Below, piece after piece: positions 1 to 64,000 of a stretch of DNA of 64,000 nt. The notes under the pieces are model-generated. The model ran no database searches. It saw nothing but the letters and a program-made list of their open reading frames with translations, and had not been told where the DNA came from. Made by a program: the position numbers and the translations under genes. The DNA is from Chloranthus sessilifolius (lineage: Eukaryota > Streptophyta > Magnoliopsida > Chloranthales > Chloranthaceae), in NCBI GenBank assembly GCA_021018995.1, contig CM037587.1:68839604-68903603 (forward strand), in the 5' to 3' direction. Each line of letters begins with the position of its first letter. The first letter of the stretch is position 1.

Positions 1-2634
1 TAAACTACAGGAATAGGAACGTGGCAAGACAAGACAATGTGGGATTGAGATGCATGATCATGAATCATTTAAATAGGTATGCGAAATTCAAGTTGTAGTA
101 TGCAAAAATTTCAAATACAAGTGCATATATGTATATAAGCCATTTGCTGAAAAATACCATCTATTGAGTATTGCATCATAAACCTGAATTCGAAATAAAC
201 ATATAAGTGGCAAAGGTACTTTCCCTACCTCCAATGTCGGGCTTTGTGATTTTACATGCACGGATCGGGGCTAGACTCATCTCAAAAGTCTTTCATGCAG
301 GGCCTAGAATACACATTACACATATCCTTAGACACCACATAAGCATGCTAGTCGTAAGCCAACTCTCACGAGACACATTAGGTTACACAACCCCAAAGCA
401 CCAAAGAGTAGAGTATCTCGTTGCGGCGAGATGCAGGGTCACCACGGCGAACTCTCCAGGTGCCACATGGAGGAACAAACTCAACGCGACGAGTTTTTCC
501 ATAAATGTTTTTGCCTTAGTTTCTCATTGCGGCGATGGCTTCAAGTGATTTCTCGTCGCGGCAAGGCTCAATGTCATCGTGGTGAGCAATCTCAGCTCAC
601 CGAATCTCAGGTTTGTTCACTTCGGGTCCGGAGTCCATTTTAATGTGAAATACTCTCCTACTCAAACTAGCACAAGCACAAGGTTATACTATCTTGCTCG
701 TAAATGACTCTTACCCCAATGCATTACATGAGTCATGCTTTGAAGCTTCAGACATCAGTCAATTTAGTGTTAGGTTCCTCATATGCTCGATTTTCAAAGT
801 TTCGAAGTGCTCAGGGCTAAAGTGCAACCCAAATCGTGTCTGTTTTGCACAATGTGGTCCTCAGACACTGGTGTGATAAAACATGCACATGGATCGAGGC
901 ATTGGTTTACACGGCCAGCAATCACCCACAATCGAGTCTGATCTTTTTACCCCAAATTAGATGTATGGACTCAATTTATTCAAAGAATCAAATCCACAAG
1001 TAAGGGATAGTGAGTTTACCATAATGAACTCTCGCATGCAAAGGCTCCCGAGCTTCACGTTAGTTTTCGCCTGTGAGGATGTTCTTGATCACACCGACCC
1101 TCACCTAAAAGAGTTCCTAAATCGAGGATTTAGGGGTCGTGGAATAATTTTCCCACATTAAGGGTCGATTTGCTCGGTCTGAGGGGTCCAACTGTCAAGC
1201 TTGGAGCTTCTTGCAGTTGGGATGAGAGATGGAAGGAGGAGTTCTTCTACTAGCTGCTACCATCCAATCCTAAATCATCATGCATAGACTTAGCGTGCAT
1301 GGGAATTAAATCAGCAGGGTAGGTTCTCATGTAAAGCTCCTACATCCCTTTAGGTGTACTAACCTAACTAGAGGCCATAGATTTGGTCTTATATAGGTTG
1401 TGGTCCGATAGTCTAAGTTGTGGATTTTGGCATGGATTTCTTCAATTGGGTCCAAGTCATGGGCTGAATACCCATGTGTCTTATCATCGGGTCATGACTA
1501 ATTGTCCGGGCCATGGCTTTATAATATAATGGGTTTTATTCAAGCCCCCCCACCCCAACTAGTGGCTTGTACTTTATATCATTGACTAATAGGTCTAAGA
1601 CTTGGTGCTATCTATTGGGTGTCACCCCCACAACCTATTCGTCTACTAGCTTATCTAAGGGTCCAGTTTGATTATTTGGCTCGATATGCTGGGTTCCCTG
1701 AGCATGTGACCATCTGACCAGTGTGGTAACGAGCCGGGCAGGGCCTGGTGATACATTCCTACCAAAGGAGTACCCACTCCTTGACAGAGTCACCACTCCA
1801 AGAGCTATCGAAACACTTCTCTGTGCCCTTCATTATCTTGCATCCCCTGATTCATCAACTGCACCCTCAGTGTAGTTGAGTAAAGAAGTTTAGGAGATGG
1901 AAGTGGACACCTCTCCATCCTTCCATAAAAAGGGCACCTCACATTCCCTTCATGTAAGATATGCAATCCCACAATGGAGGTCCTTTGAAGGGTGGGAAGT
2001 GAACACATCTCTAGATCTCCCTCCACTTATACTACTCCCTTGCGAATATCCTACCTATAGATTGAAACAAGGGCAGGGGGAGAAGATAAGAAATGGAGAA
2101 GGGTGGTGAGGGACGGGTGGGTTGTGATGGTATAAAGGTTAGGAAGTGGGGGAAAATGGTGTCTTGGAATGTGATGCTGGATTTGGGTTAGGTTTAGGGT
2201 GAACGGTAGTTTTAGAGGATGATTCAGCATCTTGAATAGGTTGTTAGCGCTTCAGATTTTCAAATCTTTGTTCTGCTGTCAAGAGCTCAGCTCTGTGTAT
2301 CTCCAAGATTCTATCGAGTTGCTTACTGAAATCACTCTATTTGTTTTCTTTTGCCATTAGGGTTAGGGTATGAATGGAAGATGAAAGAGATGAGATTTTT
2401 GGAAGGCGAAGGCTGGTTTTATAGAAAAGGGGAAGGGTTCACATGTCAAGGTATAGGCTTATAGGCATGGGTGGTTGGCAAGTGAAGATATTGAATGTGA
2501 TATGTGTCCGCTTCCTCTATGAATTAAATGGGTTTAAGTTCTAATGCAATCGATAAGATCGATCACTGGAGTCGCATGTTCCCCAAAATTTTCATTTGCA
2601 ATTCTATAGAACGAAAGTGAAGCTCTATGACACT
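1..2634. other. Unassigned DNA, probably old LTR or transposon sequence
   Basis: No convincing coding region is visible. Open frames are short and lack recognisable motifs. Base composition is mixed, with a C-rich run near 1545-1557. The only clear structure is the palindrome array at 417-587, which resembles the U3 arrays of the LTRs elsewhere in the window, so part of this stretch is probably an LTR whose ends I could not define. No primer-binding site or polypurine tract was found to orient it. Confidence 0.4.
417..587. repeat. Array of six CTCGTYGCGGCGAG-like palindromes
   Basis: Six degenerate copies of a CG-rich near-palindrome lie at about 417-430, 439-450, 482-493, 523-537, 552-566 and 575-587. 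The consensus is CTCGTYGCGGCGAG, close to the perfect palindrome CTCGTCGCGACGAG. Spacing is irregular (about 15-45 bp). The surroundings are not CG-rich. The pattern is the same kind of array seen in the defined LTRs of this window but with its own sequence variant. Confidence 0.65.
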
Positions 2635-2780
2635 TCAAATCGTACTCTCTATGATTTGACTCTATGAATCACGAGAAATCGTAAATCCATACGAGTAAAG
2701 TGATTATGACTATACATAAGAGAGTTTATGATTGAATGTACTTGCACATACTGTAAATCATAGAATACTCTCAGAAACTA
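2635..2780. repeat. Palindromic AATCRT motifs at the left edge of element H
   Basis: TCAAATCGT and ATGATTTGA form a near-perfect inverted repeat at 2635-2659. Further AATCGTAAATC and TATGATT/AAATCATA inverted pairs follow up to about 2761. The core AATCGTAA resembles the array inside the LTR of the same element at 5278-5453. The copies are more degenerate than those in the LTR, so the match is suggestive only. Confidence 0.45.
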
Positions 2781-2819
2781 AGTTAAATACATATGTTATA
2801 AGTGTTTGCTATGGCTGAG

Positions 2820-3870
2820 TCAGTAGCTCGATGGGTTCTAGAGGAATTCAATTAAAAATAGAGGGAGTTGATGTGTCTCCCATAAATATGTGTCCTCTAG
2901 ATGTACCAACTACTTATGAAGGTAGTACGTTACTCTCTCTTCTAAAAAGGGTTAGCTGCTCAATTTGAGTTTCTAACCTTACAACAGATTGTCGCAGATG
3001 ATTGAGTAACTATGTTTGGATGTGCACCCAGTTGTCTGCTATTTGCAACAAGGCATCCTCTTTAGCAGTGTGGTTTTAGGCTCCTGTGGTGTAAGAAGAA
3101 ATAGTTGGATGTCGGGAAACTGCTTGAGTTAGGCCATGGTTAGGACCATGGGATTTTTCTTTTTGAGATGTTGGGTATGATATACCCACTAGAGATTGAA
3201 CTTTTATTTCCCAAAGCTTCAGCTTCGGGAGACTTTTCATCATTGACTTTAATTTATATAATATTCCTTACTTAGGAAGTATGTTTGTTAAAGTTTCTAA
3301 ATCAATCTCGCCCGATGCGTGGTGTTGCACCAGTTCCTCGCGAAGGGTCTCAAAGCGTTCCCAAGCTTCTTTTATTGTCAAATTATGAAACATCCTACCA
3401 TAGGCTACATCAATCCTATGCTGGTTTGCATCTTCAAGGCCTTCATAGAAAGTGAGCACAAGTTTCCAATGCGCAATCCCATGGTCAGGGCACTTGTGCA
3501 GAAGATCATTAAGACGATTCCAACACTCCTGAAGAGATTCATTCGGGAATTGATGAAATGTTATAATAAGATCCTAGATTTTACTCGACCTGTAGATTGG
3601 AAAGAATTTTGTAAGGAACATACGTTCTAGTCCTTCCCAATCAGCAATCGAGTTATGAGGCAAAGAGTTTATCCACTGTTTTGCTTCATCTCTCTAGGAG
3701 TATGCAAATAGGCTCAACCGAGTGGATGCTTCTGTTAAGTTCTTAATTCGAATGATAGTGCATGCTTTCACAAACTTATTTAAATGCAAATAGGGGTCCT
3801 CATCCATTAGCCCATGAAAAGTTGGAAGTATTTGAAGTATATCGGACATAATTTCAAAAGTCCTATTACC
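2820..3870 (-). pseudogene. gag pseudogene of LTR element H
   Basis: The minus strand encodes a plant Ty3/gypsy gag capsid region. It runs from an ILPTFHGLMDEDPYLHL block near 3840, through KQWINSLPHNSIADWEGL, to LVLTFYEGLEDANQHRID and LETLTNILPK near 3270. This block order is typical of retrotransposon gag (capsid). Left of it, to about 2820, a decayed C-terminal part has an ETQIEQL-type heptad stretch. In-frame stops interrupt it, one inside the SLFAYS*RDEAKQW block near 3695, so no full protein can be made. It lies downstream of the PBS at 4232-4249 in element orientation, with a short leader between them. Protease and polymerase domains are absent from the window. Confidence 0.85.
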
Positions 3871-4231
3871 GGCTTGGGGGTGTATTTGAATGCATGGGGG
3901 AGGTGTAAAGGCGTTAGCGCATAATACTCCCCATCATCTTAGCCATGTATTGGTCACTTTCTGCTATAATGAAATCAGAGCAAGATGGCTAAAACAGTTA
4001 TTACAAATGTCTATTTTATTTATTGTTATTTGATTTTTATTCTAGAAAGCAAGGAGAGAAAGCAAATCTAAGCCTCGAGCTTCTCTAATCAGGGGAAGTT
4101 AAAACTCTTATCCGTCACTCTGAATAAACCTGTAAGAGATTTAAGAAGTGATCAAAGGAAATTAAAAATATAAAGAAATATAAAAAGAGGAAGATAAATA
4201 CTTGTTTTCTTAAATTAATATAATTCACATG

Positions 4232-4249
4232 TCCCCGGCAGTGGTGTCA
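4232..4249 (-). other. Primer-binding site of element H
   Basis: Read on the minus strand this is TGACACCACTGCCGGGGA, close to the TGGCGCC-n-GCCGGGGA type of tRNA 3'-end complement used by many plant Ty3/gypsy elements. It sits six bases downstream of the LTR end at 4256, as expected for a minus-strand primer site. It fixes the orientation of the element: 5' LTR to the right, gag to the left. Confidence 0.75.
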
Positions 4250-4255
4250 AAAACT

Positions 4256-5827
4256 TGTTCACTCTACTTTTATGTATCTTAAATTAAGTCTTAACCTATT
4301 GCAAGCGCATAATGGAAATTGCTGAGCTAGTATAGGATCGTTCCCATGAAGACAGGATTTTTCAATATTAATTTAAGTTTTTCTGAGTACTTATATTTAT
4401 CTTTTAAGTTCCTAAACTACTGAAGAAATATGAATAAAGAATTGTATCTTAATCTAAATTTGCAGAAAATAAATCCTAATCATCCTTCTTCAGATTATGG
4501 TCGTTAATCACAATCTTCAGCTACCGGATATTTATGAATTTAAATAGTACTATTACACTATATATCAAGTTCCTAGCATTGGTCGTCAATCAATACTTAA
4601 ATCCTATCAATACAGATTTAATCTAATCAACAATCTCCTAAAACTTGGGCGTCAATCAAATTCTAGAAGACTGAAGATGGAAAAGTAAAAATTGTTACAC
4701 TAATCTGCAAACCTCAATCTGAGTCGTCAATTCAAATTAAAATTCGAAGATATTTACAAAGTAGGAAATTGTAATAAAATAAATCTAAACTAGAAAGCAA
4801 AAGTAGAACCATTCAAAGGGTTGATCTTTCAGCTTCCTCAGTCTTGGTTGTCAGGCAAGACCTTAGAGAACTATGTACGATGTTATTTTATAAATCCTAA
4901 ACTACTTTGATCGGGAAAAAATACAGACCGTAGTTGTCAATTGATGTTGTGAAATTCTTTGATGCTTATTCCTATACTGGGTTCTCTTATTTATATATCA
5001 TAAGGAGTCGGTTTACAAGACTTCTAATTCTAATAAAAGAAATAACTAAAAACTAAACTATCATAATGTAACTGTAATTCTAATTTTATCTTTCCTTGCT
5101 TTCTTTCTGTTGATGCGCTTCTAGATTGTTCAGTAGTAGAGATCTTTTGGAGTCTATCTTTATCAATCTTCTCAGATCCGTGATACGCCAAACTTCTACT
5201 TTATGAGTTTTTCTAATTCAGTGCATGGCAGTGGAGATTTTCATGTGATCAACAACAGTGGAAAAGATTCTATTAGTACAATCATAAATTACGATTGTCT
5301 CTTTTCTTCTCTTTTTATAGAAAATCGTCAATTACGATTTTCTTTCTTCTATAGCTTCCTCTTTGGACGATTCTCTGGATTACGATTGTTCATTTTCTTC
5401 TTTGTATCACTTTTACTTTGAACATCTTCTGGAGAATTGTAAATTTCGATTTCTTATTTTTCAGTATATAACGAATCGCCTTTCTATGCTTAATCATCTT
5501 TTTACTGCTCTTTTGAGTTCATTTTGACGAATATTAACACTTTGGCTCTCTTTTACTGATTTTCTTTAATATTTGCACATCATTAACTTATTAGTAGTAA
5601 ACTAAGTCCTAGCATCACTAAGTTAAGGGTAGTAAAATGGTATATTATGTAACTGATTATAAGCATGTGTGTGTAATAAGCTTGTGTGTAAGATTTAGAA
5701 ATGTGAAGCAAAAGTGAAAAGCATATGTGTAAACTCAGAATACGAAACGTAATAAACATGTGTGTGTTAACTCCGAATCTGAACTGTGTAAAATCTCCAA
5801 ATCTAGCTATGTAATTATCCCAATACA
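4256..5827 (-). mobile_element. 5' LTR of element H
   Basis: The left (3') LTR boundary, TG at 4256, follows from the adjacent primer-binding site. The right boundary, CA at 5826-5827 (sense start TGTATTGGGA), is the best candidate but is not proven by a second LTR. That gives about 1.57 kb. A palindrome array at 5278-5453 lies about 370-550 bp from the LTR start. The stretch encodes nothing recognisable. The 3' LTR is not in the window. Confidence 0.65.
5278..5453. repeat. Array of four AATCGTAAwTTACGATT palindromes in the LTR of H
   Basis: Copies lie at 5278-5298 (ACAATCATAA / TTACGATTGT), 5319-5343 (AGAAAATCGT / TTACGATTTTCT), 5365-5391 (mainly the right arm, TTACGATTGT) and 5434-5453 (GAATTGTAAATTTCGATTTC). 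The first two are nearly perfect palindromes of 21 and 25 bp. Spacing is 41-69 bp. The position within the LTR matches that of unrelated arrays in the other LTRs of the window. Confidence 0.75.
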
Positions 5828-6063
5828 TATTGTTAAACTATATGTTAGAACTTGCACTATGATTTAAGATTCACGCGGAACGAATCCCCATCGTGAACCG
5901 GTACGGCAATGGTTAAAAAAATGACAAAAGGATAAGACATTTTGCTAAAAATCTGAGGTATAAAATAAGATAGGTATGCCCTAATCCTTTCCCAAAATTA
6001 ACGAAAAATCTCTCTTTTTTTTTCTTACATTTACCAAAAAATGATTAGGCATATTGTTAATCA

Positions 6064-6084
6064 GTGAAAAATATCATTTTTCAC
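6064..6084 (+). other. LTR-start hairpin GTGAAAAA…TTTTTCAC
   Basis: A perfect 8-bp inverted repeat with a 5-nt loop starts nine bases inside the LTR. The equivalent hairpin in the LTR of element A is at 41237-41257 (GTGAAAA…TTTTCAC) with a different loop. In the LTR of element B it is only partly kept, near 52112-52130. Confidence 0.6.
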
Positions 6085-6449
6085 CTCCTAACCTGACCTT
6101 TGATGGACCTTTGAGTTGACTAATAATGTGTCTTAAGTGTGTTTTGTAGTAAGCAATAAATTGTAGTCATAGTGCAAACATCCATCTAAAAATGCAAAGA
6201 AGAGACCTGCTGGAGAATTACATCAATACAAAACAGATTCAAAAAGTTCTCATGTAGCCCAAAAGGCCAACAATCAAGCAGATTCAAGGATCCTCAAAAT
6301 TCTATGGCAATGTCATGTGTCCAACTATGTACGCATGGGAGCAAACCAGCAGCTGCATTTGATGAAGATTGAACCCCTCAAAGGCTACTGAGTGCTAGCC
6401 AAATGAAGGACAGCACCCCAAACTTTGTGCCAGTTGTGGAAGCAAAGAA

Positions 6450-6960
6450 CAGAAGACATCGAGAGGTTATTTCATCCATTCGATAGGTCTGTGTGCTGAA
6501 ATAGAAGTTGTCGAGAGGATGTGAAGCTGTATTTCAACCTATCGAAAGGTACTGAGGTGAAGAAGTTAACACATCAAGCGATTTACAGCACCTGTCAAAT
6601 GGTTTAAATTGCAACAGAAGAACTTGTCGAATAGTGCAAAAGATTCTGTCGAGAGGTCACCTGATGCAGTTATTCAAGCGAAGTGCAGAAGACTTAAAAT
6701 TATACCTGTTGAGAGGTTCCCTAAACCTATCAAACAGTCAAAGCCAACATGTCAAGAGGATACCTGAAGCTGCAGCCAATCTCACGAGGTTACATTCAAC
6801 CTGTCGAGAAATACCTCCAACTTGTTGAATAGAGGAACAGAACCTATCGAAGACTTTCCTGAAGCTGCACTAAATCTCGCAAGTTTGCAACAACCTGTCG
6901 AAAGGTAAATTCAACCTAATGAATGAAGCATTTAACATACCTAAAACCTCTCGAAGCACA
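6450..6960. repeat. Array of ACCTRTCGARAGGT-type palindromes in the solo LTR
   Basis: Roughly fifteen degenerate copies of a motif built on TCGA flanked by ACCT/AGGT occur here, for example ATCGAGAGGTT, TTCGATAGGTC, ACCTATCGAAAGGT, CTGTCGAGAGGT and ACCTGTCGAAAGGT. The complete form is an imperfect palindrome. Copies occur in both apparent orientations at irregular spacing of 20-60 bp. The same motif type fills U3 of the LTR of element A and an internal region of A. Confidence 0.75.
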
Positions 6961-8158
6961 ATTTGGGAACTTCTTAGTTTTAGCCACATCAGTAGCTCAC
7001 TTTAGTGCTCTGTGCACACGACCCAAGGCATGTTAACAACCCTTGAGGGTATTTTTGGAATACAAATGAGCATGAATGAGAATCCCCTAACTAACTCACA
7101 TGTACTTGTCCAATTCGAACCAATTGATGGGGGATTCTAGAAGCAAAATCAGCAATATTAGTAGCTCAGAATAACAGAATTATTCCCTTGAGCTCAGAGA
7201 CCAAATTCTAGCTCCATTTCTCTCCAAAATTCCTTCCTTCTTCCTTCTTCCTTCTTACCCATTCTCTCTCTAGCCCAGCCATGGTTGGCTAAATACTTGT
7301 AGCAGTGAGGGTGAGGTAGCTCTGTAAATTTAGAGGCTTGAGAGCATTTGTATGAGGATTAGATGATGCACATACTACAAATCTGAGAATAATGTAATGT
7401 AAGTTGTTTGAATCATTAAATTGTTGGTTTTAGAGTTCATTTAAATCTATAAATCTTGATTGCCATCTGATTTCCCTAGATTTAATATCCCTGTGGATGC
7501 ATGAGCTTGTAGCCTTGCATCCATAGCATCTATAATGATTCTATTGTTCTGATTAAAGCCATTGGATTAGAGGATATCCCTAGGATGATTTGTGACCATT
7601 AAAGCTGATAGAACATAGCCTTAAGATCAATAAAATCCTTTAGTTTAGATTGGATTCTTTTACCTTGCATCTGTGCTTGTAGCCAGATGAAGGATAGCTG
7701 CAAATCAATCCTCTGCATGGTTGTCTAACAAATCAATTTTCACTGAAGAGCAAAATCCCAAGCTGCTATTCTCCACCTTTGATTTTAATTCCCCAAAACC
7801 TTTTCTCTATATCTTTAAACTTGTTTTCTACTCTTCTCTGGATCACTGGCATTTTCATTTAATTTCTGTAGTTTTAGTAGCGTGAAAACCCCTTAAAACA
7901 TCCCCACTTTCCTTTCTTGCTTTATTTTAAATTAGGATAGGATAAAGTGCCAGATCTATTCTAGATCTGGAGATTTACTATATTTTGAAACACATTTTCC
8001 TATGGACATACCCCTTCTTACCTCTTTAAAGCATGCTGCAACAGCCCTAATTCTTACAAGCCTAGTTGCCTTACCTTTGTGTCTTTTGCTGTGAATTTTC
8101 TATTAGTGTGTTGTTTTTAATCTCTTAATAATAACAAGGTAGGCAATACAACACATAT

Positions 8159-9119
8159 GTATTTGCAACCAACAAAAAATCCCCATAAAAATGTGCATAC
8201 ATATGTATCCCAACCAAGAAAATAAAAAAGTTTTTCAAATGGCAGCCATTGCCCCACATTTTACGAAAAATCCGCATGTAGATGTTGTTCATGACAAATT
8301 CAAGGAAAAATGGTGCCAAATAACAATTTTGAAAAAGAACCCACATTTATGTCATTTAAATTTGCAAAATTTTGGGCTGGGGAGGGCCCTCACCTTTTTC
8401 TCCCCAAACAAAAAATTCTCCCAAAATTTTCCAGCCAAAAATCCCTCAAGGCGAGTGCATGGATCGAAAGAAGTCGCATTTACAAAAAGAACGTCATTTT
8501 AAGCGAGAGAGCCTAGGGCATTAAAAAAATCATCACAAATCAATCAAAAAAAGAAAAAAAGGGTCACAAATCAACCACTTTTTTTCCAAAATACCATACA
8601 AGCGGGTCGAGGATAATCACATTTGCGAGAAAAATTATCTTTGTCAGCCAAGTGCAAAAGCACTAACGCATCAATAAATAAATAATCAAGAAAAAAATCA
8701 AAAGAAAGGGACAAAACACTCTTGTATTCATCAAAATCCATGCAAATACACATATAAATCAATAAAGAGGATCACAAATAATACATTAACGAGGAAAATC
8801 AGTTCTTATCATCTGAATGCAAGATTTCTAGCCACATTGATGTAAGAATCAAATAAATTTAAGAAAAAAAGGGGTTTCAAGAGATTACCTTGCTTGGAGA
8901 AAGAAAAACCTTAAAATCTGATAGAAAATGAGCAATTGATCGGCATGATCGACATTGGCGCGATGTCGGAATGTGGATCGGGTAGGCGGTGAGGAAGGAC
9001 GAGCTCCTGGTTCGATTTTGAGAGAAAGAGGAGAGAATTTTTATGAAATTTTGGGAATTTTGAACTCCGTCCCGCGGCTGCTGTTTTAATTGAAAACTTG
9101 GCTATGTGTTTTCCCAATG
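8159..9119. other. Unassigned stretch
   Basis: Short open frames here have no recognisable motif. The left half is rich in A runs. The right half includes a GC-richer segment (about 8930-9080). Homology to the Tat-type 3' tail becomes visible only from about 9120, so this is probably decayed transposon sequence of unknown family. Nothing else could be supported. Confidence 0.35.
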
Positions 9120-9273
9120 TTATGGGCTTCTGTCACTCTCCATGTTTTTTACCAATTGATGTTTAAGGTTCGTTTTGAATATGGCAGACCCGATAGTGTT
9201 TGCCTTGGGCCTCTTCGAATGTTTTTTTCTTTAGCATGCGATCATTAGTGATCGGATATCAAAGAGGGGCATC
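9120..9273 (+). other. 3' noncoding tail and polypurine tract of element G
   Basis: The sequence is homologous, in opposite orientation, to the tails abutting the LTRs of D (from 11827) and F (from 29218), including the conserved GATCATTAGTGATCGGAT block. It ends in the purine-rich AAAGAGGGGCATC at 9261-9273, directly before the LTR start TGTAGACACC. This is the polypurine tract that primes plus-strand synthesis and marks the next LTR as a 3' LTR. Confidence 0.75.
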
Positions 9274-10213
9274 TGTAGACACCCAAATTTGGCCTAAGGT
9301 GCAATCGATATGTACTTCGAGAAGGGTATACTTTTTAGCTTCCGAAAGTATTCCCCATAGTAATTAACCCTTACGAATCAACCTGAACCCATAGTAATTA
9401 ACCAAAACCATAGAAACCCCAACCTAACCCATATAACTTGAACTAAACCCACAGTAATTAGCCAAGTTTTTTTTTTGCTTCAGAATTGGGCTCCAATTCA
9501 GGCTATGGACTTCTCAGTTTTTTTTTGAAAAACACTGTTCCTAAAGCATGCATGCATACTATGCACGCATGCCTTAAAACCTTGATTTTCATGAAAAATG
9601 GCAGATTTCATAATTGGGGTTTGACTAGTGGACCATCTCAGACTTCTAGGTGTATTTTTTTAGGACTGTTATACCCCTCCCAACTTTCAGTTTTACCCTT
9701 TTTCCATCCTACTCATCCCTGTCATTTACCATTAAACCCAAATACCCCTTCTCCAAGTCCTAGAAATCTTAGAAAACCTTTGATCAAAGCATTACCTAAT
9801 TTATGAGCCAATTAGTGAATTTACCACCCCCTAATCACCTCAAACTCTATAAATAGAGAGCCACCCCACCCTCCCCCCCTCCTTGTTAAGAGCTTTTGAA
9901 ATTCTAAGGAAAGAAACTATAGAAAATTGCTCCCAAACATTCCCCATTCCTAACCTTCTAAGTCCAACCTTTAGCTTACATCACCCTCACTTTTTCTTAA
10001 CTCATTTGCCATCGGAAGCTCGCCGAAGCTCACATTCACGCAAGGATCCGACGTCGGTGCTATAAGGTCCCAAGAGCTCTGGCTTTCCCCTCTATTCCTC
10101 TATCTCTTTTTTCGCTTTTCCTCTATCCTAGAATTTAAGCCGTTACACCACTGAAATTTTGGTGATTGCGAAGGGCTCAAATAGGATCAGAGAGCCTTTA
10201 GCCAAGGGGAAGT
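9274..10213 (+). mobile_element. 3' LTR of Tat-type element G, truncated
   Basis: The LTR starts TGTAGACACCCAAATTTGG, the family-specific start shared with D, E and F. It follows the family alignment, including the CTATAAATAGAGAGCCACCCC segment with a TATA-like TATAAATAGA near 9849. At about 10213 it breaks off in the segment that reads GGGGCACAAATAGG in E, and the LTR of D begins in opposite orientation. It lacks the last 300 bp or so of the LTR. It is probably the target into which D inserted. Confidence 0.8.
9546..9572. repeat. GCATGCATGCATA…TATGCACGCATGC palindrome in the LTR of G
   Basis: One imperfect 27-bp palindrome sits about 270 bp from the LTR start, with arms GCATGCATGCATA and TATGCACGCATGC. 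It occupies the same region of the LTR that holds unrelated palindromes in D, E and F. Only one clear copy is visible. Confidence 0.6.
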
Positions 10214-11826
10214 TGTGCAACCATGGGCTCTCGTGAGTCCGTCGCGACGATGCCCTCATTTAATAAAAAACTAGAGTCGCCACCCAAAGCTTTTGGTGTC
10301 CTGGGAAACCTCAAATCAATATTGAAAGCACCAAAGTGCTAAAATATAACTCTAATTCACCGGCCTAACACCAAAGGCTCTTACGTAGGGGCTTCGGTTA
10401 TCGATCAGGAAGGTGTTAGGCACCCGATCAACCCTCTCGAAAGCGGTCTTTACTTATGGCCAAAATAAAAGGAAAAAAAAAATGAAATACAGCACTTCTT
10501 CTAGCCGAAAGCCACTATGATCCTATCAAGCTCTCCGCAAACACAGAAAATTCGGCAGCGTAATGGCTTGAATCCTTGGATAAAGGAAAAGCAAAGAAGG
10601 TAGAGGAGTAGAGGGGAGAGTCGGAGCTCTCAGGACCTTGTTCCACAGCTATAGACCTTCACGTAGGTGCACTTGATGAGCTTTCGATAGCTTGAGTGGT
10701 TGAAGAGTGGTTTCTAACCTCTAAGGCTTGATAGCTAAGGGGAAGAGGAAGAAGGCTAGGGGGTAGTTCTCTCCTAGACAAAGAGGTTTTTTATGGAAGA
10801 TGGGGTTTAAAGGGAGCCTTGAAGTTCTAGAATTTGTATGGGATTGGTACACCAAAAGTGAATAAAGGATCTCCTAGTCTCTTTCTCTCTCTTGGAAATT
10901 TTTCAAGTCTTTGTAAAGGGAGGGGTGCCTCTCTATTTATAGGAAAAAGGGAGGTTAGGAGGGTACTTAAGAGCTAATTAGGGTTAACAATTAGGTAATC
11001 TTCTAACCTAAGGTTTCCTAGGATCTTAAAGGCATGGAAATGTGGGTATGGTCTTCAATGGTAGATGATAGGGTGGGTATCAAATGACTAGAGGGTTGTA
11101 AATAGGGTAAATGAGGGTGCACTAGTCCTAATGAAACCAACTCTAAACATTGTGATGGTCAACAAGTCAAACCCCAAAAGTAAAATTTGAGTAAAATCAA
11201 AGGTTTACTATAGCTAAGCCTAGCGCATGTATTATCCATGCCAAGCATATGTACAGTAACAGAGAAGTTTAGAGCCCACTGGGGGACCCATCCATGCTTG
11301 GCGTGTATAATATACATGCCAGGCCAAATTTGGGAATAAATGGCCTGGCGTGTGTAATATACACGCTAGGCAACATTCTCCCAGAAAGTGGCTTGGCACG
11401 TGTATTATACACACCAAGCATTCTTATCTCCTCGAGTGGTTCAGAACCTATCGAGAGGTTCATTCTTCCTTGGAAAAGAAGGGCCAACTCAGGTCTGGAA
11501 CTTCGGATCATCGAAACTTTTGATGTGCAACTCGGATCGGGGTGATTCTTGGCTTGTCAGAAAGCTAGGAACCTCTACTTTTTAATGGTATAATATTCAA
11601 TATCAGTAGTGGTCCCTGCTATCCCTACTATATCTCTCTCTAAACATTGCCCAGGAGGGTTAACTAAGGGTTTGGGGAAGTTAAGGGTAATTCCTAAGGG
11701 TTAAGGTAAGTCCTTAAGGATTTGTAAAGGTTTCTAAGGGTATAGGGGATGCTATCAGAAGCTAGGAGGTGCGCCTTTCTTGAAGCATGTTTTGATCAGG
11801 CCTTGGGCTAAATTTGGGTGTCTATG
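10214..11826 (-). mobile_element. 3' LTR of Tat-type element D
   Basis: On the minus strand the LTR starts near 11826 with a slightly altered ATAGACACCCAAATTTAGCC and ends at TG 10214 (sense …GGTTGCACA), about 1.61 kb. The tail sequence to its right (from 11827) carries the family polypurine tract in minus orientation, so this is the 3' LTR of a minus-strand element. It abuts the truncated plus-strand LTR of G, giving an inverted LTR pair. It carries four palindromes at 11217-11419. Confidence 0.85.
11217..11419. repeat. Four CTTGGCGTGT…ACACGCCAAG palindromes in the LTR of D
   Basis: Copies of a palindrome of about 30 bp lie at 11217-11246, 11296-11325, 11342-11371 and 11391-11419. The consensus arms are GCTTGGCGTGT and ACACGCCAAGC around an AT-rich centre (ATAATAT or ATTAT). 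They lie 400-610 bp from the LTR start. The same palindrome recurs four times in the leader of D (18708-18878) and nowhere else in the window. Confidence 0.85.
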
Positions 11827-13323
11827 GATGCCCCGCTTTGGTATCCAATCACTAATGATCGAATGCCAAAGACATGGGCATCCGAAGATGCCCAAGGCAA
11901 CACTGACTGGTTCGCTCTATTCAGAACGAACCTCAAACATTGGGTGGGTAACACGATGAGTAAACAAAAGCCCTGTATGTCGAGAAAAGCGTTTGTTCCT
12001 CAAGGCTGTCAGTCCCCAAGCGCTTAGCGACATTACTAGGCATAACAAAGACGGTACAGGTTGCGAAAGCCTAATATGCTGAAAAAAATGCCCACTTCTC
12101 GAGATGATTGAAGATGGTTGATGCTCAAGTTTCATTCTGAATAAAATAGGTTCGTGAGTGAGAGGGTGATAGACCCATACTTAAAGATAGGTGCGAGACA
12201 AATGCATGAAGGTCCATTGCTTGTGTCCAATCATACGAGGCATTGATTGCCCCATTTGACCAGCCACGGGTGCCCCTGCGTGAAGTGAGGTTCGAGGTCT
12301 TTAGGCGAATCCAACGATCTCAAAGTTAATTTAGCATGACTAACCGAGCGGAGCGAATCAATGTCGCAACACTTTTTGGGAGTTTGTGCCATCTTTGATA
12401 GTGTGTCCTGAATTAATATGTCCTAGAGTACTCAACTTCAAATAATACTAGATAGATTCAGCCAAAATTGGGTGCCTACCAAAGGAGGCACTCAATCTTG
12501 GTCTCCATCAACGATGATTTTATTATCAAACAATTATGCAAAATCATACACTCATCAGGGGTAGATAAAAACAAAGGGGAAGTCCCAACCCAAAACCCGT
12601 CTGGGTATAATTTACGAGAACAAACGACAACCCAACGGATACCCAGACACAATGCATACATTTTACAGGGATACCATACAAATGCAGGTTTTATGCCTGC
12701 ACCCTAAAATGAGCCCTTTGGAATGTATATTTGAACATAGTCGTTCTATAGGTTATTTCCTTTTTAACAGGTTGGTTTTAACCGACAATTGACTTTTTCT
12801 ATGATATCTGAAGCTTAAAACACTAAAGTTCACATGAATCCAAAAACGGAGCGCTTGGCACAGGGATTTAGTAGTGGAATCAACCTGATCAAAACAATGA
12901 CCGTTTGATAGGGATTGACACCGTTGCTCCTACTTTAAAGTAGGATCCAAAGATCCAAGGCAAACCTTAGACTCAGGACATTAATGTAGCACAGCTGCGT
13001 TGCTGATAAAATATTGAGATTTTATCACATTGGAGCATGCATGTGCGTAGCTGTGCGTGATGAAAACACAGATTTTTTATTTTATTTTCAAATGATTGCT
13101 TTTTTCATTTTTTTTTAATAGACCGAATGTGAGGGTTGAGATTCTTCATCTGATATGTCCATTGTTGAGAGGTTGTTAGCTTCGAGGTTTTGTGCCATTT
13201 TGATGTTCCTGCACATTTCTCAAGCAAACGTCAGTCCCTTTTTTGTTTATAGAGGTAATACATATGCATCCTAAATAACAGATGGAGAAGCAAACTTTTA
13301 CCTACACTTTTTTATTTTTCGAG

Positions 13324-13326
<3 letters not shown>

Positions 13327-13352
<26 letters not shown>
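13327..13352. repeat. (TA)n microsatellite
   Basis: A simple dinucleotide run of about 13 TA units lies within the noncoding tail of element D. The corresponding part of F lacks it. Confidence 0.85.
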
Positions 13353-13354
<2 letters not shown>

Positions 13355-13882
13355 TGGATTTATTTTTAGACTTTTTTGTTCTTTCTCATTATTTTGAGAT
13401 GGAAGTACGATGCCATAAATATGTACATGGACAAGAGTAGAAATATATACATTTTTTATATTTGGATTTTTCTTGGTTTTTTTCTATTCTTTTTGTACTT
13501 TTTTTCTTTTTTTGTTTGATGCCTTAACAATGAGGCGAAGTAACGGGTTCATTTTGAGCATAATCGAACCCGTTCATATGTTCGGAACTTAGTGAGGTTC
13601 AGAAAATTTACCAAGGTCGCAATATCCATCCCTTCGGATTGAATTAACCCTTTATCCTTGCCTCACGTCATACGTTTGATGGTGTAGTTATGAAGACATT
13701 CTAGGTCAGGACCCAACTTGAGTAAACATGAGCGGCCCAGTAGGATCTGATGGATTAGGGTTATAATCGTGAGAGTAATTGATGACTTGCTCTTTCTCTT
13801 TCTCTATTTTCTTTTACAACCTTTTTGCTCACAGGACCCCATACAGGTCTTCGCCATGCCCTTTGTTGCCCTCTTTTTTACC

Positions 13883-14013
13883 CGTAGCGCCCATTCGAGT
13901 TTTCACTACGTCAATGTGTATGCATTTTTACCCTAGGCGCCTTTTCAAGTTTTCACCTAGTTCGCACAAGCTTGCTATTTTTACCCATGGCGCCCTTTCG
14001 AGTTTTCACCACG
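13883..14013 (-). other. Row of three 28-nt GAAA hairpins in the tail of D
   Basis: Three 28-nt units occur at 13883-13910, 13933-13960 and 13986-14013 (starts 50 and 53 bp apart). In element sense each has an outer stem, a GAAA bulge on the 5' side, a short inner stem and a GAAA-type loop. The outer arms on the plus strand are CGTAG/CTACG, CTAGG/CCTAG and CATGG/CCACG. The last pairs through a G-U wobble in sense RNA. The sequence varies between copies but pairing is kept. The tail of F has the equivalent row at 31503-31634. Unit spacing is not a multiple of three, so this is not a repeated peptide. Confidence 0.7.
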
Positions 14014-14625
14014 TCCTTTTTACTTTGGGCTTGTATATTTTTATTTTTCTTTTCTTTTATTTTATCAAAGGCCACGACATGGACGTCGGTTCCGTCATAG
14101 CTGGCTGGATGGAGTTCTTTTGTCGTCTCACAACTTGGCTTGTGTTTGACTCAATGGATACTGTGACTACTTGTAGACCTTAATGAGGGTTTTTTCTCTA
14201 AATGTATCGTGGCCATGAGATAGGTTAGGAATTTTGAAGGTAATCTGAGTTTTAAAAGGTTTCCTTGATTGGGTTCTAGCTGCCATAATACCCTTATTCC
14301 TTTGGGGGGGGGGGGTTTGACTGTACATGTCCCATTTTTTTCTTATTTTCGTTCTTTTTCAGACATCTTATTTTTTAGGATTTTGCTTTTCTAATTTTTT
14401 AGATATGATGGTGACTCTTTTTCTCCTTTTTTTGTTTGGTATATACAATTTTTTATGTCTTCTTTTCTGAGGAAGGGTCTATGAAAGAAAGGCCAATGGC
14501 TCAACGGGTGTAGCAAAGGGCATGATCATTCAGGGACACTTTTTGGCTACTTGGCTTTGAAATGATGCCTCTTTTTTAAAGTATCCTTAAGCAGTCACGT
14601 GTCCATTTTTATCAGTACTTACCTT

Positions 14626-14795
14626 ACTGTGGGAGACTTAGGAATAGAATCGTCGGACATATCCAGCATTGATTGGCTCATGAAAGTGATCTTTGTCCAT
14701 GGTGGCAAGGCGGAGCGCGTATCTAAGGAGTACATCTCGGATGACGTATGGTCCCTACCAGTTGGGCTTGAATTTTCCTCTTCGATCAGCGTGTC
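14626..14795 (-). pseudogene. Integrase C-terminal remnant of D
   Basis: The minus strand encodes a C-terminal GPY/F module: ADRRGKFKPNW then a stop, then GPYVI. It is collinear with F at 32285-32467. It is joined near 14790-14797 directly to the RT fragment, because the intervening pol region is deleted. The stop inside the module (NW*GPY) replaces the usual acidic residue. Nothing functional can be made from it. Confidence 0.75.
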
Positions 14796-15511
14796 GTCAT
14801 CACCCTTTTGTATGTCGCCCTAGCATTCTTCAACCAAAGTGGCATGGCTCGATAATAGAAAGTTTATCATGGAGTAATGAACACTGTCTTCTCTCGGTCT
14901 TCTTCGGCCATCTTGATCTGATTGTATCCAAAAAACCCGTCCATGAACTACAACATCCCATGCCTATTAGTGTCATCGACGAAGATGTCAATGTGTGGTA
15001 ATGGGAAGTCATCCTTTAGGCTCGCCTTGTTCAAATTTTTGAAGTGAATGCATATGTGAACCTTTTTATCTTTCTTCAATACTGAGACGATGTTGACTAA
15101 CCATTGAGGGTATATGGAGACTATGAGAAACCCTGCTTCATAGTATTTGATGACCTCGTCCTTCATGTTCAACCTCCATTGTGGCCTGAGGAGTCTTAAC
15201 TTCTGCTTAACCGGCTTAATATCTGGATAGAGCGGCAGCTCATGTTCGACCAAATCGGTGTCCAAACCAGGCATATCCACATATGACCATGCGAAGATGT
15301 TTTGGTATGACCGAAGGAAATCAATCATGCTGCTTCTTTCCTCGGGAGATAGTGACATTCCGATCTTGGTGATTCTAGGGATCTCCTCAGTCCTTAGATT
15401 GATGCCCTCTGTTTCTTCAACAATTGGTGTAGGGCCATGCTCAAAATTGGCAAATCGGTCAAGGAGCTCATTGGGGAGCTCCTCGGTTGGAATTTCCTCG
15501 TTCAAACTCAT
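14796..15511 (-). pseudogene. Reverse transcriptase N-terminal half of D
   Basis: The frame at 15511-14948 gives the RT N-terminus (MIDFLRSYQNIFAWSYVDMPG, then ELPLYPDIKPVKQKLR, then KKDKKVHICIHFKNLNKA and DDFPLPHIDIFVDD). The sequence continues, with decay, to the KNA-ATYKRVMT block at about 14800. RT then stops, before the Y-V-D-D catalytic box, and integrase sequence follows. The upstream acidic stretch belongs to the protease-RT linker (PIVEETEGINL). It encodes the fingers and palm start of the enzyme that copies element RNA into DNA. The catalytic Asp pair is missing and the copy is inactive. Confidence 0.85.
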
Positions 15512-16606
15512 GACTCTTACCTCTTCTTGTATTTCTACAGGAAAGGGTCGATTTTATGTGGGACGAGTTTTTCTATTAAGGCACCATTTTATTTGATTTT
15601 CTCGAGAATAAAGATAATTTTTTTTGGATTATTTTGTATTTCTTTTATTTTATTAGAATTTTCTTTTTGTTCAGAAGCGGGCCCTTGGCAAGGCGGGTCT
15701 CTATATACATATGGTATTGCCTGCCAAGGGCTAACCTTGCTTTCTAAAGGTTGTTTCTTTTTGGGAAGCAGGTGCCGAATTTGTGACCACTTGAAGCTTC
15801 TAGAGTTTGGGGCGTTGACCCCCAATTCCTTACCTACAATATTGCACCTTTACCTACTTTAATGGAGGAGGCTGATTGAGATGGCTTTTGGGAGTCAACC
15901 TCCATCATGTTTATCCTGGGATCGTCCGGGACCCGGTCCTCGAATGTCAACATAGGTTTGTGGTGGTTCAGGATGGGTGGTTGTACAGGCATGGGTATCT
16001 CCTCCTCAAAACGTAATAATGAGGCGAGGTCTATTTCAACTTCTGAAAGGATGATTTCGGAATTGGTCTGGTGGATGGCCACCTGCTTATATGGGATCAA
16101 CTGTGTCACCCCATTTTAGTCAATTTTGATGACCCTTGCACTCATGATTGTGGTTCAGATGTGAGGTCTCGAGTGGGGTTCATCCTCTAGATCTATCCTC
16201 TAGGCTTTCACAGCGACTATGGTTCAGGCCTTCTCCTTGGCTTCCTGAACTTCTTCCTCAGTGGGCTTGTACCCTAACCCAAATCTAATTTGTTGCCTGC
16301 CCTTAGCCTTGACGAGCTCTCTCCTGCCTTACAATCGGGTCCTAACCCCTTTCCTTTTTTATAGCCCCATTTCTAGAGCATGGCTACGACCGCAACCATT
16401 CCACCACCGGTCTTCAGAGTGATCCTCTTGAGGGGCTCAAGGATTATCGTCGATACATCATATTCAAAGCTATGAAGGTCTGTATCTTTGGTCGTGTGTG
16501 GCACATCCAACACCTTGGGATTCTCGATGCTGTAGGTAGCTTTATCTCTTTCCTCCTACCCCTCACCCATGATTGTTATGACCTTCTGCTCTTATATGAA
16601 TTTGAG
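15512..16606 (-). pseudogene. Protease-RT linker of D with decayed G-patch-like segment
   Basis: This region is collinear with the better-preserved linker of F at 35377-36662. Recognisable parts are a KKKQPLESKVSPWQAIPYVY segment (15589-15825), a PPILNHHKPMLTFEDRVPDD segment (15834-16109), and, near 16310-16390, a decayed counterpart of F's glycine-rich G-patch-like block. Frames are broken repeatedly. The role is presumably a spacer or RNA-binding part of the polyprotein, as in F. Confidence 0.65.
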
Positions 16607-17440
16607 CTATTGGTGTAGAGTGGAGAGCACCGCCCCGATTTCATGCAACCATGGGCATCCTAGTAGCAGGTTGAAGGACTCGATGCCTATAACTTGGAAT
16701 GGGATTGAGAAGGTCATTGGCCCAATGATGAGCTCAAGATTGACTTCTCCTATCACCTCCCTCCTTGTATTATCAAACCCTCTTGAACTTATTCTGGCTG
16801 GCCTGAATGTGGAGGGATCAACCCCTATTTTGGTTACAGTTCTAAGGGGGCATACATTCAATGTCGTACCATTATCTATCAGCACCAAAGGGATTATTAA
16901 GTTCTTTGATTCCACCCTGATGTTGAGGGGTTTGGAATGGTTGCTTCCTTCACTTGGAAGGTTGTCATCTGAAAACGAGATGGCATTGGGGGCTAAAACA
17001 TGCCCAATTATTTATCCCACATCATTAGGGGTTACTTGGATAGACACATGTGCTTCTTTTAATGCTCCCATTAAAGCTTGGAAATGGAGTAGAGATGACA
17101 TTAAAAGGTCCCAAAAGGTGATGTGGGCTGTCATCCTTTTTAGCTGAGTTTCTAGTATGTGCTCTTTGCTCATTTTTTCGAAGGAGTTCGCTGTGGATGG
17201 TTCCTTCTTCTCTTTTGGTTGGGCTGGTACCGATACTTTAGGGTGTGTAGAGATTCTTCCTGATCGGGTAACGAAAGCAACTGCCCCTTCTTTGCCACCG
17301 CCTGCATTGATGTCCATCTGTTCATAATTGAGCGGGACTTGATGGGGATCGTAGGTCGTCCCTGGGATCTGAAATAGGGTGGATGAGGATATTGAGATGC
17401 CTATATTGATGGATTTTTGGCAGGTGCCTGAAGTAGCCAT
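16607..17440 (-). pseudogene. Protease region of D
   Basis: Two frames carry the retropepsin-like domain. At 17440-17012 are the upstream part (YDPHQVPLNYEQMDINAGG and HILETQLKRMTAHITFWDLL). At 16915-16607 are IIPLVLIDNGTTLNVCPLRT, then MTFSIPFQVI and FNLLLGCPWLHE. The active-site loop reads D-N-G, as in Tat-lineage proteases, where D-[ST]-G is more general. FNLLLG-PWLH is the expected C-terminal strand and helix. A frame break separates the halves. It would cleave the gag-pol polyprotein in an intact element. Confidence 0.8.
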
Positions 17441-18310
17441 TGTACATTTTGAATATTATGGAAATTTAGTTGGGGAGTGAGTGGATGGGTAATTGGGGAT
17501 GGTTGATGGTATGGGATAGATCTCCATATTGAGAAGGGTGCGGGTGTGAATTGGGGCCTTGATGGGTCTAGCCCATTGGGCCTTGATGATAGTTTTGGGG
17601 AAAAGGGGCATGGAGATTTGGGAGGGTATGAGACGGGTTTGTGAGGGGTGGATAAGGGAGGCTACTTTGAGAAGCCTTCTACCTAGTGTAGGCCCTGACC
17701 ATCTCCTCCATCATGGCCAATGGACTGGGGGAGGGGGTGGATGTAGATGGTGCACCCAGTGGAGTGTGGGGTGCGAATGAGGTGGATGTGTGGGAAAAAT
17801 TAGGCATGGTCCTAGTAAAATTGGGCATGACTTGGGTAGACAGGGGATGTGTGGTGAGTTGGAGAAAACGAATGTGGTATGGGTAAATGCAGAAGAATCG
17901 GGTATATGTTGTGAGGATGAAATTGGAGGATGGTGGCAAAGGTGGGAAACGGGGTCAGGTTTTGGGTGGATGTGGATGGAAGAGATGGTTTGAGAAAATG
18001 AAGGGGAATGGGTGGTATGATTTTAGGGCTTTCGAGCGATGGTGGATGGAAAAAGTGGTGCACCGAAGGGTCTAGTGACGGTAAATGGGGATTGGGTGAG
18101 TGGAATGGAGGTGAACGTTTCCTCCAAATGAGAATGGTTTGGGGAGAGTGGCGGGGATGAATCGAGATCGGGGTATGCCGAATCTACCGCCCATGACATG
18201 GCTTGGTGACGGGTTGGGTACGGATGCCTCGGATGGGGTCCATAGATTTTTCTCCTTCTTCCCCTATGAGATGATGGAATTTAAGGCCATGCCATTGTGC
18301 GAGCACCACA
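17441..18310 (-). pseudogene. gag N-terminal region of D, capsid deleted
   Basis: The minus strand encodes the Pro/Ser/His-rich N-terminal gag segment also seen in E. It includes a start-proximal MDPIRGIRTQPV block (about 18240) and MPNF repeats, and ends in PSPLAMMEEMVRAYTR near 17690, which matches E's PSMGMMEEMFQTYNKWKA. It then passes directly to protease-proximal sequence at about 17450. The entire capsid and zinc-knuckle part present in E (23200-24730) is therefore missing. The element could not make its own capsid. Confidence 0.75.
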
Positions 18311-18894
18311 AGTCTTTTTTGGGTTTTGAATTTTTTTTGGATTTTGATTTTTGATTATTTTTGGTTGTTTTTTTTGTGGACAAAACAAATGCACCCTTAG
18401 TATGAGTTTTGGGGCCTTAGAGTTCCCATTTCGGGTGGTATTCATACCCTAAATAATTCTCGAGGCGGGCTCCCAATGTCCTTGGGAGGAATCAAAAGGG
18501 AAACCCTCCGATCTATGTGAAGGCACGAGAAACCATGCAAACAACCCGATCCCCCAGAGCGAGTCAATAAGAGGGTAACCTCTTTTGACCGGCGAGGGCG
18601 GAATGGGTGTCGAAGAGTGCGGGACCTATTAGAGGTTCTAAACCACTAAGCGAGGGACTCGGGGAGGTGATAAAGGCCTCAGATTCGGGTTGCCTAGACT
18701 AGAACAGGCTTGGCGTGTGTATTATATGCGCCAGGCCAAAATCTGGAGGTTTTAGCATGGCGTGTATATTATTCACGCCAGAGTAATTCCTGACAAAAAA
18801 TGTCTTGGCGTGTGTTTTATACACGCCAGGCAAATTTTGGGTAAAACAGGCTTGGCGTGTATATTACATGCGCTAGGTAAAAAGGGACTTACAC
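18311..18894 (-). other. 5' leader of element D, truncated
   Basis: The noncoding leader upstream of gag is collinear with the E leader at 21390-21760. Shared blocks include the CGCCCTCGCCGGTCAAGAG segment, inverted near 18575-18600. It carries the four-copy palindrome array at 18708-18878. It ends abruptly at 18894, where the LTR of E begins, so the D primer-binding site and 5' LTR are absent here. Confidence 0.75.
18708..18878. repeat. Four CTTGGCGTGT…ACACGCCAGG palindromes in the leader of D
   Basis: Copies lie at 18708-18737, 18755-18783, 18803-18831 and 18850-18878, spaced very evenly (47-48 bp). Arms are TTGGCGTGT and ACACGCCA, with an AT-rich centre. This is the same variant as in the LTR of D (11217-11419) and is different from the variant in the adjoining element E. 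Confidence 0.85.
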
Positions 18895-20410
18895 TATAGA
18901 CACCCAAATTTGGCTCAAGGCCCGATCAAGACACATTTTGAGAGAGGCACATCTCTGAGCTTTTGATGGCATGTATAGATCCATTAGGAACCTTCCCGAA
19001 CCCTTAGAAACTATTCAGAACCTAAACCTTGCTTTCTCGAGCAATGGATGAAGAGTGGTGTATTAGGACTAGCTGCGACCTTCTACTATGATCGAATCAT
19101 ATACCATTGAAAAGTAGAAGTCCTTAGCTTTTCAATGAGCCAAGAATCACCGCAATCGGAGCTGTATGCGAAATGATATCGCGCTCCAAATCATAGGGGC
19201 AAATTTGTTATTTTATGGAATTCCCCTTAGGAATTTGGCACAAGTATTACTTGCGCCAAGCCATTTCTCGCCAGAAGTGGCTTGGTGCACCTAATAGTTG
19301 CGCCAGCTATAAGGTGGGCCCCACCATGGGCAGCTAACTTTCAGACCCTATAGAAACACTATTTTACTGAATATATGCCTGACGCATCTATTAGTTGCGC
19401 CAGGCTTATGAACAGTAACCCTGTGTTTTTACCTTGAAAATTGAGATTAGGGTTTGACTTGTTGACCATCCTGACCCTTAGGGTGTGTTTTGCTAGTTCT
19501 GTTGCGCACATTCACTATCTATTTGCAACCCCTTAAGTGGTTTAAAGCCTCACCCTATCATCCACCATTAGAGCTAACCTTCACACCTTTCAAGGCTCCA
19601 AAAATCCTAGGAAACCTTAGATGTCTAGATTACCTAATTTCTAATCCAAATTAGCCTCTAAACACTCTCCTAACCTCTCTTTTTCTTATAAATAGAGAGG
19701 CACCCCCCCTTTTACAAAGGCTTGAAAAATTTGCAAAGTAAGAGATTAAGGAATCCCTTCTCTCTCACGTCTAGTGCACTCTTTAAACAAATTTCAGAAC
19801 CTTCAAACCTTTTAAAAACCTTAGCCTTTCACCTAAAAGCTTTAGTTTAGGTGTGTGCTACCCCCCTAGCCTCCCCTCTCTACCTCTTAGCTATCCACCC
19901 TAGGAGCTAGAATCCATTATCAAGCTATACAAGCCATCAAAAGCTCACCAAAGCAAGTCTACGCAAGGCTCCATAGCTATGCAGCAAGGGCCTGAGAGCT
20001 CTGGCTCTCTCCTCTATTCTTCTACGTTCTCGGTTCTTCCTTCATCCTCTCATTTGTGCCATTACGCCGCCGAATTTTCGATAGGAATGGAGGGGCACAA
20101 ATAGGATTTGAAGGCCCCATAGGCAAGAGGAAGACCTATATGCTCTTTTTATTTCTTTTTTGATTTGTCCAAAAGTAGAGACCGCATTAAGCGGGTTGAT
20201 TGGGTGCCTAACACCTTCCCAATCTATAACTGAAGCTCTTACCGAAGAGCCTTTGTCATAGACCAGATTCAGAGACAATTTTTGGTACTTCGGTGCTCTT
20301 TAAATTTGATTTGGGTTTCCCAGGACATCAAAAGCTCCGGGTGGCAACTCTAAATTTTTATTACGAGTGTGCGTCGTGCGGCAGGATCATCAAAAATCTA
20401 TGGCTGCACA
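18895..20410 (+). mobile_element. 5' LTR of Tat-type element E
   Basis: The LTR starts at a degenerate TATAGACACCCAAATTTGG and ends …GGCTGCACA at 20410, two bases before the primer-binding site, giving 1,516 bp. A TATAAATAGA-like TATA segment lies near 19688. The sequence aligns with the G, D and F LTRs along its length, including the CCTCTATTCTTCTACGTTC and TTGGGTTTCCCAGGACATC blocks. It carries three palindromes at 19234-19405. Confidence 0.9.
19234..19405. repeat. Three TTGGCGCAACTA…TAGTTGCGCCA palindromes in the LTR of E
   Basis: Copies lie at 19234-19262, 19280-19307 and 19377-19405, each of about 28 bp. Arms are close to CTTGGYGCAMCTA and TAGTTGCGCCAGG. They lie 340-510 bp from the LTR start. 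The same variant occurs three times in the leader of E (21247-21368). Confidence 0.85.
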
Positions 20411-20412
20411 AA

Positions 20413-20430
20413 TGGCGACTCTGCTGGGGA
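20413..20430 (+). other. Primer-binding site of E
   Basis: TGGCGACTCTGCTGGGGA lies two bases after the LTR end. This is the primer-site type known from Tat/Ogre-lineage elements, usually attributed to tRNA-Arg. It fixes E as plus strand with its 5' LTR at 18895-20410. Confidence 0.9.
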
Positions 20431-21763
20431 ATAGCTTGTAGAGCTTCACCTTGAATTTGGCCTCTTTATTTTTTATTTACTAACCATTTATTGCTATTTT
20501 TGTTACTATTTTTTTTATTCATCCCTCCGATTATGTCATTTTTCTTACCCCTACTTTTATGTCCTTTACGAGCCTTAGCCAATTGGCAGGCCTACTCGCG
20601 CACCGCATTCAATTTCTTTACATTTCTTCCATTTTAAGCACCTTAGCCGATCGACGGGTCTACTTGTGCATTGTCATTTAATTTTCTTTACTTTTACATC
20701 ATTTTAAGTGCCTTAGTCATTTGGTAGGCTTACTTGTGCCTTTAATTTCATAATCATATTGCAAACAGTAGACACCGGCCCGTAGAGGCGGCACGGGATC
20801 CTCACCCCCGGTCTTTGAACTTAAGAAAACTTTCTTAAAAGTGAAAAGTAAAATTGAACCAACAAAGGGGATTTAAATTGATTTTTTGCGGGTTAAATTT
20901 TTCGATTTGGGTTATTTAGGCACACATACAACCTCCCGGGTCTTAGTACGGCGGTAGCCCCTAGTGGTGATGATCCAGAAAAGTCCCAGCCTACCTAGTA
21001 CCTGAGAAAAGTGTTTGCACTTGAGGTATATTGGGTGGGTAACCTTCTCGTTACCAAGCTTAAAACCCAAGGAAAAAGTGAGTGTTAGTGGACTCGCATC
21101 AGCCTTGTAACCCTTAGGATTGGTGAGGAAAGTGACGGTTCATATAAACAGTCAATCCCCGGAAGCATAGCTTCCAAAAAAACCATGTTAGAAGACCCAT
21201 TTCAGGATGAGAGTGCTGTTGTCAAACTATCTGGAGCCTTCTGTTTGCCTGGTGCCACTATTACATGCGCCAATGCAAAATTCCCTAGAAATACATTGGC
21301 GCATGTATTAGTTGCGCCTGCTTTATCTTGGGCAATTTTGCTCTGGTGCACCTATTAGTTGCGTCAAGTTTGTTTTAGACAGTAGCAACCCAAATCTGTG
21401 GCCTACTTCACCTGCCGGGCTCCCCGATTAGTGTCATTAGTGCCTCTGTTTGGGTCTCGCAATATCTGATACTCAATACGCCCTCGCCGGTCAAGAGAAG
21501 GTAACTTCTTTTTGACTTGTTTCGAGGGATCGGGTTATTTACATTGGTTTTTGTGCCTTTAATAGATCAAGGGGTTTCCCTTTAATTCTTTCAAAGCATT
21601 TCGGAGCCTTTACCACAGGACCTATTTAGGGTACGAGAGACACCCGAGAAGGGAATTCAAAGGCCTCGAAATCCTTAATTTTTTGTACTTATAAAAATTT
21701 TTAAAAATAGAAATTAAAAACCTAAAAAATTAGAGTCTTGTTGGTGCCGGCACAACGGCATCA
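20431..21763 (+). other. 5' leader of E
   Basis: 1.3 kb of noncoding DNA lies between the primer site and gag. No open frame resembling the extra upstream ORF1 of Ogre elements is visible. The palindrome array at 21247-21368 lies in its second half. Downstream blocks (GCCCTCGCCGGTCAAGAGAA near 21481, AAGGGGTTTCCCTTTAATTC near 21570) are conserved in inverted orientation in D. Confidence 0.75.
21247..21368. repeat. Three TTGGCGCATGTA…TAGTTGCGCC palindromes in the leader of E
   Basis: Copies lie at 21247-21276, 21294-21321 and 21343-21368, spaced 47 and 49 bp. The arms match the palindromes in the LTR of the same element (TAGTTGCGCC right arm) and differ from those of D. The spacing equals that of the D leader array. 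Confidence 0.85.
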
Positions 21764-23200
21764 TTGTACTCTCCGTCATCCCATAGGGAAAGAAGGAGGA
21801 AGCTTTACAGGCCCCATCTGAGGCATCCGTACCCGACCCGATACCGAGCTATGTCGTGGGCTGTGGAACCGGCTTACGCCGATCCTGACTCACCCCTGCC
21901 ACATTCTCCAATCCATTCCCATATCGATGAGGATTTCACTTCTGTCCCCGTCACCCAATCAACCCTCACCATCACTGGCCCATTCGGTGCCCCTATTTTC
22001 CCTTCCACCACTTCCCAAAATATCCAAAATCATACACCCCATTTCCCTTTATTTTCCCAAGCCATGCCTTTATCCATGACCATTCCCAACCCATCCCATT
22101 TTCCATCCACACCCATTTAAAACTCGGCCCCATCCTCAACTTTCATACCCTATTTTTCATTCGCTCGATGCATACCCAATCCACCCACATATATCCATGC
22201 CGCATCCGATCCCCCACACATCCCTCCATCCACCCAGGTCATGCCCATTTTTACAGGGGCCATGACCAGCTTTCCTCTCTCATCCTCCACATCTATACCC
22301 CATACATCTTCCCCATACATGCCTAATCCATCCACCAATGCCCCACCTCATTTCTCTAACCCACCTTATATCCCACCACTTACTCGAGTCATGCCCGAAT
22401 TTATCGGGGCCATGCCCAATTTTCCCTCTTCATCCACCCCATCCATGCCCCTCCAACCCTTAAATAACCCATCCCCATCCGATCCCCCTTCCATGGGCAT
22501 GATGGAGGAGATGTTCCAAACTTATAATAAGTGGAAAGCTTCCCAACACATCCCCTCTCATCCATACCACACATTCATGGATCCATCCGAGACCCTATCA
22601 AGCCTCCATGTCTCATTCCCCAATGACCCCCATCAACCCCCCATCATCCACACCATCCAAACCCCCACTACCCACATACCCCAAGGCCTAATGGCCCAAA
22701 ACCTCATGGCCCAGACCCATCAAGGGCCCATGGCCCATACCCACCAAGGGCCCATGGCCCAGACCCATCAAGGACCCATAGCCTAGATCCATCAAGGGCC
22801 CATGGCCCAGACCTATCACGACCAGGGATTTATGGCCCGAACTTCCCAAGGACCCATGGGCCAAACCTTCATAGCCCAACCCTCCCAAGACTTCATGGCC
22901 CAAACCCAAGCCCAGCAAGGTCCTAACCTTCGAGCCTCACACCCATACCCTTCACAATTCCTCCAAAATTTTACTCACCTACAATCCTCATACCCAGCTC
23001 AAGCCCATGCCTTACATCAACCCCAATTCACCCATATCCCTACATCCCAAAGTCAGTTCTAAACCTTCCCCCATGCCCAATTGCCTCATTAGAACCCCAC
23101 CCCAAAATCTGACTTTCACCCATCCCATCACCCAACAAACCTTCCCTCGCCTCCAATGGACTCACCCAACCCCCATTCAGGCCATTCCCATCCAGTCCAT
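21764..23200 (+). pseudogene. gag N-terminal Pro/His-rich region of E
   Basis: The region opens with an RRKLYRPHLRHPYPTRYRAM basic block and continues through P/S/T/H-rich sequence with MPNF and MPEFIGAM repeats to PSMGMMEEMFQTYNKWKA near 22540. It then runs into a tandem peptide region at 22683-22920. Stops (for example TAG at about 22784) interrupt it. The first reliable residues are near 21764, and the true start was not determined. In Tat elements this low-complexity region precedes capsid. Its role is unknown. Confidence 0.75.
22683..22920 (+). repeat. Coding tandem repeat HQGPMAQT in the gag of E
   Basis: About nine degenerate units of roughly 24-27 bp encode variants of GPMAQTHQ (LMAQTHQ, GPMAHTHQ, GPMGQTF, DFMAQTQA). 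The last copies drift. The repeat lies in the low-complexity N-terminal part of gag and is absent from the shorter D copy. Confidence 0.75.
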
Positions 23201-24730
23201 GTAGCACCAACAAGAGAATCCTGCCCTCACTACACCTTATGTAGACCAGCAGTATAAAGAGGATGTGATAAGGAACACTGGAGCTTATGCTGGGGCATTG
23301 ACCAGCCTTAACCTTCCTCCTATAATGTCCCACCCCATGGTAGTCCAAAGTGAAGCCCAATCGACTGCTGAGAAAGTGGCCCTCATTTCCAAGGAATCAG
23401 AGTAGTTGAAAGAGCAGTTAGACAAAATTCTGAAGTAGTTGTTGAAGATTGGTGGTGCTGAAATCCACGTCAGAGACTTCTCGGATTTATGTTTCTTTGC
23501 TGAGGTCCCCTTGCCACCAAAATTTAAAATGTCAGCTTTTGACAAATATAACGACACCGACAATCCCATAACACACCTTAAGTCTTACTGTGGGGACATG
23601 TGCCAGTAGGGGGGGGACGAAAGACTAGCAATAAAAGTCTTTCAGAAAAGTTTGACTGGTCTGACCTTATGGTGGTTCACATCCTTGGAATCGTATATGA
23701 TAAAGTTCTGGAAGGACCTGACGCACTTGTTCCAAGAGCAATATGTCTACAATATAGACATCGAACCGCGTAAGTCGAACTTGGCCCGTTTGAAGCAGAA
23801 CCCGAATGAGACCTTTATCGATTATTTAAGGCGTTAGAGAGCACTAGCAGCTCAGGTTAGAAATAGTTCCATGATGACGAGCAAATAGAAATGATTTCTA
23901 AAAATACTTTGTCAGTAATCTCAGACTTTTTAGTGTGCCAGCAATAATCCAGCTTTAATGATCTGCTAAGGAAAGCAAATCGTTGTGAAGAGGCTATCAG
24001 GGAAGGTCGCCTAAGCAAAAATGTAGCTAGTGGAGCAGTGAAGTTAGAAGGTTCTCAGAGCAGAGGAATGAGAAGAGAGCAGGGGCCAAGGTCTAGAATA
24101 TTGCCAACAACAGGCCCAATAATAATATAACCCTGTTCCAATTTAAAGTAGCCTAGCCAGCACCAGTCAGAACTGAGCAGATCCAGAGAACAGGGAATGG
24201 ACAAGGAATGCAGATGACTCCAGAGCAGAGGAGAGCCCGCTACGATTGAGTGTTTACACCCCTAGGGCAATCATTAAGTGCACTTTTACCTTTACTAATA
24301 GAAAAGGGACTAGTTAATGCCTTCCAATCGTGACCTCCTAATCCAATCCTGAAGAATTATGACCGTAACACTCACTGTAATTTTCATCAGGGTTCGGGTC
24401 ACCCGACTGATCGCTACTTCCCATTGAAGCACATGATAGAAGATTTAATTGATGCCAGAAAAATCATTCCACCTGCACCTTTTCAAGGGAACCAGCACGC
24501 AAATATGCATCAGGTGCCATTACCCCCACACCCTATCAGAGGAGCAAGTCTCAGACCAACCGTCGGGATGATAGAGGAGTGTGAGGAAAAGTTTGAATTC
24601 GACCCGTCAGATTACATTAGTGATAGGGAGAATAATGTGGCACCTTTGCCAAGAAACCATGAAGAAAGGAGTATTGGGGTGATTGAATCCTTGAATTTAT
24701 CAGATTATTTTCCCAAGTTGAACCCCTAGA
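23201..24730 (+). pseudogene. gag capsid and zinc-knuckle region of E
   Basis: A retrotransposon gag capsid is recognisable: KFKMSAFDKYNDTDNPITHL (23525), KSLTGLTLWWFTSLESYMI (23648), DLTHLFQEQYVYNIDIEPRK (23716) and the NLARLKQNPNETFIDYLRR block (23781). A decayed zinc-knuckle-like segment follows at about 24355 (CNFHQGSGHPTDRYFPLKH), in which the Cys kept in F (position of DRC) is Tyr. It ends in the DYFPKLNP block near 24729. At least four in-frame TAG stops occur (for example near 23404, 23437, 23609 and 23836). In an intact element it forms the virus-like particle that packages RNA. Confidence 0.85.
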
Positions 24731-25220
24731 ACTTAGGGCCTATTTTCTATAACCCACACCCGTCAATTATGTGTAAATTAATGCATATCAACCATACACT
24801 GCCACCCCCATCAATTATCCGATAGCCCATCAAGTCCCCCATCCACCACCATCACCTATCAACTATCAATGGCCCACTCCTACTCCATTACCCCCGGTGC
24901 AACCACCTGCAAACCTCATAACCCCAACCTGGCCTAATTTTGTCACCCAACCATCTATCACTGAGGTAAACCAAGTACTACCCACCTCTCCGGAGCCAAC
25001 AGTACAAGTGCATCGGATGCCGGCAGCTACACCATTTCATATTTCGAGACCAACCTACAATCCTCATTAGGTCCCGCTGAGTTACGAGCAGACAAATGTC
25101 AATGCCGGCAGCAGCAGAGAAGGGGTAGTGGACTTTTTCATGAGATCCTGGAAAATTTTAAAGCAGCCGGAAGCACCGACAATAGCACAAGCCCAACGGG
25201 AGGGAAAGAAAGATAGTACC
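24731..25220 (+). pseudogene. gag-protease junction of E, truncated
   Basis: Further decayed Pro-rich sequence is followed by an NVNAG-SREGVVDFFM-like block (about 25095) that corresponds to the segment just before the protease in D and F. At 25220 the similarity stops and unrelated sequence starts with TGTTGGTGCAC. Protease, RT, RNase H, integrase and the 3' LTR of E are absent from the window. The break could be a further insertion or a deletion end. Confidence 0.65.
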
Positions 25221-25539
25221 TGTTGGTGCACGCTTTTTCTGGGTTCCTTTTGGTCCCCGTTGAATCAGTGGCCCAATTCTGTCGAAGTGGACTCTAGCGA
25301 TGCGATGTTTAGAATGGTAGAGGTAAAATAAAAAATGGGGGTTTTCTAGAAAGATTTCTAGTTTGTTGCGATCGCCAACTACAGATATTTAACGATGCTG
25401 CAACACGTCTATGATCACGCTTTAGAGCGGGTGTGGGTTACTTTTATAATAAATCGTCTGCCTACGAACGTCAGCAATTAGGGCTCTTCTTTATTATTTA
25501 GATAGTTTAAATTTTCTTTTCTTTCCCTGTTATTATTAT

Positions 25540-26060
25540 AATTCGGATCGGTTTAGATTCCCTAATTCTATTGAGTCTAGTGGTGTAGGTTTATTATAGT
25601 GATTTAATCTAACATTATAATTCTATTAGGAGTCTAATAAATTTAGTTTCCTAATCCTATTAGAATTCTAATTAATTTAGTGTCCTAATACTGCTATGAG
25701 TCCAATTAATATCAGTCTCCTGATTGTACTAGGAATGCAAGCATGTTAGTTCTGATAAAAGTCTAATTAAATCAAGTATGTTGATCATACTAGAATTCTA
25801 AGTAAAGCAATTATAATAATTCTACAGCAATTCTAATTGAAATAGAGAACTAATTTTACTAGGACTCTAATTTAAGCAAGGAATTAATTTTATTAAAATC
25901 TAATTAAAACAAGTAAACTAATTTTATTAAAAAAACTAATTAAAACAAATAAATCAACTATACTAAAAATCTAATTAAAATAAAGGCACTAATTTTATTA
26001 AAAGTAGATTCAGATCAATTATTCGAAGGATCTAATAAAAATAAAGCATGTAAATTTCTT
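25540..26060. repeat. Degenerate AT-rich tandem repeat
   Basis: Repeated variants of an AT-rich unit of roughly 40-50 bp combine CTAATTAAA(A)CAAG and ACTAATTTTATTA with AGGANTCTAAT. Copies are strongly diverged and boundaries are unclear. Nothing coding overlaps it. Confidence 0.55.
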
Positions 26061-27000
26061 ATACTAAAAATCTAAGAAATTTATGGACTTGATTTTCTAA
26101 TCCTAATTAAAGTAGTAAAACAATCCTAACATTCCTGAGTACCCTCCATAAGCTCCCTTGGGCAAATCGGGTGGCTGAGGTTAATAATAAATTGGATTTT
26201 GGATTTAAAAGAGTATTTATTTGGATTTTCGGAGTCATTTTTGGGATTATAATTAAGAATTAAATGATAAAACTAGGACTATAGAAGACTAAATTGATAT
26301 TTGGGATGTTAGAAATACTAAACTGATGGATTAAAACTAGAATTTAAAAGTTTAAGGACTAAATTCGGGTTCGAAATCAAAAAATCAGGCCATATGATGA
26401 AGGACTGGTTCTAGAAACTATGAATTAGAACCAGAGATTAATGATAGGAGTAGAGATTGAGATTTTAAAATAGAATTGCATCTATGGTCGGTGAATTGGG
26501 CCATCAGATTAAGGACTGGTTCTATAAACGAAGAACTAGAACTAGATATTAAAATTACGGTCTGAAAAAGGGTGTTACAGTCTATGATTGAATTAATATT
26601 AATAATTAATAATTAAAACTAAGAAAATCCTAAGTCTAAGAACTAAGAACTACAGTCGGGAATAAAAAATTACCTAAGGTCGAGGCTACGAAGAGAAATC
26701 TTGAAGATTCAAAGTTTGAATCTCGAAATAATGGCTAGGTTGCTCTATGGGTTTGTCCTCGGAGTTCTCTAGTTTCAAAATCCTAAAAAAAATCCGTTCT
26801 CTCTCGTTGTATTGTGTTGTGTTGTTGGGCTCAAACTTCGTTCAGTTGCATGTTACTTTCTTTAATTCGCGTCATTTTTGGAAGCGTTTAATTGAATTAC
26901 ATGTTGGTATCTCGGTGCTTAATCCCTTTGAGTCGGTCACCGACTCAGTGAGCGACCGGCTGGCTTGCTTAATGAGTTTCCTAGTTCTAACCACATTAGA

Positions 27001-27285
27001 ACTAATTGCGCGCCCAGTGTGGAGTGCGCAATCTGATTAAGCGTCTCATCTGAAGCGCTTGATCGAGGAAGCTTAGAGGTCAAGGACGGTAAGACTAGGT
27101 CGAGTGTAGGCCAATTGTGCACTGGTGGTGGGGTGCTCAATCCGATCTCGCATGCCATGTGGTGCGCGTAATTGAGTCTCGAGGTGGTCTGAGAAAAGAA
27201 GGCTGCTCTGAAAAGGGGACTGATCGCACGCTTGTGATTCTATGTGCAATCAAATTGTGCGCATGGTTTTGGGCACATAATTCGA
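27001..27285. repeat. Degenerate AATTGYGCGC motif array
   Basis: Copies of a CG-containing half-site occur at about 27004-27014 (AATTGCGCGCC), 27022-27036 (GAGTGCGCAATCTGA), 27113-27122 (AATTGTGCAC), 27161-27175 (GTGCGCGTAATTGAG) and 27243-27262 (GTGCAAT…ATTGTGCGC). Individual palindromes are imperfect. It resembles the element-specific U3 arrays in general design only. Confidence 0.4.
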
Positions 27286-27343
27286 GGCAGTCCGGGTTCA
27301 AGTCAGGTTTCAAATGCGAGACTGTTATTTCAACTTACATTCC

Positions 27344-27536
27344 GACTATATACTATTGTTTCAGTATATAGTCTCCCTACGTCGGGATCTGAGCCACCGA
27401 TCTATTATTTCAGCCTGTGTTTAGCCATGCACTATTATTTCAGTGCACAGTTCAAGTCAGGGTCAGGGGCTTTGAAATGTTAGTCTATTGTTTATGTTTG
27501 CATTTTGACTATATACTATTGTTTCAGTATATAGTC
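27344..27536. repeat. Three hairpins with shared ATTRTTTC loop, about 80 bp apart
   Basis: 27344-27373 and 27507-27536 are identical 30-mers with a perfect 11-bp stem (GACTATATACT/AGTATATAGTC) and loop ATTGTTTC. Between them, 27428-27447 has a different perfect 6-bp stem (TGCACT/AGTGCA) and loop ATTATTTC. Starts are 84 and 79 bp apart. The last hairpin ends two bases before the LTR of F. Confidence 0.8.
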
Positions 27537-27538
27537 TC

Positions 27539-29217
27539 TGTGCAACCGTGGGAATCGAGACGATCCCGTTGCGACGATGCGCTCTCTAACGAAAAATATT
27601 TAGAGTTGCCACCCGGAGCTTTCGGTGTCTCGGGATACCTAGTTCAGTTTTATGAGCACCTAAGTGCTAAAAATATGACTCTGAATCCGGTCCACACCAA
27701 AGGCTCTTGGGTAGGGGCTTCGGTTATCGATCGGGAAGGTTTTATGCACCCGATCAACCCGCTTAACGCGGTCTCTACTAATGGCCAAAAATAAAATGAA
27801 ATGAAAGAAAAGAAAATAGCTTCCTCTTATCCAAAAGAGCTTAGAATCCTATCTGTGCCCCTCCGTTCCTACCGAAAAATCGACGGCGTAACGGCACAAA
27901 TGGGAGGATGGAGGGAGCTAGAAAGAGATAAGAGAAGAAAGCGGAGAGCCGGAGCCCTCGGGCCCTTGTAACACCGTAGGAGAGCCTTCCGTGACTTGCT
28001 TTGATGAGCTCTTGAGGGCTTTCTATGGTGGAAAGTGGGGTTCTAACCTCTAAGGCTTGCTAACTAAGAGGTAGAGAGGGAAGGTGAATGGGTAGCATAT
28101 ACCTAAAGTAAGGGATCTAAGGTGAAAAATATCACTCAAAGGAGGTTTTAGAATTCTGGAATTTGTATGGGAAGTGTGCACCAAAGGGAGAAAGATCTTC
28201 TCACTTTAAGCTCTTTCTCTCTTAGGCCAAAATTCTCAACCCTTAAGCAAGAGGGGTGGCTCTCTATTTATAGAGAAAGGGATGATTAGTGAGGGGTTAA
28301 AGTCCTAATTAGATTAGCAATTAGGTAATGGGAAATCTAAGGTTTTTGTGGTTTTCTAAAGCTTGGAGAAGAGGGATTTAGGTTTAATGGTAGGTGATAG
28401 GGTGGTGACTTGAATGGCAAAAGGGTGATAACTTAAGCTAATAGGGTCACTAGGGTCCTAAAGAAACACACCCTAGACTTTGGGATGGTCCACAAGTCAA
28501 ACACCCAATGCCAATTTTGGCTATTTTTTGAAGGAAAACCAGGTCAAAACTGTTGGAAGTTGAAGACCCGCAGGGGCTCGGCCCGGTGTGCAATTTCCTG
28601 CACAAATCCATATTTTTTAAATTGCCATAACTTTTTATGTACAACTCCAAATTAGGCGATTCTTGGCTCGTTGGAAAGCTGAGAAAGTCTACTTTACAAT
28701 GGTATAAGCCTTAGGTTAGGCAAATATCTATGATAACTTTGGCACTCCTCTTTTCATCAGCTATTTTGGTTAGTTCGAAATTGGCTCTATGGGTATGATT
28801 TTCCAATTTCTCGCACAAATTTGCGATCTTCATTCTACCATATCTTTTGATGTACAACTCTAAATTAGGAAATTCTTAGTTCATTGAAAAGATGGGAAGC
28901 CTTACTTTCCAATGGTATATGCCTTAGGTTGGGCAACTATCCACAAAAAACTTTAGCACTCATCTTTCTAACCGTTGTTCGGGGGAGTTCGAACCGTGCC
29001 CGGGAAGGGTTCTAATAGGTCTAGGAAGGCTATGGTTGATTCCTAAGGCTTTGGGATTGGTTTCTAAAGGTTCGGGATAAGTTTTGAGAGATCTAAGGTG
29101 ATTCCTAGGGGTTTGGGGTAATTCCTAAGGGTTCCATACATGCCATCAAACGCTTAGAATTGCACCTCTCTCGCAAGGTGTTTAGATCGGGCCTTGGGCC
29201 AAATTTGGGTGTCTACA
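27539..29217 (-). mobile_element. 3' LTR of Tat-type element F
   Basis: The minus-strand start is TGTAGACACCCAAATTTGG at 29217 and the end is …CACGGTTGCACA at TG 27539, giving 1,679 bp. The polypurine tract (sense AAAGAGGGGCATC) lies directly to its right at 29218-29230, so this is a 3' LTR. It aligns throughout with the LTRs of G, D and E. Inverted-repeat motifs at 28587-28604 and 28811-28826 occupy the usual U3 position. A TATA-like segment (sense TATAAATAGAGAG) lies near 28260-28272. Confidence 0.9.
28587..28826. repeat. Two short palindromes in the LTR of F
   Basis: TGTGCA-ATTTCC-TGCACA (28587-28604, perfect 6-bp arms) and TCGCA-CAAATT-TGCGA (28811-28826, perfect 5-bp arms) lie 390-630 bp from the LTR start, each in a duplicated sequence context. 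They are weaker than the arrays in D and E, and they differ from each other. Confidence 0.5.
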
Positions 29218-32200
29218 GATGCCCCTCTTTAGTATCCGATCACTAATGATCGTATGCCAAAGAAAAGAGACACCCGAAGATTCCCAAGACATTACTGACA
29301 GGTCCGCTGCATTCAGAATGAACTTCAAACATCAGGTGAGTAACAGGGTGAGAAAACGAAAGCCCTGGGGTGCTAGGCTAATCATTCATTCCTCAAGGTA
29401 ATCGGTTCCCAAGCGCTTAGCGACATTACTGGGCATAAACGAGGTGGAATGAGTTGCAAAAGCCCGTTAGTCGGGAAAAATGTCTGCTTCTCAAGATGAT
29501 TTGAAGGTGATTGATGTTCGAGATTTATTCTGAATACAACAGTTTCATAAGTTAGAGGGGTGATCGACCCACATTCAAAGATAGGCGCAAAGTAAACATA
29601 CGCAAGGCTCCATAGTTTGCGTCCAATCCTACAAGGCATTTGACGACCTCATTGGATTATTCGCCGGTGCCCCTGCTGAAAGCAGGGTTTGAGATCTTTG
29701 GGCGAACCCATCGATCCCAAAGTTTATTTAGCATGATCAACCGAGCGAAGTGAATAGATGTCACAACGCTTTTTAGGAGTACGTGCCATTTTTTCTGAAA
29801 ATGTGCCCTGGATCAACATGAGCTAGAGCATCCAGCTTCAACTACCTTGAACAGATCCAACCAAACATTGGGTGTCTCCCAAAAAGGGGCATCTAATCAT
29901 GGCTTCGGCCGACAATGATCATAAACAACAATTAACTATGCATATCCATGCACCCATTAGGGGTAATAAGCAACAACAAAGGCGATGGAATCCCCTACCT
30001 GGACCCGCCCAGGTATAATTTACGGGAACAAATGACCATCATATGGATACTCAGACGCATGTCGTACACTTTACAGGGATACCGCTGCCATACAGGTTTT
30101 AAGCCTACAGAAAATAAAAAGGGAAATGATCCTTTCTGAATGTATGGTTGCACATAGTTTGATTGACACATAGTCTCATTCTCAACAGGTTGGTCTCAAC
30201 CAACGATTGACCTTTTTCCAACGGAGAATCTCAAGCTTAAGACACTTAAGTTCATATGAACCCAAAGACAGAGCATTTGACTCAAAAGATTTAGCAGTGG
30301 AGTCGACTCGATCGAAGCATCGATTGTTTGACTGGGACCGAGGTTGTTGCTCCTTCCTTGAAGCAGGATCCAGAATCCAAGGTGTGCCTTAGACTTAGGA
30401 CGTTATTATAGCACAGTGGTGTTGTTGATAAAATATCAACATTTTACCGCATCAGAACACGCATGTGCGTCGCTCTGTGGGGAAGCACAGATTTATTCTT
30501 TTTCTCTTTTTTCTTTTTTTTAAAGATTGCTTTTTTTTTTTTTTTTTTTTAAGCATTATCTGGACCTCGAACCTCGGGAGGCGCACGCCCAGAAAACGCA
30601 TACCAAGAGCCCGTGCCTCCGCAATAGTTTGTAATAAAACTGAAGCCAACGTACTCAAGTTCACCTGAAGCCAAAATATGGAACGATCAGGGTGAAGATT
30701 TAGCGGCAGAATCAATCTGATCCAAGCATTGATTGTTTGACCGAAATTGACACCGTCGCTCCTATTTTAAAATAGGATCGATAGATCCAAGGTGAACCTT
30801 AGACCTAAGACATTAATTTTGCACAGCTGCGTTGCCAGTAACATATTGACATTTTACCGCATCGAAAATATGCGAGTGCATAGCTGTGCGTAGAATGAAA
30901 ACATAGATTTCTTTTTCTTTTCGAAATGATTTTCATCATCAATTTTTTTTTAGACCTGACGTCGGTGGTGAGAAGCTTTATCTGATTTATCCATCGCTGA
31001 GAAGTTGCCCGCTTCAAGGCTTTGGATCATGTGATGTTCCTACACATTCTCGAGAAAATGTCAATCCCTTTTTTGTTTATACATATAAAGAAAATGCATC
31101 CTAAACAATAGAAGAAAAAGTAGATTTCTACCTACACTTTTTCATTTTCATGCAGTCGAACTCTTTCATGCATAGTTGAACTCTTTCAGGCAGTCTAACC
31201 TGAGTGAGTTTCTGGATTTTACCAAGGCCGGAACGTTGATCCCTTTGGATTGAGTTAAACCTTTCTCCTTGCCTCGGGTCATACGTTTGACCGGTGCGGG
31301 TTTCACAAAGACAATTCTAGTCGGGACCCGATTCGAACTAGCATTAGTGGCCCAGTGGGACAAGAGGGTACAGGAAGAGTAACAAAAGGGTTCCTCAAAC
31401 ATCAATCTTCTTAATCAGTCCAATCCTTTCTTCTTTTCTTTTTTTTTTTCTTCTCTTTTTTCTTTTCTCTTTTTTTTTATTATTTATCTCCTTTTTTTTA
31501 CTTGTGGCACCCTTTCGGGTTTTCACCACGTCCATGGGTTTAGCTCTCTTACCCCAAGCGCCCTTTCGGGTTTTCACCTGGTCCACACAAGCCGACTATT
31601 TTTACCCGTAATGCCCTTTCGGGTTTTCACTACGTCCATCCTGCTTTGAGCTTGTATTTTTATTTTATTTTTTATTTTTATTTTTATTTTTTTTTCAAGA
31701 GCCGCGACATAGACGTCGATTCCGTCATAGCCTGCTGGATGGGGTTCTGGTGTCGTCTTATAACTTAGCTCATGTTGACTTAACAGATATTATGACTGCT
31801 TGCAAACCTACAAAGAGGGCTTCCTTCAGGGTGTAGCTTGGCCATGGGTTAGGTTAGGATTTGAAGGTATGCTGGGCTAAAAGGGTGTCCTTGATACGGC
31901 TTCAATTTTCTCAACATACTTTGTTCCTTGGGAGTTTTTACTATACATGCCCCATGATTCCTCTATACACATTTTTTTTTGTTATTCTTTTTCCTCCATT
32001 TTAGGTAATCTCTTGTTGAGATTTTGCTTTTTTGATTTTTTTAGATTTGATAGTAACTTTATACACATGCATCATTTCTCTCACTTTTTTTTTTATGTAC
32101 ACATATATTTTTTTGAGGGGAATGGGTTTATTGAAAGAATGGCCCAGGCTCAAATGGGGTAGCAAAGGATATCATCATTTTTAGGGATGTTTTTGGGATA

Positions 32201-32284
32201 CTGTGCTTGGAATGATGGCCTCTTTTGGGTGGTTCTTAAGCAATCACGTATCTGTTTCATTAATACTTACCTTATCGTGATAGA
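29218..32284 (-). other. 3' noncoding tail of F
   Basis: 3.07 kb lies between the integrase end and the 3' LTR, starting with the polypurine tract. It is collinear with the D tail. AAGCGCTTAGCGACATTAC recurs at about 29412, the CGAGCG-AG-GAAT block near 29742, the hairpin row at 31503-31634, and the CGACATAGACGTCGATTCCG block near 31703. A poly-T/A tract at about 30530-30552 and T-rich runs near 31436-31500 are low complexity. No coding motif was found. Confidence 0.75.
31503..31634 (-). other. Row of three 28-nt GAAA hairpins in the tail of F
   Basis: Units lie at 31503-31530, 31554-31581 and 31607-31634. On the plus strand the core reads CCCTTTCGGGTTTTCA, so in sense RNA it is an ACCC-GAAA-GGG inner hairpin preceded by a second GAAA. 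The outer arms differ per copy (GTGG/CCAC, CCAAG/CCTGG, CGTAAT/ACTACG on the plus strand) and pair in sense RNA with G-U wobbles. Five of the six units in D and F have different arm sequences while pairing is maintained. Confidence 0.7.
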
Positions 32285-33420
32285 CTAAGAGTAGAACAGT
32301 CGAACGTATCCAGCGTTGATGGGCTTAGGAAGATGATCTCCATCCATGGTGGCGAGGCAGATAGCGTATCCCGACAGCACTTCTCGAATGATGTATGGTC
32401 CTTCCCAGTTCGGCTTAAACTTTCCTCTTGGATCGGCCTGGAGGGATGGGAAGATCTTCTTCAGCACAGTGTCTCCTACCTTTAGATCTCGACCGTGGAC
32501 ACGTTTATTGTAAGTGCGTGTGATTCTCCCCTAGTAAACTTGAGTGTCACACAAGGCTAGGAGTCTCTTCTCGTCTAATAAGTTTAATTGTTCAAAGTGG
32601 GATCTCTCTCTCTCTACTTCGGGTAAGCCTAATTCCATGAGGATTCGGAGCGAGGGTACTTCAACCTCTACCGGGAGGATGGCCTCGGTTTTGTACATAA
32701 GGGAGAATGGTGTTGCCCCTATAGCGGTACGAATCGACATTCGATAGGCCTACAAAGTAAATGGTAGCATTTCGCTCTAATCTCGATAAGTGACGACCAT
32801 TTTCTCAAGGATGCGGATGACTGTCTTATTCGCGGCTTCCACGGCTCCATTAGTTTGAGGCCGATAAGGGGATGAGCGATGGTGCTTGATCTTGTATTGC
32901 TCGTAGAAGTCTCGAATGTGCTTATTCACAAAGTTTGTGCCGTTGTCTATGATGATATCTTTGGTTACTCCAAATCGGCACACAATATTGTTCTTGAGAA
33001 ACTTCTCAACGTGACTGGCCGTGATGTTGGCATATGACGCTGCTTCTACCCACTTGGTGAAGTATTCAATGGCGACGAGGATAAACCGATGTCCGTTTGA
33101 TGCTTTCAGATTAATCATTCCGACAATGTTAAGGCCGTAGGTAGCAAATGGCCAAGGAGTGGTCATGCAGTGAAGATCTATGGCAGGAGTGTGTATCAGA
33201 TTGGAGTGTTCTTGACACTTGTAGCATTTTTGAACATGTTTGCAGCAATCTGATTCCATGGTGGTCCAAAAGTATCCCTACTGTAAGATTTTCTTAGCGA
33301 GCATGTGACCGCTGACGTGGGCTCCGCATACTCCCTCATGGATTTCTTTCATAATATTGACCGCTTCACTTTCACTGAGGGACCTGAGTAAGATGTTATT
33401 GTATGATCACTGGTAGAGGC
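32285..33420 (-). pseudogene. Integrase of F
   Basis: The domains in order on the minus strand are as follows. A zinc-binding N-terminus (KEIHEGVCGAHVSGH near 33330, then CCKHVQKCYKCQEHSNLIHT). The DDE core with IIIDNGTNF and NGAVEAANKTV near 32960-32810. The AYR-type SIRTAIGATPFSLMYKTEA block (32740). The C-terminal KFKPNWEGPYII GPY/F module (32400). The first catalytic Asp is Asn (YGLNIVG where D is expected). The second Asp and the Glu are present. TAG stops follow KKILQ (about 33280) and TQVY (about 32531). It would insert element cDNA into the genome; this copy is inactive. Confidence 0.9.
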
Positions 33421-33598
33421 ATTCCCTGTAAATGATGTAACCTGCCGCTAAACGCTGAATGGTTCGTCGGTCTGTCTTGGATGTATCGTCTGGGAAAGTT
33501 AGGGTCTAGAGAAAATTCTTGATATCTGAGAACCAAGGTGGCTCATCATCAAGCTTTGTAGGTTCCTCAATCTGGAGGCAGAAAGCCTGCTCATTCCT

Positions 33599-34018
33599 CT
33601 ACTCGATCATGAACGGCTTCATCTCAAAACCATAGGGGATTTCAATCATTGACGCCAAAGTTGCTAATGCGTCGGCAAAGCAATTCCTTATCCGAGGGAC
33701 GTATGAGAAAGTCACATCTTTGAAGCAAGTAATCAGATCCTTGAGGTGTTTATGATAGGGGATCAGTTTCTCATCTTTCGTCTTGCAGTCACCATTCGTC
33801 TCGCATATGATTAACTGTGAATCGCCAAATACTCGAAGGTGAGTTACATTCCGATCGAGAGCTGCCTGCAGACCAGAGGCGCAAGCTTCATACTCAGCCA
33901 TATTGTTAGTGCAAGGGAAGTTGAGCTTGATAGAGACTGGTACATGGGATCCTTTTGGAGAAATTAGGATGGTGCCAACTCCTTGGCCCTCGACATTTGC
34001 TGCCCCGTCAAAGTGCAT
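33599..34018 (-). pseudogene. Second (archaeal-type) RNase H of F
   Basis: A 139-residue open stretch starts MHFDGAANVEGQGVG, continues NNMAEYEACASGLQAAL and LRVFGDSQLIICE, and ends RNCFADALATLAS. All four acidic catalytic positions (D, E, D, D) are visible. This additional RNase H after the ordinary RT-RNase H is a hallmark of the Tat lineage and is the main reason for placing F there. The domain itself has no stop, although neighbouring parts are broken. Confidence 0.9.
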
Positions 34019-34021
34019 TAC

Positions 34022-35376
34022 TCATGATTCTTCTGCTTCTTCTGTATCGTCTTCTGTCATGAACAAGATATCTTCATCTGGGAATTCGATTCTTAACGGC
34101 TCATAGTCAGGTAAAGGGTTATCAACAAGATGATTAGCAAGTGCCTGCTCCTTGATCGATTTCTGAGTGACGTATGTGATGTCGAATTCAGATAATAAAA
34201 GTTGCCATCGTGCGGTTCGTCCGGTGAGAGCTGGCTTTTCAAATAGGTATTTTAATGGGTCCATTCGGGCCAAGAGCAGAACCGCCTGAGATAGCAAATA
34301 GTGGCAGAGCCTTTGAGTATTCCATACAAGTGCCAGGCATGCTTTCTCCAAATGAGAGTAGCGCGCTTCATAATCAGTAAACTTCTTGCTCAGATAGTAA
34401 ATGGCCTGCTTTCTTCTTCCCGTTTCATCTTGCTGCCCCAAGACACATCCCATCAAAAATTCTGTTGTGGAGAGATACATCAAGAGTGGTCTCCCTGGCT
34501 CAGGTGGTACCAAAACAGGTGGATTAAGGAGGTAGCTTTTGATTTTTTTGAGCACTGCTTGACAATCGTCGTTCCATTCAATGGGCGAATTCTTCCTTAG
34601 TAACTTGAAGATCGGAATGCGGATTTGAGTTAGCTGTCCAATGAACCGACTGATATACTGTATTCTGCCCAGAAACCCTCTAACCTCTTTCTAGGTAGAT
34701 GGCAGTGGCATTTCAGTGATGGCTTTGACTTTGATTGGGTCGACTTCGATCCCCCTCCTGCTGACGATGAACCCTAGAAGTTTCCCTGACATAGCACCAA
34801 ATGCACACTTCCGTGGATTCAGTCATAGCCGATACTTCCTCAGCCTTTCAAACAGCTTCTGAAGGTTTACCAAATGGTCGCTTCGCTCTTAGCTCTCTAG
34901 TACGTTGCACCGGCATTCTTCAGCCTGAATGGCATGACTCGATAGCAAAAGGTTCCCCAGGGGGAAATGAACGATGTCTTCTCGTGATCAACCTCTGCCA
35001 TTTTGATCTGATTATATCCTGAGAATCCATCCATAAAAGAAAGCATCCCGTGCTTAGCTGTGTTATCAACCAAGCTGTCGATGTGTGGTAATGGGAAATC
35101 ATCCTTTGGGCTCGCTTTGTTCAAATTGCAGAAATCGATACACATGCAGACCTTTCCATCCTACTTTGGCATAGGTACGATATTGGCTAGCCATTATGGG
35201 TATTTGGATACCATGAGAAACCCTGCATCGTATTTCTTGATGACCTCATCTTTGACTTTCAGCATCCATTCGGGTCGGAGATGTCTCAGCTTCTGCTTGG
35301 CTGGCTTCATATCAGGGTAGAGGGGCAACTCATGCTCGACCAAATCAGTATCCAGACCAGACATGTCCTCGTACGA
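34022..35376 (-). pseudogene. Reverse transcriptase and first RNase H of F, catalytic box deleted
   Basis: The RT N-terminus (ELPLYPD, KDEVIKKYDAGF) leads to CIDFCNLNKASPKDDFPLPH, SFMDGFSGYNQIKMAEVDHE and the WGTFCYRVMPFRLKNAGATY block near 34905. The sequence then jumps, just after a TAG at 34898-34900, into the region that normally follows Y-V-D-D (HLVNLQKLFERLRK). The frame changes across the jump. The thumb follows (GKLLGFIVSRRGIEVDPIKV, FLGRIQYISRFIGQLT). RNase H follows at 34555-34022 (QAIYYLSKKFTDYEARYSH). With the Y-V-D-D box gone, polymerase activity is impossible. Confidence 0.88.
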
Positions 35377-36662
35377 CTAGGCAAAAATGTCTTGGTATGA
35401 CCAAAGGAAGTCGATCATGTTTTTTCTTTCCTCAAGAGACATTGATGTTCCGATTTTGGTTATCCTAAGAACCTCCTTAGTTCCTAGATTGACGTCTTCG
35501 GTCTCTTCGACAATGGGGGTAGGGCCATACTCAAAGTCGACAAATCGGTCAAGGAGCTCATTGGGGAGTTCCTCGAAGGGGACATCCTCATCCAGACTCG
35601 TGATCCCTACCTCTTCTTGTCTTTCTACAGGGAAGGGGTCGATTTCACGTGGGACGAGCATTTTGATTAAGGCATCCTTTTGTGGGACATTTTCTGGAAT
35701 TTTAAATGACAATATTTTTGGACTTTGGATTTTTTCAATGTTTTTGGGATTTTGTATTTTTTCCATGTTTTTGAGATTTTGTATTTTTTCCATGTTTTTG
35801 AGATTTTTTTTTTCTTCAGAGACGAACCCTTGGCAAGGCGGGCTGCTATATACAGAAGGTATTATTTGCCAAGGGCTTCTCTCACTTTTTATAGGTTGTT
35901 TTTTTTTTGAAAATGGGTGCCAAATGTTAGGCCACTCCCCGCTTCCACTGTTTGGAGCAAGGATGCCCAGTTGCATACCTGAGGGGCCGCTTCTTTACCT
36001 GTTGGGATGGAGGGTGCTGACTGATATGGCTCATTGGAGTCAGTCTCCATCATATTGATCCCCATTTCATCTGAGATCATGTCCTCAAATGATAACTTGG
36101 TTTTGTGGTGATTCACCACAGGGGAGGTTTGTTCAGGTACCGATCGTTGTTCCTCGAAAAGGGATAACGCGGCCAAATCTATCTCCAGGCTGGGAAGGGT
36201 AATATGGGGATTGGTGAGGTGAATTGGTGTTATAGGCTTCTGTGGGGTTAATCGGGTTTCCCCATTCTGATCAATTTTCACAACCCCAACACTTATGAAT
36301 GAGTTCTTAATGTGAGGCTTGGGACGGGGTTTCTCCTCTATGTGGATCCCCTTGGTTTTCACAGCTGTTGTTGCACGGACCTTCTCCTTGGCCTCTCTTA
36401 CTTCTTCGGTGGGCTTATAACCTAGCCCGAACTTGACTTTTTGACTACCCTTAGCTATGACGGGCTCCTTCCTTCCTTGTAATCTGGGCCCAAGACCTCT
36501 TCCTTTTTTATAGCCCCACTTTTGGAGCATGACTACTGCTGCTACCCTGCCACCTCCGGTTCTTGGAATGATGCCCTCGATGGGCTCCTGAAGTATTGCT
36601 GACACCTCGTACTCGAGACTATGGAGGTTGACGTCCTCAGCAGTGTGTGGTACATCCAGCAT
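35377..36662 (-). pseudogene. Protease-RT linker of F with G-patch-like motif
   Basis: Frame 36662-35889 carries VAAVVMLQKWGYKKGRGLGP followed by RLQGRKEPV, a good match to the G-patch pattern (aromatic-Gly…Gly-x-Gly-Leu-Gly…LQG). A KFGLGYKPT block follows. Frame 35976-35377 contains three near-identical LKNMEKIQ units (about 35720-35815) and an acidic EELPNELLDRF…TPIVEETEDVN segment before RT. G-patch domains bind nucleic acid and are known after the protease of betaretroviruses. The same position here suggests RNA or RT interaction. The two frames are separated by a frameshift near 35900-35970. Confidence 0.8.
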
Positions 36663-37458
36663 TTGGGTTTTTCAACGCTATTGGCGGCCTTTTCCTTCTC
36701 ACTGTGCCCCTCTCCAATGATTGTGATAATCTTATGCCGAGATGCAAATTTGAGTTTCTGGTGCAATGTGGAAGGTATGGCTCTGACTTCATGTAGCCAC
36801 GGGCGCCCCAATAACAGATTAAATGAGGATTTAATATCCATGACTTGAAACAAGATGGAAAAGGTCATTGGCCCTATCAACAGCTCAAGATCAACTTCTC
36901 CCATTATTTCTCTCCTGGTATTGTCAAACCCTCTAGCGCTGGTTCTGGTGGGCCTTAACATGCACTAATCAACTCCAACCTTGGTGGTGGTTCTTAACGG
37001 GCATATATTCAATGCAAATCCATTATCAATTAGTACCAAGGGGATAATCATATTTTCGGACTCAACGGTTATATTCAAAGATTTTGAGTGACTACCTCCT
37101 TCCTTAGGTAAATTGGCATCAGAAAATGAAATGGCATTTAGAGCCATCACTTGACCAATTATCTGCCCGACTTCATTTGGGCTAACTTGGAGTGATACAT
37201 GTGCACTTTTTAACGCCCCCATTAATGCTTGGAAATGGAGTGGGAACGTCATCAACAGATCCCATACAGTGATATGGGCAGGCATTCTTCTCAGTTGAGT
37301 CTCCAGTATATGTTCTCGACTCATCTTCTTGAAGGGTTCATCATACGCCTTTCTTTCCTTCAAAGTTGGGCTTGTCAAATGGTGCTTCGTCGCTGATATC
37401 CTCCCGACCGCTAAAAATCTCACCCTTCTCTCTGTTTATTCTTGGCATTGACATTTGT
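36542..37458 (-). pseudogene. Protease region of F
   Basis: Frame 37423-36965 contains HILETQLRRMPAHITVWDLL, then the active-site strand IIPLVLIDNGFALNICPLRT (D-N-G as in D). Frame 36961-36542 continues with ARGFDNTRREIMGEVDLELL, MTFSILFQVM and FNLLLGRPWLHEV. A stop or frame break lies at 36962-36964. It corresponds to D at 16607-17440. In an intact element it matures the polyprotein. Confidence 0.85.
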
Positions 37459-39117
37459 TTATTCATTGCTTAGCGGGACCTGATGAGGATCATATGTGCA
37501 TCCTGAGAGCAGGAAAGGTATGGCTTCCAGTACTTGAGGTACTTGTACTATCGGCTCAGGAGGTGTGGGCAATACTTTATTCACCACAATGGCAGCGGAT
37601 TGGGTGGAAAGATTGGGCCAAATGGGGGTGGTGAAGCTTGAGGGTGGTGGCATTGAACGGAAGGAGGTAAAAGTAGGCCATTGATAGCTGGTGAGTCTTT
37701 GCGGCGGATAGAAGTCGATGGGCCGTTAGGTAATTGACCGGGATGGAGGGGTTTGTCGATGGCTAAACTGGGGGTGATGGGGTGGGTGCAGGCCATTGAT
37801 AATTGATGGGTGCGGGTGTTGGATTGGGGGCCTGGTGGCTTAAAGGGTAATCGATGGGGGTTGTGGTGTATGGTGGTAATTGAAATGGGGCGGGCGCAAG
37901 CCATTGATAACTGGCGGGTGCGGGTGCAGGAATGGGGGCCTGGGGGCTTATAGGGTAATTGATGGTGGTTGTGGTGTATGGTTGGTATGCATTTACATAA
38001 TTGACGGGTGTGGTGAATGGAAAGTATGCCCAGAGATCCAAGGGTTCAAATTAAGGGGCTGGGTTGGGGAAATATTCAGACAAATTTAGGGGTTCAATTA
38101 CCCGAACATTCCTTTCTTCATCATTCCTCGACAATGGTGCCACATAATTCTCTCGATCATTGATATAATCGGATGGGTCATATTCAAACTCCTCCTCATC
38201 TTCTATCACTCTGATGGTGGGTCTGGAACCTGCTCCTCCAGTGGGATGTGGGGGTAGTGGCACTTCATAAATATTAGCATGCTGAGAGGGTGCAGGGGGA
38301 ATGATTTTCCCAACATCGATCAAATCATGGATGGCGTGCTTCAATGGGAAGCAGCGATCAGTAGGGTGACCCAGGCCCTGATGAAAATTACACTGGGTAT
38401 TTGGGTCATAGTTCCTTGGGATCGGGTGAGGAGGAGGTTGTGGTTGGCGGATAGCCACTAATCCATTTTCTACTAATAGGGGCAAAAGTACACTGAATGA
38501 TTGCCCTAGAGGTGTGAAGACTCGGTCGTAGCGGGCTCTTCTCTATTCCAGGGTCATTTGCATTCCTTGTCCATTCCCCATTCTTTGCGTCTGCTCAGGC
38601 CTAACAGGTGCTGGTGGGGCAGCCTGAAATTGAAACAGAGTTGTATTATTATTAGGCCGGGTATTGACTATGTTCTGGACATCTCCCCCTATTCTCTTCT
38701 CATTCCCTTATTATGAAAATCTTCTAACCCCACTGGGTCCACTCAGCATATTCTTATTCAGACGCCCCTCCCTAATGGCGTCCTCGCATCGGTTAGCATT
38801 TCTTACTAGAACAGTAAAGCTGGTCTGCTGCTAATATACCAAAAAGTCTAAAATCAGTGGCAGAGTGTTCTTTGAAATCACCTCTATCTGTTCATCATCA
38901 GGTATTCTATTCCTGACCTGAGCTGCTAGTGCTCTCTATCACCCCAAATAGTCGCTGAAGGTCTCATTCTAGTTCTGCTTTAAATGGGCCAAGTTGGACT
39001 TACGCGGCTCGATGTCCATATTATATACATGTTGTTCTTGAAAGAGATGCGTCAAGTCCCTCCACATTTTCATCGTAGACGGTTCTAAAGATGTGAACCA
39101 TCTCAAAGCTGACCCGG
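37459..39117 (-). pseudogene. gag of F, interrupted by element A
   Basis: From right to left the sequence has a capsid segment (GSALRWFTSLEPS from 39117, DLTHLFQEQHVYN near 39050, Gln-rich decayed middle), then a zinc-knuckle-like CNFHQGLGHPTDRCFPLKH (about 38400), then the DPSDYINDRENYVAPLS block. Pro-rich repeats and the pre-protease YDPHQVPLSNE (37460) follow. At 39117 the capsid coding sequence (codons for T-G-S) is cut and the LTR of element A starts. The 5-mer CCCGG at 39113-39117 would be the left copy of the target duplication. The missing gag N-terminus, leader and 5' LTR should lie right of the window. Confidence 0.85.
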
Positions 39118-40469
39118 TGTTGGGGAATTCCAGTGTGCCGCTTTATGGTGTAAACACTAAGAGAAAACATAGATGGGTTTAGCACGGCTAGGAGATCCTA
39201 GGCCTGCAAGGTACAGGGTCCTTTGTAGCAAGCTTTAAAAGTAAGTAAGGGGAAGTCCACAGAGAAGTTGTTTGGAATTAGGTAAATCTCCAGATTTGTA
39301 AGAGATCTGTCACCCTAACTAATGTTGGCCTAGCTAAAAGTTAGGGGAGAGATTAGATTGGATTGGATTTTCACTTAATCTAAACTATAATTAAAATGCA
39401 AATTGTCTTAGATCGAATCTGGAGCCTCAATTCTTGCAGATGGAGGGTTTAAAAACTCAAGAAATGGAGAAGAACAACTTGGAGGTTGTTTTCACTACAA
39501 TCAGGTCGAGCTAAGCATATTACAGGGGTTTAAAACCACACAAGTCCCTCAGCTGGCTAGAAGCACGGCTGCAGGGTATAAATTCCACTCTGAATCACAG
39601 GATCCACCTGGTCTTAAGGCTATGATCTATCTACTTTAATGGTCACAGACCATCCTATAGACTTTATCGAATCCATGGATTGCAGCAGATAAATCCAATT
39701 GATGCCTGAGCTTAGATTTACCTTAAGGTTATGATCTGTCCACTTTAATGGTCACAGACCATCCTAGAGATCTCCTACAAAGCCAGGGCCTCAATTAGAA
39801 TAGTTAAAACCACTATAGTTGCTATAATTTCCAGGTCACAGATGCAAAAAATTACAGGGATATCAGATCCAGGGAATTCAGATGATATCCAAGAGGTCTA
39901 CCAGTTAAGTGGGTGAGCTGATCAAGCAACTCCTCTACACAAATCCGATCGAGCACCAAAAGGAATCAAAAGAGCTTTAGATATAATTAAAACATTGAAA
40001 ACAACATTTACATTGCAATCACACTCACTCTACAATGAAATGCTCTTAGATCTGTAGTCTGTGCAGCAATTAACCCCAGCAACACTCTTAACCTTACCCA
40101 ATCACAGATCTAACTCACTCCTTGCTACTTCTAGTGAATTAGCCAACCATGATTGGGCTAGAGGAAGAAAAATAGAATCTTGCTGCAAGCTCTGATCTCC
40201 AAGAAATTGTTCAGAATTTTGATCCTCCCCAATGGCAATTGGGGATATCTATATATAGCTTTCTCCTATGTTTTTCCTGCCAAAAATCCCTTCTAGAAGG
40301 TCGTCAGAGTTTGTTAGAGTTCTGTTAAAGCACGTGGGTCGGTTAGGGCTTCCTAGGGCATCTTCTAAAACCTCTCGCTGGTCACCAAAGTGCCTTAGTT
40401 TTCCATGCAACAGGTTACCAAGTCTCAACGTGTGCATAACATAGTTTCTGAGAAGTTCAGCACATGATT

Positions 40470-40995
40470 TCGACAGGTTGGAGAAGCTTTCGACTGGTTA
40501 AAAGTAAGCTTATAGTCCCTTTCGATAAGTTCCTTGGTCTCTTCGATAGGTACCGATAGGATGAGTTGAATCCTCTGGATCCTCGGCCCATCATCTGGAG
40601 TATTCGATAGGTTGGCTGAGTAGTTCGATAGGTCTAGAGGTCCTTTTCGACAGGTTCAGCTCTGCATGCCATCATCCCGATAGGTTGGCTTACATTCCTA
40701 TCGAAAGGCTTAAGCATCCTTCGATAGGCTCATTCCTAGCATCTTCATTTCGATAGGTTCAAGAAGCCTTCGATAGGTTCTCTTTTTCTCCTCAGGGAAG
40801 CTTTCGATAGGATGAGCTTTCTCTTTCATTCATCTGCTCGATAGGTTCAGGGATCTTGTCGAATCCCTCACTTCAGCACATGTCTTCCTCTTTCTGCTTT
40901 CTGATCCTATCGAACCCTTCTCCAACTGCACGAATTCTTCTCTTTTATCCTTCAGCTCCTATCGAAGTCTTCCAAATGCCCTTTCGATAGGTTAT
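40470..40995. repeat. TTCGATAGGTT array in the LTR of A
   Basis: About 17 copies of TTCGATAGGTT or TTCGACAGGTT, plus a few in the reverse orientation (CCTATCGAAAGG at about 40697, CCTATCGAAC near 40917, CCTATCGAAG near 40959), occur at irregular spacing of 17-70 bp, 270-800 bp from the LTR start. The same motif is repeated inside element A at 46200-46620 and in the solo LTR at 6450-6960. It is absent from element B. Confidence 0.85.
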
Positions 40996-41236
40996 TTTAA
41001 GACCTGTCTTCACTTCCTTTCCTTTGTTCTGCTGCAGCCACACATTCCAAGGGTTCAATGATGTGCTGCCCTCTGGTGTGTTGTTGTTGGGTCTGTATAG
41101 TGCTAAGAGATGGCTTCTTTATGGGCATTCTTAAGCAGCTTTCTGCCTTATTACCAGCTTTCACTGTTATCTACAAACGACACTCAACAGAGGCTTATTA
41201 GTGCGCTCACAAGTCTGTCAATGGTCAGGTTAAAGG

Positions 41237-41257
41237 GTGAAAAGTGGCATTTTTCAC
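41237..41257 (-). other. LTR-start hairpin in the LTR of A
   Basis: GTGAAAA and TTTTCAC form a perfect 7-bp inverted repeat around GTGGCAT, nine bases inside the LTR. It is positionally conserved with the solo LTR hairpin at 6064-6084 although the loop differs. Confidence 0.6.
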
Positions 41258-41266
41258 TACTTAACA

Positions 41267-43106
41267 CACCCCCAAACCTAAGTTTTGCTAGTCCCTGAGC
41301 AATGGAGAGTATAAATGAATTTAAAATGCCACTTTCATAGGGAGCACGGATGCATTTAGCCTATGCATCAGGTCTTTTAATCCCCTAGGTGATCCCTAGT
41401 GGAGGAGTGAAGTCCCCTGAGGGTTTTCAGTGACGGTACCCACAAACTTCTCCAATACAACTTAGTTAATAATAGTACAACCTGTTAAAGCAGAGTTTAA
41501 GCAAATCAAATAGATTCACATCATGCCCATTCATTAATGGAATTTCAACAAAAAAAACATCCATTTGAAGATATGACAAGTCTGCTGAAATCTCTTCATC
41601 ATCACTCAGTTTATGTCAAAGCATTTCTCCTAAAATTTGATGCATAACTCACCATCAATTTGAGGATCCTGCTCAGATACTTCCCCCATCAACTGGATTT
41701 CAGACCCAAGTCTCATCAGGGCTGTTCACTCATCAGTACAGAGAAGAGGGGTAAATCATATCACTCAGCTTAAGAGCAGTTATAGCCCTCAAATAGGATT
41801 GCAAGCAGGAGCATAGGCATTGCTTGAATTTTTGGCTTTTCCAGCTCTTTACACCATAGATTAAGCAAATTCTCATCTCCACATGACGGCTCAATCCACT
41901 TTTAGATCAGTAACGGCTTTTTTATTTGGGTTGTAATATGGCTTAGGGATGAGGTTTGTGAAAGAGCACAATGAGTAAACAGGGTTCAAAATTGAGAAAT
42001 CAGTAAAGATATGGAGGCGATCTAGACTCCTTTAATTCAGTACAATTCCATCTACTTCTTGAATTTTCATAGCCAAAGTGGCCAGCTTCTTCTCTTCCTT
42101 CCAATCTTTCAATGAAATGACTTCTCTTCCTTTTACTTTATTTCTCCCTTTTTTTTTTAATTAAACGGAATACCATAAATACCACCAACTGTGTTTTTCT
42201 TTCTTTCAATCAAATTTAACACCTTGCTCCTCCTTCCTCTTCCATATTTCTTAGATTGAGGGTGAACTGAAATAGGTCAACAGGTTTCGGATTTAGAATT
42301 TCTGGTTTTCATCAAAGAAAATTGGGGCTTTTAAGGCTCAAGTGGTGTGCATCAAGGGCAGTTCAATGGTGGGGAATTTTTGGTTCAAACTGTCCAAGGG
42401 ATGGCATTACTTCATGTCTTCAATGTCATGAGTGCTGTCAAGGTGTTTCAATTTGGATTTGCCTAACTTCTAGTGGTCAAGATTAAGTCCAGTCAGCTCT
42501 CAAAGCAGAAGAAATTGCCAAGGCACTCTTCAAAGAAATTTTCAGGCCCAATTCTCACTGGGTATGGCCTTCCATCCAAATTTCTAGGGAGTATCCTCAT
42601 AGTCTCTTCTCATTTCTGGTTTACTACACATCAAAAAATTTCTTTAAAAATTCTTGACATTTTGCTTCATGAAAAATGTTAAAACTTCAGCTTGCTTCAG
42701 TTGTAAATGATTTTTAAGTTTCCTTAACAACAATTATGAGGTGAATTCATTCTCTTTTCAATTATTATTTTTTAACTTCGCTGCACTACAATTAACTAGT
42801 TTATTGGCATCCATGCCACACCCCCAAACCTAAACTAAACAGTGTCCCCACTGTGAACAACATGAAAATAAGGGGAGGTACGAGGGGAAAAAGACAGATA
42901 CAAAAAATCTACATGAAGACAAAATGTATTATAATGTCAAATATGTATAGGAGAGAAGGAGAAGAAACGAAAACAACAAGTTGCCATAGCTATTTGTAGG
43001 TGTCATCTGGCCAATCGTAGAGGTCAGCCAGGTTTTTTAGCTCATCCTTGGATAAGGGAGCTTTGCCTTTAAATTTAGCCCTCGATTGTGGTTTCTTTGG
43101 TGCCTC
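41267..43106 (-). other. 3' noncoding tail of A
   Basis: 1.8 kb lies between the extra ORF and the 3' LTR. It is collinear with the B tail (52141-53990): the CCCCTAGGTGATCCCTAGTG block occurs at about 41382 and again at about 52252, and CACATGACGGCTCA near 41880 matches 52752. The polypurine tract lies at 41267-41280. No coding motif was found. Confidence 0.8.
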
Positions 43107-45905
43107 CTAAGATTGGGCAATGGGCTGTTTTCCTTTGGGGTCGATAGCAACAGCAGAATCAGAATCGGAATCGGAATCGGAAGGAAAAAGGGAAGTGGGG
43201 TCTAAACCAAGAGCTGCAGCAGTCTTCCTTCGTTCTGCCTTTGTCATTAAGATGTAAGGGGCAGCAGGTTGGGTAGGGGGCTGGGTTGAAGAGGTTGTTT
43301 TAGACTGGGCAACAGGCCTCTTCCCTTTTTTGGCAGGGGCAGCAGAGGGGGCAGGTCGTTTGGAAGTGACTTTCTTCCTGGGGGGAGCCCTTTTGGGTTT
43401 TGGAGGGGCAGTTTGAGTGGGGGGGTTTCCTGGGCTAGAGGAGGGTGCACATCCACAGGGGGCGTGGGATGAGGTTGAGTTGAAGGGGGGGGGGTAGGGT
43501 GGCGAGGCAGGAGGTGCTGGAGGAGGGGCAGTGGCAAGAGGGGTGGGTTGGAATGGCTGAGAGGTAAGGGAAGCAACCTTTTTCTCTAGGATGTCAATCT
43601 GTCTGGCAGCATAGAGCAGGTTGGCATCAGATAGTTCTTTGGTGGCCTTGAGGATTTCCTGAGCATTGATTACGTTTTTCTTGAGGAGCTCAGAATTCTT
43701 CTTCTCATATTTGGCATTGAGTCTCTCAGCCACTGCCACTTGTTTTGCTGACTCATAACGAGTCAGGATTTCAGACCATCATTGAGAGATATCGCAGAGC
43801 TGAATTTGGTGTTCTAATTCGATGTTGGCGATCCTCTCCTCATAAGGGGCCTCAATGGAATCCCGAAGTGCAGCCATACCTCTCAAGATATCCCTGTGGA
43901 TGTAAGGGTTGTCCCTCATTACACACAGGAGGGTGAGGTAGGGGGTATGTACATGGATTGGCGAAGGACAATAGGCAAGGACAAGGGTGTAGTGGGTGAA
44001 GAGGAGGGGGTGGAAAGAACCAAATCCTCCCACGGATCAGTTTGGGTGGAGGCATCCTGGAAAATAGGTGGGGGGGAGGTAAATGGTATAGGGGATGCAA
44101 CTGCAGGGGGAACCAGTAAATTTGGGGAAGAGGGTACAATGGCCTGTGGTGAGGAAGGTATGGGGAGAGCAGGTGCAGCTACTTCCTCAAGATGAGCAGC
44201 TGTGTGGTGTGGATTGGGTATTGGTGAAACAGGAGGGGATAGGTGAGGGGGATGAGGAGTGGAAGAGGATGGGATAAGGGTGGATTGAATTGATTGGAGA
44301 CACGAGCTCATGAGGGCTGGGTGTCGGTGTTGATGGTTAATTGGGACTGAATGGATTGGAGGATGGACAGGATTTGAGTGAGGGTGTCAGGTTGGGTGGG
44401 AGTATAAGGGGCTAGTGCGTGGACATGTTGGAAAGGAGAGGATGGTGCATGGTGAAAATGAGGAGTGGGGTGGGGGGAGTCAGGAAGTGGGGTGTACTCA
44501 TGAGCGACATCCTCCACAATTAAGGTCATGAGGGTTGTGAACCCAGAAGTGGTGACAGGTCCACACCCTGTGGAGGCAGAGGGGTTGAAGATGGGAGAGA
44601 AGTAGAAATGGGTTGGGTACTGGGTGGAGAAGGGATGGTAGGGGTAAACTTGGATAATGTGGGAGGTTCCAGGATGTCAGGGTGGAGGACTGGGGAGGTG
44701 GGTGGAGGTAAAACAGGTTCAGAGGTGAATGGGGGGAGGTCTGGTTCAAGAGGGACTGATACAAAAGGGAAAAGCAAAGTGGGTGGAGGTGTGGGTAGTG
44801 TGACAGGTATGGTGGGTGGGGAAGTGGCTAAGGGTTTCTCTGCAGGAGTCTCTGCTGCCACGGACTTGGTTGTCTTCTCAGCCACCTCCCTTCCAATTGG
44901 TTGGCCTTTCTTAATCAATGTGAGGCTGGTTGACCATTCTCGCTTACCATACAATTTAAAAGTGAGCTTCTCCATTGGTTCAGATTGCTTAATCATGTAT
45001 TTGCCAGTCCTGAGTAGACATGTGATGAGTCTGCAAAAAGGTAGGCCACCTCCTTTAGCAAAAGCTTGCCTCTTCCGCACCTTGTCATTGATATCCACCA
45101 TTGTCTCAAAAATCAGCATAGGTGCATTCACAAATTGCCCCTTTAAACAAAAGTATAGTGCATCCACTAAAGGGGTCCTTCTCCCTTGCAAATGACCAGA
45201 GACATAGACATTTTTCCTCAGAATGGTGTCAATGAGTCGAAGGGTAGGATGAAGGTCTCTTCGCATCAAGGATTCACCAGTGCCCACTATCCCATTAGTA
45301 AGCTATTTAGCCATTTCCCAAAATGTGGCCCCTATAGGTGCTCCCTCAACTCTGGTGGAGTCAAGTTGATATGGGACTCCAAAAGCTATCCCAATATCTC
45401 TGCAATCGATCGTTAGCTACCAATCATCAATCGAGATTTCCAGTGTATCCTTAGCTCCAGGTACCACCTTCTTCGTCAGGTTCTGGTACCACAATTTCAC
45501 TAATCTGGGATAAACATTTTCTTTCAAGGGTGAAAGCAGGGGTAGCAGACATTCTTTTTTCAAGTATTCTAATGCCCCCTGGCACTCCCCAATGTTGGCA
45601 AAATATGCCATATCAAAATCCATTTCAGGGACAAGACTCAATTTTTCTACAAACTCATTGGGGGTAGTTAACCCTGCAGGCAGTTCAACTGGAGGGGCAG
45701 CTCTTGCTGATGTATCTTCTACTCTAGGTTCCTGAATCTCAAAAACTTTGGATTTCTTAGCTTTAGGGTTCTTTATGGGTGAGATTTCAGTGAGCTTCCT
45801 CTTGACAGGTGGTTTGTCAGCTGGCTTCGACTTTTTGGAAGATTTGGGGGTGGAAGCAGTTGTTCTCCGGCATATGTTCGCGAGGGCTTCCTCCAGCTCA
45901 TCCAT
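43107..45905 (-). pseudogene. Extra ORF (Athila ORF2) of element A
   Basis: The N-terminus starts MDELEEALANICRRTTA and is followed by a Lys-rich bipartite NLS-like stretch (PPVKRKLTEIS, PKAKKSK). A conserved domain follows (MDFDMAYFANIGECQGALEY, LVKLWYQNL, then HPTLRLIDTILRKNVYV, TPLVDALYFC, CRLITCLLRTGKY). It resembles the putative plant transposon protein domain (Transposase_32-like) of Athila-group ORFs. The rest is a long Pro/Ser/Thr-rich segment, a short coiled-coil-like part (AAVAERLNAKYEKKNSELLK), a basic KPKRAPPRKKVTSKRP stretch and an acidic SDSDSDSDS end. TAG stops lie near 45415 and 45308, and the Pro-rich part has frameshifts. It sits where env-like ORFs lie. The function is unknown; a nuclear nucleic-acid-binding role is only inferred. 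Confidence 0.75.
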
Positions 45906-46199
45906 TTTACTCGGCAGAAATTAAGCTTTCACCAACTTGAAGCGGAGTTTGAGGTGTGGAAATTAGAGGATCGACAAATTGATGGGGAGGAAAACAATTG
46001 ACCTCACAATACCTAGGGTTTAACTGAAATTGTACTGTCCAGCTCCAATTTTTCCAAAATTAGGGGCAAAATGCTCCTATGTGTAAGTTGAATGTTCTGA
46101 CAAAAAGGCAAACTAAACAGCTGTAGGTTCTATGAGGGATTAGTGAAGGAAGAGGGAGGCGACTGCGAGAGGGATAAGAGCTAGGGTTGCAGAAGGTAT

Positions 46200-46620
46200 G
46201 GAATGAGGAACAAATGACCTATCGACGAGTATATAAAATGTGAAATACGATTCTGATAGGATGAACTGGATGGTTTTGATAGGTTCGTGTGTCCTGTCGA
46301 AAGCATAGCAGTCATAACTTTAAAAATTGGGTGATTCGATAGGATCTCGATAGGTGGAACCATCCTTTCGATCAGTTTAATCGACAAATGAATCTCCATT
46401 TCGATAGGTTCCTGATTGGTTCTAGAACCTATCGAAATCTTCATTTTTCATATCAAAAAGTTAGTTTTACTTATCGAGAGGTTCAGTACCTATCAAAACC
46501 ATCAGTTATCCTGATGAAATAATCATGTGACCTATCGAAAAGTGAACTCGACCTGTCGAAGACTTCATAAAAATCAAATCAAACTGCATTTTTGGGCATT
46601 TGTAGTCTCAGTTCTCAACA
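46200..46620. repeat. TCGATAGGT array inside element A, upstream of the extra ORF
   Basis: About 12 copies of TCGATAGGTT, TCGAGAGGTT or their reverse CCTATCGAAA/CCTGTCGAA occur between the protease-coding part and the extra ORF. They are the same motif as in the LTR of A. The region lies 300-700 bp upstream of the ORF2 start (45905) in element sense. That suits a promoter or regulatory region for ORF2, though this is inference. Confidence 0.8.
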
Positions 46621-46912
46621 GGCTTAGTTGATGTGGTACCCCATGATTAGATTCTCTTATGAACAGCTCCCATTACCCCAGGACAGCTGAGAATGATAAT
46701 TTAGTATCGAGCATGGCAGTTTTGTTGTTTTCATTTTATTATTTCAAAGAAAAGGGATCAAATGACAACAAAATAAAAAAAAACTACAAACAAAAATAGA
46801 GTATGGTACATATGATACATACTGACTGCAGCGGTTAATCTGGAGGGTCTAGAAGGTCCACAGTCTCTTCAGGCTCATCGAACTTGTCACTTTCCATAGA
46901 TCTCTTCCTCAG

Positions 46913-47989
46913 TCAGTGTCCATTCCCTGGATGCAATTTTCCATCTCTGAACCAAGCATTTTCTTGCACCAGCCAAAGTGGATTATCATGCATCACTTTC
47001 TTTTGGGCAGTAATGGAAAAGCATGCCTCTTCAGGAGAGGGTTGATAGCCAGTGTTATACACATTCAGCTTGACCTTCATGTTTCTAAATGAAACTTCCA
47101 TAATTCCATACCTGCATTGTATGTGAGCATTGGCAATGGGCAAGAAGGGTCTGCCTAGAATCACAGGTATGGAAGAAGCACAGTTGCTTGGTTCCATGTC
47201 CAATACCAAAAAGTCAGCAGGATAGAAGAATTTGTCAACTCTAACCAAAACATCCTCAATTACCCCCACAGGTTTCCTTTCAGATCTGTCAGCCAGCTGG
47301 AGAACAACATGTGTGGGCTTTAATTTGCCTAAACCTAGCTTCTCATATAGTAAATATGGAAGCAAATTCACACTAGCTCCCAGATCTAATAAGGCTTTGT
47401 CAATGAAGTGATCCCTAATGATGCAGGGGATTGTGGGGGTTTCAGGGTCTTGGAATTTGGTTGCGGTTCCAATCGACAAAATTTGTTTTACTTTTTTTGC
47501 TGAAAAGACTTTCTTTGATATGTGTGTCTTGGATTGTCTTTTATGGGTGTATAGTTCTTTTAAAAATTTGGCATAGGTTGGGACTTGTTTAATGACATCA
47601 AGTAAAGGCAAATTGATCTTTACGTGCTTGAAAGTCTCCATCATTTCCCCAATTTTACCTTGTCCTTCATCAAAAGGGGAAGGTCCTTGCAATGCCTTAG
47701 GAAATGGCAAATGTGGAGGTGCTCCCTCACTTGCAGCCTTAGCCAATGGGGCTTCTTTCTTTTTGATTTTTTCTTTTTCTTGAGGATCCGCTTTATCCTC
47801 TTTATTCACAATTGGTTGCTCCTGCAGGTCCACCACTAGTGGCCTTTGTTGTGTTTTTGGAGAAATCACTCCATTCTCATCCTCCAAGGGCCTCACAGGC
47901 TCACAGCCCACTTGATTGTCCACTAGCCTACCACTTCTCAAAGTTGTAACTGATTTGGCTTCCTCAAAGGTGGAAGAAAATTCACCCAC
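46913..47989 (-). pseudogene. Protease-containing gag-pol segment of A
   Basis: A 358-residue open stretch has these parts in order. TTLRSGRLVDNQVG. A Lys/Glu-rich linker. HLPFPKALQGPSPFDEG. VKINLPLLDVIKQVPTYAKF. The protease: IPCIIRDHFIDKALLDLGAS (catalytic D-L-G-A-S), GVIEDVLVRVDKFFYPADF and PVILGRPFLPIANAHI. This is the classic Athila-group protease. The frame ends shortly after, and RT, RNase H and integrase do not follow: in about 1 kb the sequence reaches the repeat array and the extra ORF. Element A therefore has no polymerase or integrase and would depend on a relative such as B. Confidence 0.85.
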
Positions 47990-48059
47990 TACAAACTGTC
48001 TTCGTGGGTTGTCCTGTGGTTGGCTGGGCAGCCTTCTTCCCTCTCTCCTAGTCTGAGCA

Positions 48060-49438
48060 TCAGACAGCTGACCAAGTTAGTCCTCTATCTTTTTGATGCT
48101 CTAGTTGTGAGAGTGCACAGTTTAGGTCAAGGTATTCAAGCTCTATAATGAATACCGAACTTGTTCCTCAAAGGATGGTATTCTCACAGTTGGAGGGGGT
48201 GCAGCTTGCTGCACAGGAGGAACTACATGTTGGGCCATGGGTTGCTGATACTGAGGTCTTAGGGCATAACCTTCTCGATAGGGTTGAGCATTTTTGTAGG
48301 GTATGGGCTGCTGGGGCTGCTGCTGCTGCTGGCTGGGGTATCCATCTTGTCTCCACCTCAGATTGGGGTGGTTCCTCCATTGATACCCAACAGCAGGCTG
48401 CTGCCCATACGCTTGAGTTGCAGCCACATGCTCTATTATAAAATCAGGAAATCGGTCAGCAGATGAGCATTCTTCCAAGGGATGAGCAAGGGACTGACAT
48501 ATGGCAGATGCCTCCTTCACTCTAGTAGCCACAGGTGACTGCATTGCTCCCATCAGCCTATCAAATTTCAGAGTTAAGTTGTCCACTTTCCTTTCCAACT
48601 CACTTGGCACACTCACTTCATATATCTTTCCTTTTGAGATGTTTTTTTTTATCAATTTAGGAGGCTCTAGGTCTCTTGCTAAGGTTTCCCTTTGCATAGA
48701 GTTCTCACTGATGATGTCAAAGAGCTCCCATGCCTCCTCAACAGTTTTATGGAGATAGGTGCTACCACAGGAGGCATCTATCATATCTATGCTTTTAGCA
48801 TCAATTCCCTGATAAAAGCTTTGAACCAATTGCCATTCAGGGATTTGATAGTCGGAGCATTTCTTGAGGAGTTCCTTACATCTCTCCCAGAATTGATGAA
48901 AGTCTTCAGTTGGATCTTGGGTAAAAGAGATGACACCCTTCCTCAACTGGCTGGTGTTTGACATAGGAAAGAATTTAGCCAGAAACTTATATTGGAGATC
49001 ACTCCAGGACTAAATACTGTTAGGTGGAAGCAAAGACAACCAAGTCCTGTCTCTGTCCTTTAATGAAAAAGGAAAGAGTCTCATCCTGGTGGCTTCCTCC
49101 CCCAAACCTATGATGTTGAAGGTAGTGCACAGTCCTAAGAATTCATCTATATGCTTATAAGGATCCTCCTTGGTCAGGCCATGAAATGAGGGCAACATCT
49201 GAATGATGGAAGATTTGATTTTATAGTTTCCTTCAGCAGCAGAGAACTGAATGCAGAAGGGAGAATTGTAGAACCCTGGTGCATTAAATTCCTTGAGAGT
49301 TCGAGGCTGCTGCTGCTCACCCATTTCAACAGATTCAATTTCAATAGTTGTGGATGTAGTTGGTCTGGATCTGAGAAGTCTTTTAACCTCTGGATTTAGT
49401 GGAATAATCTGAGGTTGAAGAGTTCTCCTACCAAACAT
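48060..49438 (-). pseudogene. gag of A
   Basis: The start-proximal part is MFGRRTLQPQIIPLNPEVKR, then QQPRTLKEFNAPGFYNSPF. Capsid follows: IIQMLPSFHGLTKEDPYKHI, FPFSLKDRDRTWLSLLPPNS, a TAG stop near 49009, then QLRKGVISFTQDPTEDFHQF, LVQSFYQGIDAKS and YLHKTVEEAWELFD. The zinc knuckle reads AICQSLAHPLEEC, in which the first Cys of C-x2-C is lost (compare CQLC in B). A Gln/Pro-rich tail (PSQQQQQPQQP) comes after. TAG/TAA stops cluster near 48070-48145. It encodes the structural capsid of the element. Confidence 0.88.
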
Positions 49439-49742
49439 ACAACACTCACAAACTGAATGCAGAATAAATCCTCACACAACAGAAAGAAGCAACACAACTG
49501 ACTAATTAATCTAAAAAAACAAAAAAAAAATCAGTAGATCTGAAAAATAAATAGGGAAAAAGGGATGCAAACTATAGAGCAGCCTTCAGCACGGCACTCT
49601 TCTCACTCTGTACTCAGATTTGATGAAATGCACACCAAAATACTGAAGAACCACAAAACTTACAAATGCAGTTAGTAAAATCAAACACACAATTACAGAT
49701 TTATAAAAAAAAACTAGATCTACCAAATTCACAAACACCTCC
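49439..49742 (-). other. 5' leader of A, truncated
   Basis: About 300-330 bp lie between gag of A and the LTR to its right. No primer-binding site is recognisable at the LTR boundary, which argues that this LTR is not A's own 5' LTR but the 3' LTR of the inserted element B. An A-run lies at 49514-49531. Confidence 0.55.
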
Positions 49743-49759
49743 TGTGATATATTTTAAGT

Positions 49760-52140
49760 GCTTGCTGCTGACTTTATTGGAGATAGTGATAAGAATGGGG
49801 TTAGTGAAAATAAATCAAAGGTGGATAGAAAACTATAGAGTAGCAAGCCTAAAAATACACAGTCCTGCAAGATACAGGGCCTGTTGTAGCAAGTTTTCAT
49901 AAGTAAGAGTTTGTCCCACATGGAAAGTTGATCTAAAGCCCCAAGAGAGCTATCTTTAGTAGGCCCTCCAGATCTGGCTACAGATCTGGAAATCCTAAAT
50001 GGAAGGGGATTTAAGGTCACTATTATCTAAATCCTAAGGTAACCTAATGCCTAAACTACAGAAATGGTTGAGAAGAATGATGGAGTGTGAGAAAATAAAT
50101 ATAAAAGGATGAGAAGTAAGCTATTAGGTATAGATCTGATGGGTCTTAACTCAGACTCAGATCTGCTACTATAGAAATCTTGTCCAATGGCTACATTATC
50201 ACCAAAGAGGAGAAAGGATCCAACTCACCCCTGTGCCATGATCCAATCCCTTATGGCTATAACTTGTCCACTTGAATGGTCACAGACTATCCAATAGGCA
50301 CTACTTCTTCTAGGCTACCAGCTCAAGAATCCATAGGAACTTCAACCTCTATAGTTCTGTGTGTGGGGCTGGCCTGCAATGTGCACTAGCCTGGACACAC
50401 AGAACCACTAAGAGTTTGAGTACTAGTTTTTAAGCTTAGCCATTCACTACTTTAGAAAGGCAGCAGTGATCCAGTCACAAGCCTTCAATCTCTACAACCC
50501 AGATCAGATCTGCCATCTGATGGTGGGTCTATACAAATACAGGGGAGTCTGTTTGTACACAATCTCTCACAAGGCTACATGCACAAGGGCAGAGAAGAAG
50601 GATCTGTCTTAGATCTGTGGATTGGCCTAACCCTAGGGCTATAATCTATCCACTTAAATGGTCACAGACTATCCACAGAGGCTATCCTCCTCACAGAGGT
50701 CTAAGACAGAAGAAGAACATTGCTGCCACCACCATGTTCACATGGCTACCAGCTCAAGCTCCCATGGGGATTCAGATTTAGTAGATCCTGTGGTGGGGCA
50801 TAGGCCTGCAATGTGCCTAACCTGGAGACATAGGTCACTTGGATCTAAATAAACCCTTAAAAACAATCCTCCATTTCCTACAATACAACTTAGCAATGGA
50901 GGATCTCAAGGCAGCAGCCTTGTATAGAACAACTCTCAAAACACCAATCCCATACATGCATAAGATCCTATTATAAAAATCCATTAAAACTAATCCAAAT
51001 AGACATATAAAGGCATAGCCAGCGAATGTTAGACTATAGAGAGAAGAAAACGGAAAAAAGAAACTACCTAAACCCTAATATTAGCCTACTGCAATTCTAA
51101 AGTTGGTTTCCAGAAGGAGTATAGAAGACCCCTAAACCTAAACTAGGCTTAGGCTTATATAGCAGTCAGCTGTGGGAGCATTAGGGTTAGGAAAACCCTA
51201 ACTTATCAATGTTATCGTGGCCCATTTCTGTTCCTTAGATGCCTTGGGGCGTGTGCATGAAGATTAGAGCATTGGAGTGCGTGCCCTAGTTGCTGGAAGT
51301 TCCTAGATTGCCCCTACAGAAGTGGGGAGAAGTTAAGATCTCGAGCCTCGCTAGGTAGAAAGGCTTTCCAGGTCTTGTCATGTGATAGAATTAGCGTCAC
51401 GAAATTGAATTGACTTGAAGCTCTTAGAGTCGCGGGATTGATACTTTGGTCATCGCGAGGATGCTCTGGTCGTCGCGAGATTGCTCTTTCCATTTGAATG
51501 GCGCGGGAGTTGCGCGTGCGATTCGTTCCTTAGTGAATCTCGCGAGGATACTCGCGAAGAAGCCATGCGCATGGGCTTCTGGATCGCGTGAGCAGTTCCC
51601 TAAAGGATTGTATCCCGCGGCCACTGCACGACAGCTACACTCAGGAATGCCTGGAGCTCTCTCTTCTCAGTGAATCGTGCGAAGATTAAAGGTAACTTTC
51701 TTGAGCTACGCGATACTACGCGAGAGCTTATGACTAAGCCTCGCAAGAACTGCGTGAAGTCTACTTTCTAGGCTCTTCTATCATTCATCTGTACGAGAAC
51801 AGTGCGAGCAGTTGGCGTGCTGCCTTCAGAAACCCGCAACAGCTGCGCGAAGCATTCTCTCTGATTCAATTTGAACCTTGCGACATCTGCGCGAGGCTCA
51901 TTTCTTAGCTTGTTGCTACTTTCCTGTGCCTAGGCTGCAGCCAATTCTCTGTCTTGGTACAACCTCCTTTCTTCTGAGGAACTTCTGAGGCAACAGTAGG
52001 CTTCTTGGCATGGTTAGGGCCTTATCTGCAGCTGTTGTTTATTACCTACAAAATTGGCTTAACAGTCATTTATTAAATGACTAAGGGTCTAACAGAGATT
52101 AAGTTAAGGGATGAAAAGTGGTACTTTTTAGGTCTTAACA
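49760..52140 (-). mobile_element. 3' LTR of Athila-type element B
   Basis: The minus-strand start is TGTTAAGACCTAAAAAGTAC at 52140, preceded by a polypurine tract (sense TTAGGTTTGGGAG). The left end is uncertain (TG somewhere at 49743-49805). It aligns with the LTR of A: CCTGCAAGATACAGGGCC at about 49864 matches 39203, and the GGTCACAGACTATCC duplicates lie near 50279 and 50660. Its U3 array (51420-51900) is of the TCGCGAGA type and differs from A, but it matches the internal array of B. This supports assigning it to B. Confidence 0.8.
51420..51900. repeat. TCGCGAGA array in the LTR of B
   Basis: At least 12 copies of TCGCGAGA, GCGCGAG, CGCGAAG and relatives occur, for example near 51452, 51472, 51538, 51550, 51582, 51708, 51719, 51845 and 51889, in an otherwise CG-poor LTR. 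The palindromic core is TCGCGA. They lie 240-720 bp from the LTR start, the same window as TTCGATAGGTT in A. The motif matches the internal array at 57440-57790. Confidence 0.8.
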
Positions 52141-53990
52141 CACTCCCAAACCTAATCTTTTCTAGTCCCTTAGCAAAGCTTTAACTAATTAAATGCCACT
52201 TTCGTAGGGATAATAGGTACATTTAGCATATGTACCAAGCCTTTTAAACCCCTAGGTGATCCCTAGTGGAGGAGTGAAGTCACTTGAGGGTTTTCAGTGA
52301 AGATACCCACAAACTTCACCATTAGAACAGTTAAGTATAGTGCAGTAAATGACAACACATATTTCCATGTATAAAGCTTCATTCCACACCCATTCTTTAA
52401 CACTTAGAGGAAACTGCAGTAGTAATGCAGGCCATTTAAAACTCAAAAATTAGCATGTGTTTGCATCACCACCATTCATTTAACATTAGAAATTCAATGT
52501 GTAAAAATCAGTACCCAGTTTGCCTTAAATTCAAAAATCAGGTTGGATACAACCCCAAAGAGGTTTAAATTCAGATCCAATTCTTACCAGGGCTATCTCT
52601 CAACATTAACAATCTGAGGGTGTTCACATTCAAAATAGCTCAAGAGAAGTTACAGACCCCAAATGGGCCTGCAAGCATGTGCATAGGCAAAGCTTCTAAT
52701 TTTTTACATCCTCATGACTTTTCACCATAGATTGGACAACTCCTCATCTCCACATGACAGCTCATTTAACTTTGGATCTACAAGGTCTTTTTAAATGGGT
52801 TGTATTGTGGCTTATGGGTGAGGGATATAAAGAATCAAGGGATAAAAAGAAAATCAAAATTAAGAAATCAGCAAGGTAAGGAGTGATTCATGACTTCACA
52901 ACCTTCTTTCAGCAAAACTTCATCTTACTTGATATATTCCAGAATCAAAGTGGCCAGCTTCTCCTCTTCTTTTTAATTTTCAGATGATGTTCTTCTCTAG
53001 ACTTCTTTTTCTCGTTCCCTTTTTATTTTTATTCGATATTTTTATGATTTTTATGATAAACTGCCACACAAATACCATTGATACACTGTTGTTTATAAGT
53101 TGCTTTTCTTCACCTTCCACAAAATGTTGGACCACTCTCACTATCTTTAACTCCTCCTTTACCTTCTGAATTCTCAAAGTGAGGGTGAGGTTGAATCAAG
53201 TCATGAGGTTAAGGTGCAAGTATTCTGGTGTTTGTCAAAGAAAAGTAAGATTTTTAAGGCTCAACTAGTGTATGCAAAAGGGCAGCTTTTAAAATGTTAG
53301 ATTTTTAAGCTCAAATTGTCTAAATGAAGGCCCTGAATCATTTCCTTAGTGTCATGAGTGCTGTCAATTAGTTTTGATTTGGAGGTGCCAAACTTCTAGT
53401 GAAAAAGTCTTGACTCAATCAGTCCTTAGAGTATAAATAATGCCAAAAGCACTCTTCCAAAGAAAATGATGGGCCCAAATCTCACTAGGTATGGTCCTCA
53501 AATTAACCCATGGGGTGTATTTTCACCTGTTTCTCTCCTCTTAGGTTAACTGAGTACTAACTGAAAAATTTTCTGATGTTAGCTTCATGGTAGTGTCAAG
53601 ATTTTAACAGTTTCATTTTCGAAAAGTCTGCAAAAATATTTTAATTTTTTATAAGTTTCCTCTTTGCAGCAAGTTAGGTGAAAATTGACTTTGTTCATCC
53701 CAGTTGCACCACCATTACTACACTAAAATTAACTATTCTATTGGCAGACCTACCCTGCCACACCCCCAAACCATGAGGAGCAGTGTCCTAACTAGTTCAA
53801 AGGTGAGAAAGTACAGGGTAATAGTCAGGAACAAACAACAAAAAAATAAAATAATAAACAAACTCTGATAATGCACTCAAATCAATATACAGAAACAAAA
53901 TATTCTATTAACTTAGAAAAACATGTACAATTGTAATTACAATAACTAGAAAAGAAGTGCAAAGGCACGAAAAGCCTAATCAATAATCCA
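52141..53990 (-). other. 3' noncoding tail of B
   Basis: 1.85 kb is collinear with the tail of A, including CCCCTAGGTGATCCCTAGTG at about 52252 and CCACACCCCCAAACC near 53758. The polypurine tract is at 52141-52155. No coding motif was found. Confidence 0.8.
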
Positions 53991-56900
53991 GGTCTTAAGA
54001 AGAGGAAGAATCTGAATCTGAATCTGTAAATCAGTCCCAGCCCATCTTTTGTGCATGTTTCTTAAGTGCAGCTTTGTCCTCTTTCTTGCGGGCTTGCTTC
54101 TCAGTTGGACTTGTTTTCTACTTAGCTTTGCCCGCAGCTGGAGTTTTTTTCTTAGGCCACCTTGATTTCTTTGGTTGGGTTGGTGGTTTCTTCATGGTTA
54201 GAGCCTTTGGTGCCCTCACCCTCATCTTTCTAGTTTTTGGTTCAGGAGGGATCACGAGTGATTTTCCTTTATCTGGCTCTGTGGGGGCTACGGGGAACTT
54301 TCCTTTATCTTTGGGCTCAGGCTGGCCAGGGGGTTGTGCCTCCTCAGACTGGGCAATTGGCTCTTTGCCAATTTTAATAAAGGCTGCTGTGTAAGAAATC
54401 CTCTTAACAATGACTTTCTTCTGTTAAGGATAAGTTTGCTCAGTTGGAGGAGCAGTAAGGGTCTTGGTGGGTGGAGGCTGCTCTGTAGGAGGTGATGAAG
54501 GAGGGGCAGCAGGGGCCTTCCTTTTATTTGGCTTGGCATGTGGTTATGCCTCCTCAGACTGGGCAGCTGAAGTTTGGGTAGCTGGAGGCTGAGGTTTTGG
54601 CATGCGGATAGAGAGTGGGGTGGGCTGCTAAGCCGGCAAATTGATTTTGGCTTTGAGGAGGTCAGTTTCATGGATTTCTTTTTGGAGTCTGAAGATCTCC
54701 TAGGCATTGTTGAGCCTCTTTTCGAACAAGCTTGCTTTCATTCTATCTGCAGTAGTATTGGCTTTCTCCAGCTCCAGATTCAGTTGATAATAAGCAACTA
54801 TAGATTTGGCCTTCTCATAGGCCTCCAAGATGTTGGTCCACCCCAGGGAGATTCCCAGTAGTTGCTTTCTGTGGGCTTTCTCAAGTTTGGCAATCTGCTG
54901 CAGTAGGGGGGTCTCAATGGACTGCCTAAGTTGGGCCATGCCCCTCAGGACATCCCTCCTAAGGTAGGGATTGTCCCTCATGGCATGGAGGATGGTGAGG
55001 TAGGGAGGAATGTAAAAAAAATGTTTGGGTGTGATAGGCAGAGAGGAAGTGGAAGGAGAAAACTGTGATTGGTCCTGGGTGGGGAAAGTGGGGTTAACAG
55101 TGGGTAAGTCTAGTTGTTGGGTGAGGGTAATAGGTTCTGGGTCTGTTTGTGTCTGTTTGTCAGTGAATGTTGGAGGGGGTAGGAAAAGAGGTGGGATAGA
55201 AGGCATGAGGGGGAAAGAAAATGAGGTAGGCTCACTAGGAGTAGGGTGATGGGGGAGGAAAAATGGGAATGGTGAAAGGTATGAAAGAGAATGCTGGGGT
55301 TGTGGGGACAGGGTTGGGAGGGAAAGGACCAGGGGGGTTGGAGTGGATTATTGAGGGATGGGTGGGTTGGTCAATGTGTGTAGGGTGGATTTGATGGATG
55401 TGAGTTCAGTCTGCATCTGGTCCTGGGTGTGTGTAGTGGTGGATAGTTGGCATTGGATGTCTTGGATGAGGGAGAGTGTTGGAAGTTTGAGTTTGTGTTT
55501 GTGTAGAAGATGGCACAGGTTGAAAAGGTGAGGAAGGTGCATGATGGAAAGTGGAAGGAAGGGGAGATTGGGGTTCTGGTGAGTGATGTTGTGATGTAAT
55601 TGGGGAGTCTAGGAGTTTGGTGTAGTGGGTGGGCATTGTGTCAAGGAAACTAGCCATAAAGGCTTGAAATCTTATGGTTGTGCTAAGGTTTAAGTCTATG
55701 TCTGGGAATGGGGATGTGATAGGCATGGCAGGGGTGGTGTCTTCTTCAATGTGAGGTGTGTCAGTGGGGATAAAAGGGATTGTGGGTAGTGTCTGGGAGA
55801 TGGTGGGGGTTGTCTCAGTGGTTTTCCTTTTATTGTAGGAAATGAGTGGAGGGCTGTCAGATTTATGTGAAGATGATGGGAGTATTGGGGCTGTGTATTG
55901 AGGTAGGGTAGGAGATGGTGAGGGGCTGACATGGGGGGTGGTGTCATCCCAGGTACCAATCACAGGTGAAAGGGGTGTAGGGGAGGGAGGGAGAGATGTT
56001 GATGGTTGAATGGGAGAGGATGTTGTCAGGATTGGGGATCCTTGAGTAAAAGGTGGGGGGGAAGTGGGGCTGCTGCAACAGTGGTGGTAACAGGCTTTGG
56101 AATCTCCTCTGTAGTGACAGGGGTGGGCCTTGTAACAGCTGCCTCTTCTGACTGCTTGGGAAGGGCCTGAGTCTCAGCCTTCTTCTTCTTCTGTGCTTCC
56201 ATCAAGCTTTTGCTTATTCCCCATTGCCTTTTGGTAAAAGTTGTAGGAGTAAAGGTGGTAGTCTCCTCAGATTTTGCTATCTTGTACCCCCCCTTTATTA
56301 GCAGCTTGGTGATGACTCTGGCATAGGGGAGTGTGTGTGGCTTCTTATTCTGCCCCAATTTCTCCACCAGATCCTTCATTAATTCGAACATTAACCAGGC
56401 GGCATGGAAACCATGGCCCAGAGAGAACGAGTAGACAACATCAGCAATAGGAGCTCTCCTCTCCTGCTGATGGCCTAAACAGTAAATATTCTTTCTCAAG
56501 ACCTGGTCAATGAATAGGAGTCCAGGCTCCAACTCTCTTCTTCTGATAGAATCCCCTGAGGCCTTAATCCTCTAGTCAAAGACCTTGCAATTGTATCAAT
56601 TGAGGCACTCAGGGGGGGCCATATCTACAGCTAAGGTCAAATGTAGCTGGGATACCCAAAACCTCAGCAATCACCTTAAGGCTAACTAGCATTTCGAAAT
56701 CATCAATCAACACCAAGAGTCCTGCCTGTCCAGCTTGGTCCTTGGTGACCCTGATGTGCTGGTAAAAGAGTTACACTAGCCTAGGGTAGGCTAGTGCTTG
56801 TATTCCTCTCATCAATGGTGTCAGGCCGGCCTTGCTCATAAATTGAACGGTAGGGGCAGAAAGAGGCTCCTTCTCAAAGAAGGGCAGGTCGAAAGCTGTC

Positions 56901-57099
56901 TCAGGCTCCAAGGGGATTGAAGCCATGAGCTCGGAGGGTATAGGAAACTCAGGGGTTGGCTCCTCCATCTCCTCAACCACTTCCTACCCTTTTTTCTATG
57001 CCTTTGAAGTCTTGACCTTTTTAGGAGTGGTCTAAATAGGGGCCTTATCCCCCTTTTTTTTGGTGCACTCTTGGGGGCCATTCCAAACTCTACTTTCAA
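53991..57099 (-). pseudogene. Extra ORF (Athila ORF2) of element B
   Basis: This is a homologue of the extra ORF of A. The N-terminal part is decayed (MAPKSAPKKRG near 57080), then FPIPSELMASIPLEPETAFD (56940). The conserved domain is at 56532-56026 (LLFIDQVLRKNIYCLGHQQE, PIADVVYSFSLGHGFHAAWL, LPYARVITKLLIKGGYKI). A long Pro/Ser/Thr-rich region follows, then a helical segment at 55206-54700 (MRDNPYLRRDVLRGMAQLRQ, AYEKAKSIVAYYQLNLELEK). A basic K/P-rich tail near 54100-54300 and an acidic SDSDS end near 54020 complete it. Stops and frameshifts break it in several places. The order NLS-like, conserved domain, Pro-rich, coiled coil, basic, acidic is the same as in A. Confidence 0.75.
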
Positions 57100-58130
57100 A
57101 GATAAAAATGGGGGCCTAAGATTTGAGTGCTTACCCTAAAATTGTAGGGTTTGGTTTGATCTGATGCACAGCGCACCGCGAGATCTCTGAGTAGAGGGCA
57201 ACTGATGGGGATGATGTTAGGAACTAATCTGTAGATTCCTTATGTGAATGATGGGTTGTAGGATGGACGCTAGAGGAGAGAGGGAGAAGAGCGTCGAAAG
57301 CTAGGGTTTCGCTGGATGAAGAAGGAAGCGAGAGTACTAGAAAGGGAGACAAGCGTGGAGTTAAAATACTTGTCGCTAAGCTTGGTGCGCTGTGGAAATA
57401 TATGGTCGCGGGATTGGAAATGAAACCTAGCGAAGGTGCTATTCAACTTGGATTGCACGACAATCTCCCAGGTTCACCTTGGAGCGCAGGACAGCATGTG
57501 AAGAATTCCATGTGAATTGCGCGAGAGGCTCTCAGGCCTCCTTTTGGATTGCGCGAAAGGCTCTGAGGTTCACTTTGAATCTCGCGATAGCTAATGAAGT
57601 ATTCCTTTTGAATTACACAAGAGTCTCTCAGGCTTCCTGCTGAACCTCGCGACATCTAGTGAAATGTTCTTTGGATAGCGCGAGAGGTTCCCAGGTTTAC
57701 CTTAATCTCGCAATAGCTATTGAATGGTTCTATGTGAACTGCGCGAGAGTCTCTCAGACCTCCTTTTGAACCCAGTGACAGCAAAGTAGTAAACAGAGAG
57801 CATGTGCCCTCTGTTCTGCCATTTCCATTTGTGCTATGGCTGGATCCTAGGCATGACTCTCACCACCTGGGGTACCCCCAGACACATTAAGATTAAACAT
57901 TAAAGTATAGACAGTAAAAATCACCATCCAACATTATGCATTCAAGCAAAAACCATCAATTCAAGAGCAGTAATCATCAAACCAAGCATAAAGAAATCAG
58001 ACCAGACAGGTCCAGATTCAAGTGGGGCCACTAAAATTTCCTAGAGAATTTGAATAAAAGAAAGCAAGACAAATCTAACAAAACCAAAGTACATATGATA
58101 CAATATTGACACACCTGTAGATCAGTTTAA
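57100..58130 (-). other. Noncoding spacer between pol and the extra ORF of B
   Basis: About 1 kb between the integrase end and the extra ORF. Apart from the 32-bp array (57440-57790), no motif or reliable frame is visible. The equivalent spacer of A (45906-46912) has the TCGATAGGT array in the same place. Confidence 0.7.
57440..57790. repeat. 32-bp alternating GCGCGAGAG / CTCGCGATAG tandem array in B
   Basis: Nine or more units are spaced 30-33 bp apart (motif positions 57519, 57551, 57582, 57614, 57647, 57678, 57708, 57741, 57773). Two unit types alternate for most of the array: GCGCGAGAGKCTCTCAGGC and CTCGCGAYAGCTANTGAA. The effective period is therefore about 64 bp. The array lies 350-700 bp upstream of the extra ORF in element sense and uses the same TCGCGA/GCGCGAG core as the LTR of B. 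Confidence 0.85.
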
Positions 58131-58139
58131 TGAAGGATC

Positions 58140-59395
58140 CCCTTGAAAGTGAATGGTGTCCATGGGTTAAGCAGATTTTTTGAAACAAGGCTTAAGCCTT
58201 TGACCATTCACCTTCAAGGTTTTCCCAGACTTGGGATCCTTGATTTCCACAACACCAGATGGGTAAACACTCATAACAATGTAGGGACCTTCCCATCTGG
58301 ATTTCAGTTTGTCAGGAAAAATTTAAGTTTGGAGTTAAACAACCATACCTTGTCACCAGCTATGAAGCTCTTTCTCAACAAACCCTTGTCAAAGAAAGCC
58401 TTGGACCTTTCCTTGTAGATCCGGGCATTGACATATGCATCCATCCTCAGCTCATCCAGTTCTGACAGCTGCAGCAATGTGTGATGACCAGCATAAGTTA
58501 GGTCTAGATTTAAATGTTTGATGGCTTAATAGGCCCTGTGTTCTAACTCTATTGGGAGATCACAAGCCTTGCCATAAACCAGTCTGAATGGGGACATCCC
58601 AATGGGAGTCTTATAGGCAGTCCTATAAGCCCACAGTACATCATTAAGCTTTTCAGCCCAGTCCTTCCTGTCAGTCCTCACAGTCTTCTCAAGGATGTGC
58701 TTGATCTCCCTATTAGAAATTTCAACTTGCCCATTCGTTTGTGGGTGGTAGGGAGTAGCAATCCTATGGGTGACAGCATATTTCTTGAGCAAGCTCTCAA
58801 AATTTCTATTGTAAAAATGGCTACCCCCATCACTGATAATGGCTCTAGGGGTTCCAAATCTTGAGAAGATATTCTACTTTATAAACTTGAGGACAACCTG
58901 ATTATCATTAGTTCTTGTGGCAATAACTTCTACCCATTTGGAAACATAATCCACTGCCACTAAGATCAAATGATAACCATTTGAAGGAGGAAAGGGGCCC
59001 ATGAAGTCAATACCGCAGACATCAAACAGTTCCACAACAAGGATGGGCTGCAAAGGCATTGAGTTTCTTTTGGACAACCCTCCTAATTTTGGACATCTTT
59101 CACAGGTCCTGCAGTGTGTATTGGCATCTCTGAATAAAGAAGGCCAATAGAACCCACACTGTAAGATTTTGTTAGTTGTTTTTCTTCCACTAAAGTAGCC
59201 TCCACAGGCATTTTCATGGCACATGGCCAGAATACTAGGAACATTACTTTCTGGAATACATTTTCAAATGATTTGGTCAGCACAATACTTGTATAAGCAA
59301 GGTTCCTCCCAGAAAAAGAATTTGACCTGTGAGAAAAACAGGTCTTTGTCCATTTTGGTCCAATGGGCATGAATCTTGCCTATAACTAGATAATT
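58140..59395 (-). pseudogene. Integrase of B
   Basis: The minus-strand order is: zinc-binding N-terminus (MCHENACGGYFSGRKTTNKI at 59224, then HCRTCERC). The core has [19 protein letters not shown] and [14 protein letters not shown], so the D, D and E catalytic residues are all visible. Next comes [20 protein letters not shown] (58640), and the C-terminal [17 protein letters not shown] module lies near 58300. A TAG follows KFIK at about 58873 and another stop lies near 58525, so it cannot be read through. It would catalyse cDNA insertion. Confidence 0.9.
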
Positions 59396-59868
59396 TACAA
59401 TGTGGAATACCAAGGAACCAAGGATTGGATGGCAAACAGTTGCTCATCCAAGAAAACATCAGTTTTAGGATCATGAATATATTTATCCAACACAATTCTG
59501 GACAAGTGGTCAGCCACCACATTTTCTACACCCTTTTTGTCCTTGATTTCAATGTTAAACTCTTGCAACAAGAGTATCCATCTAATCAGCCTGGGCTTAG
59601 CATCCTTCTTGGACAATAGGTACTTCAATGCTGAGTGGTCTATGAAGATTATAGTTTTAGACTCAAGTAGGTAAGGTCTAAATATGTCAACAGCAATAAC
59701 CACTGCCAGAAGCTCCTTCTCAGTTGTTGTGTAATTCAGCTAAGCCTCAGTAAGTAATTTGATGAGATAGGCAATGACCACTGGTATCTTTTCTCTAACC
59801 CAAATAGCACCTATTGCCAAGTCGGATGCATCACACATCAACTCAAAGGGTAGTGCATAGTCAGGTGT
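59396..59868 (-). pseudogene. RNase H of B
   Basis: RNase H1-type domain: ELMCDASDLAIGAIWV (about 59830), NYTTTEKELLAVV (about 59720), IIFIDHSALKYLLSKKDAKP, and VENVVADHLSR (about 59515). Acidic residues DAS, E, D and ADH are present. A TAA lies after APVL at about 59868 and a TAG after LLTEA near 59742, both at positions where Gln fits. There is only one RNase H, in contrast to the Tat-type element F. Confidence 0.85.
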
Positions 59869-60986
59869 TTAGAGTACAGGGGCAGAGGTGAGGCAAATCT
59901 TCAAAGTTTCAAAAGCCTCAAGACATTCAGCAGAAAAGTCAAAGGGCACATCCTGGCAGAGCAGGTGGCATAATGGTTTAGCAATTTTGCTGAAGTCTTT
60001 AATGAACCTCCTGTAGAATCCAGCATGTCCAAGGAAAGATCTGATTTGTTTGACTGTTCTTGGAGGGGACAAATTTGTAATGAGGTCAACTTTAGCCTTA
60101 TCTACCTCAATCCCATCTTTAGAGACTACATGGCCCAACACAATACCTTGTGTTACCATGAAGTAGCACTTTTCCCAACTTAAGACCAAATTGGTCTCCT
60201 CACATCTTTGCAAGATCAGGTGGAGGTGTTGCAGACATTGGACAAAACTATCCCCATATACAGAAAAATCATCCATAAAAATTTCTAAGAATTTGTCAAT
60301 CATATAAGAGAATATGGCATACATACACCTCTGAAAGGTGGCTGGGGCATTACACAGCCCAAAAGGCATCCTTCGGTAAGAAAGGTGACAAAAGGGCAAG
60401 TAAAAGTAGTTTTCTCTTGGTCATGAGGGTGCACAGGGATCTGGTTGTACCCTGAGTACCCATCAAGAAAACAGTAAAAAGCTTTTCCAGCCAACTTATC
60501 CATAATTTGATCAATGAAGGGGAGAGGGAAGTGGACTTTTCTGGTCTTGGAGTTGAGCTTCCTATAGTCTATGCAAACCCTCCAGCCAGTGGTCTCCCTG
60601 GCTGGTCTCAGCTCTCCAGACACAGTTGTGATGGCTGTTATGCCAGGTTTCTTGGGCACCACTTGGATAGGTGCCACCCATTCAGAATCAGAAATGGGGT
60701 AAATTACCCCAGCATCTAGCAATTTAATGATTTCTTTGAGGGCCACTTCCTGCATGTGAGGATTCAATTTCCTCTGCATTTCCCTGGAGGGTGTTGAGCC
60801 CTCCTCTAGATGGATCCTGTGCATACAGAATGATGCATCTATCCCTCCTACATCTGCAATGGTCCAGCCAATTGCCTTTTTGTGCTTCCTCAAGACTGTT
60901 AATAATTCTTCCTCTTGCTCATTGGTAAGAGAGGAGGAGATAATTACAGGAAGTTTTTCATCTTTCTCAAGGAAAGCATATTTCAA
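59869..60986 (-). pseudogene. Reverse transcriptase of B
   Basis: Frame 60986-60300 carries the RT N-terminus: MQEVALKEIIKLLDAGVIYP, SEWVAPIQVVPKKPG, RVCIDYRKLNSKTRK, FPLPFIDQIMDKLAG and FYCFLDGYSGYNQIPVHPHD (catalytic Asp in FLDG). Frame 60399-59869 continues with RRMPFGLCNAPATFQRCM, the catalytic FMDDFSVYG, GIVLGHVVSKDGIEVDKAKV and RSFLGHAGFYRRFIKDFS. A single frameshift at about 60375-60400 separates the halves. All catalytic Asp residues are kept. F-M-D-D with the S-V-Y-G context is typical of the Athila group. Confidence 0.92.
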
Positions 60987-61085
60987 TGTTTCTGAAAGCT
61001 TCTTGAGATCCAGATCAGGGGCTTGTTGGATGGATAGTAGGATTGGTGCTTTATTGGTTTAAGGAAGGGGCAACAATGTAGGTTT

Positions 61086-61900
61086 TCAAATGGAATGCTG
61101 CACTAAGCCCACAGAAGACTTTAATGTGGACATGTCTTCTGGCATAACAGCTGGGCTTCCTTCCTCTACCATGTCCCAAACTTCAGTTAAACTTGTGACA
61201 ATGTTGCCCCACTCCAGCAGAGTGGGCAATTCTTCTTCAACAACTTCTTCTAGTACATCCACTGCAAAGCTTTCCTCATTGTCCAACTGAGGGTACTTTG
61301 CACTGTTGTATACATTAAGCTCAACCTTCATATGTCTAAAAGTTACATCCATGATCCCTGACCTGCATTGAATTCATGCATTGGCTGTGGCGAAGAATGG
61401 CCTGCCCAAAATAACAGGTATAGGGGATGTACTCTTGTTGCAGCCCATGTCCAAAACAAGGAAGTCTGCAGGGTAAAAGAGCTTGTCCACCTCCACTAAG
61501 ACATCCTCTACCACTCCATAGGTCTCCTTTCAGACCTGCCAGCCATTAACAGCACAATGTGGGTGGGTTTTAACTCCCCCAAACCTAGCTGCTGATACAC
61601 ACTATATGGCAGCAGGTTAACACTGGCTCCAAGGTCTAGAAGGGCCCTTCCAATTGTGTGGTCTCCAATTATGCAGGGAATAGTGGGTATCCCTGAGTCT
61701 TACAATTTCTTTGGCATTGTCATGTTTAATATAAAATTAACTGTATCAGTTGCAAAGACCTTTTCGGACAAATGGCCTCTAGCTTTTCTTTTCTGGGTAC
61801 AAAGGTCTTCCAGAAATTTGGCATAGGCTGGGACCTGTCGAATTACATCAAGCACGGGCAAATTGATTTTTACCTGCTTAAAGGTCATCATCATTTCCTC
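61086..61900 (-). pseudogene. Protease region of B
   Basis: Frame 61894-61700 has VKINLPVLDVIRQVPAYAKF. Then, through frame breaks, come the protease strand with a D-L-G-A-S loop near 61620 and a GVIEDV-like block near 61510. The end is MDVTFRHMKVELNVYNSAKY at 61352, followed by an acidic linker (VLEEVVEEELPTLLE) to RT. It corresponds to A at 46913-47989. It is frameshifted at about 61520-61530 and stopped at about 61710. Confidence 0.8.
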
Positions 61901-63760
61901 TATCTATGCATTCCCCTTATCAAAAGGGACAGGGCCACTCAAAGCTTAAGGAAATGGCAACTGAGGTACTACTGGTTCCTCAGCTGCAAGCCTATTACTA
62001 AACTTTTATTTTTTTCTTTTTTTATCTTTTATTTCCTGCTGAGGCTCAACTATAGCCTCTTTATTTTTCCCTTGTTACAGGGTAGCAAGCAACTCTTGGC
62101 TCTGTGCCCTAACAAAGTCTCTTTCACTTTCATTCGAAAGGTTTTTGAAATGACCTCCCCTTGTTCCTTTCCCACCTGGTTGTCTACCAGCCTGCCAGAC
62201 CTTAGGGTTGTGATGGCATTAGCTCCCTCAAAACTTGAGGAACCTTCTCCAATCGAATATTGGCCCTTAGGGTTGGTCACTAGCTGGCTTGGCAACCTGC
62301 CCTCTTCACTTTTGGCTAAGGCATTGGATATTTGGCCTAGCTGCTCCTCAATTTTCTTTATGCTTTGACTCCAAGGCTTTGCAATGAGGTCAAAACTTGG
62401 TCTTCGAAAGAAGCATTTCGAGGTTGAGGTGGGGGAACTACCAACTGATTTTACTGCTTGGGCAGTTGCTGATGCTGGAAATTTGACCTTTGGGCATATC
62501 CCTGGTTAAATTGCTGCTGTGGCCTTTGAGGTAAGGCCAATATCTATTGTGGCTGCATACAATTATCTTGTCTCCACCTCAAATTTGGGTAGTCTCTCCA
62601 TTGGTAACCAGCATTTTGGTGTTGGTATCCAAATGGCTATTTGTTGTAGCCACCAGATTGTTGCTTGCCAAATGATTGGGCAGCAGCAGCTTGTTCCATC
62701 ACATACTCAGGATATTGCCCTACAGATGGGCACTCTTCCATTGTGTGTTATGGAGATTGGCATAGCTGACATGCCTCCATCACTTGTGCAGCCAATCTGG
62801 GCTGCACCACAGTTAATAGTTTATCAAACTTATCAGAAAGATTGGCCATCTGCATTCTCAGGTCATTGTTTTTACTAACTTCATACATCTTTCCTTTGGA
62901 CGTTTTAGCAAGCCCTAACTTAGGAGAAGGCTCTTGAACAGTCCTTGTCAAGGACATCTTCTGGAAAGCATTTTCACTGATGACCTCGAACCAGTCCCAT
63001 GCCTCATCAGCTATTTTATGCATGTAAGTTCCACCATAAGAGGCATCTACCATGTCTCTACCTTTCTCATCAATCCCATTATGGAAACTCTGGACAAGCT
63101 GCCAGTCAGGGATCTTGTGGTGGGGACATTGTTTGAGCATCTCCTTAAATCTGTCCCAAGCTTGATTTAAATTCTCAGTTGGGGATTGGGAAAAGGCAAG
63201 TATTGCTTTCCTCAACTGGCTGGTTTTTGTCTCTGGGAAAAATTTGGTCAGAAATCTTGTCTAGAGGTATTTCTAAGAAGTGACGCTGTTGTTTGGGAGA
63301 GTAGCTAACCAGGTGCTGGCCCTGTCCTTTAGGGAGAAATGAAAGAGCCTTAATCTAATGGCTTCTTATCCCAAACCAGGAATGGAGAATGTTGTGCACA
63401 GGGCCAAGAATTGGTCAATGTGTTTATAGGGGTCTTCCTTGCTGAGCCCATGGAAAAAGGGAAGCATTTGGATGATGGAGGTTTTAATCTCATAGTTTCC
63501 ATGAACATCTGGGAATTGAATGCTGAATGGGGAATTATAATCATCAGGAGCATTCAATTCCTTCAATGTTCTGGGTTGCTCTTCACCCATGACTGTTGTC
63601 TCAATTTCAGTAGGGGACTCAACTGTGGTGTGTCTGGGCCTCTTGGTCTTCTGCCCCTTTCTATCTCAGGGTTAGGAGGATCTAATGTGGGACTAAGGGA
63701 TCTCCTTCCTAACATGCACACACACCAACAGCAGGGAAGACTATTTGCACACACATTGCA
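61901..63760 (-). pseudogene. gag of B
   Basis: N-terminal MGEEQPRTLKELNAPDDYNS (63590) is preceded by an in-frame RRSLSPTLDPPNPEIERG region. Capsid: IIQMLPFFHGLSKEDPYKHI, a TAA near 63368, FHFSLKDRASTWLATL, QLRKAILAFSQSPTENLNQA, LVQSFHNGIDEKGRDMVDAS and YMHKIADEAWDWFEVI. Zinc knuckle CQLCQSP*HTMEEC near 62750: the C-x2-C-x4-H-x4-C residues are kept but a stop lies inside. A Gln-rich tail with YQWRDYPNLRWRQD comes after, then ITTLRSGRLVDNQVG (62200). Stops are scattered. Confidence 0.88.
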
Positions 63761-64000
63761 ATTAACAAAATTACAACTATCCTAATCAACTGCTATGAAA
63801 TTTTCAATGGAGAAATAGACTAAGTTTTTGAGGGTTAGAGAAGTGCAAACAGAGGTAGCTAGACTCCTAGTGCAGTTCTACTTTCCTTCTCCGCTGCTGT
63901 CCAGATCTCTAAGAAAAATTCCAAATGTAAATCAATAGTATCAATTATTCCCAAGCACAACTATCAAAGAATAAAGAATACAAAAATCTACTAATAGATC
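63761..64000 (-). other. 5' leader of B, running off the window
   Basis: Noncoding sequence upstream of gag of B in element sense. The 5' LTR and primer site should lie beyond 64000. No motif was found in this short piece. Confidence 0.5.

Follow-up and report, generated by a model that had tools for sequence, protein, structure and literature searches.

Element-specific arrays of CG-containing sites match between LTR and interior in decayed Ty3/gypsy-type plant retrotransposons

In a group of nested, decayed plant retrotransposons of Ty3/gypsy type, arrays of short CG-containing sites lie in the U3 region of the LTRs and recur inside the same element, while the type of site differs between elements. 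The nest makes up the window, the 64-kb stretch of DNA analysed here. In all five elements that have an internal array, each broken and present in one copy, the LTR array fits its own internal array best; two comparisons of relatives provide clean contrasts. These results suggest that the sites in the promoter and inside each element change together.

The Pfam domain order is RT, RNase H, integrase in element B and RNase H, integrase in C, which places both in Ty3/gypsy and not among the Ty1/copia Sireviruses; the remaining elements were classed by homology to these two. B has the layout gag, RT, RNase H, integrase and then ORF3. From layout, A, B, H and the solo LTR S are presumably Athila-like, and C, D, E and G, given layout and a G-patch in C, presumably Tat-like. 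No pol was detected in A, the only element with similarity to PF20167 (21.4 bits, under the 45-bit cut-off). The window gave no Rfam match at the gathering score and no tRNA. In IMG/VR there was no exact match to the Tat-like LTR start and no relatives were found with one integrase piece and one RT piece as queries. The LTRs concerned are as follows.

39198..41266, minus strand: A LTR; start at 41266 taken from a TGTTAAG that follows a purine-rich tract; the lower end is approximate
49827..52140, minus strand: B LTR; start judged by eye, lower end approximate
6055..8065, plus strand: solo LTR S; upper end approximate
10213..11826, minus strand: D LTR
18895..20412, plus strand: E LTR; end approximate, PBS next at 20413-20430

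The arrays and single sites are:

40450..41010, minus strand: A LTR array (U3); 21 sites, half-site TCGANAGGTT, full form AACCTNTCGANAGGTT, many gaps of about 21, 31 and 52 bp
46190..46630, minus strand: A internal array; 14 sites of the same type, between gag/protease and the 3' accessory ORF
6440..6970, plus strand: S array, A-type; 18 sites, with the strongest helical phasing
51410..51910, minus strand: B LTR array; CGCG-centred, CGCGAGAGGTT-like, degenerate
57390..57800, minus strand: B internal array; between integrase and the 3' accessory ORF, CGCG gaps 32, 31, 65, 31 and 63
11217..11425, minus strand: D LTR array; three clear 27-bp palindromes with dyads at 11310, 11357 and 11405, and a worn copy at about 11232 (7/12 pairs)
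18700..18885, minus strand: D leader array; four copies of the D LTR palindrome, dyads at 18722, 18769 and 18817 and a fourth, positioned by eye, at 18864
19225..19415, plus strand: E LTR array; three 27-bp palindromes, dyads at 19247, 19294 and 19391
21240..21375, plus strand: E leader array; three worn E-type palindromes (7-8 of 12 pairs), dyads at about 21261, 21308 and 21355
5278..5460, minus strand: H LTR array; AATCGTnAATTACGATT-like, with TATATAAATA 283 bp downstream on the minus strand
2600..2780, minus strand: H internal array; resembles the array of the H LTR only weakly
9547..9575, plus strand: G LTR, single palindrome; dyad at 9559, 11/12 pairs
11444..11461, no strand: single perfect A-type palindrome GAACCTATCGAGAGGTTC within the D LTR, that is, in the other lineage

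The motifs that the original prediction had assigned to U3 and internal arrays are present where it had placed them, and they stand out without prior knowledge of their positions. A blind scan of 236 intervals of 540 bp counted the positions that fit one CG-containing 9-mer, with at most one mismatch, on either strand. The best 19 of the 236 intervals all overlap arrays already reported in that prediction, with best counts of 15 (A LTR), 11 (A internal and S), 9 (B LTR), 7 (D leader), 6 (B internal) and 5 (E, D and H LTRs). Shuffled sequence, proposed at the outset as background, gave maxima of 4-5 in 12 dinucleotide shuffles. The E leader, the H internal array and G are absent among the top 19 intervals. 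Imperfect palindromes number 44, against 14.3 +- 4.1 in 100 shuffles, indicating a general excess of palindromes. Those containing CG number 13 (2.2 +- 1.6 in 100 shuffles), and neighbouring CG-palindrome pairs no more than 60 bp apart number 4, against 0 in shuffles; in a separate palindrome listing, 9 of 15 CG-containing palindromes fall inside the reported arrays. The scans found no array in the C LTR, and the K array had no clear partner when scanned against the window.

Not every array is palindromic in the manner first described. G, listed as an array, has one palindrome. The repeated sites of A and B are real, but they are only half-palindromes, around TCGA or CGCG; the exact motif given for B, TCGCGAGA, occurs three times within a degenerate site. 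Perfect A-type half-sites are distributed over plus and minus strands as 7 and 0 in the A LTR, 1 and 5 in S, and 2 and 1 in the A internal array, so that the one-way half-sites of the A LTR (7/7) and, mostly, of S (5/6) make many sites asymmetric; at up to one mismatch the counts are 15/3, 7/7 and 5/5, respectively. A and S have a common site, yet the S U3 at 6202-7262 is unaligned to A at E<=1e-5.

A new finding is that A-type sites are spaced by whole helical turns. Over distances of up to 150 bp, the spacing of sites in the A LTR, the A internal array and S has its strongest period at 10.4-10.5 bp, as if the sites lay on one side of the helix. The pooled cosine for these A/S-type arrays is 0.54, compared with a null of 0.03 +- 0.05 that reached this value in none of 500 cases. 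Taken by itself, the A LTR is modestly phased (over all periods, p=0.018 at 150 bp and 0.12 at 70 bp), and the B LTR has no helical phasing (p=0.17). Most dyads in D and E are separated by 46-48 bp, about 4.5 helical turns.

The claim that the same variant recurs in the LTR and the interior of an element held in five of five elements under three scoring schemes. When every LTR array is compared with every internal array, the counts for own pairs (H 24, D 110, E 43, A 579, B 136) are higher than all mismatched counts in the same row and column, and two other schemes agree. Shuffled LTR arrays reached the own value in 0 of 200 cases, apart from 1/200 for H in one scheme. When each LTR array was used to search the rest of the window, the 300-bp stretch that fitted best was the element's own internal array in all five cases, the best and next stretches scoring 109 and 10 for D, 207 and 98 for A, 103 and 33 for B, 36 and 28 for E (the runner-up being the D leader) and 17 and 16 for H. 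The contrasts are A with B and D with E: within each pair the internal arrays are correspondingly placed and their type differs, and each fits its own LTR. The D and E leader palindromes are closer to their own LTR in 7/7 cases, the best of 35 labelings. H, flagged from the start as the weaker case, is indeed weak, as a PWM built from its LTR misses its internal array. Within the limit of two contrasts and one weak case, the idea that each element has two arrays of its own recognition site, and that these switch in a coordinated manner, is thus supported.

The arrays also have a regular position relative to promoters and accessory genes. In 6/7 LTRs the edge of the array is followed, 193-285 bp downstream, by a TATA motif; in S, the sole TATAWAW within the 541 bp scanned sits 488 bp off. 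The second array follows gag or pol in A and B and lies in the 5' leader in D and E; in all four an accessory ORF comes about 0.3-0.5 kb further downstream (B being estimated via homology). No accessory ORF was found for H. TATA occurs in two of the five internal regions (E and H), and the stretch from internal array to ORF has none in A, B or D. The accessory ORFs are:

43107..45920, minus strand: A 3' accessory ORF3, in pieces; partial Transposase_32 (PF20167, below its cut-off)
54319..57135, minus strand: B 3' accessory ORF3 pieces; homologous to A ORF3 from 56938 down, upper limit estimated
21734..22786, plus strand: pieces of the E 5' accessory ORF, which lies between the leader array and gag; its counterpart in D is at 17544-18310, minus strand

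Over the first 109 codons compared, the E and D ORFs differ by 0.22, 0.17 and 0.43 at the three codon positions, resembling the gag/protease control (0.27, 0.18, 0.51); the pattern of their second part is weaker (0.38, 0.30, 0.44).

From this arrangement we infer that each element may offer two clusters of sites to one sequence-specific protein, probably dimeric, that would bind double-stranded DNA. The cluster in U3 would act upstream of the LTR promoter and the internal cluster upstream of the accessory gene, such that a common factor at both would drive or de-repress genomic RNA and accessory gene together. Were a lineage to change the factor or its specificity, both clusters would have to change, and the arrays would be element-specific yet matched through selection for a shared reader. 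That one such protein serves both clusters and co-regulates the two transcripts is, in our judgement, reasonably probable. Among the candidate readers raised initially (a DNA-binding protein, methylation control, or a self-pairing RNA or DNA structure), the protein is favoured by the helical phase of the A-type arrays, the null result for RNA folding in B and the lack of an overall G.U excess.

Matching could arise without any reader if the internal array were repeatedly copied from, or recombined with, its own LTR array. The near-fixed 46-48 bp units of D and E, in which several linkers resemble one another both within LTR or leader and from one to the other, fit such homogenisation, as does a 126-bp tandem repeat in the B internal array. 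Some A and S flanks also exceed chance: maximal flank identity is 16/24 between A LTR and A internal sites (expected about 13), and 17 within S and 15 within the A internal array (expected about 12), pointing in part to local duplication or copying. However, mean flank identity between the A LTR and A internal arrays is near random (7.8 versus 7.4 of 24), so that their likeness is largely limited to the site, A spacing follows variable multiples of about 10.5 bp and not a single unit, and the D and E leader flanks align with each other and not with the LTR. We regard homogenisation as an unlikely explanation. The palindromes might instead work as RNA, forming hairpins or dimerisation/packaging signals of the genomic RNA. 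Pieces of 150 nt from D and E do fold far better than shuffles (z -4.1 to -6.8), with milder values for A (-2.5 and -5.6), S (-2.5) and H (-2.1), and in E alone do G.U mismatches outnumber A.C (6 versus 4). B pieces, however, show no folding advantage over shuffles (z -1.5, -0.9), sense-strand palindrome mismatches overall comprise 10 G.U and 19 A.C, and A-type phasing tracks the DNA helix, making a role as RNA very improbable. Scarcely better are the prospects of arrays that are CpG-rich islands for methylation control without a specific reader. The A, B, S and H arrays do retain CpG and their flanks have less (observed/expected 0.76 and 1.00 in A, 1.21 and 0.80 in B and 0.64 in S; flanks 0.21-0.26), a difference of about 3-6 fold in A and B, and Sirevirus boxes are likewise reported to define CpG islands (PMC2829016). 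The D and E LTR arrays, though, are not enriched (0.44 versus 0.37 and 0.45 versus 0.46), CpG in the E leader is below its flanks, and CG content alone leaves element-specific sites of 10-16 bp and their phasing unexplained.

If a protein does bind both clusters, it could be the element's own accessory product, the Athila-like ORF3 or the Tat-like 5' ORF, acting on U3 and upstream of its own gene in a Tas-like feedback or as a VANC-like anti-silencer. We offer this only tentatively. In its favour, the internal array of A, B, D and E each time precedes an accessory ORF. In sunflower, the 3' aORF of an Athila element, which is similar to PF20167, is reported to have a nuclear localisation signal (PMC11728184), and the A piece at 45417-45920 has lysine-rich stretches. 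Tas is reported to bind both LTR and internal promoter (PMC7390438), and VANC motifs to co-vary with the protein (PMC5735166). Between A and B the ORF3 pieces are 30-50% identical, compared with 45-68% for longer gag/protease pieces. Against this, Pfam shows no DNA-binding domain in the ORF3 pieces, and D, of the other lineage, holds a perfect A-type site. One A ORF3 piece gave 922 candidates in a set of 5.8 billion proteins, none at E<=0.001, and thus lacks homologues for a deep alignment; it had no PDB sequence match at E<=1, and its structure model, built from a two-sequence alignment with B, is uninformative (pLDDT 41.8, pTM 0.21). More doubtful still is a wider proposal, that accessory ORFs encode fast-evolving DNA-binding regulators, that each protein and its helically phased private arrays, in U3 and upstream of its own gene, switch together in a self-reinforcing manner, and that this arose in parallel in Athila-like and Tat-like elements and in Sireviruses (as RM boxes).

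The closest known layout is that of Sireviruses, Ty1/copia elements in which, according to Bousios et al. 2010 (PMC2829016), element-specific CG-containing palindromes occur in many copies, beginning 200-400 bp into the LTR and ahead of TATA; the RM motif recurs upstream of the extra (env) gene and the arrays are CpG-rich. The arrays described here are similar in that a palindrome is repeated in the upper LTR half, upstream of TATA, with the reservations that A and B are only partly palindromic and S lacks a nearby TATA. The motif is found again upstream of ORF3 in A and B; D and E differ, their second array being in the 5' leader. The same text terms RMs Sirevirus-specific, with a CGG-CCG core in all elements but one, whereas the cores here are other than CGG-CCG and the elements are Ty3/gypsy.

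Partial likenesses extend to other systems. VANDAL elements and VANC, which we use as an analogy, also have dense, short, noncoding, family-specific motifs that evolve together, but there the element is a DNA transposon, the motifs have one orientation and are not described as palindromic in that text, and the reader is demonstrated (PMC5735166); here the element is a retrotransposon, orientation is mixed at relaxed match and the reader is only putative. Foamy virus Tas likewise has one group of sites in U3 and another within the element, ahead of an accessory gene, although its targets in the two promoters are little related (PMC7390438), unlike the same site in both seen here. Retand, a plant Ty3/gypsy element, has family-specific tandem repeats and accessory proteins (antisense TRP28 ORFs) suggested to bind DNA; its repeats, however, lie between pol and the 3' LTR, and matching LTR arrays are not reported in the part of the paper available (PMC11963269). 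Among the matches listed in a search of titles and abstract beginnings of open-licence PMC papers, there was no report of matched arrays in Athila- or Tat-like Ty3/gypsy elements.

The Sirevirus RM layout thus appears, as our results suggest, not to be confined to Sireviruses. What the accessory proteins of plant retrotransposons do is reported to be unknown (PMC11728184); with matched cis arrays preceding the genomic promoter as well as the accessory gene, they would gain a concrete, testable role. Together, the elements may form a natural series for how a transcription circuit alters its recognition site in two places simultaneously.

The DNA contains a nest of broken plant LTR retrotransposons, as delimited by self-comparison and Pfam over the 64 kb, with LTR copies of ~61-78% alignment identity. 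No near-identical LTR pair was detected at E<=1e-5 in the self-comparison of the window; thus every element has a single copy here, and no copy appears intact. The lineage names, which we assume from layout and Pfam rather than from an RT tree, place A, B and H (minus strand) and the solo LTR S (plus strand) with Athila-like elements, and D and C (minus) and E and G (plus) with Tat-like ones; the strand of H is based on a gag piece, TATA and a poor primer-binding-site match. Element B has the Ty3/gypsy order gag, RT, RNase H, integrase, followed by an extra 3' accessory ORF (ORF3). Element A (41266-49471) has gag/protease and ORF3 with no RT or integrase detected, a non-autonomous layout. Tat-like LTRs start with TGTAGACACCCAAATTTGG or a variant with 1-3 changes, C contains a G-patch piece, and a short inverted repeat, GTGAAAAAT..TTTTTCAC, stands at the LTR start of S (6063-6085) and A (41237-41257).

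The arrays, clusters of repeated CG-containing sites in U3 and again inside the same element, are real. A blind scan counted, in 236 windows of 540 bp and with no locations supplied, the positions matching one CG-containing 9-mer. The best 19 of the 236 all overlap arrays placed by the original prediction, with up to 15 matching positions per window vs best-window values of 4-5 in 12 dinucleotide shuffles; the E leader, the H internal array and G are absent from these 19. Palindromes are in general excess (44 vs 14.3 ± 4.1 in 100 shuffles), those containing CG number 13 vs 2.2 ± 1.6, and neighbouring CG-palindrome pairs within 60 bp occur four times in the window and in no shuffle. A separate palindrome listing puts 9 of 15 CG-containing palindromes inside the predicted arrays. 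On a finer 250-bp scan, a raw count of 68 of 1276 windows held at least four copies, mostly in arrays; those beyond lie at 0.4, 4.5, 26.9-27.3, 37.7 and 43 kb, and include two additional clusters:

400-600, K array: TCTCGTTGCGGCGAGA exact at 416-431 and, with three mismatches, at 522 and 551; no clear counterpart elsewhere in the window
26900-27290, F cluster: adjoins the C LTR; ATTGYGCRC-like CG-containing sites at 27005, 27024, 27114 and 27254

Site type differs among elements. The A and S half-site is TCGANAGGTT, arranged about a TCGA centre (complete form AACCTNTCGANAGGTT); with at most two mismatches there are 21 sites in the A LTR, 14 in the A internal array and 18 in S, a density of 32-36 per kb in arrays vs 3.1 per kb elsewhere. 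Perfect half-sites mostly keep one orientation, antisense to the element (7/7 in the A LTR, 5/6 in S), and looser ones occur in both. The B site is CGCG-centred, CGCGAGAGGTT-like and more degenerate, and that of H is AATCGTnAATTACGATT-like. D has a 27-bp palindrome (e.g. CTTGGCGTGTATAATATACATGCCAGG) and E a palindrome of similar scaffold (e.g. CCTGACGCATCTATTAGTTGCGCCAGG); in each of the four D/E arrays the usual dyad spacing is 46-48 bp (one E interval is 97). G, predicted to carry an array, has a single palindrome, and the C LTR (27541-29217), related to D and E, has no palindrome array in either scan. A perfect A-type palindrome lies at 11444-11461 in the D LTR, although D belongs to the other lineage, and a looser A-type likeness was seen by eye near 18626 in the D leader.

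Six of seven LTRs (A, B, D, E, G, H) have a TATA motif 193-285 bp downstream of the U3 array, or of the one palindrome of G; in S, where 541 bp were scanned, the sole TATAWAW is 488 bp from the array. The internal array precedes accessory ORF pieces by ~300 bp in A, 370 bp in E and 400 bp in D (from coordinates), and in B lies within ~470 bp upstream (by homology); no accessory ORF was found for H. Identity in the D/E 5' accessory ORF is 61% across 109 codons, where third positions differ in excess, and falls to 50% across a later 96; ORF3 of A and B is 30-50% identical. Between internal array and ORF no TATA was found in A, B or D, and the internal regions of E and H contain one. Just downstream of the internal arrays, A (46180-46195) and B (57300-57312) align at a common AACCCTAGC, which we take to be telo-box-like; this region is a possible transcript leader of ORF3.

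The claim that the same site variant recurs in the LTR and inside the same element held up. In one window with five informative elements, none intact, the own LTR/internal pair gave the highest count of its row and column in 5/5 under three schemes (CG 9-mers with one mismatch, all 10-mers with one mismatch, exact 8-mers), H being weak. Own values were reached by 0/200 dinucleotide-shuffled LTR arrays, except for H (1/200 in one scheme), and by 0/200 random stretches outside arrays per cell. When each LTR array was queried against the whole window, its own internal array was the best other stretch in 5/5, H barely, and a PWM from the H LTR did not find the H internal array. Since labels permuted within the two groups give a perfect assignment with a chance of 1 in 12, the strength of the matching rests on the sizes of the counts and on two contrasts between arrays at equivalent positions. 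The sequence surrounding the arrays is homologous between the D and E leaders (17764-18834 aligning with 22305-21244), and in both A and B the internal array stands after the upstream gene and before ORF3, yet array type follows the element. D/E leader palindromes are nearer their own LTR in 7/7, the best of 35 labelings. The considerable match of the E LTR to the D leader (27, against 43 for its own pair) is expected from the scaffold that D and E sites have in common.

Site-centre distances up to 150 bp in S, the A LTR and the A internal array are most strongly periodic at 10.4-10.5 bp (7-16 bp tested), with a pooled cosine of 0.54 vs 0.03 ± 0.05 for random placement with site numbers kept (0/500). 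Phasing is modest in the A LTR alone (with all periods considered, p=0.018 at 150 bp and 0.12 at 70 bp). Neighbour gaps have best periods of 10.0-10.5, those of S being 21, 31, 31, 53, 32, 22, 60, 21, 22, 32, 20, 21, 22, 30, 21, 21 and 32; A-type half-sites outside arrays give a cosine of 0.14 (100 pairs). In B, phasing is seen in the internal array (p=0.004, its gaps not independent owing to a 126-bp duplication) and not in the LTR (p=0.17); the two together give p=0.02. Such phasing would be expected if a protein bound cooperatively along a single side of the DNA double helix.

For the function of the sites we prefer a protein that reads DNA to a structure in the RNA. Although 150-nt pieces fold better than shuffles in D/E (z -4.1 to -6.8), A (-2.5, -5.6), S (-2.5) and H (-2.1), those of B do not (-1.5, -0.9), and sense-strand mismatches in D/E palindromes are 10 G.U and 19 A.C, despite 6 and 4 in E alone. 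Wholesale copying between arrays is unlikely in A, where mean flank identity is close to random (7.8 vs 7.4 of 24) even though some pairs exceed chance (A LTR/internal, within S, within A internal), and possible in D/E, where several linkers resemble one another. The A, B and S arrays retain CpG (observed/expected 0.64-1.21) vs depleted flanks (0.21-0.26), and the H array also exceeds its flanks; the D and E LTR arrays differ little or not at all. The matched arrays are therefore probably regulatory sites for one factor per element. That factor may be a host protein, slightly favoured by the A-type palindrome in the D LTR, or the element's accessory protein, slightly favoured by the position of arrays upstream of accessory ORFs.

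Sireviruses (Ty1/copia), as described by Bousios et al. 2010 (PMC2829016), have the same layout, there termed Sirevirus-specific: element-specific palindromic RM boxes start 200-400 bp after the LTR start and precede TATA. They recur before env in nine elements with env, and in none of the four without. Unlike Sireviruses (PMC2829016), the elements here are Ty3/gypsy with other site cores, and the second array of D and E is in the leader. The VANDAL/VANC system (in the account of PMC5735166) and foamy virus Tas (in that of PMC7390438) are functional analogies, and a PF20167-related 3' aORF of a sunflower Athila is reported to have a nuclear localisation signal (PMC11728184). The interest of the matched arrays lies in their generality across retrotransposon groups, in the coordinated switching of sites and in the phasing.
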